From Warburgia ugandensis (Eukaryota; Streptophyta; Magnoliopsida; Canellales; Canellaceae): DNA of 64,000 nt. Of this stretch, positions 1-64,000 are shown one piece after another. Below the pieces are notes generated by a model. It did not search any database, was not told where the DNA came from, and worked only from the letters and a program-made list of their open reading frames with translations. Made by a program: the position numbers and the translations under genes. Numbering within the stretch: the first letter of the stretch is position 1; every line of letters starts with the position of its first letter. The DNA lies in contig CP141127.1 of the NCBI GenBank assembly GCA_035236585.1, positions 52,078,001 to 52,142,000 of the forward strand, given 5' to 3'.

Positions 1-3000
1 AAATCACTTTGAGTTCTATCATGTTCCCGGCACAATGTCTACAATTCTCATGCCATTGGACAATCCTTAATAAATGTCCAAGAACTTTGAAAGCTGGAAA
101 GTCCCAAAGTACAATGCCAAAACTTTAAATATTCTAGGATGTTCTTAGGCAAAAAGTAAAACCACTTCAAGTCTTGGTAAGTTCCCAAACACAATGTCGA
201 TATTTTTAAGTCATTGTATGATCCTTGGGGGTATGTCTAAGCACGTTATGCACTGGAAAGTCCCAAGGAACAATGTCAAAACATTACATGCCATTGGAAG
301 TCCTGGTACAAATTCAAATCACTTTGGGTCTTGGGAAGTTCCTAAACACAATTTGTATGCTTTTCAAGGCCTTGGATGATCGTTGGAAAAATGTCCATGC
401 ATTTTAAGTGTTAGGTAGTCCCAATGCACAATGTTAAAACATTACATGCCCTAGGAAGTCCCTAGGAGAAAAGGCAAATCACTTCATACGTGGGAAGTCT
501 CCAAACACAATGTATATACTTTTAAAGCCCATTGATGATCTTGGCACAATATTCAAGGACATTCAGCACTTGAAAGTCCTAAAGTACAATGTAAAAAAAT
601 TACATGGCTTGAGAATCTCTAGGCACAAAGTCAAATCAATTCAAGTCCTAGGAAATTCCAAACACAATGTATAAACTTTTAAAGCTGTTGGTCATTCCTT
701 CACATTATGTCCAAGCACTTGAAGAGCTGGGTAGTTCAAAGGATCATTTTCAAAATAGCACATGTCCTTGATATCTCTAGACACAAAGTCAAAACATTAC
801 ATGTTCTTGGAAGTACCTTGGAACAAACTCAAATCACATTGAGTCGTAGGATACTTCCCAACACGATATCATAACTTTTCAAGCCATTGGATGATCTTAC
901 GTACAATGTTCAAGCAGTTTAAGAATTGGAAAATCCCAAGGCACAATGTCAAGACATTACATATCCTTGGAAGTCCCTAGGCACAACTCAAATCACATTG
1001 AATCATAGGAAGTTCCCAAACAGAATGTCAAAACATTTCAAGCAATTGGATGAACCTTGGCACAATTTCAAAATATTACATATCCTTGGAAGACCTTGAG
1101 CACAAAGTTAAAATCACTTCAAATCTTAAGATGTTTTCAAACACAATGTCTAGACATTTCAAGCCGTTGGATATGCCTCAACACAACCTCCAAGCACATT
1201 AAGAATTGGGAAGTCACAAGAAAAAAGGTTAAAGCATCATAAGTCCTTGGAATACCCTAGGCACAAAGTCAAATCATTTCAAGTCCTAGGAAGTTCCTAA
1301 GTACAATGTCTAGACTTCTCAATCCATTGAATGATTCTTGGAAAAATGTGCAAGTACTTTGAGCATTGGGAAGTGGTAAATTGTTAAAACATTACGTGTT
1401 CATGAAGGTTCCTAGGAAAAAAATAAAATAACTTTGAGAGTCCTTTGAAGTTCTCAACAATAATGTCTATACTTTTCAAGCCGTTGGATGATCCTTAGCA
1501 CTATGTCCAAGCACGTTATGCGTTGGGAAGTCCCAAGGCACAACTTCGAAACATTACATGCCCTTGGAAGTCACTAGGAACAAAGTCAAATTACTTCAAG
1601 TCCTTAGAAGTTCCCAAACACAGCTTCTATACTTTTTAAGACCTTGGATGACCATTAGATAATGTCCATGCATTTTAAGTGTTGGATAGTCCCAAGGAAG
1701 ATTGTTAAAACATTACATGTCCTTGGAAGACCCTAGGTAAAAAGAAAAATCAATTCATTTCTAGGAATGTTTCCAAACAGTCTATATTTTTCTAGCCCTT
1801 AAATGATCCTTGGCACAATGTCTACGAATGTTCAGCACTAGGAAGTCGCAAGGCACAAAGTTAAAGCATTACATACCCTTGGGAGCCCCTAGGCATAAAT
1901 ACAAATCACTTCAGGTCCTGCAAAGTTCACAAACATAATGGCACTTAAAGTGCTGGGAAGTCCCACGGAACAATTTCAAAACAATACATGTCCTTTGAAG
2001 TCTCTAGGCACAAAGTCAAAACATCACGTGTCCTTCGATGTCCCCTAGCACAAACTCAAATCATTTCTCATCCTAGGAAGTTCACAAACACAATATCGTA
2101 ACTTCCATGCCATTGGATGATCCTAGGCACAATATGTGAGTTGTTTAAGTATTGGAAAATCCCAAGGCATTATGTTTGAAGACATTAAGCACTAGGAAGC
2201 AGCCAGGAAAAATGTCATAACATTACATGTCCTTACAAGACTCAAGGCATGAAATCTACTCATTTTGATTGCTAGAAACTTCTTGAATGCAATGTCTACA
2301 CTCTTTAAACTGTTGGATGATATTTGGCTCATTGTCCTACCATGTTTGGCATTGAAAATTCCCAATGTACAATGTCAAAACATTAGATACCCTTACCTAG
2401 CCACACAGTCAAATCACTTTGAGTACTAGGAAGTTCCCAGCCACAGTGTAAACTTTTCAATTTGTTGGATAATCCTTCACTTAATATCCATACACATAAA
2501 GAGCTGAAAAGTCCCGAGGAACATTGTCCCGATCTTACGTGTCCTTGGAAGTCCCTAGGCAGAAATCAAAACATCACATGTCCTTGGAAGTCTATTGGCA
2601 CAAATTCAAATCACTTTGAGTATTGGGAACTTGCCAAACACAATGCCATAACTTTTCAAGCCATTAGACGATCCATTCCACAATGTTCGAGTGCTTTAAG
2701 AGTTGGGAAATCCTTAGGTGCAATGTCAAAATATTACATATTGTTGGAAGTCCTTAGGCACAAAGTCAAATCACTTTGAGTCCTTGGAAGTTCCCAAACA
2801 TAATCTCAAAACATTTCATGCTGTTGGGTGAGCCTTGGCCCAATGTCCGAGTGTCGTAAGGAAATTTTTTAGAACATTATATGTCCTTACATGATCCCAG
2901 GCACAAAATCAAACCACTTCAAGTCCTAATAAGTTTCCTAACACAATATCTAAAATTTTCAAGTCATTGGAAAATCCCAAGGCCCAATGTATGAACACGT

Positions 3001-3238
3001 TAAATGCTCAAAAGTCCTAAGGCACAATGTCAAAACTTTGCAGGCTCTTGGAAGTCTGTAAGTTGTAAGTCAAATAATTTTAAGTCCTAAGAAGTTCCCA
3101 AACACAATGTAGAAACATTTCAAGATGTTGAGCCTTGGCACAATACTAGAGTACGCTAAGCACTGGGAAGTCCCAAGGCACATTGTTAAAACATTAGATG
3201 CCCTTAGAAGACCCTAGGCATAACGTCAAATCACTTTG
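1..3238 (+). repeat. Diverged 160-bp satellite array built from four 40-bp subunits
   Basis: About 20 head-to-tail monomers of roughly 160 bp. Each has four related 40-bp subunits that start near CACAATGTC. Recognisable cores are GGAAGTCCCAAGG (s1), CATTACATGCCCTTGGAAG (s2), AAATCACTTCGAGTCC (s3) and AAGCCATTGGATGATCC (s4). Monomers differ from one another by many substitutions and small indels, so the block is old or poorly homogenised. Translations give recurring strings such as SKHYMPLEV and HNVKSL because the repeat is open in some frames; there is no protein family here. No gene is visible. The family name is not recognised. Confidence 0.93.
3234..3238. repeat. Left target-site duplication (CTTTG)
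   Basis: CTTTG directly precedes the TG that starts the inserted block at 3239, and the same five bases follow its terminal CA. Removing the block and one CTTTG restores a continuous s3 subunit (AAATCACTTTG followed by TGTATTGGGAAGTTCC), which supports a clean insertion. Confidence 0.88.
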
Positions 3239-3418
3239 TGTAACGCCCCAGGTCTGGGCTCCCTCAGTAACAATATTGTCTGCTTTGGGCCCTAGGCCCG
3301 TATGGTTTTGTTCTTCCCACGTAGGGGAAAACGCGTTGTTACTGGTAAAGCCCACTCAGACCCTTATCTGCCGCCTAGGAACTTTCCTCCTGGCGATGTG
3401 GGACTAACTCTTAGCGCA
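3239..3418 (-). mobile_element. LTR copy 1 (type A, 3' LTR of a - strand element)
   Basis: About 180 bp. The + strand reads as the reverse complement of an LTR that ends ...GGGCGTTACA. It contains TAACAATATTGTC and the reverse of TTAGTCCCACAT. With LTR copy 2 and the 152 bp between them it makes one complete miniature element of about 512 bp. The start of the LTR at TGCGCT is inferred by comparing copies. Confidence 0.75.
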
Positions 3419-3557
3419 TCCTGCTTTCATCCCCTCAGATTATGTTGGAGACCTCCCCCTCAAACCATCTTGGCAGACGGCAACGGTAGCCCTCTCCCCT
3501 CCTTAGGGGCCACGCGTCCTCGTGTGGGGTTAGCCTCCACATTGGGGTCGGGGTCTG

Positions 3558-3569
3558 GCTCTGATACCA
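3558..3569 (-). other. Primer-binding site, initiator tRNA-Met
   Basis: GCTCTGATACCA on the + strand is the exact reverse complement of the plant tRNA-iMet primer site TGGTATCAGAGC. It lies one base from the end of LTR copy 2 at 3571, the expected position for minus-strand priming in a - strand element. Confidence 0.85.
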
Positions 3570-3570
3570 C

Positions 3571-3750
3571 TGTAACACCCTGGGTCTGGGCTCCCTTAGT
3601 AACAATATTGTTTACTTTGGGCATTGGGCACGCACAGATTTGTTCTTCCCCTGTAGGGGAAAACGCGTTGTTACTGGTAAAGCACACCTAGACCCTTATC
3701 AGCTGCCCAGGAACTTTCCTCTGGGCGATGTGGGACTAACTCTCAGCGCA
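3571..3750 (-). mobile_element. LTR copy 2 (type A, 5' LTR of a - strand element)
   Basis: About 180 bp, starting TGTAACACCC on the + strand and running to AGCGCA. It is the partner of LTR copy 1. The two differ by scattered substitutions, so the insertion is not recent. After 3750 the sequence switches within a few bases to forward-oriented internal DNA. Confidence 0.75.
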
Positions 3751-3823
3751 TCTCGCCACCGTTGCTGTCTCCAAGATGGTTTGAGGAGGAGGTCCCCAAC
3801 ATAATATGAGGGATGAAGGTGGG

Positions 3824-3987
3824 ATGCGCTGAGAGTTAGTCCCACATCGCTTGGAGGAAAGTTCCTGGGCGGCTGATAAGGGTATGGGTGGGCTTTACTA
3901 GTAACGAGGCCTTTTAAAACTGTGCGAGCCCATGGCCCAAAGTAGACAATATCGTTACTGAGGGAGCCCAGACCCGGGGCGTTAAAA
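3824..3987 (+). mobile_element. LTR copy 3 (type A, forward)
   Basis: Starts TGCGCTGAGAGTTAGTCCC after the purine tract GGATGAAGGTGGGA and ends near GGGGCGTTAAA, where the usual TTACA terminus is mutated. It lies opposite in orientation to copies 1 and 2, so it begins an inverted half of the composite. Confidence 0.72.
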
Positions 3988-4000
3988 TAGTATCAGAGCC
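3988..4000 (+). other. Degenerate initiator tRNA-Met primer-binding site
   Basis: TAGTATCAGAGCC, one mismatch to TGGTATCAGAGC, directly after LTR copy 3. Confidence 0.68.
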
Positions 4001-4144
4001 AGTTCCCCTTGTAGTGTGGTGGCTAGCTGCATGCGGGCGCCTAGTCGTGGGCGTGGGGATGCGCGTTCCCTAAGGGGGGGAAGATGTGAAGCCCTGGGCC
4101 GATGAAGGCGGGCCAAGAGAAAGCTGGCAGGCTTCTAGGCTGGG

Positions 4145-4331
4145 GTGAGGGACAGAGAGTTAGTCCCACATTGTCTGCAGAGAGAAAACTGGGTTGTTTA
4201 TAAGAGTTTGGGGAACTCTAACGGTCACAACGCATTTTCCCCAGGAAACTTGGGAAGAACAAAACCGTGAGGGGTGTATGGGAGCCCCAAAGCAGACAAT
4301 ATTGTAATTGTTGGAATCCCAGGGTGTCACA
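4145..4331 (+). mobile_element. LTR copy 4 (type B, forward)
   Basis: A second LTR subfamily of about 185 bp. It shares GAGAGTTAGTCCCACATT with type A but has its own body, including AGAGTTTGGGGAACTC and TTGGGAAGAACAAAACCGTG, and ends GGTGTCACA. The left boundary is approximate. A reverse-oriented type B copy lies at 5590. Confidence 0.62.
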
Positions 4332-5270
4332 CAGTCCCTCCCGTCCCTATGATTGTCTCAAGTACACTCACTGCAATGTGGGGTCCACTCTTTGTACCAG
4401 CTGCTTTCACCCTTTCACCCTTGCACCGTATAGGCACTTAGGTACTCAGGCACTCATGGAAACGACGTGTACCACTTTCGCTTTCACCCTTTCACCCTCA
4501 TGGCATTCAGGCACTCATGAAAAGTCGCGTTGCATGCCCACTTTCACCCTTTCACCCTCATGGGCACTCAGGCACTCACGGGGTTAAAAATTGCATCCTA
4601 CAACAGGATCAATAGTCTAAAATACCAAGACACAACAACTCCCACATGTCAAATTACCAATAAGCAAGTGAATATCACAAAAAATATATCAGAAATATTG
4701 CATGCAAGAACCACCCGAAAGATAGCATTCACATGAAAAACTACATGCTGAAATCAATCTCATGCATATGGTAAGGCATAAATCACATGCCTCAAAAACT
4801 CAAATCATCATTTGAGCATCATGGAAAAATTATGAATGAAATCACCTACCTCGGTATCGTACTATCCCAAACAAATGTGTAAGCGATATGGTGTATGCCC
4901 TGATGTACCTGTCACGCCATAAATCATTATTCATTGTTAGGCCTCTCATTTTCACCATAATCTCTAAATTTTCTATTTACCACAGTTATCAAAAATCTAA
5001 AGCCTGATCATCCATTAATCGGCTTGATCGAAGTCATTGAATAGTGTTTAGTAGTTTGGCTATTTAAAAGCTACTTCAAACTAGATTTTTATCTGAAATC
5101 TAGATCCACCTTGTTGAGACAATGACAACGCCTCTTTCGAATCGTGATTTGGACCTTTGTAGCTCCTATAATCACGTTTTAAATGACAAAGCCCATGCCC
5201 CAAAGCAGACAATCTGAGGAACCCAGAGGGGACAATATAATTGCTGCTATGTACTCGTCAAAGGGAACAC
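4332..5270. other. Non-LTR segment within the composite, with a short tandem repeat
   Basis: AT-rich DNA with no recognisable coding content. Its left part holds three copies of a unit containing CTTTCACCCTTTCACCC and CTCAGGCACTCA (4403-4580, spacing about 77 then 60 bp). Near the right end, CTGAGGAACCCAGAGGGGAC (from about 5215) also occurs near 6404, so that edge is retroelement-derived. It could be the internal region of a larger LTR element or host DNA carried along. Confidence 0.5.
4403..4580 (+). repeat. Short tandem repeat with CTTTCACCC motif
   Basis: Three imperfect units containing CTTTCACCCTTTCACCC followed by a variant of GGCACTCAGGCACTCATG. Unit starts are near 4404, 4481 and 4541. 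The open frame through this stretch is a consequence of the repeat and is not called as a gene. Confidence 0.68.
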
Positions 5271-5450
5271 TGTAATACCTCGGGTCTGGGCTCCCTCAGT
5301 AACAATATTGTCTGCTTTGGGCCTTGGGCCCACATGATTTTGTTTTTCCCCCGTAGGGGAAAACGTGTTGTTACTGGTAAAGCCCACTTAGACCCTTATC
5401 AGCCGCCCAGGAACTTTCCTCCAGGCGATGTGGGACTAACTCTCAGCGCA
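5271..5450 (-). mobile_element. LTR copy 5 (type A, reverse)
   Basis: About 180 bp, starting TGTAATACCTCGGGTCTGGG and ending at AGCGCA on the + strand. It is close to copies 1 and 2. It acts as the 3' LTR of a - strand element whose other LTR, at 5590, is type B. Confidence 0.75.
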
Positions 5451-5575
5451 TCTCGCTTTCGTCCCTCAGATTATGTCGGGGACCTCCCCCTCAAACCATC
5501 TTGGCGATGACAACGAGTCCTTAGGGGCCACGGGTCCTCGCGTGGGGTTAGCCTCCACACCGGGGTTGGGGTCCG

Positions 5576-5587
5576 GCTCTGATACCA
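5576..5587 (-). other. Primer-binding site, initiator tRNA-Met
   Basis: GCTCTGATACCA, an exact reverse complement of TGGTATCAGAGC, two bases before the type B LTR that starts at 5590. Confidence 0.84.
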
Positions 5588-5589
5588 CT

Positions 5590-5776
5590 TGTAACACCCT
5601 AGGGTTCCAACAATCACCATATTGTCCACTTTGAGGCTCCCATACACCCCTCACGGTTTTGTTCTTCCCAAGTTTCCTAGGGAAAACACATTGTGACCGT
5701 TAGAGTTCCCCAAACTCTTATAAACAGCCCAGTTTCCTCACCCCAGGCAATGTGGGACTAACTCTCTGTCCCTCAC
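5590..5776 (-). mobile_element. LTR copy 6 (type B, reverse)
   Basis: Starts TGTAACACCCTAGGGTTCC and shares the type B body with LTR copy 4 (CGGTTTTGTTCTTCCCAA, GTTCCCCAAACTCTTATAAA). The right end is approximate. The element it forms with LTR copy 5 has two unlike LTRs. Confidence 0.62.
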
Positions 5777-5911
5777 CCCAGCCTAGAAGCCTGCCAGCCT
5801 TCTCTTGGGCCGCCCTCATTGGCCTAGGGCTTCACATTTGGCTACCATTGCCGTCTGCCAAGATGGTTTGAGGGGGAGATCCTCAACATAATCTGAGGGG
5901 ATGAAGGCGGG

Positions 5912-6073
5912 ACGCACTGAGACTTAGTCCCACATTTCCAGGAGAAAAGTTCTTGGGCAGCTGATAAGGGTCTGGGTGGGTTCACCAATAACAATGCATT
6001 TTAAAGTTGTGCGGGCCCTGGGCCCAAAGCGGACAATATTGTTACTGAGGGAGCCCAGACCCGGGGCATTACA
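5912..6073 (+). mobile_element. LTR copy 7 (type A, forward)
   Basis: About 162 bp, preceded by GAGGGGATGAAGGCGGGA (a candidate polypurine tract) and ending GGGGCATTACA. The start is mutated from TGCGCTGAGAG to CGCACTGAGAC. Confidence 0.75.
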
Positions 6074-6074
6074 G

Positions 6075-6086
6075 TGGTATTAGAGC
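6075..6086 (+). other. Primer-binding site, initiator tRNA-Met, one mismatch
   Basis: TGGTATTAGAGC, one C-to-T change from TGGTATCAGAGC, one base after LTR copy 7. Confidence 0.8.
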
Positions 6087-6247
6087 CAACCGCCAACCCG
6101 GTGTGGGTGGCTAATTGCACGTGAGCGGAAGTGTGGGAGTCCATGCGCGGACGCGTGTTCCCTAAGGGGGAGAGGGCTACCGTTGCCGTCTGCCAAGATG
6201 GTTTGAGGGGGAAGTCCCCAACATAATCTGAGGGGATGAAGGCGGGA

Positions 6248-6333
6248 TGCGCTAAGAGTTAGTTCCACATCGCTAGGAGGAAAGTTCCTGAGTGGCTGAT
6301 AAGGGTTTGGGTGGGCTTTACCAGTAACAACGG
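6248..6333 (+). mobile_element. LTR copy 8 (type A, forward, truncated)
   Basis: Starts TGCGCTAAGAGTTAG after the purine tract. It follows the type A LTR for about 85 bp, then diverges after TAACAACGGG into unrelated sequence. The break suggests a deletion or a join between two elements. Confidence 0.65.
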
Positions 6334-6399
6334 GTCCCTCGTCACAGGGAACAAAGCCTTGCAGGTTGCCAAAATGGTTTAAGGGGGAGGGCCCCAACA

Positions 6400-6569
6400 T
6401 AATCTGAGGAACCCAGAGGGGACAATATTGCTTCCACTATGCTAGGGAGGGATTTCCTCCTCACATGAACAACATGTTTTCCCCTATGGGGGAAGAACAA
6501 AACGGTGTGCGTCTAGGGCCCAAAGCGGACAATATTGTTACTGAGGGAGCCCAAACCTAGGGCGTTACA
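6400..6569 (+). mobile_element. LTR copy 9 (type A-related, forward)
   Basis: The right half is type A (AGCGGACAATATTGTTACTG, ending GGGCGTTACA). The left half is unlike the other copies and includes CCTATGGGGGAAGAACAAAA. The left boundary is uncertain. Confidence 0.55.
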
Positions 6570-6570
6570 G

Positions 6571-6582
6571 TGGTATCAGAGC
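6571..6582 (+). other. Primer-binding site, initiator tRNA-Met
   Basis: Perfect TGGTATCAGAGC one base after the LTR end CGTTACA. Confidence 0.88.
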
Positions 6583-6738
6583 TAACCCCTGACCCGGTGT
6601 GGGTGGCTAACTGCATGCGGGCTTGTGGCACGTGTGACGCGGACGGGTGTCCCCTAAGGGGGAGAGGGCTACCGTTGATGTCTACCAAGATGGTTTGAGG
6701 GGAGGTCCCCAACATAATCCGAGGAGATGAAGGTGGGA

Positions 6739-6900
6739 TGCGCTGAGAATTAGTCCCACATTGCCAGGAGGAAAGTTCCTGGGCGGCTGATAAGGGTCTG
6801 GGTGGGCTTTACCAATAACAACGCGTTTTAAAGCCATGCAAGCCATGGGCCCAAAGCGAACAATATTGTTACTAAGGGAGCCCAGACCCGAGGCGGTACA
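6739..6900 (+). mobile_element. LTR copy 10 (type A, forward, right edge of the composite)
   Basis: About 162 bp, starting TGCGCTGAGAATTAGTCCC after GAGATGAAGGTGGGA and ending GGCGGTACA. It is the 3' LTR of the element whose primer site lies at 6571. Its terminal CA abuts the right copy of CTTTG. Confidence 0.77.
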
Positions 6901-6905
6901 CTTTG
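6901..6905. repeat. Right target-site duplication (CTTTG)
   Basis: Second copy of the five bases at 3234-3238. The satellite s3 subunit resumes directly after it. Confidence 0.88.
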
Positions 6906-9900
6906 TGTATTGGGAAGTTCCTAAACATAATGTATAAACTTTTTTTAGCTGTTGGATGACCCTTCACATAATGTCCAAACACTTAAAGTCCTGTGAAGTC
7001 CCAAGGGACATTTTACAAATATTATATGCCCTTGGAAGACCCTAGACACAAACTCAAAACATCACATATCCTTGGAAATCCCTTGGCCAAAACTGAATTC
7101 ACTTTGAGCCAGGAAAAACAAAAGCAAAACGTCAAAATGTTACATATCCTTGGAATCTCTAAGTATAAAGTCAAATCTCTTTTAATGTTGGGAATTTCCC
7201 AAACACATTGTGTAAACATTTCAAGTCATTGGATTAGCCTCGTCACAATGTCCAAGCATGTCAAGTGCTAGAAAGTCCCAAGGAAAAATGGCAGAACATT
7301 ACTTGTTCTTGTAAGACCCTAAGCAAAGAGTAAAATTACTACGAGTCCTACGAAGTTCCCAAATGGAATGTCTAAACTTTTTAAGCCATTAGATGATCCT
7401 TAGCACAAGTTATGAGCCCTTTTAGCATTAGAAAGCATCAAGGCACAAAAACATTGCATGCCCTTGGAAGCCCCTTGACACAAAGTCAAATCACTTCAAG
7501 TCCTTTGAAATTCCCAGGCACAATGTTTATGGTTTTCTTACCATTGGATGATCCTTAACATAGTGTCCAAGCAGGTTGAAAGCTGGAAAGTCACAAGGCG
7601 CAATGTCAAAACATTAAATGTTCTTAAAAGTTTCTAGGTAAAAAGTAAAATCACTTCGAGTCTTGGGAAGTTCCCAAACACAATATATATAATTTTCTAT
7701 TTGTTGTATGATCCTTTGCCCTATGTTTGAGCAAGTTAAGCACTAGGAAACCCCAAGGCATAATGTCAAAACATTACATGCCCTTGAAAGTAATTAGGCA
7801 CAACATCAAATCACTTTGAGTCCTGAGAAATTACTAAGCACAATTTATGCACTTTTTACGCCCTTGGATGATCTTTGGATAATATTCATGTATTTTAAGT
7901 GCTAGAAGACCCAAGGCACAATGTCAAAACATTACATGTCTATGAAATCCCTAGGCAAAAATGCAAATCATGTCGTGCTAGGAAGTTTCTTAAACACACT
8001 GTTCAAGCAATTCAGCACTGGAAAGTCCCAAGGTTACGTGCCCTTGGGAGAGGCAATTCACTTCAAGTTCTGTGAAGTACCAAAACACAATGTATAAACT
8101 TTTCGAGCCGTTGGATGATCCTTCGCACAATGTCCAAGCACTAAAAGCATTGTGAAGTCCTAAGGAGCATCTTCAAAACAATACATGTCCATAGAAGTCC
8201 TTGGGCATAAAGTCAAAACATCACAAGTCCTTGGAAGTCCATTACTACAAACTCAAATCACTTTTAGTCCTGGGAAGTTTTGCAACACTGTAGGCACAAT
8301 GTAAAATTGTTTTAAGTCAAGGAAGTTCCCAAACACAATGTCTAAAATTTTTAAGCCATTGAATAAACCATTTAAGTGCTGGAAAGTCCCAAGGCACAAT
8401 GTTAAAACATTGCATGGCCTTTGAAGTCCCTAAGAAAAATGTCAAATCCCATCGAGTCTTATGAAGTTCCTTAGTACAATGTCTTCAATTTTCATGCCCT
8501 TGAATAATACTTGGCACAATGTCTTAGCAATTTGAGTGCTGGATTGTCCAGAGGAATAATGTACAAATTTTTCATGTTCTTGAAAATCACTTGGCAAATA
8601 GTAAACACTTCGAGTCCTGGAGTTCCCAAATACAATGTCTATACTTTTAAAGCCATTGGATGATCTTTAGTGCTATGTCTGAGCGCATTAAGCATTGAGA
8701 AGTCCCAAGGAACAATGTCAAACATTACTAGCCCTTAGAAGTCCCTAGGCACAAAGTCAAATCACTTTGGCTCTTGGAGAGATCCATAATAGAATTTATA
8801 TAACTTTCAAAAACTTGCATGATCCTTAGCAAAATGTCCATGCATTTTAAGTTCTATGAAGTCCCAATGCTCAATGTCAAAACATTACATGCCTTGAAAG
8901 TCACTAGGAAAAAAGGAAAATCACTTCATGTCATGGGAAGTCTCCAAACATAGTGTTTGGACTTTTAAAGCCCATAGATGATCTTAGCACAATGTCCAAG
9001 GACATTTAGCACTTGGAAGTCCGAAAGAACAATGTATAAACTTTTTGAGCCTTTGGATGATCGTGGGAAGTCCTAAGGCACAATGTTAAAACATTACATG
9101 CCCTTGGAAGTCCATACACACGAAGTCAAATTACTTTGGGTCCTAAGAAGTTCCCAAATACAATTTATGTACTTTTCAAGCACTTGGATGATCCTTGGCA
9201 AAATGTCCATGCATTACATGCCTTGGGAAGTCCCTAGGAAAAGAGACAAGTGACTCCATGTCCTGGAAAGTCTCCAAACACAATGTATAGACTTTTAAAA
9301 CCCATAGATGATCTTGGCACAATGTCTAAGGATATTCAACACTTGGAAGTCCCAAAGCACAGTGTATAAACTTTTTGGGCCTTTGGATGATCCTTGGCAC
9401 ACTGTCGGAGCACATTCAGCACTAGGAAGTCCCAAGGAAAAATGTTAAAGCATTACATGCCCTTGGAATCCCTAGTTATAAAGTCAAATCACTTTAATTC
9501 CTAGGATGTTCTCAAACACAATGTATAAACTTCTGGAGCCGTTGGATGATCCTAAAGCACTGTGTTCCAAACAAAATGTCCAAGCACTTAAAGCACTGTG
9601 AAGTCCTAAGGAACATTTTCAATACAATACATGCCCACAAAAGTCCCTAGGCACAAAGTAAAAACATCACAAGTCCTTGGAAGTGCATTACCACAAACTC
9701 AAATCACTTCTAGTCCTGGAAAGTTTTGCAAGACCATAGGCACAAAGTTAAATTATTTCAAATCAAGGAAGTTCTCAAACATAATGTTGAAATGTTTTAA
9801 GCCATTGAATGATTGATGGCATAATGTACGAGAACATTAAGCACTGGCAAGTCCCAAGGCACAATGTCAAAGCATTGGATGCCCGTCGAAGTCCCTAAGA

Positions 9901-12900
9901 AAAAAGTCAAATCACATTATGTCCTATGAAGTTCAAAGGCACAATGTTTAACCAATTTGAATGGGAGATGTCCAAAGGTACAATGTCAAAGCATTACATG
10001 TTCTTGAAAGTTGCTTGGCAAAAAGTAAAATCAATTCGATTCCTGGGAAGTTTCCAAACACAATGTCTATACTTTTTAAGCCGTTGGATGATCCTAAACA
10101 CTATGTCTATGGGAAGTCCCAAGGCACAATGTTCATGCCCTAGGAAGTCCCTAGGAAAATAGGCAAATCACTTCATGTCCTAGGAAGTCTCCAAACACAA
10201 CGTATAGACTTTTAAAGGCCATAGATGATCTTAATACAATGTCCGAGGACATTTGACACAATGCAAAAAACATTACATGCCCTCGGGAGTCTCTAGGCAC
10301 AAAGTCAAACAAATTTGATTCTTAATAAGTTCCCAAATATAATATATAAGCTTTTTGAGTCATTGGATGATCCTTCACACAATGTCCAAGCACTTACTAG
10401 GTAGTCTGAAGGAACATTTTTAAAACAATACATGTCCTTAGAAGTCCCTAGGCATAAAGTCAAAACATTATACGTCCTTGAAAGTCTCTTGGCATGAAGT
10501 CAAATCAGTTCGAGTCCTAAGATGTCCATAACACAATATCTTAATTTTTCAATCCATTGGATGATCCTAGGCACAATGTGCAAGTAGTTTAAGAGTTGAA
10601 AAATCCAAAGTCACAGTGTCAAGGCATTACATATCATTGGAAGTCCCTAGGCACAAACTAAAATCACTTTGAGTCCTGAGAATTTTGTGAACATAATGAC
10701 ATAACTGTTCAAGCAGTTGGATAAACCTTAACACTATGTCCTAGCACTTTAAGCACTAGGAATTTGCAAGGCGCAATGTCAAAATATTGCATGCCCTTTG
10801 AAGTTCCCATGAACAAAGATAAATCACTTTAAGTCCTATCAAATTCATAGGTGCAATGTATATAATTTGTCCCCCCCCAATGGATGATCCTTGGCACAAT
10901 GTCCTAGCACCTTAAGAGTTGAAAAATATGAAGGCATAATGTCAAAACATTTCATATCCTTTGGAGTTCCTATGGACAATGTCAAATCACTTTGATTCCT
11001 ACAAAGTTTGCAAACACAATGTCTAAACATTTCAAGTGATTGGATGAGCCATGGCAAAAAGTCTGAGCATGCTAAGTGTAGGAAGTTCCAAGGAAAAATG
11101 TAAAATATTGCAAGCCCTTGCAAGACCTTAGGCATAAAGTCAAATCACTTTGAGTCCAAGGAAGTTCTCAAACACAATGTCTAAACATTTTAAGTCATTG
11201 GATGACCTTTGGCACAATGTACAAGCACTTTATGCTTTGGAAGTCCCAAGGAACAATTTTAAAACATTGCATGCCCTTGGGTCCCTAAGCACAAAGTCAA
11301 ATAACTTCAAGTGCTGTCAAGTTCCCAGGCACAATGTCTACACGCTACAGGTTCTTAAAAGTCCATAAGAAAAAATTAAAATCACTTCGAGTCTTAGAAA
11401 GATCCCAAATACATCCCAAGGCACAATGTCAAAACCTTACATGACCATGGATGCCCTAAGCACAAAGTCAAATTGTTTCGAGTCCTAGAACTTCCCAAAA
11501 ATTATTTATTTACTTTTGAATCCTTTGGATCATTCTTGGAAAAATGTTCAAGAGTTTTTAGTTCTGAAAGTCCCAAGGCACAATATCAAAACATTACAGG
11601 CCCTTGGGAATCCCAGGGAACAAAGTCAAACCACTTCAAGTCATGGGAAGTTACGAAACACAATGTATAAACTTTTTGAGCTATTGGATGATTCTTCACA
11701 CAATGCCCAAGCACTTAAAGTGCTAGGAAGTCCCAAGGAACATTTTTAAAACAATACATGTACTTGAAAGTCCCTAGTCACAAAGTTAAAATATTACATG
11801 TCTTTGGAAGACCCTTGGAACAAACTCTAATTACTTTGACTCCTAAGAAGTTCTTGAACACCATGTCATAAATTATCAACCCATTAGATGATCCATGGCA
11901 GAATGTTTGAGCACTTTAAGAGTTGGGAAATCCCATGGCACAAAGTCAATACATTACACATCCTTGGATGTCCCTAGGCACAAAGTCAAATTACTTCTAG
12001 CCCTTGGAAGTTCCCTAACATAATGTTTAAACATTTGAAGTTGTTGAAAGAGCCTTAGCACAATGTCCAAGCATGTTTTCCTAAGGAAAAATTTCAGAAC
12101 ATTACATGTCCTTGCAACACCTAGGAACAATTTAAATCACTACAAGTTCAACAAATTTCCCAATGACTAAAGTTATAAAGCCAATTGGGTGATCCTTGGC
12201 ACAATGTCCAAGCACATTTAGAACTTGGAAGTCTCAAGACACATTGTCAAAACATTATTTGCACTTGGGGGTCCTTGGGCACAAAGTCAAATTACTATAC
12301 ATCTTAGAATGTTCATAAACACAATGTATAAACTTCTGAAGTAGTTGGATGATGTAGGCACAATGTCCAAGAAATTAAAGTTCTGGGAATTCCTAAGGAA
12401 CAATGTCAAAACATTACATGTCCTTGGTAGCCCTTTGGGACAAAGTCAAATCACTTCCAGTCCTAAGAATTTTCCCAACACAATGTATAAACTTTTAAAA
12501 CTATTGCAAGATCCTTCTCACAATGTCCAACCACTTAAAGTGCTGGGAAGTCCCATGGAACATTGTCAGAACATTACATGTTGGTGAAAGTCCAAAAGCA
12601 CAATTTCAAAACATTGCATGCCCTTAGAAGTCCCTAGGCACAAAGTCAAATCACTGCAAGTGTTGTCAAGTTTCCATGCACAATGTATATACTTTTACAC
12701 CCGTTGGATGATCCTTGGCACAATGTCTAAGCACAGTTGGGAAATCTAAAGGGATAATGTATAAACCTTACATATAATTGAAAGTCTTTAGGCACAAACT
12801 CAAATCACTTCGAGTCCTGGAAAGTTCCTAAACACAATGTTTAAACATTTCGCACCATTGATTGAGTGTGGCACAAAGTCTGAGCAAGTTAAGTGCTAGG

Positions 12901-14370
12901 AACTTCCAAGGAAAAATGTTAGAATATTACATCTCCTTGCAAGGTCCTAGGCACAATGTAACATCACTTCCAGACCTAGGAAGTTCCTAAGCACAATTTC
13001 TAAGCTTTTTAAGCTGTTGGATGATCCTTTGTAGAACGTACAAGCACTATAAGCACTGGGAAGTCCCAAGGAAAATGTCAAAACATTGCATGCCTTTGGA
13101 AGACCTTAGGCACAAATTCAAAAATTTTAAGGTTCTTTAATAATCCCTTAGCATAATGTTTAAGCACTTGGAGTGATAGGAGTTCCAGGGAACAAAGTAG
13201 AAAACACTACAGATTCTTGAAAGTCCCTGTGCAAAAAGTAAATCACTTTGAGTTTGTAAAGTTTCCAAAAACATATCTATAATTTTCAAGCCATTGGATG
13301 AACCTTTGCATAGTGTCCGAGCACGTCAAAAGTCCCCAACCTTGGGAAGTTCTCAAACACAATGTTTAAAATGTTTTAAGCTATAGGATGATCCATGGCA
13401 CAATGTATAAGCACTTTAATTACTAGGAAGTTCCAAGGCACAATGTTCAAATGTTGCGTGCGCTTCCAAGTCCCTATGGACAAAGTCAAATCACATTAAA
13501 CCGGTGAAGTTTCTAGCCACAATGTCTCTACTTTTCATGCCCTTGGATGATCCTTGGCACAATGTTTGAGCACCGAGAAGTCCTAAGGCACAGTTTCAAA
13601 ACATTATAGGTTCTTGGAAGTTCCTAAGAAAAAGGTAAAATTACTTAAGAGTCCTGGAAAGTTCCCAAATACAATGTCCATACATTGAAGCCATTGGATG
13701 ATCCTTGGCTCAATGTCCGAGCACGTTAAACGATGAAAACTCTCAAGGCACAATGTCAAAACATTACATGTCAAATCACATCAAATCCTAAGAGGTTCCC
13801 AAACCAAATGTTTAGGTTTTATAATTGTTGGATGACCCTTGGCTTAATGCCCAATCATGTTCAAAACTTGGTAGTCCCAAATGTTGTCAAAACATTACTT
13901 ACACTTGGGACTCCCTACGGACAAAACCAAATTACTTTGCATCCTAGAAAGTTACTAAACCCAATGTATAAAACTTCTAAAGCCATTAGATGATCTAGGG
14001 ACAATGTTCGAGGAGTTAAAGTACTAAGAATTCCCAAGGAACAATGTCAAAACATTACATCTCCTTGGAAGTACCAAAGCACAATGCCAAAACATCACGT
14101 CCTTGGTAGTCCCTTGGCATAAAGCAAAATCACTTCGAGTCCTAGGAAGTTCTCAAACATAATTTGTAAAATTTTCAAGCTTTTAGAAGATCCTTATCAT
14201 AATGTTCAAGCACCTAAAGCATTGGGAAAACCCATGGAACATTTATCAATACATTACATGTCCTTCAAAGGCTGCACAAAGTTAAATCACTTCTAGTGTC
14301 GTCAAGTTCCTATGTATAATGCACATACTTTTCCACCCATTGGATGATCCATGGCATAATGTGTAATAAC
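6906..14370 (+). repeat. Diverged 160-bp satellite array, continued
   Basis: About 46 monomers of the same four-subunit satellite as in 1-3238, same orientation and similarly diverged. Some monomers have lost or gained a subunit, for example around 8000-8050 and 10230-10260, which fits unequal exchange at the 40-bp level. No gene, RNA gene or clear insertion is seen. Open frames of 60-100 codons are satellite translations. Confidence 0.92.
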
Positions 14371-14768
14371 CCCAAATTTTAAATTTCATTTAAATGATCC
14401 CCAAATTTTATTTTGATTGAAAGAATTTTTTTTTTTTTAAATTGAGTGTTTAGGTCCCACAAAATTGATCTTTAGAAAAACACTTAGCTGACCCTTAAAA
14501 CCTAAATAATTAGATTTTACATGATAAAACAAATCCAATGGTATAGAAAATGCTATAATCAAAGATTGGATGGAGAAGTTATGAATTTATTAATGTGAAG
14601 GCATTTTACTAAATAAATGGGAGGGCTCCATTTTGATATTGGCACCCCCCCATAAGAGAATCATCAAAAAAAAAAAAAGAAACTTAAGGAAGGGGGCTGG
14701 TTTGATATTACAACCCCCTTCCCTTCAAGAAAATTGAAACAGACCAATAAATCTATTACTCAAAATTG

Positions 14769-14866
14769 AGATAGAGAAAGAGAGAGGGAGAGAAGAAGAA
14801 AATAGGAGTAAAGAGTAAAGAGAAGGAAGACGAGAAGGACAGGAAGAGAGGAGGAAGAAACCTAGA
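14769..14866 (+). repeat. Purine-rich (GA) tract
   Basis: About 100 bases almost all A or G, with repeats of GAGAGAGGGAGAGAAGAAGA type. Similar tracts occur in every passenger segment in this window. In LTRs such tracts often lie in the transcribed leader. Confidence 0.7.
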
Positions 14867-15337
14867 GTGCTGGGAAATGCATCATGCTAGCAGGGAGGAA
14901 GACGCATATAGTCTTGCCAGAGTTGCTAACCTTATTGGAGAAGATGCTGGCTCAAATATCTCATCCTAACTAATCATTCCATTGAGAGTAGGGGGACGAC
15001 CAAAAACTCCAAGGTTATTGAGGGATCCATGATGATCTTCATCATCGAGCAGAGAGGTGTATAGTGTACAGTTTGAATGGAGGATTTCACCTCAAAATGC
15101 TATCAATTTGGCTCATCCAAGAGAGGAAAAAGCATGAAAACACATTCAAGAGGTGGGATCTACAATCCACAACTTTTGATTTTTGGTTTTGGGAGGAACC
15201 CGTCTAATTTTGTACTAGATCTTGATTTATAAGATAATCTAGTTGTTGATTTGATTATCCATGCTTAAATAAGTATAAAATAGGATTGAATTACCTTAGA
15301 TCTAGCTGGAAATTGTAAATTAAAGCTAGGAACTAAT

Positions 15338-15555
15338 CAAACAATCTCAACCATCTGATCAGACAATGTTGAAAAGTAATTTTGTTACATCTGATCAATA
15401 ATTAGATGCTACAGATGAATTCTAGAACCTTAAAATAACTATGGTATGACTGAAATTTTGAAATTTAGTTAAAAGTTTTCAAACAATCTTAGTTGTCTGA
15501 TTAGACAATGACAAAAGAGGAACCTAGCAACATCTGATCGGTGATCAAGTGCCAT
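15338..15555 (+). repeat. Pair of imperfect direct repeats of about 70 bp
   Basis: A unit running from CAAACAATCT through AGACAATG to CATCTGATC occurs at about 15,338-15,408 and again at about 15,480-15,552, offset 142 bp, with roughly three quarters of positions matching by eye. It gives the LTR-like segment some internal duplication. Confidence 0.5.
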
Positions 15556-16151
15556 CATCATGTTTCCTAACCTTCGATTAGTAAGTACTGTGAAACTTTA
15601 TGGTTAGAGTACAGACCATCGGAATGGATCAATAAACCAAAGGTTTTGATTGAGAATAAGAAGATTTCCTTGTAATTGTTAATGTATGAACTTACATTGA
15701 CAATGAATCTTAAATATTAACTTGATTAAGTGATTGATAAGTGAGTTGAAGAAGGGACATAACTAAATCATGAAGCACAAAAAGAGAGGTAGGTAGTTTT
15801 AACATCAATATGCTTTTTGTGAAACATGAAAAACTACTATGTTTGAAAATAGTTGAGGTCCAGATCTTTGATATTTCTAGTTTATATAGGTAGTATAATT
15901 GTATTTCATGCAACTTATGAGTTTGGAATGTCTTGTTGATTTATTATCACATTGAAAACTTGTTACATGGAGTTGTATTTGGAAATGCATTGATTTCAGA
16001 ATTTGTGAAATGTTGAGTGTGAAGTCCTTAGATTCATCCTAGTGAAGGTTACCCTTACATGGCTATATTGTATCTTCAGTTTCGGTTTCTATGATTCACT
16101 AGTGCATGGATTTCAATGGTTTTATAGGTTACATTAGCATGTAATGATGCT

Positions 16152-16884
16152 TAAATTGGCAGACATTGTGCTAGGGATATTCCGATGACTTGAAAAGGTT
16201 TTGACGTTGTGTTTGGGACAATCCCAGGACTCGAAGTGATTTAACATTGTGTCTAGGGACTTCCATGGACATGTAATGTTTTGACAGTGTGTCATGAGAT
16301 TTCCAAGAGCTAAAAGTGCCATACATAGTACCAAAAGGATCATTTAATGGCTTGAAAAGTTTTTTTTGGGAACTTCCAAAAACTCGACGTGATTTGACTT
16401 TATACCAAGGGACATCCAAGGACATGTATTGTTCTGAAATTGTTCCTTGGGACTTTTCAGTGCTTAACTAGTTTGAACGATGTGCTTAAGATCATCGATA
16501 ATTTGAAAAGTTCAGACATTCTGTTTAGGATCATCCCAGGACTTTGTGCCTAAGGACTTCTATGGAAATGTAAAGCTTTGACATCCGAGTCATTGAGACG
16601 ATTTCAACAGATGTTAGGGGACAAAATTTGTGATGTTAAAATTGATTTTCTTTAGAATGTCTATCCTCGTACATTCTTCTCGCTGTTATTTGCAATTTTA
16701 CCCACTCAATTGACATCCGATCAGAAGGATTTTTCATGGATTCGATCTTGTTACCTCTTTGGAGATGATGAATGGTTTGGATCATTTTCCAAGATATCGC
16801 CCTCTCCAAATCTGCTCCTCTCCTTTTTCCTCTGCCTTCTTCATCTTCTTCTCTCTCTCCTCTCTCTTCTTCTTTCTTCATCGC

Positions 16885-16918
<34 letters not shown>

Positions 16919-17993
16919 CATCATTTCAGGCAATAGACCATACGGGTCCGTCTTGATTTTTCCTTAAGCCAGGGGGTGGGGTGCCAATATCAGAATGGCA
17001 CCTCCTTTACAAGTAATAATTTTTACTTTTTACTTTTTCCTTTATTCGTTATTTAGACATTTAACCTTTTGTAATATGTTTAATTAAATGATTGTGTTCC
17101 CTACATGATAATGAGTGCATTGACCCCTCGGGTTTTTCAAATTTTGAGTGGGTCCTAGACGGTAAAACTAAAAAATATCCTTTAAAGTACCCGAACATTG
17201 TGGCAAGGATCATGCAACGGTTTGAAAAGATTAGACATTGTGCTTGAAAGCATTATTTGGCTTCTTGCCTATGAACTTCCAAGGACATGTAATGCTTCGA
17301 TCATGTGCCATGAGATTTCACATCATTTAATCGGCCCATTCATTGTGCCCAGCATCATTCAGCTTCTTAAGGCTAGACATTGTGTTTGGGAACATCCTAG
17401 TGCTCAGAGTGATTTGACTTTGGGGCTAAGGGGACTTCCACGGGCATGCAATCTTTTGACTTTGTGGCTTGTGACTTTCCAACATTCATATTGGACGTGT
17501 AATATTTTGACATTGAGCCCGAGGACTTCGACGGACGTGCAATATTTTGACATTGAGCAGTGGGTCTTCCCAAAGTTTCAATTCTGAGCCAATGTGCTGA
17601 AAGGATCATCTAGTGGCCAGAATAGATTAGTTGATGTATTTCGGAACATCCCTTGGCTGAAAGTAATTTGACATTGTTTGTTGGAAATTCCCAGCACTTA
17701 AGTAGCTCAGACATTGAGCCAAGAAATGTCCAATGGCTTGAAAAGATTAGACATTGTGTTTGGCAACACCTTACAACTTGAAGTAATTTTACTTTGTGGC
17801 TAGGAACTTCCAAGGATATTTGTGGTTTCGACAATGTTCCTCACATCACTTAAGTTGTCTAAATCATCCAACTTCTTATAAAGTTGAGGCATTGTGTTAA
17901 GGAAATCCCAATACTCAGTGATTTGACTACGTGTCTAGGGAACTTCCATAGACATGTAATCTTTTACCATTGCCCTTGTGACTGCCCAACATT
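16152..17993 (-). repeat. Higher-order unit B copy 1 (divergent, 1.84 kb)
   Basis: First copy of a higher-order repeat whose satellite monomers read on the - strand. It is about 290 bp shorter than the next four copies and clearly more diverged. Non-satellite passenger DNA lies at about 16,585-17,180 and includes a CT-rich stretch and GGGGTGCCAATATCA near 16,977. Open frames on both strands, including an E/R-rich one opposite the CT tract, are low-complexity artefacts. Confidence 0.85.
16793..16922 (+). repeat. CT-rich tract ending in a (CT)n microsatellite
   Basis: Pyrimidine-rich stretch ending in an uninterrupted CT run of about 24 bases near 16,896-16,919. Shorter versions sit at the same phase in the next copies near 18,725, 20,860, 22,995 and 25,132. 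Confidence 0.82.
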
Positions 17994-20128
17994 TAAATTG
18001 CCAGACATTGTGCCGGGGATCTTCCGATGACTTGAAAAGGTTTTGACGTTGTGTTTGGCACAATCCCAGGACTCGAAGTGATTTAACATTGTGTCTAGGG
18101 ACTTCGATGGACATGTAATGTTTTGACAGTGTGTCATGAGATTTCCAAGAGCTTAAAGTGCCATACATAGTACCAAAAGGATCAGTTAATGGCTTGAAAA
18201 CTTTTTTTTGGGAACCTCCAAAAACTCGACGTGATTTGACTTTATACCAAGGGACTTCCAAGGACATGTATTGTTCTGAAATTGTTCCTTGGGACTTTTC
18301 AGTGCTTAACTAGTTTGAAGGATGTGCTGAAGATCATCGATAATTTGAAAAGTTTAGACATTCTGTTTAGGATCATCCCAGGACTTTGTGCCTAAGGACT
18401 TCGATGGAAATGTAAAGCTTTGACATCCGAGTCACTGAGACGATTTCAATAGATGTTAGGGGTCAAAATTTGTGATGTTAAAATTGATTTTCTTTAGAAC
18501 GTCCATCACCGTACATTCTTCCTGCTGTTATTTGCAATTTTACACCACCGAGTTGACATCCGATCGAAAGGATTTTTCATGGACTCGATCTTCTTACCTC
18601 TTTGGAGATGATGAATGGTTGGGATCATTGTTCTAAGATATCGCGCTCTCCAAATCAGCTCCTCTCCTTTTCTTCCTCTGCCTTCTCTCTCCTCTCTATT
18701 CTTCTTTGTTCATCGCATTTCTCACTCTCTCTCTCTCATCATTCAGGCAATAGACCATATGGGTTCGTCTTGATTCTTCCTTAAGAGAGGTGGTGGGGTG
18801 CCAATATCATAATGGCTCCTCCTTTACAAGTAATAAATTTTACTTTTTCCTTTATTCATTATTTAGACTTTTAACCTTTGTTAATATGTTTTAATTAAAG
18901 GATTGTGTTCCCTACATGATAATGAGTGCATGGCCCCCTCGGGTTTTTTAAATTTTGAGTGGGTCCTACACGGTAAGACTACAAAATATCCTTTAACGTA
19001 CCCGGACATTGCGCCAAGGATCATGCAACGGTTTGAAAAGATTAGACATTGTGCTCGAAAACATCATTTGGCCTTTTGCCTATGAACTTCCAAGGACATG
19101 TAATGTTTCAATCATGTGCCATGGGATTTCACATCATTTAATTTGCCCATACATTGTGCCTAGCATCATTCAGCTTCTTAAGGCTAGACATTGTGTTTGG
19201 GAACATCCTAGTGCTTGGAGTGATTTGACTTTGGTGCTGAGGGGACTTCCACGGGCATGCAATCTTTTGACATACTTTCCAACATTCATATTGCTTGAAT
19301 ATCATGCCTATGTCGATCCTATGGCATGAAATAGTGTAGACATTGACTGTGGGAATATCCTAGGACTCGATGTGATTTGAGTTACTTCCATAGATATGTA
19401 ATGCTGGGGACATTGTGTCATGGTACTTCCAAGAGCTCAAAGTGCTTATATGTCGTGCCAAAAGGATCATCCTAGGGCTCATAGTGATTTGACGTTGTGC
19501 CTAGGGGTTCCAACGACATGTACTATTTTGAAATTGTGCGTTGGGACACCCTAATGCTTAGCTTGCTCAAAAAATGTGGCAAGGATCATGAAATGGCTTG
19601 AAATGTTTGGGTTTGGGAACATCCCAGGACTCTTGAAGTGATTTGACTTTCTACCCAAGAACTTCGATGGACGTGTAATATTTTGACATTGAGTCGTGGG
19701 TCTTCCCAAAGCTTGAAGTTCTCAGACATTGTGCCGAAAGGATCATTTGGTGGCCGAAAAAGTTTAGACGATGTATTTCGGAACATCCCTGGGCTGAGAG
19801 TAATTTGACATTGTTTGTTGGAAATTCCCAGCACTTAAGTTGCTCAGACATTGTGCCAAGAATCATCCAATGGCTTGAAAAGATTAGACGTTGTGTTTAG
19901 CAACATCTTAGGACTTGAAGTAATTTGACTGTGGCTAGGAACTTCCAAGGATATTTGTGGTTTCGACAATGTTCCTCACATCACTTAAGTTGTCTAAATC
20001 ATCCAACTTCTTATAAAGTTGAGGCATTGTGTTAAGGAAATCCCAATACTCAGTGATTTGACTACGTGTCTAGGGAACTTCCATAGACATGTAATCTTTT
20101 ACCATTGCCCTTGTGACTGCCCAACATT
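17994..20128 (-). repeat. Higher-order unit B copy 2 (type A, 2,135 bp)
   Basis: About 1.57 kb of - strand satellite (about 39 subunits of 40 bp) plus passenger DNA at about 18,427-18,991. Type A marks are TTTGGCACAATCC near 18,053, GATGTGCTGAAG near 18,321 and CCAGGACTTTGTGCC near 18,378. Recurrent frames of 60-110 codons come from the repeat. Confidence 0.92.
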
Positions 20129-22263
20129 TAAATTGCCAGACATTGTGCCGGGGATCTTCCGATGACTTGAAAAGGTTTTGACGTTGTGTTTGGGACAATC
20201 CCAGGACTCGAAGTGATTTAACATTGTGTCTAGGGACTTCGATGAACATGTAATGTTTTGACAGTGTGTCATGAGATTTCCAAGAGCTTAAAGTTCCATA
20301 CATAGTACCAAAAGGATCAGTTAATGGCTTGAAAACTTTTTTTTGGGAACCTCCAAAAACTCGACGTGATTTGACTTTATACCAAGGGACTTCCAAGGAC
20401 ATGTATTGTTCTGAAATTGTTCCTTGGGACTTTTCAGTGCTTAACTAGTTTGAAGGATGTGTTGAAGATCATCGATAATTTGAAAAGTTTAGACATTCTG
20501 TTTAGGATCATCCCAGGAATTTGTGCCTAAGGACTTTGATGGAAATGTAAAGCTTTGACATCCGAGTCACTGAGACGATTTCAATAGATGTTAGGGGTCA
20601 AAATTTGTGATGTTAAAATTGATTTTCTTTAGAACGTCCATCACCGTACATTCTTCCTGCTGTTATTTGCAATTTTACACCACCGAGTTGACATCCGATC
20701 GAAAGGATTTTTCATGGACTCGATCTTGTTACCACTTTGGAGATGATGAATGGTTGGGATCATTGTTCTAAGATATCGCGCTCTCCAAATCAGCTCCTCT
20801 CCTTTTCTTCCTCTGCCTTCTCTCTCCTCTCTATTCTTCTTTGTTCATCGCATTTCTCACTCTCTCTCTCTCATCATTCAGGCAATAGACCATATGGGTT
20901 CGTCTTGATTCTTCCTTAAGAGAGGTGGTGGGGTGCCAATATCATAATGGCTCCTCCTTTACAAGTAATAAATTTTACTTTTTCCTTTATTCATTATTTA
21001 GACTTTTAACCTTTTGTAATATGTTTTAATTAAATGATTGTGTTCCCTACATGATAATGAGTGCATGGCCCCCTCGGGTTTTTTAAATTTTGAGTGGGTC
21101 CTACACGGTAAGACTACAAAATATCCTTTAACGTACCTGGACATTGCCCCAAGGATCATGCAACGGTTTGAAAAGATTAGACATTGTGCTCGAAAACATC
21201 ATTTGGCCTTTTGCCTATGAACTTCCAAGGACATGTAATGTTTCAATCATGTGCCATGGGATTTCACATCATTTAATCTGCCCATACATTGTGCCTAGCA
21301 TCATTCAGCTTCTTAAGGCTAGACATTGTGTTTGGGAACATCCTAGTGCTTGGAGTGATTTGACTTTGGTGCTGAGGGGACTTCCACGGGCATGCAATCT
21401 TTTGACATACTTTCCAACATTCATATTGCTTGAATATCATGCCTATGTCGATCCTATGGCATGAAATAGTGTAGACATTGACTGTGGGAATATCCTAGGA
21501 CTCGATGTGATTTGAGTTACTTCCATAGATATGTAATGCTGGGGACATTGTGTCATGGTACTTCCAAGAGCTCAAAGTGCTCATATGTCGTGCCAAAAGG
21601 ATCATCCTAGGGCTCATAGTGATTTGACGTTGTAACTAGGGGTTCCAACGACATGTACTATTTTGAAATTGTGCGTTGGGACACCCTAATGCTTAGCTTG
21701 CTCAAAAAATGTGGCAAGGATCATGAAATGGCTTGAAATGTTTGGGTTTGGGAACATCCCAGGACTCTTGAAGTGATTTGACTTTGTACCCAAGAACTTC
21801 GATGGACGTGTAATATTTTGACATTGAGTCGTGGGTCTTCCCAAAGCTTGAAGTTCTCAGACATTGTGCCGAAAGGATCATTTGGTGGCCGAAAAAGTTT
21901 AGACGATGTATTTCAGAACATCCCTGGGCTGAAAGTAATTTGACATTGTTTGTTGGAAATTCCCAGCACTTAAGTTGCTCAGACATTGTGCCAAGAATCA
22001 TCCAATGGCTTGAAAAGATTAGACGTTGTGTTTAGCAACATCTTAGGACTTGAAGTAATTTGACTGTGGCTAGGAACTTCCAAGGATATTTGTGGTTTCG
22101 ACAATGTTCCTCACATCACTTAAGTTGTCTAAATCATCCAACTTCTTATAAAGTTGAGGCATTGTGTTAAGGAAATCCCAATACTCAGTGATTTGACTAC
22201 GTGTCTAGGGAACTTCCATAGACATGTAATCTTTTACCATTGCCCTTGTGACTGCCCAACATT
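20129..22263 (-). repeat. Higher-order unit B copy 3 (type B, 2,135 bp)
   Basis: Near-identical in layout to copy 2, with the type B marks TTTGGGACAATCC, GATGTGTTGAAG and CCAGGAATTTGTGCC. Passenger DNA at about 20,562-21,126. Confidence 0.92.
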
Positions 22264-24400
22264 TAAATTGCCAGACATTGTGCCGGGGATCTTCCGATGA
22301 CTTGAAAAGGTTTTGACGTTGTGTTTGGCACAATCCCAGGACTCGAAGTGATTTAACATTGTGTCTAGGGACTTCGATGGACATGTAATGTTTTGACAGT
22401 GTGTCATGAGATTTCCAAGAGCTTAAAGTGCCATACATAGTACCAAAAGGATCAGTTAATGGCTTGAAAACTTTTTTTTGGGAACCTCCAAAAACTCGAC
22501 GTGATTTGACTTTATACCAAGGGACTTCCAAGGACATGTATTGTTCTGAAATTGTTCCTTGGGACTTTTCAGTGCTTAACTAGTTTGAAGGATGTGCTGA
22601 AGATCATCGATAATTTGAAAAGTTTAGACATTCTGTTTAGGATCATCCCAGGACTTTGTGCCTAAGGACTTCGATGGAAATGTAAAGCTTTGACATCCGA
22701 GTCACTGAGACGATTTCAATAGATGTTAGGGGTCAAAATTTGTGATGTTAAAATTGATTTTCTTTAGAACGTCCATCACCGTACATTCTTCCTGCTGTTA
22801 TTTGCAATTTTACACCACCGAGTTGACATCCGATCGAAAGGATTTTTCATGGACTCGATCTTGTTACCTCTTTGGAGATGATGAATGGTTGGGATCATTG
22901 TTCTAAGATATCGCGCTCTCCAAATCAGCTCCTCTCCTTTTCTTCCTCTGCCTTCTCTCTCCTCTCTATTCTTCTTTGTTCATCGCATTTCTCACTCTCT
23001 CTCTCTCTCATCATTCAGGCAATAGACCATATGGGTTCGTCTTGATTCTTCCTTAAGAGAGGTGGTGGGGTGCCAATATCATAATGGCTCCTCCTTTACA
23101 AGTAATAAATTTTACTTTTTCCTTTATTCATTATTTAGACTTTTAACCTTTTGTAATATGTTTTAATTAAATGATTGTGTTCCCTACATGATAATGAGTG
23201 CATGGCCCCCTCGGGTTTTTTAAATTTTGAGTGGGTCCTACACGGTAAGACTACAAAATATCCTTTAACGTACCCGGACATTGCGCCAAGGATCATGCAA
23301 CGGTTTGAAAAGATTAGACATTGTGCTCGAAAACATCATTTGGCCTTTTGCCTATGAACTTCCAAGGACATGTAATGTTTCAATCATGTGCCATGGGATT
23401 TCACATCATTTAATCTGCCCATACATTGTGCCTAGCATCATTCAGCTTCTTAAGGCTAGACATTGTGTTTGGGAACATCCTAGTGCTTGGAGTGATTTGA
23501 CTTTGGTGCTGAGGGGACTTCCACGGGCATGCAATCTTTTGACATACTTTCCAACATTCATATTGCTTGAATATCATGCCTATGTCGATCCTATGGCATG
23601 AAATAGTGTAGACATTGACTGTGGGAATATCCTAGGACTCGATGTGATTTGAGTTACTTCCATAGATATGTAATGCTGGGGACATTGTGTCATGGTACTT
23701 CCAAGAGCTCAAAGTGCTCATATGTCGTGCCAAAAGGATCATCCTAGGGCTCATAGTGATTTGACGTTGTGCCTAGGGGTTCCAACGACATGTACTATTT
23801 TGAAATTGTGCGTTGGGACACCCTAATGCTTAGCTTGCTCAAAAAATGTGGCAAGGATCATGAAATGGCTTGAAATGTTTGGGTTTGGGAACATCCCAGG
23901 ACTCTTGAAGTGATTTGACTTTGTACCCAAGAACTTCGATGGACGTGTAATATTTTGACATTGAGTCGTGGGTCTTCCCAAAGCTTGAAGTTCTCAGACA
24001 TTGTGCCGAAAGGATCATTTGGTGGCCGAAAGAGTTTAGACGATGTATTTCGGAACATCGCTGGGCTGAGAGTAATTTGACATTGTTTGTTGGAAATTCC
24101 CAGCACTTAAGTTGCTCAGACATTGTGCCAAGAATCATCCAATGGCTTGAAAAGATTAGACGTTGTGTTTAGCAACATCTTAGGACTTGAAGTAATTTGA
24201 CTGTGGCTAGGAACTTCCAAGGATATTTGTGGTTTCGACAATGTTCCTCACATCACTTAAGTTGTCTAAATCATCCAACTTCTTATAAAGTTGAGGCATT
24301 GTGTTAAGGAAATCCCAATACTCAGTGATTTGACTACGTGTCTAGGGAACTTCCATAGACATGTAATCTTTTACCATTGCCCTTGTGACTGCCCAACATT
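22264..24400 (-). repeat. Higher-order unit B copy 4 (type A, 2,137 bp)
   Basis: Carries the same diagnostic bases as copy 2 (TTTGGCACAATCC, GATGTGCTGAAG, GGACTTTGTGCC) plus a CT run two bases longer. Passenger DNA at about 22,697-23,263. Confidence 0.92.
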
Positions 24401-26319
24401 TAAATTGCCAGACATTGTGCCGGGGATCTTCCGATGACTTGAAAAGGTTTTGACGGTGTGTTTGGGACAATCCCAGGACTCGAAGTGATTTAACATTGTG
24501 TCTAGGGACTTCGATGGACATGTAATGTTTTGACAGTGTGTCATGAGATTTCCAAGAGCTTAAAGTGCCATACATAGTACCAAAAGGATCAGTTAATGGC
24601 TTGAAAACGTTTTTTTGGGATCCTCCAAAAACTCGACGTGATTTGACTTTATACCAAGGGACTTCCAAGGACATGTATTGTTCTGAAATTGTTCCTTGGG
24701 ACTTTTCAGTGCTTAACTAGTTTGAAGGATGTGTTGAAGATCATCGATAATTTGAAAAGTTTAGACATTCTGTTTAGGATCATCCCAGGAATTTGTGCTT
24801 AAGGACTTTGATGGAAATGTAAAGCTTTGACATCCGAGTCACTGAGACGATTTCAATAGATGTTAGGGGTCAAAATTTGTGATGTTAAAATTGATTTTCT
24901 TTAGAACGTCCATCACCGTACATTCTTCCTGCTGTTATTTGCAATTTTACACCACCGAGTTGACATCCGATCGAAAGGATTTTTCATGGACTCGATCTTG
25001 TTACCTCTTTGGAGATGATGAATGGTTGGGATCATTGTTCTAAGATATCGCGCTCTCCAAATCAGCTCCTCTCCTTTTCTTCCTCTGCCTTCTCTCTCCT
25101 CTCTATTCTTCTTTGTTCATCGCATTTCTCACTCTCTCTCTCTCTCATCATTCAGGCAATAGACCATATGGGTTCGTCTTGATTCTTCCTTAAGAGAGGT
25201 GGTGGGGTGCCAATATCATAATGGCTCCTCCTTTACAAGTAATAAATTTTACTTTTTCCTTTATTCATTATTTAGACTTTTAACCTTTTGTAATATGTTT
25301 TAATTAAATGATTGTGTTCCCTACATGATAATGAGTGCATGGCCCCCTCGGGTTTTTTAAATTTTGAGTGGGTCCTACACGGTAAGACTACAAAATATCC
25401 TTTAACGTACCCGGACATTGCGCCAAGGATCATGCAACGGTTTGAAAAGATTAGACATTGTGCTCGAAAACATCATTTGGCCTTTTGCCTATGAACTTCC
25501 AAGGACATGTAATGTTTCAATCATGTGCCATGGGATTTCACATCATTTAATCTGCCCATACATTGTGCCTAGCATCATTCAGCTTCTTAAGGCTAGACAT
25601 TGTGTTTGGGAACATCCTAGTGCTTGGAGTGATTTGACTTTGGTGCTGAGGGGACTTCCACGGGCATGCAATCTTTTGACATACTTTCCAACATTCATAT
25701 TGCTTGAATATCATGCCTATGTCGATCCTATGGCATGAAATAGTGTAGACATTGATTGTGGGAATATCCTAGGACTAGATGTGATTTGACATACGTCCAT
25801 AGATATGTAATGCTGGCGACATTGTGTCATGGTACTTCCAAGAGCTCAAAGTGCTCATATGTCGTGCCAAAAGGATCATCCTATGGCTCATAGTGATTTG
25901 ACGTCGTGGCTAGGGGACTTCCCACGACATGCACTATTTTCAAATTATGAGTTGGGACACCCTAATGCTTAGCTTGCTCAAAAAATGTGGCAAGGATCAT
26001 GAAATGGCTTGAAATGTTTGGGTTTGGGAACATTCCAGGACTCTTTAAGTGATTCGACTTTGTGCCCAAGGACTTCGATGGACATGAAATATTTTGACAT
26101 TGAGCTGTGGGTCTTCCCAAAGCTTGAAGTTCTCAGACATTGTGTCGAAAGGATCATCCAGTGGCCGAAAAAGTTTGGACGATGTATTTCGGAACATACC
26201 TGGGCTGAAAGTAATTTGACATTGTTTGTTGGAAATTCCCATCACTTAAGTTGCTCAGACATTGTGCCAACAATCATCCAATTGCTTGAAAAGATTAGAC
26301 GTTGTGTTTGGCAACATCT
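24401..26319 (-). repeat. Higher-order unit B copy 5 (type B, truncated)
   Basis: Carries the type B marks of copy 3 (TTTGGGACAATCC, GATGTGTTGAAG, GGAATTTGTGC). Passenger DNA at about 24,834-25,400. After about 25,750 it diverges more from the other copies, and it stops at about 26,319, roughly 215 bp short of a full unit, where satellite orientation flips. Confidence 0.9.
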
Positions 26320-28490
26320 GATCACTTTAAGTTGTTAGAATGGCAAGGTATAATGCCAAAGCATTACATGTCCTTGGATGTCCCAAGGCATAAAGTCAAA
26401 TATGTTTGAGTACTCGGATGTTGTCAAGCACAATGGTCAGACTTTTCAAGCCGTTGGTTGATCCCTGGCACAATGTCTTTGCACGTTAAGCCCTGACAAG
26501 TCCCGTGGTAAAGCATCAAAACATACGTTCCTTGGTAGTCCCGAAGCAACATGTCAAATCACTTCCAGTCACGGGAAGTTTCCAGGCACAACGTCTAAGA
26601 ATTTTGAGCCTTTCAATGATCCCTGGCACAATTTCTGAGCGCTTTAAAAGTGGAAGTCCCAGGGCCAAATTTTAGAGCCAAACATGTCCGAGCGAGTGCC
26701 TAGGCCCAAAGTTAAATCACTTCGAGTCCTGGGAGGTTGCCAAATGCAATGTTTAGACTTTTCAAGCCATTGGACGATCCTTTGTGGAATGATGAGATCA
26801 TACTAGATCCCATCACTATTAACTCCATCCAACTCATCCATAGGATTTGATCATGCTTGATCTTACTGATCGAGAAAGTTCCTTTACAAATTTTAGGTTA
26901 CTTCTACCGCAAAGGGTTGATTTCTTCTTTTATCATAGATCTGTCATATTAAACCCTCAATTTCACATATCCTTGTCATTATAACGTAAATAGATCAGAT
27001 CCTTATCATCTCAGGTCTTCGAGATCATGGAAGTAAAAGTCTTATTTTCTTTAAACAAAAGTTTCTCGCAATATTTCCTAAATTCTATTATTTCATATGC
27101 AATTAGACATCATAAGCTTTTCGTAGCTTCTTTCCAGTCGTGATTTGGGGCTCAGATGAGTCCGGACTCAAGTTAGAAGTCCGCAGTCGTTCGACGGTCC
27201 AAATTTGATCTGGCTGTTAGAACAGGACATAACCAGCGGAACCGGTCATCCCGCCCTATTACCACCAGTGGAAATGAGGTGGTGACATGTAAATGGTGAG
27301 ACGATCTAGACCAGACTGTAAAATCGCCATCCTGCATTTCCGCTTCAAATTGGGCCATCATATCTCCCTGAAATTTGATGTCATTTCATATCTAAGGGTT
27401 TTGAACCCTTCTGAATCTATTCGACGGTTCGGATTTTTCATGTGAGACCTCCATGATGCAGATATGGAGGCATTTTCTCTAGAACTTGATTTTCCAAAGC
27501 ATTAACAGAAAATCCAATCCGGTGAAAATAAAATGTATAAAAATGACATAAACTGAATCCTGCACGATACCCTCCTGCCTGATTTGCCCAGAATTGATGC
27601 CAAAATAAATAAATCCTCGCCGTATGCCATAACACACCAAATAAATCTTGATTTGTCCTTTTCTGTTTATTGAATCGTTGGATCTTGAAATTACATTGGG
27701 GTTCCAGGGAATTTAGAGCAATATGGGCGGTGCGATTTGTGAAATTTGATCTGGAATGGAGTGGCTAATTGAAATTACGGCTCTTGGTACTATTTTAGAG
27801 AGAGGAGAGAGAAAGTGGGAAAACAAGAGAGATTAGGGGACATGGGGGAGGAGTTTTGCGCTAATTTTCCAGGGGAGAGTAGGGGATTTCGTGCTGAAGT
27901 TGCAAAAATTTTGTAAAAATTTCAGATTTATTTGTAGGCAAGTTTTTAATTTTAAATTAATTTTTCATAAAAATATGCTTCTTTCTTTTTATTATTTTAT
28001 TTATGGGCCAAGTTTCCACCTCCATTGCAATCCACTAGTGCATCGATCAATTATTCTTTCTTCCAGAAAATTGCCCCACTTTCTGGGCCCCACTTTCATG
28101 TGAAAAAGCATTTGGCCCTTTTACTCATAAAAATGGAGAAAAATGGATATTATTTATCCAAACTCGGATTCTAGTGGACTCAATGGTGCCGGAATCGATT
28201 TTTCGAGTACCTTTCTATTTTTTGAATAAATTCCAAACATTCAAATCTTAAATCTTGGTTATGGATGAAAATGACTGTTTTACCCTTTTGTGTAGAAAAT
28301 TGAGATTTTTTTGTTCAAACTCAGAATTTGAAGAAATCAGGGTCGTTTGATTCGATCTTTCATGTGGAATCTGCCTACGATTTAATCTCTATGAAATGAT
28401 ATTTGCTTTTAAGCTAATGTTCCAGCCCGATCTTTTGAAATTTCAATCTCTCATTGATTTTCTCAAATCAATTTGAGAAAATTGGGGTTC
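26320..28490 (+). repeat. Higher-order unit C copy 0 (partial, first of the array)
   Basis: First copy of the 2.29-kb unit, missing about 129 bp at its left edge. The satellite portion is 26,320-26,789 and the LTR-like passenger about 26,790-28,495. It has private variants: AATGGCAAGG near 26,338, TTACATTGGGG near 27,691 and GGGCGGTGCG near 27,725. The last two recur in copy 13. A 62-codon - strand frame spans 27,173-27,361. Confidence 0.9.
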
Positions 28491-28495
28491 TAACA
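26790..28495 (-). mobile_element. Solo-LTR-like passenger of unit C (reference copy)
   Basis: On the - strand it begins TGTTAGAACCCCAATTTTC and ends ATGATCTCATCA, so it has TG...CA termini over about 1.7 kb. It has AT-rich DNA with a possible TATA-like stretch (CCATAAATAAAATA), a CT-rich stretch (CTTTCTCTCTCC) and no protein domain. Flanking satellite gives GAATG on the left and CAATG on the right, a possible 5-bp duplication with one mismatch, although satellite subunits share this motif anyway. No primer-binding site or internal region follows, which suggests a solo LTR. An unrelated passenger cannot be excluded. Confidence 0.55.
28458..28481. repeat. Palindrome near the LTR-like terminus
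   Basis: Perfect 11-bp arms TTTTCTCAAAT and ATTTGAGAAAA separated by CA, 14 bp inside the passenger's right end. It is kept in the copies I read across the array, with the flanking GGGGTTCTAACA. Confidence 0.8.
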
Positions 28496-30785
28496 CAATG
28501 CCAAAATAATGCATGTCCTTAAAAGTCCCCGGCTCAAGCCCAAATCACATGGAGTCTGAGAAGCTTCCAGACACATCATTCTAAATTTTAAAAGCCTTTG
28601 TATGACTCTTGGCACAATGTCTGATCACTTTAAGTTGTTAGAATCGCAAGGTATGATGCCAAAGCATTACATTTCCTTGGATGTCCCAAGGCATAAAGTC
28701 AAATATGTTTGAGTACTGGGATGTTCTCAAGCACAACGTTCAGACTTTTCAAGCCGTTGGTTGATCCTTGGCACAATGTCTTTGCACGTTAAGCCCTGAC
28801 AAGTCCCGTGGTAAAGCATCAAAACATACGTTCCTTGGTAGTCCCGAAGCAACATGTCAAATCGCTTCGAGTCACGGGAAGTTTCCAGGCACAACGTCTA
28901 GGAATTTTCAGCCTTTCAATGATCCCTGGCACAATTTCTGAGCGCTTTAAAAGTGGAAGTCCCAGGGCCAAATTTTAAAACCAAACATGTCCGAGCGAGT
29001 GCCTAGGCCCAAAGTTAAATCACTTCGAGTCCTGGGAGGTTGCAAAATGCAATGTTTAGACTTTTCATGCCATTGGAGGATCCTTTGTGGAATGATGAGA
29101 TCATACTAGATCCCATCACTATTAACTCCATCCAACTCATCCATAGTATTTGATCATGCTTGATCTTACCGATCGAGAAAGTTCCTTTACAAATTTTAGG
29201 TTACTTCTACCACAAAGGGTTGATTTCTTCTTTTATCATAGATGTGTCATATTAAACCCTCAATTTCACATATCCTTGTCATTATAACGTAAATAGATCA
29301 GATCCTTAAGGTCTGAGGTCTTCGAGATCATGGAAGTAAGAGTCTTATTTTCTTTAAACAAAAGTTTCTTGCAATATTTCCTAAATTCTATTATTTCATA
29401 TGCAATTAGACATCATAAGCTTTTCGTAGCTTCTTTCCAGTCGTGATTTGGGGCTCAGATGAGTCCGGACTCAAGTTAGAAGTCCGCAGTCGTTCGACGG
29501 TCCAAATTTGATCTGGCTGTTAGAACAGGACAAAACCGGCGGAACCGGTCATCCCGCCCTATTACCACCAGTGGAAATGAGGTGGTGACCTGTAAATGGT
29601 GAGACGATCTAGACCAGACTGTAAAATCACCATCCTGCATTTCTGCTTCAAATTGGGTCATCATATCTCCGCGAAATTTGATGTTATTTCATATCTAAGG
29701 GTTCTGAACCCTTTTGAATCTATTCGACGGTTCGGATTTTTCATGTGAGACCTCCATGATGCAGATATGGAGGCATTTTCTCTAGAACTTGATTTTCCAA
29801 AGCATTAACAGAAAATCCAATCGGGTGAAATTAAAATGACATAAACTGAATCCTGCACGATACCCTCCTGCCTGATTTGCTCAGAATTGATGCCAAAATA
29901 AATAAATCCTCGCCGTATGCCATAACACACCAAATAAATCTTGATTTGTCCTTTTCTGTTTATTGAATCGTTGGATCTTGAAATTACTTTGGGGTTCCAG
30001 GGAATTTAGAACAATATGGACGGTGGGATTTGTGAAATTTGATCTGGAATGGAGTGGCTAATTGAACTTACGGCTCTTGGTACTATTTTAGAGAGAGGAG
30101 AGAGAAAGTGGGAAAAACAGAGAGATTAGGGGACATGGGGGAGGAGTTTTGCTCTAATTTTCCAGGGGAGAGTAGGGGATTTCGTGCTGAAGTTGCAAAA
30201 ATTTTGTAAAAATTTCAGATTTATTTGTAGGCAAGTTTTTTAATTTTAAATTAATTTTTCATAAAAATGTGCTTCTTTCTTTTTATTATTTTATTTATGG
30301 GCCAAGTTTCCACCTCCATTGCAATCCACTAGTGCATCGATCAATTATTCTTTCTTCCAGAAAATTGCCCCACTTTCTGGGCCCCACTTTCATGTGAAAA
30401 AAGCATTTGGCCCTTTTACTCATAAAAATGGAGAAAAATGGATATTATTTATCCAAACTCGGATTCTAGTGGACTCAATGGTGCCGCAATCGATTTTTCG
30501 AGTACCTTTCTATTTTTTGAATAAATTCCAAACATTCAAATCTTAAATCTTGGTTATGGATGAAAATGACTGTTTTACCCTTTTGTGTAGAAAATTGAGA
30601 TTTTTTTGTTCAAACTCAGAATTTGAAGAAATCAGGGTCGTTTGATTCGATCTTTCATGTGGAATCTGCCTACGATTTAATCTCTATGAAATGATATTTG
30701 CTTTTAAGCTAATGTTCCAGCCCGATCTTTTGAAATTTCAATCTCTCATTGATTTTCTCAAATCAATTTGAGAAAATTGGGGTTC
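28491..30785 (+). repeat. Higher-order unit C copy 1 (2,295 bp)
   Basis: Satellite 28,491-29,092 (15 subunits of about 40 bp in the order s2-s3-s4, then s1-s4 three times), passenger about 29,093-30,790. Copies 1-4 share AAAATGTGC where the others have AAAATATGC. Has CTTACCGATCGAGA near 29,165. Confidence 0.93.
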
Positions 30786-33081
30786 TAACACAATGCCAAA
30801 ATAATGCATGTCCTTAAAAGTCCCCGTGCTCAAGCCCAAATCACATGGAGTCTGAGAAGCTTCCAGACACATCATTCTAAATTTTAAAAGCCTTTGTATG
30901 ACTCTTGGCACAATGTCTGATCACTTTAAGTTGTTAGAATCGCAAGGTATGATGCCAAAGCATTACATTTCCTTGGATGTCCCAAGGCATAAAGTCAAAT
31001 ATGTTTGAGTACTGGGATGTTCTCAAGCACAACGTTCAGACTTTTCAAGCCGTTGGTTGATCCTTGGCACAATGTCTTTGCACGTTAAGCCCTGACAAGT
31101 CCCGTGGTAAAGCATCAAAACATACGTTCCTTGGTAGTCCCGAAGCAACATGTCAAATCGCTTCGAGTCACGGGAAGTTTCCAGGCACAACGTCTAGGAA
31201 TTTTGAGCCTTTCAATGATCCCTGGCACAATTTCTGAGCGCTTTAAAAGTGGAAGTCCCAGGGCCAAATTTTAAAACCAAACATGTCCGAGCGAGTGCCT
31301 AGGCCCAAAGTTAAATCACTTCGAGTCCTGGGAGGTTGCAAAATGCAATGTTTAGACTTTTCATGCCATTGGAGGATCCTTTGTGGAATGATGAGATCAT
31401 ACTAGATCCCATCACTATTAACTCCATCCAACTCATCCATAGTATTTGATCATGCTTGATCTTACTGATCGGGAAAGTTCCTTTACAAATTTTAGGTTAC
31501 TTCTACCACAAAGGGTTGATTTCTTCTTTTATCATAGATGTGTCATATTAAACCCTCAATTTCACATATCCTTGTCATTATAACGTAAATAGATCAGATC
31601 CTTAAGGTCTGAGGTCTTCGAGATCATGGAAGTAAGAGTCTTATTTTCTTTAAACAAAAGTTTCTTGCAATATTTCCTAAATTCTATTATTTCATATGCA
31701 ATTAGACATCATAAGCTTTTCGTAGCTTCTTTCCAGTCGTGATTTGGGGCTCAGATGAGTCCGGACTCAAGTTAGAAGTCCGCAGTCGTTCGACGGTCCA
31801 AATTTGATCTGGCTGTTAAAACAGGACAAAACCGGCGGAACCGGTCATCCCGCCCTATTACCACCAGTGGAAATGAGGTGGTGACCTGTAAATGGTGAGA
31901 CGATCTAGACCAGACTGTAAAATCACCATCCTGCATTTCTGCTTCAAATTGGGCCATCATATCTCCGCGAAATTTGATGTTATTTCATATCTAAGGGTTC
32001 TGAACCCTTTTGAATCTATTCGACGGTTCGGATTTTTCATGTGAGACCTCCATGATGCAGATATGGAGGCATTTTCTCTAGAACTTGATTTTCCAAAGCA
32101 TTAACAGAAAATCCATTCGGGTGAAATTAAAATGACATAAACTGAATCCTGCACGATACCCTCCTACCTGATTTGCTCAGAATTGATGCCAAAATAAATA
32201 AATCCTCGCCGTATGCCATAACACACCAAATAAATCTTGATTTGTCCTTTTCTGTTTATTGAATCGTTGGATCTTGAAATTACTTTGGGGTTCCAGGGAA
32301 TTTAGAACAATATGGACGGTGGGATTTGTGAAATTTGATCTGGAATGGAGTGGCTAATTGAACTTACGGCTCTTGGTACTATTTTAGAGAGAGGAGAGAG
32401 AAAGTGGGAAAAACAGAGAGATTAGGGGACATGGGGGAGGAGTTTTGCTCTAATTTTCCAGGGGAGAGTAGGGGATTTCGTGCTGAAGTTGCAAAAATTT
32501 TGTAAAAATTTCAGATTTATTTGTAGGCAAGTTTTTTAATTTTAAATTAATTTTTCATAAAAATGTGCTTCTTTCTTTTTATTATTTTATTTATGGGCCA
32601 AGTTTCCACCTCCATTGCAATCCACTAGTGCATCGATCAATTATTCTTTCTTCCAGAAAATTGCCCCACTTTCTGGGCCCCACTTTCATGTGAAAAAAGC
32701 ATTTGGCCCTTTTACTCATAAAAATGGAGAAAAATGGATATTATTTATCCAAACTCGGATTCTAGTGGACTCAATGGTGCCGCAATCGATTTTTCGAGTA
32801 CCTTTCTATTTTTTGAATAAATTCCAAACATTCAAATCTTAAATCTTGGTTATGGATGAAAATGACTGTTTTACCCTTTTGTGTAGAAAATTGAGATTTT
32901 TTTGTTCAAACTCAGAATTTGAAGAAATCAGGGTCGTTTGATTCGATCTTTCATGTGGAATCTGCCTACGATTTAATCTCTATGAAATGATATTTGCTTT
33001 TAAGCTAATGTTCCAGCCCGATCTTTTGAAATTTCAATCTCTCATTGATTTTCTCAAATCAATTTGAGAAAATTGGGGTTC
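30786..33081 (+). repeat. Higher-order unit C copy 2 (2,296 bp)
   Basis: Passenger about 31,389-33,086. Nearly identical to copies 1 and 3. Has CTTACTGATCGGGA, the commonest version of that site. The 62-codon - strand frame is intact at 31,772-31,960. Confidence 0.93.
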
Positions 33082-35378
33082 TAACACAATGCCAAAATAA
33101 TGCATGTCCTTAAAGTTCCCCAGGCTCAAGCCCAAATCACATGGAGTCTGAGAAGCTTCCAGACACATCATTCTAAATTTTAAAAGCCTTTGTATGACTC
33201 TTGGCACAATGTCTGATCACTTTAAGTTGTTAGAATCGCAAGGTATGATGCCAAAGCATTACATTTCCTTGGATGTCCCAAGGCATAAAGTCAAATATGT
33301 TTGAGTACAGGGATGTTCTCAAGCACAACGCTCAGACTTTTCAAGCCGTTGGTTGATCCTTGGCACAATGTCTTTGCACGTTAAGCCCTGACAAGTCCCG
33401 TGGTAAAGCATCAAAACATACGTTCCTTGGTAGTCCCGAAGCAACATGTCAAATCGCTTCGAGTCACGGGAAGTTTCCAGGCACAACGCCTAGGAATTTT
33501 GAGCCTTTCAATGATCCCTGGCACAATTTCTGAGCGCTTTAAAAGTGGAAGTCCCAGGGCCAAATTTTAAAACCAAACATGTCCGAGCGAGTGCCTAGGC
33601 CCAAAGTTAAATCACTTCGAGTCCTGGGAGGTTGCAAAATGCAATGTTTAGACTTTTCATGCCATTGGAGGATCCTTTGTGGAATGATGAGATCATACTA
33701 GATCCCATCACTATTAACTCCATCCAACTCATCCATAGTATTTGATCATGCTTGATCTTACTGATCGGGAAAGTTCCTTTACAAATTTTAGGTTACTTCT
33801 ACCACAAAGGGTTGATTTCTTCTTTTATCATAGATGTGTCATATTAAACCCTCAATTTCACATATCCTTGTCATTATAACGTAAATAGATCAGATCCTTA
33901 AGGTCTGAGGTCTTCGAGATCATGGAAGTAAGAGTCTTATTTTCTTTAAACAAAAGTTTCTTGCAATATTTCCTAAATTCTATTATTTCATATGCAATTA
34001 GACATCATAAGCTTTTCGTAGCTTCTTTCCAGACGTGATTTGGGGCTCAGATGAGTCCGGACTCAAGTTAGAAGTCCGCAGTCGTACGACGGTCCAAATT
34101 TGATCTGGCTGTTAAAACAGGACAAAACCGGCGGAACCGGTCATCCCGCCCTATTACCACCAGTGGAAATGAGGTGGTGACCTGTAAATGGTGAGACGAT
34201 CTAGACCAGACTGTAAAATCACCATCCTGCATTTCTGCTTCAAATTGGGCCATCATATCTCCGCGAAATTTGATGTTATTTCATATCTAAGGGTTCTGAA
34301 CCCTTCTGAATCTATTCGACGGTTCGGATTTTTCATGTGAGACCTCCATGATGCAGATATGGAGGCATTTTCTCTAGAACTTGATTTTCCAAAGCATTAT
34401 CCATTCGGGTGAAATTAAAATGTATAAAAATGACATAAACCGAATCCCGCACGATACCCTCCCGCCGGATTGGCTCGGAATTGATGCCAAAATAAATAAA
34501 TCCTCGCCGTATGCCATAACACACCAAATAAATCTTGATTTGTCCTTTTCTGTTTATTGAATCGTCCATCTTGAAAGTACTTTGGGGTTCCAAGGAATTT
34601 AGAACAATATGGACGGTGGGATTTGTGAAATTTGATCTGGAATGGAGTGGCTAATTGAACTTACGGCTCTTGGTACTATTTTAGAGAGAGGAGAGAGAAA
34701 GTGGGAAAAACAGAGAGATTAGGGGACATGGGGGAGGAGTTTTGCTCTAATTTTCCAGGGGAGAGTAGGGGATTTCGTGCTGAAGTTGCAAAAATTTTGT
34801 AAAAATTTCAGATTTATTTGTAGGCAAGTTTTTTAATTTTAAATTAATTTTTCATAAAAATGTGCTTCTTTCTTTTTATTATTTTATTTATGGGCCAAGT
34901 TTCCACCTCCATTGCAATCCACTAGTGCATCGATCAATTATTCTTTCTTCCAGAAAATTGCCCCACTTTCTGGGCCCCACTTTCATGTGAAAAAAGCATT
35001 TGGCCCTTTTACTCATAAAAATGGAGAAAAATGGATATTATTTATCCAAACTCGGATTCTAGTGGACTCAATGGTGCCGCAATCGATTTTTCGAGTACCT
35101 TTCTATTTTTTGAATAAATTCCAAACATTCAAATCTTAAATCTTGGTTATGGATGAAAATGACTGTTTTACCCTTTTGTGTAGAAAATTGAGATTTTTTT
35201 GTTCAAACTCAGAATTTGAAGAAATCAGGGTCGTTTGATTCGATCTTTCATGTGGAATCTGCCTACGATTTAATCTCTATGAAATGATATTTGCTTTTAA
35301 GCTAATGTTCCAGCCCGATCTTTTGAAATTTCAATCTCTCATTGATTTTCTCAAATCAATTTGAGAAAATTGGGGTTC
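33082..35378 (+). repeat. Higher-order unit C copy 3 (2,297 bp)
   Basis: Passenger about 33,685-35,383. Differs from copy 2 mainly at 34,390-34,570, where it has a CpG-rich version (CTCCCGCCGGATTGGCTCGG) and ATCGTCCATCTTG. The rest is close to identical. Confidence 0.93.
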
Positions 35379-37676
35379 TAACACAATGCCAAAATAATGC
35401 ATGTCCTTAAAAGTCCCCGGGCTCAAGCCCAAATCACATGGAGTCTGAGAAGCTTCCAGACACATCATTCTAAATTTTAAAAGCCTTTGTATGACTCTTG
35501 GCACAATGTCTGATCACTTTAAGTTGTTAGAATCGCAAGGTATGATGCCAAAGCATTACATTTCCTTGGATGTCCCAAGGCATAAAGTCAAATATGTTTG
35601 AGTACTGGGATGTTCTCAAGCACAACGTTCAGACTTTTCAAGCCGTTGGTTGATCCTTGGCACAATGTCTTTGCACGTTAAGCCCTGACAAGTCCCGTGG
35701 TAAAGCATCAAAACATACGTTCCTTGGTAGTCCCGAAGCAACATGTCAAATCGCTTCGAGTCACGGGAAGTTTCCTGGCACAACGTCAAGGAATTTTGAG
35801 CCTTTCAATGATCCCTGGCACAATTTCTGAGCGCTTTAAAAGTGGAAGTCCCAGGGCCAAATTTTAAAACCAAACATGTCCGAGCGAGTGCCTAGGCCCA
35901 AAGTTAAATCACTTCGAGTCCTGGGAGGTTGCAAAATGCAATGTTTAGACTTTTCATGCCATTGGAGGATCCTTTGTGGAATGATGAGATCATACTAGAT
36001 CCCATCACTATTAACTCCATCCAACTCATCCATAGTATTTGATCATGCTTGATCTTACTGATCGGGAAAGTTCCTTTACAAATTTTAGGTTACTTCTACC
36101 ACAAAGGGTTGATTTCTTCTTTTATCATAGATGTGTCATATTAAACCCTCAATTTCACATATCCTTGTCATTATAACGTAAATAGATCAGATCCTTAAGG
36201 TCTGAGGTCTTCGAGATCATGGAAGTAAGAGTCTTATTTTCTTTAAACAAAAGTTTCTTGCAATATTTCCTAAATTCTATTATTTCATATGCAATTAGAC
36301 ATCATAAGCTTTTCGTAGCTTCTTTCCAGTCGTGATTTGGGGCTCAGATGAGTCCGGACTCAAGTTAGAAGTCCGCAGTCGTTCGACGGTCCAAATTTGA
36401 TCGGCTGTTAAAACAGGACAAAACCGGCGGAACCGGTCATCCCGCCCTATTACCACCAGTGGAAATGAGGTGGTGACCTGTAAATGGTGAGACGATCTAG
36501 ACCAGACTGTAAAATCACCATCCTGCATTTCTGCTTCAAATTGGGCCATCATATCTCCGCGAAATTTGATGTTATTTCATATCTAAGGGTTCTGAACCCA
36601 TCTGAATCTATTCGACGGTTCGGATTTTTCATGTGAGACCTCCATGATGCAGATATGGAGGCATTTTCTCTAGAACTTGATTTTCCAAAGCATTATCCAT
36701 TCGGGTGAAATTAAAATGTCATAAAAATGACATAAACCGAATCCCGCACGATACCCTCCTCGCCCGATTTGCTCATAATTGATGCCAAAATAAATAAATC
36801 CTCGCCGTATGCCATAACACACCAAATAAATCTTGATTTGTCCTTTTCTGTTTATTGAATCGTTGGATCTTGAAATTACTTTGGGGTTCCAGGGAATTTA
36901 GAACAATATGGACGGTGGGATTTGTGAAATTTGATCTGGAATGGAGTGGCTAATTGAACTTACGACTCTTGGTACTATTTTAGAGAGAGGAGAGAGAAAG
37001 AGGGAAAACAGAGAGATTAGGGGACATGGGGGAGGAGTTTTGCTCTAATTTTCCAGGGGAGAGTAGGGGATTTCGTGCTGAAGTTGCAAAAATTTTGTAA
37101 AAATTTCAGATTTATTTGTAGGCAAGTTTTTTAATTTTAAATTAATTTTTCATAAAAATGTGCTTCTTTCTTTTTATTATTTTATTTATGGGCCAAGTTT
37201 CCACCTCCATTGCAATCCACTAGTGCATCGATCAATTATTCTTTCTTCCAGAAAATTGCCCCACTTTCTGGGCCCCACTTTCATGTGAAAAAAGCATTTG
37301 GCCCTTTTACTCATAAAAATGGAGAAAAATGGATATTATTTATCCAAACTCGGATTCTAGTGGACTCAATGGTGCCGCAATCGATTTTTCGAGTACCTTT
37401 CTATTTTTTGAATAAATTCCAAACATTCAAATCTTAAATCTTGGTTATGGATGAAAATGACTGTTTTACCCTTTTGTGTAGAAAATTGAGATTTTTTTGT
37501 TCAAACTCAGAATTTGAAGAAATCAGGGTCGTTTGATTCGATCTTTCATGTGGAATCTGCCTACGATTTAATCTCTATGAAATGATATTTGCTTTTAAGC
37601 TAATGTTCCAGCCCGATCTTTTGAAATTTCAATCTCTCATTGATTTTCTCAAATCAATTTGAGAAAATTGGGGTTC
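35379..37676 (+). repeat. Higher-order unit C copy 4 (2,298 bp)
   Basis: Passenger about 35,982-37,681. A one-base deletion (TTGATCGGCTG near 36,398) shifts the - strand frame. Keeps a CpG-rich CCTCGCCCGATTTGC near 36,757. Confidence 0.93.
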
Positions 37677-39938
37677 TAACACAATGCCAAAATAATGCAT
37701 GTCCTTAAAGTCCCCGGGCTCAAGCCCAAATCACATGGAGTCTGAGAAGCTTCCAGACACATCATTCTAAATTTTAAAAGCCTTTGTATGACTCTTGGCA
37801 CAATGTCTGATCACTTTAAGTTGTTAGAATCGCAAGGTATGATGCCAAAGCATTACATTTCCTTGGATGTCCCAAGGCATAAAGTCAAATATGTTTGAGT
37901 ACTGGGATGTTCTCAAGCACAACGTTCAGACTTTTCAAGCCGTTGGTTGATCCTTGGCACAATGTCTTTGCACGTTAAGCCCTGACAAGTCCCGTGGTAA
38001 AGCATCAAAACATACGTTCCTTGGTAGTCCCGAAGCAACATGTCAAATCGCTTCGAGTCACTGGAAGTTTCCAGGCACAACGTCTAGGAATTTTGAGCCT
38101 TTCAATGATCCCTGGCACAATTTCTGAGCGCTTTAAAAGTGGAAGTCCCAGGGCCAAATTTTAAAACCAAACATGTCCGAGCGAGTGCCTAGGCCCAAAG
38201 TTAAATCACTTCGAGTCCTGGGAGGTTGCAAAATGCAATGTTTAGACTTTTCATGCCATTGGAGGATCCTCTGTGGAATGATGAGATCATACTAGATCCC
38301 ATCACTATTAACTCCATCCAACTCATCCATAGTATTTGATCATGCTTGATCTTACTGATCGGGAAAGTTCCTTTACAAATTTTAGGTTACTTCTACCACA
38401 AAGGGTTGATTTCTTCTTTTATCATAGATGTGTCATATTAAACCCTCAATTTCACATATCCTTGTCATTATAACGTAAATAGATCAGATCCTTAAGGTCT
38501 GAGGTCTTCGAGATCATGGAAGTAAGAGTCTTATTTTCTTTAAACAAAAGTTTCTTGCAATATTTCCTAAATTCTATTATTTCATATGCAATTAGACATC
38601 ATAAGCTTTTCGTAGCTTCTTTCCAGTCGTGATTTGGGGCTCAGATGAGTCCGGACTCAAGTTAGAACGGTCCAAATTTGATCTGGCTGTTAGAACAGGA
38701 CAAAACCGGTCATCCCGCCCTATTACCACCAGTGGAAATGAGGTGGTGACCTGTAAATGGTGAGACGATCTAGACCAGACTGTAAAATCACCATCCTGCA
38801 TTTCTGCTTCAAATTGGGCCATCATATCTCCGCGAAATTTGATGTTATTTCATATCTAAGGGTTCTGAACCCTTTTGAATCTATTCGACGGTTCGGATTT
38901 TTCATGTGAGACCTCCATGATGCAGATATGGAGGCATTTTCTCTAGAACTTGATTTTCCAAAGCATTATCCATTCGGGTGAAATTAAAATGACATAAACT
39001 GAATCCTGCACGATACCCTCCTGCCTGATTTGCTCAGAATTGATGCCAAAATAAATAAATCCTCGCCGTATGCCATAACACACCAAATAAATCTTGATTT
39101 GTCCTTTTCTGTTTATTGAATCGTTGGATCTTGAAATTACTTTGGGGTTCCAGGGAATTTAGAACAATATGGACGGTGGGATTTGTGAAATTTGATCTGG
39201 AATGGAGTGGCTAATTGAACTTACGGCTCTTGGTACTATTTTAGAGAGAGGAGAGAGAAAGTGGGAAAAACAGAGAGATTAGGGGACATGGGGGAGGAGT
39301 TTTGCTCTAATTTTCCAGGGGAGAGTAGGGGATTTCGTGCTGAAGTTGCAAAAATTTTGTAAAAATTTCAGATTTATTTGTAGGCAAGTTTTTTAATTTT
39401 AAATTAATTTTTCATAAAAATATGCTTCTTTCTTTTTATTATTTTATTTATGGGCCGAGTTTCCACCTACATTGAAATCTACTAGTGCATCGATCAATTA
39501 TTCTTTCTTCCGGAAAATTGCCGCACTTTCTGGGCCCCACTTTCATGTGAAAAAAGCATTTGGCCCTTTTACTCATAAAAATGGAGAAAAATGGATATTA
39601 TTTATCCAAACTCGGATTCTAGTGTACTCAATGGTTCCGGAATCGATTTTTCGAGTACCTTTCTATTTTTTGAATAAATTCCAAACATTCAAATCTTAAA
39701 TCTTGGTTATGGATGAAAATGACTGTTTTACCCTTTTGTGTAGAAAATTGAGATTTTTTTGTTCAAACTCATAATTTAAAGAAATCAGGGTCGTTTGATT
39801 CGATCTTTCATGTGGAATCCGCCTACGATTTAATCTCTATGAAATGATATTTGCTTTTAAGCTAATGTTCCAGCCCGATCTTTTGAAATTTCAATCTCTC
39901 ATTGATTTTCTCAAATCAATTTGAGAAAATTGGGGTTC
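37677..39938 (+). repeat. Higher-order unit C copy 5 (2,262 bp, shortest)
   Basis: Passenger about 38,279-39,943. Two deletions at 38,665-38,710 remove the segments around GTCCGCAGTCGTTCGA and CGGCGGAA. Carries CCGAGTTTCCACCTACATTG near 39,456, shared only with copy 13. Confidence 0.93.
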
Positions 39939-42216
39939 TAACACAATGCCAAAATAATGCATGTCCTTAAAAGTCCCCGGGCTCAAGCCCAAATCACATG
40001 GAGTCTGAGAAGCTTCCAGACACATCATTCTAAATTTTAAAAGCCTTTGTATGACTCTTGGCACAATGTCTGATCACTTTAAGTTGTTAGAATCGCAAGG
40101 TATGATGCCAAAGCATTACATTTCCTTGGATGTCCCAAGGCATAAAGTCAAATATGTTTGAGTACTGGGATGTTCTCAAGCACAACGTTCAGACTTTTCA
40201 AGCCGTTGGTTGATCCTTGGCACAATGTCTTTGCACGTTAAGCCCTGACAAGTCCCGTGGTAAAGCATCAAAACATACGTTCCTTGGTAGTCCCGAAGCA
40301 ACATGTCAAATCGCTTCGAGTCACGGGAAGTTTCCAGGCACAACGTCTAGGAATTTTGAGCCTTTCAATGATCCCTGGCACAATTTCTGAGCGCTTTAAA
40401 AGTGGAAGTCCCAGGGCCAAATTTTAAAACCAAACATGTCCGAGCGAGTGCCTAGGCCCAAAGTTAAATCACTTCGAGTCCTGGGAGGTTGCAAAATGCA
40501 ATGTTTAGACTTTTCATGCCATTGGAGGATCCTTTGTGGAATGATGAGATCATACTAGATCCCATCACTATTAACTCCATCCAACTCATCCATAGTATTT
40601 GATCATGCTTGATCTTACTGATCGGGAAAGTTCCTTTACAAATTTTAGGTTACTTCTACCACAAAGGGTTGATTTCTTCTTTTATCATAGATGTGTCATA
40701 TTAAACCCTCAATTTCACATATCCTTGTCATTATAACGTAAATAGATCAGATCCTTAAGGTCTGAGGTCTTCGAGATCATGGAAGTAAGAGTCTTATTTT
40801 CTTTAAACAAAAGTTTCTTGCAATATTTCCTAAATTCTATTATTTCATATGCAATTAGACATCATAAGCTTTTCGTAGCTTCTTTCCAGTCGTGATTTGG
40901 GGCTCAGATGAGACCGGACACAAGTTAGAAGTCCGCAGTCGTTCGACGGTCCAAATTTGATCTGGCTGTTAAAACAGGACAAAACCGGCGGAACCGGTCA
41001 TCCCGCCCTATTACCACCAGTGGAAATGAGGTGGTGACCTGTAAATGGTGAGACGATCTAGACCAGACTGTAAAATCACCATCCTGCATTTCTGCTTCAA
41101 ATTGGGCCATCATATCTCCGCGAAATTTGATGTTATTTCATATCTAAGGGTTCTGAACCCATTTGAATCTATTCGACGGTTCGGATTTTTCATGTGAGAC
41201 CTCCATGATGCAGATATGGAGGCATTTTCTCTAGAACTTGATTTTCCAAAGCATTATCCATTCGGGTGAAATTAAAATGACATAAACTGAATCCTGCACG
41301 ATACCCTCCTACCTGATTTGCTCAGAATTGATGCCAAAATAAATAAATCCTCGCCGTATGCCATAACACACCAAATAAATCTTGATTTGTCCTTTTCTGT
41401 TTATTGAATCGTTGGATCTTGAAATTACTTTGGGGTTCCAGGGAATTTAGAACAATATGGACGGTGGGATTTGTGAAATTTGATCTGGAATGGAGTGGCT
41501 AATTGAACTTACGGCTCTTGGTACTATTTTAGAGAGAGGAGAGAGAAAGTGGGAAAAACAGAGAGATTAGGGGACATGGGGGAGGAGTTTTGCTCTAATT
41601 TTCCAGGGGAGAGTAGGGGATTTCGTGCTGAAGTTGCAAAAATTTTGTAAAAATTTCAGATTTATTTGTAGGCAAGTTTTTTAATTTTAAATTAATTTTT
41701 CATAAAAATATGCTTCTTTCTTTTTATTATTTTATTTATGGGCCAAGTTTCCACCTCCATTGCAATCCACTAGTGCATCGATCAATTATTCTTTCTTCCA
41801 GAAAATTGCCCCACTTTCTGGGCCCCACTTTCATGTGAAAAAAGCATTTGGCCCTTTTACTCATAAAAATGGATATTATTTATCCAAACTCGGATTCTAG
41901 TGGACTCAATGGTGCCGCAATCGATTTTTCGAGTACCTTTCTATTTTTTGAGTAAATTCCAAACATTCAAATCTTAAATCTTGGTTATGGATGAAAATGA
42001 CTGTTTTACCCTTTTGTGTAGAAAATTGAGATTTTTTTGTTCAAACTCAGAATTTGAAGAAATCAGGGTCGTTTGATTCGATCTTTCATGTGGAATCTGC
42101 CTACGATTTAATCTCTATGAAATGATATTTGCTTTTAAGCTAATGTTCCAGCCCGATCTTTTGAAATTTCAATCTCTCATTGATTTTCTCAAATCAATTT
42201 GAGAAAATTGGGGTTC
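39939..42216 (+). repeat. Higher-order unit C copy 6 (2,278 bp)
   Basis: Passenger about 40,542-42,221. First copy with TTTTGAGTAAATTCC in place of TTTTGAATAAATTCC; all later copies keep it. Lost one of two ATGGAGAAAA-type segments near 41,870. Confidence 0.93.
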
Positions 42217-44508
42217 TAACACAATGCCAAAATAATGCATGTCCTTAAAAGTCCCCGGGCTCAAGCCCAAATCACATGGAGTCTGAGAAGCTTCCAGACA
42301 CATCATTCTAAATTTTAAAAGCCTTTGTATGACTCTTGGCACAATGTCTGATCACTTTAAGTTGTTAGAATCGCAAGGTATGATGCCAAAGCATTACATT
42401 TCCTTGGATGTCCCAAGGCATAAAGTCAAATATGTTTGAGTACTGGGATGTTCTCAAGCACAACGTTCAGACTTTTCAAGCCGTTGGTTGATCCTTGGCA
42501 CAATGTCTTTGCACGTTAAGCCCTGACAAGTCCCGTGGTAAAGCATCAAAACATACGTTCCTTGGTAGTCCCGAAGCAACATGTCAAATCGCTTCGAGTC
42601 ACGGGAAGTTTCCAGGCACAACGTCTAGGAATTTTGAGCCTTTCAATGATCCCTGCACAATTTCTGAGCGCTTTAAAAGTGGAAGTCCCAGGGCCAAATT
42701 TTAAAACCAAACATGTCCGAGCGAGTGCCTAGGCCCAAAGTTAAATCACTTCGAGTCCTGGGAGGTTGCAAAATGCAATGTTTAGACTTTTCATGCCATT
42801 GGAGGATCCTTTGTGGAATGATGAGATCATACTAGATCCCATCACTATTAACTCCATCCAACTCATCCATAGTATTTGATCATGCTTGATCTTACTGATC
42901 GGGAAAGTTCCTTTACAAATTTTAGGTTACTTCTACCACAAAGGGTTGATTTCTTCTTTTATCATAGATGTGTCATATTAAACCCTCAATTTCACATATC
43001 CTTGTCATTATAACGTAAATAGATCAGATCCTTAAGGTCTGAGGTCTTCGAGATCATGGAAGTAAGAGTCTTATTTTCTTTAAACAAAAGTTTCTTGCAA
43101 TATTTCCTAAATTCTATTATTTCATATGCAATTAGACATCATAAGCTTTTCGTAGCTTCTTTCCAGTCGTGATTTGGGGCTCAGATGAGTCCGGACTCAA
43201 GTTAGAAGTCCGCAGTCGTTCGACGGTCCAAATTTGATCCGTCGTTAGAACAGACTAAACCGGCGGAACCGGTCATCCCGCCCTATTACCACCAGTGGAA
43301 ATGAGGTGGTGACCTGTAAATGGTGAGACGATCTAGACCAGACTGTAAAATCACCATCCTGCATTTCTGCTTCAAATTGGGCCATCATATCTCCGCGAAA
43401 TTTGATGTTATTTCATATCTAAGGGTTCTGAATCTATTCGACGGTTCGGATTTTTCATGTGAGACCTCCATGATGCAGATATGGAGGCATTTTCTCTAGA
43501 ACTTGATTTTCCAAAGCATTAATAGAAAATCCAATCGGGTGAAATTAAAATTTATAAAAATGACATAAACCGAATCCCGCACGATACCCTCCCCGCCCGA
43601 TTTGCTCGTAATTGATGCCAAAATAAATAAATCCTCGCCGTATGCCATAACACACCAAATAAATCTTGATTTGTCCTTTTCTGTTTATTGAATCGTTGGA
43701 TCTTGAAATTACTTTGGGGTTCCAAGGAATTTAGAACAATATGGACGGTGGGATTTGTGAAATTTGATCTGGAATGGAGTGGCTAATTGAACTTACGGCT
43801 CTTGGTACTATTTTAGAGAGAGGAGAGAGAAAGTGGGAAAACAAGAGAGATTAGGGGACATGGGGGAGGAGTTTTGCGCTAATTTTCCAGGGGAGAGTAG
43901 GGGATTTCGTGTCAAGTTGCAAAAATTTTGTAAAAATTTCAGATTTATTTGTAGGCAAGTTTTTTAATTTTAAATTAATTTTTCATAAAAATATGCTTCT
44001 TTCTTTTTATTATTTTATTTATGGGCCAAGTTTCCACCTCCATTGCAATCCACTAGTGCATCGATCAATTATTCTTTCTTCCGGAAAATAGCCCCACTTT
44101 CTGGGCCCCACTTTCATGTGAAAAAAGCATTTGGCCCTTTTACTCATAAAAATGGAGAAAATGGATATTATTTATCCAAACTCGGATTCTAGTGGACTCA
44201 ATGGGCAACAAATCGATTTTTCGAGTACCTTTCTATTTTTTGAGTAAATTCCAAACATTCAAATCTTAAATCTTGGTTATGGATGAAAATGACTGTTTTA
44301 CCCTTTTGTGTAGAAAATTGAGATTTTTTTGTTCAAACTCATAATTTGAAGAAATCAGGGTCGTTTGATTCGATCTTTCATGTGGAATCTGCCTACGATT
44401 TAATCTCTATGAAATGATATTTGCTTTTAAGCTAATGTTCCAGCCCGATCTTTTGAAATTTCAATCTCTCATTGATTTTCTCAAATCAATTTGAGAAAAT
44501 TGGGGTTC
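42217..44508 (+). repeat. Higher-order unit C copy 7 (2,292 bp)
   Basis: Passenger about 42,819-44,513. Altered bases around GATCCGTCGTTAGAACAGAC (43,236-43,255), missing AACCCTT after GGGTTCTG, and CpG-rich CTCCCCGCCCGATTTGCTCG near 43,589. Confidence 0.93.
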
Positions 44509-46801
44509 TAACACAATGCCAAAATAATGCATGTCCTTAAAAGTCCCCGGGCTCAAGCCCAAATCACATGGAGTCTGAGAAGCTTCCAGACACATCATTC
44601 TAAATTTTAAAAGCCTTTGTATGACTCTTGGCACAATGTCTGATCACTTTAAGTTGTTAGAATCGCAAGGTATGATGCCAAAGCATTACATTTCCTTGGA
44701 TGTCCCAAGGCATAAAGTCAAATATGTTTGAGTACTGGGATGTTCTCAAGCACAACGTTCAGACTTTTCAAGCCGTTGGTTGATCCTTGGCACAATGTCT
44801 TTGCACGTTAAGCCCTGACAAGTCCCGTGGTAAAGCATCAAAACATACGTTCCTTGGTAGTCCCGAAGCAACATGTCAAATCGCTTCGAGTCACGGGAAG
44901 TTTCCTGGCACAACGGCTAGGAATTTAGAGCCTTTCAATGATCCCCTGCACGATTTCCGAGCGCTTTAAAAGTGGAAGTCCCAGGGCCAAATTTTAAAAC
45001 CAAACATGTCCGAGCGAGTGCCTAGGCCCAAAGTTAAATCACTTCGAGTCCTGGGAGGTTGCAAAATGCAATGTTTAGACTTTTCATGCCATTGGAGGAT
45101 CCTTTGTGGAATGATGAGATCATACTAGATCCCATCACTATTAACTCCATCCAACTCATCCATAGTATTTGATCATGCTTGATCTTACTGATCGGGAAAG
45201 TTCCTTTACAAATTTTAGGTTACTTCTACCACAAAGGGTTGATTTCTTCTTTTATCATAGATGTGTCATATTAAACCCTCAATTTCACATATCCTTGTCA
45301 TTATAACGTAAATAGATCAGATCCTTAAGGTCTGAGGTCTTCGAGATCATGGAAGTAAGAGTCTTATTTTCTTTAAACAAAAGTTTCTTGCAATATTTCC
45401 TAAATTCTATTATTTCATATGCAATTAGACATCATAAGCTTTTCGTAGCTTCTTTCCAGCCGTGATTTGGGGCTCAGATGAGTCCGGACTCAAGTTAGAA
45501 GTCCGCAATGCTCGACGGTCCAAATTTGATCCGGCTGTTAGAACAGACAAAACCGGAACCGGTCATCCCGCCCTATTACCACCAAGTGGAAATGAGGTGG
45601 TGACCTCGTAAATGGTGAGACGATCTAGACCAGACTGTAAAATCACCATCCTGCATTTCTGCTTCAAATTGGGCCATCATATCTCCGCGAAATTTGATGT
45701 TATTTCATATCTAAGGGTTCTCCTGAATCTATTCGACGGTTCGGATTTTTCATGTGAGACCTCCATGATGCAGATATGGAGGCATTTTCTCTAGAACTTG
45801 ATTTTCCAAAGCATTAATAGAAAATCCAATCGGGTGAAATTAAAATGTATAAAAATGACATAAACCGAATCCCGCACGATACCCTCCTCGCCCGATTTGC
45901 TCGTAATTGATGCCAAAATAAATAAATCCTCGCCGTATGCCATAACACACCAAATAAATCTTGATTTGTCCTTTTCTGTTTATTGAATCGTTGGATCTTG
46001 AAATTACTTTGGGGTTCCAGCCAATTTACAACAATATGGACGGTGGGATTTGTGAAATTTGATCCGGAATGGAGTGGCTAATTGAACTTACGCTCTTGGT
46101 ACTATTTTAGAGAGAGGAGAGAGAAAGTGGGAAAACAAGAGAGATTAGGGGACATGGGGGAGGAGTTTTGCTCTAATTTTCCAGTGGAGAGTAGGGGATT
46201 TCCTGCTCAAGTTGCAAAAATTTTGTAAAAATTTCAGATTTATTTGTAGGCAAGTTTTTTAATTTTAAATTAATTTTTCATAAAAATATGCTTCTTTCTT
46301 TTTATTATTTTATTTATGGGCCAAGTTTCCACCTCCATTGCAATCCACTAGTGCATCGATCAATTATTCTTTCTTCCAGAAAATTGCCCCACTTTCTGGG
46401 CCCTACTTTCATGTGAAAAGAGCATTTGGCCCTTTTACTCATAAAAATGGAGAAAATGGATATTATTTATCCAAACTCGGATTCTAGTGGACTCAATGGT
46501 GCCTAATCGATTTTTCGAGTACCTTTCTATTTTTTGAGTAAATTCCAAACATTCAAATCTTAAATCTTGGTTATGGATGAAAATGACGGGTTACCCTTTT
46601 GTGTAGAAAATTGAGATTTTTTTGTTCAAACTCATAATTTAAAGAAATCAGGGTCGTTTGATTCGATCTTTCATGTGGAATCTGCCTACGATTTAATCTC
46701 TATGAAATGATATTTGCTTTTAAGCTAATGTTCCAGCCCGATCTTTTGAAATTTCAATCTCTCATTGATTTTCTCAAATCAATTTGAGAAAATTGGGGTT
46801 C
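44509..46801 (+). repeat. Higher-order unit C copy 8 (2,293 bp)
   Basis: Passenger about 45,112-46,806. Carries CCGCAATGCTCGACGG near 45,504, ACCAAGTGG, an inserted base in CCTCGTAAATGG, and GACGGGTTACCC near 46,586 where other copies have GACTGTTTTACCC. Confidence 0.93.
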
Positions 46802-49077
46802 TAACACAATGCCAAAATAATGCATGTCCTTAAAAGTCCCCGGGCTCAAGCCCAAATCACATGGAGTCTGAGAAGCTTCCAGACACATCATTCTAAATTT
46901 TAAAAGCCTTTGTATGACTCTTGGCACAATGTCTGATCACTTTAAGTTGTTAGAATCGCAAGGTATGATGCCAAAGCATTACATTTCCTTGGATGTCCCA
47001 AGGCATAAAGTCAAATATGTTTGAGTACTGGGATGTTCTCAAGCACAACGTTCAGACTTTTCAAGCCGTTGGTTGATCCTTGGCACAATGTCTTTGCACG
47101 TTAAGCCCTGACAAGTCCCGTGGTAAAGCATCAAAACATACGTTCCTTGGTAGTCCCGAAGCAACATGTCAAATCGCTTCGAGTCACGGGAAGTTTCTAG
47201 GCCCAACGCCTAGGAATATTGAGCCTTTCAATGATCCCCTGCACAATTTCGAGCGCTTTAAAAGTGGAAGTCCCAGGGCCAAATTTTAAAACCAAACATG
47301 TCCGAGCGAGTGCCTAGGCCCAAAGTTAAATCACTTCGAGTCCTGGGAGGTTGCAAAATGCAATGTTTAGACTTTTCATGCCATTGGAGGATCCTTTGTG
47401 GAATGATGAGATCATACTAGATCCCATCACTATTAACTCCATCCAACTCATCCATAGTATTTGATCATGCTTGATCTTACTGATCGGGAAAGTTCCTTTA
47501 CAAATTTTAGGTTACTTCTACCACAAAGGGTTGATTTCTTCTTTTATCATAGATGTGTCATATTAAACCCTCAATTTCACATATCCTTGTCATTATAACG
47601 TAAATAGATCAGATCCTTAAGGTCTGAGGTCTTCGAGATCATGGAAGTAAGAGTCTTATTTTCTTTAAACAAAAGTTTCTTGCAATATTTCCTAAATTCT
47701 ATTATTTCATATGCAATTAGACATCATAAGCTTTTCGTAGCTTCTTTCCAGTCGTGATTTGGGGCTCAGATGAGTCCGGACTCAAGTTAGAAGTCCGCAG
47801 TCGTTCGACGGTCCAAATTTGATCCGACTGTTAGAACAGGACAAAACCGGCAGAACCGGTCATCCCGCCCTATTACCACCAAGTGGAAATGAGGTGGTGA
47901 CCCGTAAATGGTGAGACGATCTAGACCAGACTGTAAAATCACCATCCTGCATTTCTGCTTCAAATTGGGCCATCATATCTCCGCGAAATTTGATGTTATT
48001 TCATATCTAAGGGTTCTGAATCTATTCGACGGTTCGGATTTTTCATGTGAGACCTCCATGATGCAGATATGGAGGCATTTTCTCTAGAACTTGATTTTCC
48101 AAAGCATTAACAGAAAATCCAATCGGGTGAAATTAAAATGACATAAACTGAATCCTGCACGATACCCTCCTGCCTGATTTGCTCAGAATTGATGCCAAAA
48201 TAAATAAATCCTCGCCGTATGCCATAACACACCAAATAAATCTTGATTTGTCCTTTTCTGTTTATTGAATCGTTGGATCTTGAAATTACTTTGGGGTTCC
48301 AGGGAATTTAGAACAATATGGACGGTGGGATTTGTGAAATTTGATCTGGAATGGAGTGGCTAATTGAACTTACGGCTCTTGGTACTATTTTAGAGAGAGG
48401 AGAGAGAAAGTGGGAAAAACAGAGAGATTAGGGGACATGGGGGAGGAGTTTTGCTCTAATTTTCCAGGGGAGAGTAGGGGATTTCGTGCTGAAGTTGCAA
48501 AAATTTTGTAAAAATTTCAGATTTATTTGTAGGCAAGTTTTTTAATTTTAAATTAATTTTTCATAAAAATATGCTTCTTTCTTTTTATTATTTTATTTAT
48601 GGGCCAAGTTTCCACCTCCATTGCAATCCACTAGTGCATCGATCAATTATTCTTTCTTCCAGAAAATTGCCCCACTTTCTGGGCCCCACTTTCATGTGAA
48701 AAAAGCATTTGGCCCTTTTACTCATAAAAATGGATATTATTTATCCAAACTCGGATTCTAGTGGACTCAATGGTGCCGGAATCGATTTTTCGAGTACCTT
48801 TCTATTTTTTGAGTAAATTCCAAACATTCAAATCTTAAATCTTGGTTATGGATGAAAATGACTGTTTTACCCTTTTGTGTAGAAAATTGAGATTTTTTTG
48901 TTCAAACTCAGAATTTGAAGAAATCAGGGTCGTTTGATTCGATCTTTCATGTGGAATCTGCCTACGATTTAATCTCTATGAAATGATATTTGCTTTTAAG
49001 CTAATGTTCCAGCCCGATCTTTTGAAATTTCAATCTCTCATTGATTTTCTCAAATCAATTTGAGAAAATTGGGGTTC
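46802..49077 (+). repeat. Higher-order unit C copy 9 (2,276 bp)
   Basis: Passenger about 47,404-49,082. Shares ACCAAGTGG with copy 8, has CCCGTAAATGG, and lacks the AACCCTT after GGGTTCTG as copy 7 does. Confidence 0.93.
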
Positions 49078-51362
49078 TAACACAATGCCAAAATAATGCA
49101 TGTCCTTAAAAGTCCCCGGGCTCAAGCCCAAATCACATGGAGTCTGAGAAGCTTCCAGACACATCATTCTAAATTTTAAAAGCCTTTGTATGACTCTTGG
49201 CACAATGTCTGATCACTTTAAGTTGTTAGAATCGCAAGGTATGATGCCAAAGCATTACATTTCCTTGGATGTCCCAAGGCATAAAGTCAAATATGTTTGA
49301 GTACTGGGATGTTCTCAAGCACAACGTTCAGACTTTTCAAGCCGTTGGTTGATCCTTGGCACAATGTCTTTGCACGTTAAGCCCTGACAAGTCCCGTGGT
49401 AAAGCATCAAAACATACGTTCCTTGGTAGTCCCGAAGCAACATGTCAAATCGCTTCGAGTCACGGGAAGTTTCCAGGCACAACGCCTAGGAATTTTGAGC
49501 CTTTCAATGATCCCTGGCACAATTTCAGAGCGCTTTAAAAGTGGAAGTCCCAGGGCCAAATTTTAAAACCAAACATGTCCGAGCGAGTGCCTAGGCCCAA
49601 AGTTAAATCACTTCGAGTCCTGGGAGGTTGCAAAATGCAATGTTTAGACTTTTCATGCCATTGGAGGATCCTTTGTGGAATGATGAGATCATACTAGATC
49701 CCATCACTATTAACTCCATCCAACTCATCCATAGTATTTGATCATGCTTGATCTTACTGATCGGGAAAGTTCCTTTACAAATTTTAGGTTACTTCTACCA
49801 CAAAGGGTTGATTTCTTCTCTTATCATAGATGTGTCATATTAAACCCTCAATTTCACATATCCTTGTCATTATAACGTAAATAGATCAGATCCTTAAGGT
49901 CTGAGGTCTTCGAGATCATGGAAGTAAGAGTCTTATTTTCTTTAAACAAAAGTTTCTTGCAATATTTCCTAAATTCTATTATTTCATATGCAATTAGACA
50001 TCATAAGCTTTTCGTAGCTTCTTTCTAGTCGTGATTTGGGGCTCAGATGAGTCCGGACTCAAGTTAGAAGTCCGCAGTCGTTCGACAGTCCAAATTTGAT
50101 CAGGCTGTTAGAACAGGACAAAACCGGCGGAACCGGTCATCCGGCCCTATTACCACCAGTGGAAATGAGGTGGTGACCTGTAAATGGTGAGACGATCTAG
50201 ACCAGACTGTAAAATCACCATCCTGCATTTCTGCTTCAAATTGGGCCATCATATCTCCGCGAAATTTGATGTTATTTCATATCTAAGGGTTCTGAACCCT
50301 TCTGAATCTATTCGACGGTTCGGATTTTTCATGTGAGACCTCCATGATGCAGATATGGAGGCATTTTCTCTAGAACTTGATTTTCCAAAGCATTAACAGA
50401 AAATCCAATCGGGTGAAATTAAAATGACATAAACTGAATCCTGCACGATACCCTCCTGCCTGATTTGCTCAGAATTGATGCCAAAATAAATAAATCCTCG
50501 CCGTATGCCATAACACACCAAATAAATCTTGATTTGTCCTTTTCTGTTTGTTGAATCGTTGGATCTTGAAATTACTTTGGGGTTCCAGGGAATTTAGAAC
50601 AATATGGACGGTGGGATTTGTGAAATTTGATCTGGAATGGAGTGGCTAATTGAACTTACGGCTCTTGGTACTATTTTAGAGAGAGGAGAGAGAAAGTGGG
50701 AAAAACAGAGAGATTAGGGGACATGGGGGAGGAGTTTTGCTCTAATTTTCCAGGGGAGAGTAGGGGATTTCGTGCTGAAGTTGCAAAAATTTTGTAAAAA
50801 TTTCAGATTTATTTGTAGGCAAGTTTTTTAATTTTAAATTAATTTTTCATAAAAATATGCTTCTTTCTTTTTATTATTTTATTTATGGGCCAAGTTTCCA
50901 CCTCCATTGCAATCCACTAGTGCATCGATCAATTATTCTTTCTTCCAGAAAATTGCCCCACTTTCTGGGCCCCACTTTCATGTGAAAAAGCATTTGGCCC
51001 TTTTACTCATAAAAATGGATATTATTTATCCAAACTCGGATTCTAGTGGACTCAATGGTGCCGCAATCGATTTTTCGAGTACCTTTCTATTTTTTGAGTA
51101 AATTCCAAACATTCAAATCTTAAATCTTGGTTATGGATGAAAATGACTGTTTTACCCTTTTGTGTAGAAAATTGAGATTTTTTTGTTCAAACTCATAATT
51201 TAAAGAAATCAGGGTCGTTTGATTCGATCTTTCATGTGGAATCTGCCTACGATTTAATCTCTATGAAATGATATTTGCTTTTAAGCTAATGTTCCAGCCC
51301 GATCTTTTGAAATTTCAATCTCTCATTGATTTTCTCAAATCAATTTGAGAAAATTGGGGTTC
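49078..51362 (+). repeat. Higher-order unit C copy 10 (2,285 bp)
   Basis: Passenger about 49,681-51,367. Private variants TCATCCGGCCC near 50,138 and TTCTTCTCTTATC near 49,813. Lacks the ATGGAGAAAA-type segment, like copies 6 and 9. Confidence 0.93.
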
Positions 51363-53645
51363 TAACACAATGCCAAAATAATGCATGTCCTTAAAAGTCC
51401 CCGGGCTCAAGCCCAAATCACATGGAGTCTGAGAAGCTTCCAGACACATCATTCTAAATTTTAAAAGCCTTTGTATGACTCTTGGCACAATGTCTGATCA
51501 CTTTAAGTTGTTAGAATCGCAAGGTATGATGCCAAAGCATTACATTTCCTTGGATGTCCCAAGGCATAAAGTCAAATATGTTTGAGTACTGGGATGTTCT
51601 CAAGCACAACGTTCAGACTTTTCAAGCCGTTGGTTGATCCTTGGCACAATGTCTTTGCACGTTAAGCCCTGACAAGTCCCGTGGTAAAGCATCAAAACAT
51701 ACGTTCCTTGGTAGTCCCGAAGCAACATGTCAAATCGCTTCGAGTCACGGGAAGTTTCCTGGCACAACGCCTAGGAATTTTGAGCCTTTCAATGATCCCT
51801 GGCACAATTTCGGAGCGCTTTAAAAGTGGAAGTCCCAGGGCCAAATTTTAAAACCAAACATGTCCGAGCGAGTGCCTAGGCCCAAAGTTAAATCACTTCG
51901 AGTCCTGGGAGGTTGCAAAATGCAATGTTTAGACTTTTCATGCCATTGGAGGATCCTTTGTGGAATGATGAGATCATACTAGATCCCATCACTATTAACT
52001 CCATCCAACTCATCCATAGTATTTGATCATGCTTGATCTTACTGATCGGGAAAGTTCCTTTACAAATTTTAGGTTACTTCTACCACAAAGGGTTGATTTC
52101 TTCTTTTATCATAGATGTGTCATATTAAACCCTCAATTTCACATATCCTTGTCATTATAACGTAAATAGATCAGATCCTTAAGGTCTGAGGTCTTCGAGA
52201 TCATGGAAGTAAGAGTCTTATTTTCTTTAAACAAAAGTTTCTTGCAATATTTCCTAAATTCTATTATTTCATATGCAATTAGACATCATAAGCTTTTCGT
52301 AGCTTCTTTCCAGCCGTGATTTGGGGCTCGATGAGTCCTGACTCAAGTTAGAAGTCCGCAATGCTCGACGGTCCAAATTTGATCCGGCTGTTAGAACAGA
52401 CAAAATCATGAACCGGTCATCCCGCCCTATTACCACCAGTGGAAATGAGGTGGTGACCTGTAAATGGTGAGACGATCTAGACCAGACTGTAAAATCACCA
52501 TCCTGCATTTCTGCTTCAAATTGGGCCATCATATCTCCGCGAAATTTGATGTTATTTCATATCTAAGGGTTCTGAACCCTTTTGAATCTATTCGACGGTT
52601 CGGATTTTTCATGTGAGACCTCCATGATGCAGATATGGAGGCATTTTCTCTAGAACTTGATTTTCCAAAGCATTATCCATTCGGGTGAAATTAAAATGAC
52701 ATAAACTGAGTCCTGCACGATAACCTCCTGCCTGATTTGCTCAGAATTGATGCCAAAATAAATAAATCCTCGCCGTATGCCATAACACACCAAATAAATC
52801 TTGATTTGTCCTTTTCTGTTTATTGAATCGTTGGATCTTGAAATTACTTTGGGGTTCCAGGGAATTTAGAACAATATGGACGGTGGGATTTGTGAAATTT
52901 GATCTGGAATGGAGTGGCTAATTGAAATTACGGCTCTTGGTACTATTTTAGAGAGAGGAGAGAGAAAGTGGGAAAACAAGAGAGATTAGGGGACATGGGG
53001 GAGGAGTTTTGCGCTAATTTTCCAGGGGAGAGTAGGGGATTTCGTGCTGAAGTTGCAAAAATTTTGTAAAAATTTCAGATTTATTTGTAGGCAAGTTTTT
53101 TAATTTTAAATTAATTTTTCATAAAAATATGCTTCTTTCTTTTTATTATTTTATTTATGGGCCAAGTTTCCACCTCCATTGCAATCCACTAGTGCATCGA
53201 TCAATTATTCTTTCTTCCAGAAAATTGCCCCACTTTCTGGGCCCCACTTTCATGTGAAAAAAGCATTTGGCCCTTTTACTCATAAAAATGGAGAAAAATG
53301 GATATTATTTATCCAAACTCGGATTCTAGTGGACTCAATGGTGCCGGAATCGATTTTTCGAGTACCTTTCTATTTTTTGAGTAAATTCCAAACATTCAAA
53401 TCTTAAATCTTGGTTATGGATGAAAATGACTGTTTTACCCTTTTGTGTAGAAAATTGAGATTTTTTTGTTCAAACTCAGAATTTGAAGAAATCAGGGTCG
53501 TTTGATTCGATCTTTCATGTGGAATCTGCCTACGATTTAATCTCTATGAAATGATATTTGCTTTTAAGCTAATGTTCCAGCCCGATCTTTTGAAATTTCA
53601 ATCTCTCATTGATTTTCTCAAATCAATTTGAGAAAATTGGGGTTC
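51363..53645 (+). repeat. Higher-order unit C copy 11 (2,283 bp)
   Basis: Passenger about 51,966-53,650. Has GGGGCTCGATGAGTCCTGAC near 52,323 (shared with copy 13), CCGCAATGCTCGACGG (shared with copies 8 and 13) and a private AAAATCATGAACCGG. Confidence 0.93.
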
Positions 53646-55941
53646 TAACACAATGCCAAAATAATGCATGTCCTTAAAAGTCCCCGGGCTCAAGCCCAAA
53701 TCACATGGAGTCTGAGAAGCTTCCAGACACATCATTCTAAATTTTAAAAGCCTTTGTATGACTCTTGGCACAATGTCTGATCACTTTAAGTTGTTAGAAT
53801 CGCAAGGTATGATGCCAAAGCATTACATTTCCTTGGATGTCCCAAGGCATAAAGTCAAATATGTTTGAGTACTGGGATGTTCTCAAGCACAACGTTCAGA
53901 CTTTTCAAGCCGTTGGTTGATCCTTGGCACAATGTCTTTGCACGTTAAGCCCTGACAAGTCCCGTGGTAAAGCATCAAAACATACGTTCCTTGGTAGTCC
54001 CGAAGCAACATGTCAAATCGCTTCGAGTCACGGGAAGTTTCCAGGCACAACGTCTAGGAATTTTCAGCCTTTCAATGATCCCTGGCACAATTTCTGAGCG
54101 CTTTAAAAGTGGAAGTCCCAGGGCCAAATTTTAAAACCAAACATGTCCGAGCGAGTGCCTAGGCCCAAAGTTAAATCACTTCGAGTCCTGGGAGGTTGCA
54201 AAATGCAATGTTTAGACTTTTCATGCCATTGGAGGATCCTTTGTGGAATGATGAGATCATACTAGATCCCATCACTATTAACTCCATCCAACTCATCCAT
54301 AGTATTTGATCATGCTTGATCTTACCGATCGAGAAAGTTCCTTTACAAATTTTAGGTTACTTCTACCACAAAGGGTTGATTTCTTCTTTTATCATAGATG
54401 TGTCATATTAAACCCTCAATTTCACATATCCTTGTCATTATAACGTAAATAGATCAGATCCTTAAGGTCTGAGGTCTTCGAGATCATGGAAGTAAGAGTC
54501 TTATTTTCTTTAAACAAAAGTTTCTTGCAATATTTCCTAAATTCTATTATTTCATATGCAATTAGACATCATAAGCTTTTCGTAGCTTCTTTCCAGTCGT
54601 GATTTGGGGCTCAGATGAGTCCGGACTCAAGTTAGAAGTCCGCAGTCGTTCGACAGTCCAAATTTGATCAGGCTGTTAGAACAGGACAAAACCGGTCATC
54701 CCGCCCTATTACCACCAGTGGAAATGAGGTGGTGACCTGTAAATGGTGAGACGATCTAGACCAGACTGTAAAATCACCATCCTGCATTTCTGCTTCAAAT
54801 TGGGTCATCATATCTCCGCGAAATTTGATGTTATTTCATATCTAAGGGTTCTGAACCCTTTTGAATCTATTCGACGGTTCGGATTTTTCATGTGAGACCT
54901 CCATGATGCAGATATGGAGGCATTTTCTCTAGAACTTGATTTTCCAAAGCATTAACATAAAATCCAATCGGGTGAAATTAAAATGTATAAAAATGACATA
55001 AACTGAATCCCGCACGATACCCTCCTGCCTGATTTGCTCAGAATTGATGCCAAAATAAATAAATCCTCGCCGTATGCCATAACACACCAAATAAATCTTG
55101 ATTTGTCCTTTTCTGTTTATTGAATCGTTGGATCTTGAAATTACTTTGGGGTTCCAGGGAATTTAGAACAATATGGACGGTGGGATTTGTGAAATTTGAT
55201 CTGGAATGGAGTGGCTAATTGAACTTACGGCTCTTGGTACTATTTTAGAGAGAGGAGAGAGAAAGTGGGAAAAACAGAGAGATTAGGGGACATGGGGGAG
55301 GAGTTTTGCTCTAATTTTCCAGGGGAGAGTAGGGGATTTCGTGCTGAAGTTGCAAAAATTTTGTAAAAATTTCAGATTTATTTGTAGGCAAGTTTTTTAA
55401 TTTTAAATTAATTTTTCATAAAAATATGCTTCTTTCTTTTTATTATTTTATTTATGGGCCAAGTTTCCACCTCCATTGCAATCCACTAGTGCATCGATCA
55501 ATTATTCTTTCTTCCGGAAAATTGCCCCACTTTCTCGGGCCCCACTTTCATGTGAAAAAGCATTTGGCCCTTTTACTCATAAAAATGGAGAAAATGGATA
55601 TTATTTATCCAAACTCGGATTCTAGTGGACTCAATGGTGCCGAAATCGATTTTTCGAGTACCTTTCTATTTTTTGAGTAAATTCCAAACATTCAAATCTT
55701 AAATCTTGGTTATGGATGAAAATGACTGTTTTACCCTTTTGTGTAGAAAATTGAGATGTTTTTGTTCAAACTCAAAATTTGAAGAAATCAGGGTCGTTTG
55801 ATTCGATCTTTCATGTGGAATCTGCCTACGATTTAATCTCTATGAAATGATATTTGCTTTTAAGCTAATGTTCCAGCCCGATCTTTTGAAATTTCAATCT
55901 GTCATTGATTTTCTCAAATCAATTTGAGAAAATTGGGGTTC
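53646..55941 (+). repeat. Higher-order unit C copy 12 (2,296 bp)
   Basis: Passenger about 54,249-55,946. Private changes include CTTTCTCGGGCCCC near 55,531 and GAGATGTTTTTG near 55,753. Missing CGGCGGAA at the ACCGGTCATCC site. Confidence 0.93.
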
Positions 55942-58223
55942 TAACACAATGCCAAAATAATGCATGTCCTTAAAAGTCCCCGGGCTCAAGCCCAAATCAC
56001 ATGGAGTCTGAGAAGCTTCCAGACACATCATTCTAAATTTTAAAAGCCTTTGTATGACTCTTGGCACAATGTCTGATCACTTTAAGTTGTTAGAATCGCA
56101 AGGTATGATGCCAAAGCATTACATTTCCTTGGATGTCCCAAGGCATAAAGTCAAATATGTTTGAGTACTGGGATGTTCTCAAGCACAACGTTCAGACTTT
56201 TCAAGCCGTTGGTTGATCCTTGGCACAATGTCTTTGCACGTTAAGCCCTGACAAGTCCCGTGGTAAAGCATCAAAACATACGTTCCTTGGTAGTCCCGAA
56301 GCAACATGTCAAATCGCTTCGAGTCACGGGAAGTTTCCAGGCACAACGTCTAGGAATTTTGAGCCTTTCAATGATCCCTGGCACAATTTCTGAGCGCTTT
56401 AAAAGTGGAAGTCCCAGGGCCAAATTTTAAAACCAAACATGTCCGAGCGAGTGCCTAGGCCCAAAGTTAAATCACTTCGAGTCCTGGGAGGTTGCAAAAT
56501 GCAATGTTTAGACTTTTCATGCCATTGGAGGATCCTTTGTGGAATGATGAGATCATACTAGATCCCATCACTATTAACTCCATCCAACTCATCCATAGTA
56601 TTTGATCATGCTTGATCTTACTGATCGGGAAAGTTCCTTTACAAATTTTAGGTTACTTCTACCACAAAGGGTTGATTTCTTCTTTTATCATAGATGTGTC
56701 ATATTAAACCCTCAATTTCACATATCCTTGTCATTATAACGTAAATAGATCGAATCCTTAAGGTCTGAGGTCTTCGAGATCATGGAAGTAAGAGTCTTAT
56801 TTTCTTTAAACAAAAGTTTCTTGCAATATTTCCTAAATTCTATTATTTCATATGCAATTAGACATCATAAGCTTTTCGTAGCTTCTTTCCAGCCGTGATT
56901 TGGGGCTCGATGAGTCCTGACTCAAGTTAGAAGTCCGCAATGCTCGACGGTCCAAATTTGATCCGCTGTTAGAACAGACAAAACCGCGGAACCGGTCATC
57001 CCGCCCTATTACCACCAAGTGGAAATGAGGTGGTGACATGTAAATGGTGAGACGATCTAGACCAGACTGTAAAATCACCATCCTGCATTTCTGCTTCAAA
57101 TTGGGCCATCATATCTCCGCGAAATTTGATGTTATTTCATATCTAAGGGTTCTGAATCTATTCGACGGTTCGGATTTTTCATGTGAGACCTCCATGATGC
57201 AGATATGGAGGCATTTTCTGTAGAACTTGATTTTCCAAAGCATTAACAGAAAATCCAATCCGGTGAAATTAAAATGACATAAACTGAATCCTGCACGATA
57301 CCCTCCTGCCTGATTTGCCCAGAATTGATGCCAAAATAAATAAATCCTCGCCGTATGCCATAACACACCAAATAAATCTTGATTTGTCCTTTTCTGTTTA
57401 TTGAATCGTTGGATCTTGAAATTACATTGGGGTTCCAGGGAATTTAGAGCAATATGGGCGGTGCGATTTGTGAAATTTGATCTGGAATGGAGTGGCTAAT
57501 TGAACTTACGGCTCCTGGTACTATTTTAGAGAGAGGAGAGAGAAAGTGGGAAAAACAGAGAGATTAGGGGACATGGGAGAGGAGTTTTGCTCTAATTTTC
57601 CAGGGGAGAGTAGGGGATTTCGTGCTGAAGTTGCAAAAATTTTGTAAAAATTTCAGATTTATTTGTAGGCAAGTTTTTTAATTTTAAATTAATTTTTCAT
57701 AAAAATATGCTTCTTTCTTTTTATTATTTTATTTATGGGCCGAGTTTCCACCTACATTGAAATCTACTAGTGCATCGATCAATTATTCTTTCTTCCAGAA
57801 AATTGCCCCACTTTCTGGGCCCCACTTTCATGTGAAAAAAGCATTTGGCCCTTTTACTCATAAAAATGGAGAAAATTGGATATTATTTATCCAAACTCCG
57901 ATTCTAGTGTACTCAATGGTGCCGGAATCGATTTTTCGAGTACCTTTCTATTTTTTGAGTAAATTCCAAACATTCAAATCTTAAATCTTGGTTATGGATG
58001 AAAATGACTGTTTTACCCTTTTGTGTAGAAAATTGAGATTTTTTTGTTCAAACTCATAATTTAAAGAAATCAGGGTCGTTTGATTCGATCTTTCATGTGG
58101 AATCTGCCTACGATTTAATCTCTATGAAATGATATTTGCTTTTAAGCTAATGTTCCAGCCCGATCTTTTGAAATTTCAATCTCTCATTGATTTTCTCAAA
58201 TCAATTTGAGAAAATTGGGGTTC
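55942..58223 (+). repeat. Higher-order unit C copy 13 (2,282 bp, mosaic)
   Basis: Passenger about 56,545-58,228. Combines variants of copy 11 (GCTCGATGAGTCCTGAC), copy 0 (AATCCGGTG, GCCCAGAATTG, TTACATTGGGG, GGGCGGTGCG at 57,255-57,470) and copy 5 (CCGAGTTTCCACCTACATTG near 57,740). Confidence 0.93.
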
Positions 58224-60508
58224 TAACACAATGCCAAAATAATGCATGTCCTTAAAAGTCCCCGGGCTCAAGCCCAAATCACATGGAGTCTGAGAAGCTT
58301 CCAGACACATCATTCTAAATTTTAAAAGCCTTTGTATGACTCTTGGCACAATGTCTGATCACTTTAAGTTGTTAGAATCGCAAGGTATGATGCCAAAGCA
58401 TTACATTTCCTTGGATGTCCCAAGGCATAAAGTCAAATATGTTTGAGTACTGGGATGTTCTCAAGCACAACGTTCAGACTTTTCATGCCGTTGGTTGATC
58501 CTTGGCACAATGTCTTTGCACGTTAAGCCCTGACAAGTCCCGTGGTAAAGCATCAAAACATACGTTCCTTGGTAGTCCCGAAGCAACATGTCAAATCGCT
58601 TCGAGTCACGGGAAGTTTCCTGTGCACAACGTCTAAGAATTTTGAGCCTTTCAATGATCCCTGCACAATTTCTGAGCGCTTTAAAAGTGGAAGTCCCAGG
58701 GCCAAATTTTAAAACCAAACATGTCCGAGCGAGTGCCTAGGCCCAAAGTTAAATCACTTCGAGTCCTGGGAGGTTGCAAAATGCAATGTTTAGACTTTTC
58801 ATGCCATTGGAGGATCCTTTGTGGAATGATGAGATCATACTAGATCCCATCACTATTAACTCCATCCAACTCATCCATAGTATTTGATCATGCTTGATCT
58901 TACCGATCGAGAAAGTTCCTTTACAAATTTTAGGTTACTTCTACCACAAAGGGTTGATTTCTTCTTTTATCATAGATGTGTCATATTAAACCCTCAATTT
59001 CACATATCCTTGTCATTATAACGTAAATAGATCGATCCTTAAGGTCTGAGGTCTTCGAGATCATGGAAGTAAGAGTCTTATTTTCTTTAAACAAAAGTTT
59101 CTTGCAATATTTCCTAAATTCTATTATTTCATATGCAATTAGACATCATAAGCTTTTCGTAGCTTCTTTCCAGTCGTGATTTGGGGCTCAGATGAGTCCG
59201 GACTCAAGTTAGAAGTCCGCAGTCGTTCGACGGTCCAAATTTGATCTGGCTGTTAGAACAGGACAAAACCGGTCATCCCGCCCTATTACCACCAGTGGAA
59301 ATGAGGTGGTGACCTGTAAATGGTGAGACGATCTAGACCAGACTGTAAAATCACCATCCTGCATTTCTGCTTCAAATTGGGCCATCATATCTCCGCGAAA
59401 TTTGATGTTATTTCATATCTAAGGGTTCTGAACCCTTTTGAATCTATTCGACGGTTCGGATTTTTCATGTGAGACCTCCATGATGCAGATATGGAGGCAT
59501 TTTCTCTAGAACTTGATTTTCCAAAGCATTAACAGAAAATCCAATCGGGTGAAATTAAAATGACATAAACTGAATCCTGCACGATACCCTCCTGCCTGAT
59601 TTGCTCAGAATTGATGCCAAAATAAATAAATCCTCGCCGTATGCCATAACACACCAAATAAATCTTGATTTGTCCTTTTCTGTTTATTGAATTCTTCCCG
59701 CATGAAATTACTTTGGGGTTCCAGGGAATTTAGAACAATATGGACGGTGGGATTTGTGAAATTTGATCTGGAATGGAGTGGCTAATTGAACTTACGGCTC
59801 TTGGTACTATTTTAGAGAGAGGAGAGAGAAAGTGGGAAAACAAGAGAGATTAGGGGACATGGGGGAGGAGTTTTGCGCTAATTTTCCAGGGGAGAGCAGG
59901 GGATTTCTTGTTGAAGTTGCAAAAATTTTGTAAAAATTTCAGATTTATTTGTAGGTAAGTTTTTTATTTTTAAATTAATTTTTCATAAAAATATGCTTCT
60001 TTGTTTTTATTATTTTATTTATGGGCCAAGTTTCCACCTCCATTGCAATCCACTAGTGCATCGATCAATTATTCTTTCTTCCAGAAAATTGCCCCACTTT
60101 CTGGGCCCCACTTTCATGTGAAAAAGCATTTGGCCCTTTTACTCATAAAAATGGAGAAAAATGGATATTATTTATCCAAACTCGGATTCTAGTGGACTCA
60201 ATGGTGCCGTAATCGATTTTTCGAGTACCTTTCTATTTTTTGAGTAAATTCCAAACATTCAAATCTTAAATCTTGGTTATGGATGAAAATGACTGTTTTA
60301 CCCTTTTGTGTAGAAAATTGAGATTTTTTTGTTCAAACTCATAATTTAAAGAAATCAGGGTCGTTTGATTCGATCTTTCATGTGGAATCTGCCTACGATT
60401 TAATCTCTATGAAATGATATTTGCTTTTAAGCTAATGTTCCAGCCCGATCTTTTGAAATTTCAATCTCTCATTGATTTTCTCAAATCAATTTGAGAAAAT
60501 TGGGGTTC
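58224..60508 (+). repeat. Higher-order unit C copy 14 (2,285 bp)
   Basis: Passenger about 58,827-60,513. Private GAATTCTTCCCGCATG near 59,689 where other copies have GAATCGTTGGATCTTG, and GTAGGTAAGTTTTTTATTT near 59,952. Confidence 0.93.
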
Positions 60509-62793
60509 TAACACAATGCCAAAATAATGCATGTCCTTAAAAGTCCCCGGGCTCAAGCCCAAATCACATGGAGTCTGAGAAGCTTCCAGACACATCATTC
60601 TAAATTTTAAAAGCCTTTGTATGACTCTTGGCACAATGTCTGATCACTTTAAGTTGTTAGAATCGCAAGGTATGATGCCAAAGCATTACATTTCCTTGGA
60701 TGTCCCAAGGCATAAAGTCAAATATGTTTGAGTACTGGGATGTTCTCAAGCACAACGTTCAGACTTTTCAAGCCGTTGGTTGATCCTTGGCACAATGTCT
60801 TTGCACGTTAAGCCCTGACAAGTCCCGTGGTAAAGCATCAAAACATACGTTCCTTGGTAGTCCCGAAGCAACATGTCAAATCGCTTCGAGTCACGGGAAG
60901 TTTCCTGGCACAACGTCTAGGAATTTTCAGCCTTTCAATGATCCCTGGCACAATTTCTGAGCGCTTTAAAAGTGGAAGTCCCAGGGCCAAATTTTAAAAC
61001 CAAACATGTCCGAGCGAGTGCCTAGGCCCAAAGTTAAATCACTTCGAGTCCTGGGAGGTTGCAAAATGCAATGTTTAGACTTTTCATGCCATTGGAGGAT
61101 CCTTTGTGGAATGATGAGATCATACTAGATCCCATCACTATTAACTCCATCCAACTCATCCATAGTATTTGATCATGCTTGATCTTACCGATCGAGAAAG
61201 TTCCTTTACAAATTTTAGGTTACTTCTACCACAAAGGGTTGATTTCTTCTTTTATCATAGATGTGTCATATTAAACCCTCAATTTCACATATCCTTGTCA
61301 TTATAACGTAAATAGATCAGATCCTTAAGGTCTGAGGTCTTCGAGATCATGGAAGTAAGAGTCTTATTTTCTTTAAACAAAAGTTTCTTGCAATATTTCC
61401 TAAATTCTATTATTTCATATGCAATTAGACATCATAAGCTTTTCGTAGCTTCTTTCCAGTCGTGAATTGGGGCTCAGATGAGCCGGACTCAAGTTAGAAG
61501 TCCGCAGTCGTTCGATGGTCCAAATTTGATCCGACTGTTAGAACAGGACAAAACAGGCAGAACCGGTCATCCCGCCCTATTACCACCAGTGGAAATGAGG
61601 TGGTGACATGTAAATGGTGAGACGATCTAGACCAGACTGTAAAATCGCCATCCTGCATTTCCGCTTCAAATTGGGCCATCATATCTCCGCGAAATTTGAT
61701 GTTATTTCATATCTAAGGGTTCTGAATCTATTCGACGGTTCGGATTTTTCATGTGAGACCTCCATGATGCAGATATGGAGGCATTTTCTCTAGAACTTGA
61801 TTTTCCAAAGCATTAACAGAAAATCCAATCGGGTGAAATTAAAATGACATAAACTGAATCCTGCACGATACCCTCCTGCCTGATTTGCTCAGAATTGATG
61901 CCAAAATAAATAAATCCTCGCCGTATGCCATAACACACCAAATAAATCTTGATTTGTCCTTGTCTGTTTATTGAATCGTTGGATCTTGAAATTACTTTGG
62001 GGTTCCAGGGAATTTAGAACAATATGGACGGTGGGATTTGTGAAATTTGATCTGGAATGGAGTGGCTAATTGAAATTACGGCTCTTGGTACTATTTTAGA
62101 GAGAGGAGAGAGAAAGTGGGAAAACAAGAGAGATTAGGGGACATGGGGGAGGAGTTTTGCTCTAATTTTCCAGGGGAGAGCAGGGGATTTCGTGCTGAAG
62201 TTGCAAAAATTTTGTAAAAATTTCAGATTTATTTGTAGGCAAGTTTTTTAATTTTAAATTAATTTTTCATAAAAATATGCTTCTTTCTTTTTATTATTTT
62301 ATTTATGGGCCAAGTTTCCACCTCCATTGCAATCCACTAGTGCATCGATCAATTATTCTTTCTTCCAGAAAATTGCCCCACTTTCTGGGCCCCACTTTCA
62401 TGTGAAAAAAGCATTTGGCCCTTTTACTCATAAAAATGGAGAAAAATGGATATTATTTATCCAAACTCGGATTCTAGTGGACTCAATGGTGCCGCAATCG
62501 ATTTTTCGAGTACCTTTCTATTTTTTGAGTAAATTCCAAACATTCAAATCTTAAATCTTGGTTATGGATGAAAATGACTGTTTTACCCTTTTGTGTAGAA
62601 AATTGAGATTTTTTTGTTCAAACTCAGAATTTGAAGAAATCAGGGTCGTTTGATTCGATCTTTCATGTGGAATCTGCCTACGATTTAATCTCTATGAAAT
62701 GATATTTGCTTTTAAGCTAATGTTCCAGCCCGATCTTTTGAAATTTCAATCTCTCATTGATTTTCTCAAATCAATTTGAGAAAATTGGGGTTC
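60509..62793 (+). repeat. Higher-order unit C copy 15 (2,285 bp)
   Basis: Passenger about 61,112-62,798. Shares GAACAGGACAAAACAGGCAG with copy 16 near 61,541 and has CTTACCGATCGAGA like copies 1, 12, 14 and 16. The 62-codon - strand frame is intact at 61,494-61,682. Confidence 0.93.
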
Positions 62794-64000
62794 TAACACA
62801 ATGCCAAAATAATGCATGTCCTTAAAAGTCCCCGGGCTCAAGCCCAAATCACATGGAGTCTGAGAAGCTTCCAGACACATCATTCTAAATTTTAAAAGCC
62901 TTTGTATGACTCTTGGCACAATGTCTGATCACTTTAAGTTGTTAGAATCGCAAGGTATGATGCCAAAGCATTACATTTCCTTGGATGTCCCAAGGCATAA
63001 AGTCAAATATGTTTGAGTACTGGGATGTTCTCAAGCACAACGTTCAGACTTTTCAAGCCGTTGGTTGATCCTTGGCACAATGTCTTTGCACGTTAAGCCC
63101 TGACAAGTCCCGTGGTAAAGCATCAAAACATACGTTCCTTGGTAGTCCCGAAGCAACATGTCAAATCGCTTCGAGTCACGGGAAGTTTCCAGGCACAACG
63201 TCTAGGAATTTTCAGCCTTTCAATGATCCCGGCACAATTTCTGAGCGCTTTAAAAGTGGAAGTCCCAGGGCCAAATTTTAAAACCAAACATGTCCGAGCG
63301 AGTGCCTAGGCCCAAAGTTAAATCACTTCGAGTCCTGGGAGGTTGCAAAATGCAATGTTTAGACTTTTCATGCCATTGGAGGATCCTTTGTGGAATGATG
63401 AGATCATACTAGATCCCATCACTATTAACTCCATCCAACTCATCCATAGTATTTGATCATGCTTGATCTTACCGATCGAGAAAGTTCCTTTACAAATTTT
63501 AGGTTACTTCTACCACAAAGGGTTGATTTCTTCTTTTATCATAGATGTGTCATATTAAACCCTCAATTTCACATATCCTTGTCATTATAACGTAAATAGA
63601 TCAGTTCCTTAAGGTCTGAGGTCTTCGAGATCATGGAAGTAAGAGTCTTATTTTCTTTAAACAAAAGTTTCTTGCAATATTTCCTAAATTCTATTATTTC
63701 ATATGCAATTAGACATCATAAGCTTTTCGTAGCTTCTTTCCAGTCGTGATTTGGGGCTTAGATGAGTCCGGACTCAAGTTAGAAGTCCGCAGTCGTTCGA
63801 CGGTCCAAATTTGATCCGGCTGTTAGAACAGGACAAAACAGGCAGAACCGGTCATCCCGCCCTATTACCACCAGTGGAAATGAGGTGGTGACCTGTAAAT
63901 GGTGAGACGATCTAGACCAGACTGTAAAATCACCATCCTGCATTTCTGCTTCAAATTGGGCCATCATATCTCCGCGAAATTTGATGTTATTTCATATCTA
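62794..64000 (+). repeat. Higher-order unit C copy 16 (cut by the window edge)
   Basis: Satellite part 62,794-63,395, then the first 605 bp of the passenger. The array continues beyond the window, so its full length is unknown. Confidence 0.93.

Follow-up and report, generated by a model that had tools for sequence, protein, structure and literature searches.

A 1.7-kb LTR-like block and an older 40/160-bp satellite probably amplified together as a young compound satellite in Warburgia ugandensis

How does an old, decayed satellite come to contain a long and nearly homogeneous array of composite units, and what is the foreign DNA that was amplified with it? This question is raised by a locus of Warburgia ugandensis (contig CP141127.1), of which one stretch of 64,000 nucleotides, here called the window, was analyzed. 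From 26317 to the window end it holds a tandem array of 16 complete head-to-tail units with a partial unit at each end. The array spans at least 37.7 kb within the window, and the window end cuts it. The initial annotation had described at least 16 tandem units with satellite and about 1.7 kb of other DNA in a fixed position, and this was confirmed. Anchors at the left and right edges of the 1.7-kb block occur 17 and 16 times, respectively, all without mismatch, and both breakpoints are common to all 16 complete units. The array start, formerly put at 26320, had to be shifted, since unit homology begins at 26317. In our opinion the array is probably a young compound satellite, a higher-order repeat in which a 1.7-kb element lying in an old 40/160-bp satellite was amplified by unequal exchange together with gene conversion.

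All units lie on the plus strand. The leading partial unit (26317-26782) consists of 466 bp of satellite and matches positions 126-591 of the unit satellite at 96.6%; according to the homology search, its start at 26317 is an inverted junction with a composite array on the left. Unit 1 (26783-29085), the edge unit of 2,303 bp, has its LTR-like part at 26783-28495 and its satellite at 28496-29085. In unit 2 (29086-31381) these parts occupy 29086-30790 and 30791-31381. For the following units the edge anchors gave unit 3 at 31382-33677 (LTR-like part ending at 33086), unit 4 at 33678-35974 (35383), unit 5 at 35975-38271 (37681), unit 6, the shortest with 2,263 bp, at 38272-40534 (39943), unit 7 at 40535-42811 (42221), unit 8 at 42812-45104 (44513), unit 9 at 45105-47396 (46806), unit 10 at 47397-49673 (49082), unit 11 at 49674-51958 (51367), unit 12 at 51959-54241 (53650), unit 13 at 54242-56537 (55946), unit 14 at 56538-58819 (58228), unit 15 at 58820-61104 (60513), and unit 16 at 61105-63388 (62798). 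Unit 17 (63389-64000), cut by the window end, retains 612 bp and matches unit 2 at 99.0%.

Complete units are thus 2,263-2,303 bp long, their non-satellite part measuring 1,672-1,713 bp and their satellite part 590-591 bp (n = 16). The previously reported range of 2,262-2,298 bp had missed unit 1. The length differences are short indels, nearly all within the 1.7-kb part, so the earlier idea of a unit size being held requires no special constraint.

Pairwise divergence among the 16 units averages 1.41% (0.48-2.80%), a high homogeneity and a similarity far beyond chance, and their satellite parts are at most 2.03% apart. The most diverged units include edge unit 1, nearly equalled by the inner units 8 and 9. 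Could the assembler have copied one or a few real units? The window end does fall inside the array. However, no two units are identical: the LTR-like parts are all distinct (16 of 16), the satellite parts comprise 15 distinct sequences, and the variants are both shared and private. This speaks against an assembler pasting one unit, and we consider such an expansion very improbable.

The satellite part may preserve a trace of how the unit arose. Four 40-bp subunit strings, written by eye from the left array, were used to tile unit 2 and the leading partial unit. The satellite of unit 2 is composed of 15 forty-bp subunits in the register 1234 1234 1234 123, and that of the leading partial unit reads 1234 1234 123. 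Diverged subunits thus follow a fixed order in the tiled unit 2, and the units themselves are near-identical, as in a higher-order repeat. Because the register ends in 123, one subunit, of type 4, is missing at the position of the 1.7-kb block. Of the 62 type-3 subunits in the old left array, 8 pass straight into a type-1 subunit, so the block may either sit at such a site or replace one subunit. The unit can therefore be described as the 1.7-kb block plus 15 in-register subunits, which is what in-phase homologous exchange predicts; a kept register would be equally expected from a circle made by a similar exchange.

The satellite at 1-14361 runs forward and has 40-bp subunits of four types, forming a repeat of roughly 160 bp. 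Its identity to the unit satellite is 65.9-69.6% in the 30 matches listed out of 272, and 215 of its 260 neighbour steps are regular, which makes it less regular than the unit satellite. This poor match and lower regularity point to the composite as a recent expansion in older DNA; judging by sequence, the flanking satellite is much older than the composite units. A literature text search with six short satellite motifs gave no match. An exact scan of genome contigs with one satellite 24-mer also gave none, which says little because that collection is without plant genomes.

Variants have been shuffled among the units. In the four-gamete test, 518 of 1,176 pairs fail (49 informative characters), the data require a minimum of 18 recombination intervals (Rm 18), and the indels at alignment columns 448, 621, 723, 749 and 1353 occur in reshuffled combinations from unit to unit. 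Units lying farther apart are not clearly more divergent (Mantel r 0.139, p 0.14). Taken together, the units seem to exchange sequence over 37 kb, unless misassembly mixed them, and part of the shuffling could indeed be assembly error within the repeat. Methylation decay was considered as a cause of the variation and rejected: of 146 changes in the LTR part, only 18 are of the C-to-T type at CpG or CHG sites. As a separate observation, alignment columns 774-812 of the units (26783-63388) carry CCG-type letters in units 4, 5, 8 and 9 and CTG in most, as if most units had descended from a copy with lost CpG sites.

We infer a crossover origin of the array. Under this explanation, the starting point would have been one copy of a 1.7-kb element, most likely a solo LTR in antisense, embedded in the old, decayed 40/160-bp satellite at a site that was probably heterochromatic. 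In-register satellite copies on either side of the element would then have undergone unequal exchange, giving a tandem duplication of the LTR together with about 0.6 kb of satellite, and more unequal exchange, with gene conversion between units, would have expanded and homogenised the array.

Another route departs from this one in the amplification step only. The composite unit may have been excised as a circle, amplified by the rolling-circle mechanism and reinserted as an array, its variants being shuffled later by gene conversion. Such a process would likewise yield in-phase, near-identical units, and both the breakpoints fixed in all 16 units and a similarity without clear decay over distance are compatible with it. 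However, it is not needed, and the data do not separate it from gradual exchange, as the divergence of edge unit 1 fits exchange, but that of the inner units 8 and 9 is almost as high. We regard the circle as possible but unlikely, and unequal exchange with gene conversion as the preferred explanation.

The left part of the window shows that this array is not the only composite here. A second array adjoins it at 16159-26316 on the minus strand, where satellite, in orientation opposite to that of the main array (orientation was assigned from BLAST), is combined with a non-satellite insert of about 0.55 kb. Its anchors lie at 16610, 18452, 20587, 22722 and 24859 and delimit units of 1,842, 2,135, 2,135 and 2,137 bp plus a partial one. 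Units 2-4 are 0.70-0.94% apart, and the two edge units differ by 2.7-11% from the others and from each other. A search of one unit for a TG...CA pair with matching flanks around the insert found none. At 26317, the inverted junction of the two composite arrays, the satellite orientation flips again, and about 3 bp (TCT), read by eye, are shared at the break.

To the left of the second array, at 14362-16150, lies a non-satellite segment of about 1.8 kb, which starts with TGTAATAACCCC at a satellite break and across which the satellite orientation flips. The 0.55-kb insert shares with this segment a 34-bp stretch in inverse orientation (E 6.5e-6) and a pyrimidine-rich stretch, also inverse (E 3.2e-8), although for the latter the composition bias exceeds the score. 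Further left, an LTR-type element of 3.66 kb (3239-6900) interrupts the forward satellite. It has TG...CA ends, a perfect CTTTG target-site duplication, many direct and inverted internal repeats, and three ORFs without a Pfam match above the cut-off.

What, then, is the 1.7-kb block? The initial annotation took it for a retroelement fragment that had become most of a new satellite. The fixed composite with a foreign block amplified as a unit has stood up to analysis; that the block is an LTR is likely, not proven. Its edges are of the TG...CA type, TGTGG...TTCTAACA, at the satellite breaks; on the minus strand it starts with TGTTAGAACCCCAATTTT and ends with TTCCACA. The satellite breaks coincide with TG and CA to within a few bases, and because they can be placed only to this precision, the TG...CA ends are weak evidence by themselves. 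Within the first 26.7 kb the 5′ motif TGTTAGAACCCCAATTTT is matched only once at up to 3 edits; this match lies at 14362, where the other non-satellite insertion starts, also at a satellite break. Since 12 of 200 shuffled motifs likewise attain a 3-edit match somewhere, what counts is the place of this match and not the match itself.

A search with TG...CA ends in units 1 and 2 of the 16 did not find a full target-site duplication, for which 4-6 bp would be expected. The best partial one matches at 4 of 5 bases, with an end pair located 25 bp inward from the right break of unit 1, and is absent from unit 2. The element at 3239-6900, used as a positive control for this test, scored 5 of 5. Among 256 empty-site joins the best score was 62 and the next 59, and the best join assigns the outermost TG and CA to the satellite and would involve no duplication. 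Another candidate duplication, (G/C)AATG, came from HMM satellite homology extending into TGTGGAATG and was set aside; as 4.4% of random 9-mers score equally, it is neither excluded nor established. A plain Hamming scan of the flanks gave 55 and 79 sites. Because the search in units 1 and 2 gave no full target-site duplication, we do not class the block as a solo LTR and call it only LTR-like.

When the first 26.7 kb was searched with a profile, no relative of the block was detected. A single 24-mer taken from the LTR-like part had 0 exact matches in viral contigs, which says little for a collection without plant genomes. The four ORFs of at least 100 aa in the array have no match in Pfam. An LTR need not carry a Pfam match, so these ORFs fit an LTR but do not single it out. 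The Pfam search covered 8 of the 21 window ORFs, some of them one residue short, and left 7 without a match; for the ORF at 4222-4584 it gave DUF6600 below the cut-off (E 0.0088, 16.6 bits versus 27). Scans of the window for Rfam families at the gathering score and for tRNA genes both yielded 0 matches.

Several of these results would also agree with a block that is some other non-coding segment, such as a transposon fragment or unique DNA, end-joined to the satellite at a break. A full target-site duplication was not found in units 1 and 2, the best empty-site join implies none, the four array ORFs lack a Pfam match, and the profile search of the first 26.7 kb detected no relative. Moreover, the satellite changes orientation at each end of the neighbouring array, which indicates that breakage and joining do occur at this locus. 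Against such an origin stand the TG...CA ends and the terminal motif common to the insertion at 14362, and we consider it rather unlikely. We regard an LTR as the quite probable identity of the block, and a solo LTR in antisense as its most likely form.

Does the array serve a function? The variable columns are distributed unequally, 22 of 592 in the satellite versus 137 of 1,720 in the LTR-like part (Fisher p 3e-4). The difference persists when units 1, 8, 9 and 14 are excluded (13 of 591 versus 85 of 1,705, p 0.003) and away from indels (11 of 537 versus 72 of 1,422, p 0.002). In the LTR part, 37 variable positions are concentrated in two 100-bp bins, 400-499 and 700-799. Special constraint on the satellite part was nevertheless rejected, because 23% of sliding 591-position blocks are equally low in variability.

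By analogy, the array might have been selected as a functional centromere or as a source of siRNA, its transcripts being driven by the LTR promoter. In centromere organisation, old decayed satellite adjoins young homogenised units, and the same neighbourhood is seen here; there is also a pyrimidine-rich stretch on the strand where the LTR would be read. On the other hand, TATAAA or TATA[AT]A is absent from that strand of the consensus, and the low satellite variability is not unusual for the block size (0.23 of sliding blocks are as low). Selection for such a role appears quite improbable to us. Most simply, the LTR is a passenger, and host function is not needed.

The two composites, of 2,135 and about 2,290 bp, lie adjacent in opposite orientation. 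One may speculate, although we hold it to be improbable, that both arose here as old satellite with a captured insertion, that this is a nursery for compound satellites in which a foreign insertion restarts the amplification of a dead satellite, and that the larger unit may edge a new centromeric array. Irrespective of this, the array is a clean, sequence-resolved example of the renewal of a decayed satellite, and the exchange that gave rise to the unit would be recorded in its subunit register. With two different composites next to each other, it also becomes possible to test, in relatives, whether insertions seed new higher-order repeats.

It remains to compare the array with known systems. 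In the centromere arrays of Arabidopsis, LTR elements of the ATHILA group are said to be duplicated along with the surrounding satellite; those duplications are reportedly scattered, in contrast to the regular Warburgia array of at least 16 units. The Lathyrus sativus satellites derived from Ogre also have retrotransposon DNA as their source, but according to the account in PMC7004042 their origin lies in short tandem repeats within the element, whereas the Warburgia unit probably goes back to an insertion in a pre-existing satellite. The CRM1TR and CRM4TR repeats of maize are tandem repeats that carry LTR sequence (PMC3648361), as our array probably does. Their authors attribute amplification and homogenisation mainly to gene conversion, leaving unequal exchange and rolling circles possible; the monomers are made of the element's own LTR and UTR, and no separate older satellite is named in the unit in the relevant text of that paper (PMC3648361).

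The closest likeness in architecture is to the Sobo satellite of Solanum bulbocastanum, in which a 4.7-kb monomer is composed of part of an LTR retrotransposon and a tandem repeat (PMC8091179, PMC3648361). Its copies are reported to be up to 99% alike (PMC8091179, PMC3648361) and to span about 360 kb in the pericentromere of chromosome 7 (PMC3648361). Both arrays unite a tandem repeat and other DNA, derived from an LTR retrotransposon in Sobo and probably so in Warburgia, in one highly homogeneous monomer; they differ in that the LTR parent of Sobo is Sore1, while the Warburgia unit is about 2.29 kb long and the first 26.7 kb of the window yielded no parent element for its 1.7-kb block. Similar long monomers are described from Solanum tuberosum and Secale cereale (PMC8091179), and further LTR-derived satellites are listed in PMC9659126 and PMC12628747. 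As the Warburgia array is built like these known satellites of LTR and tandem-repeat sequence, it adds a further example and not a new kind: judged by analogy, it is a compound satellite of the Sobo-like kind already known in plants.
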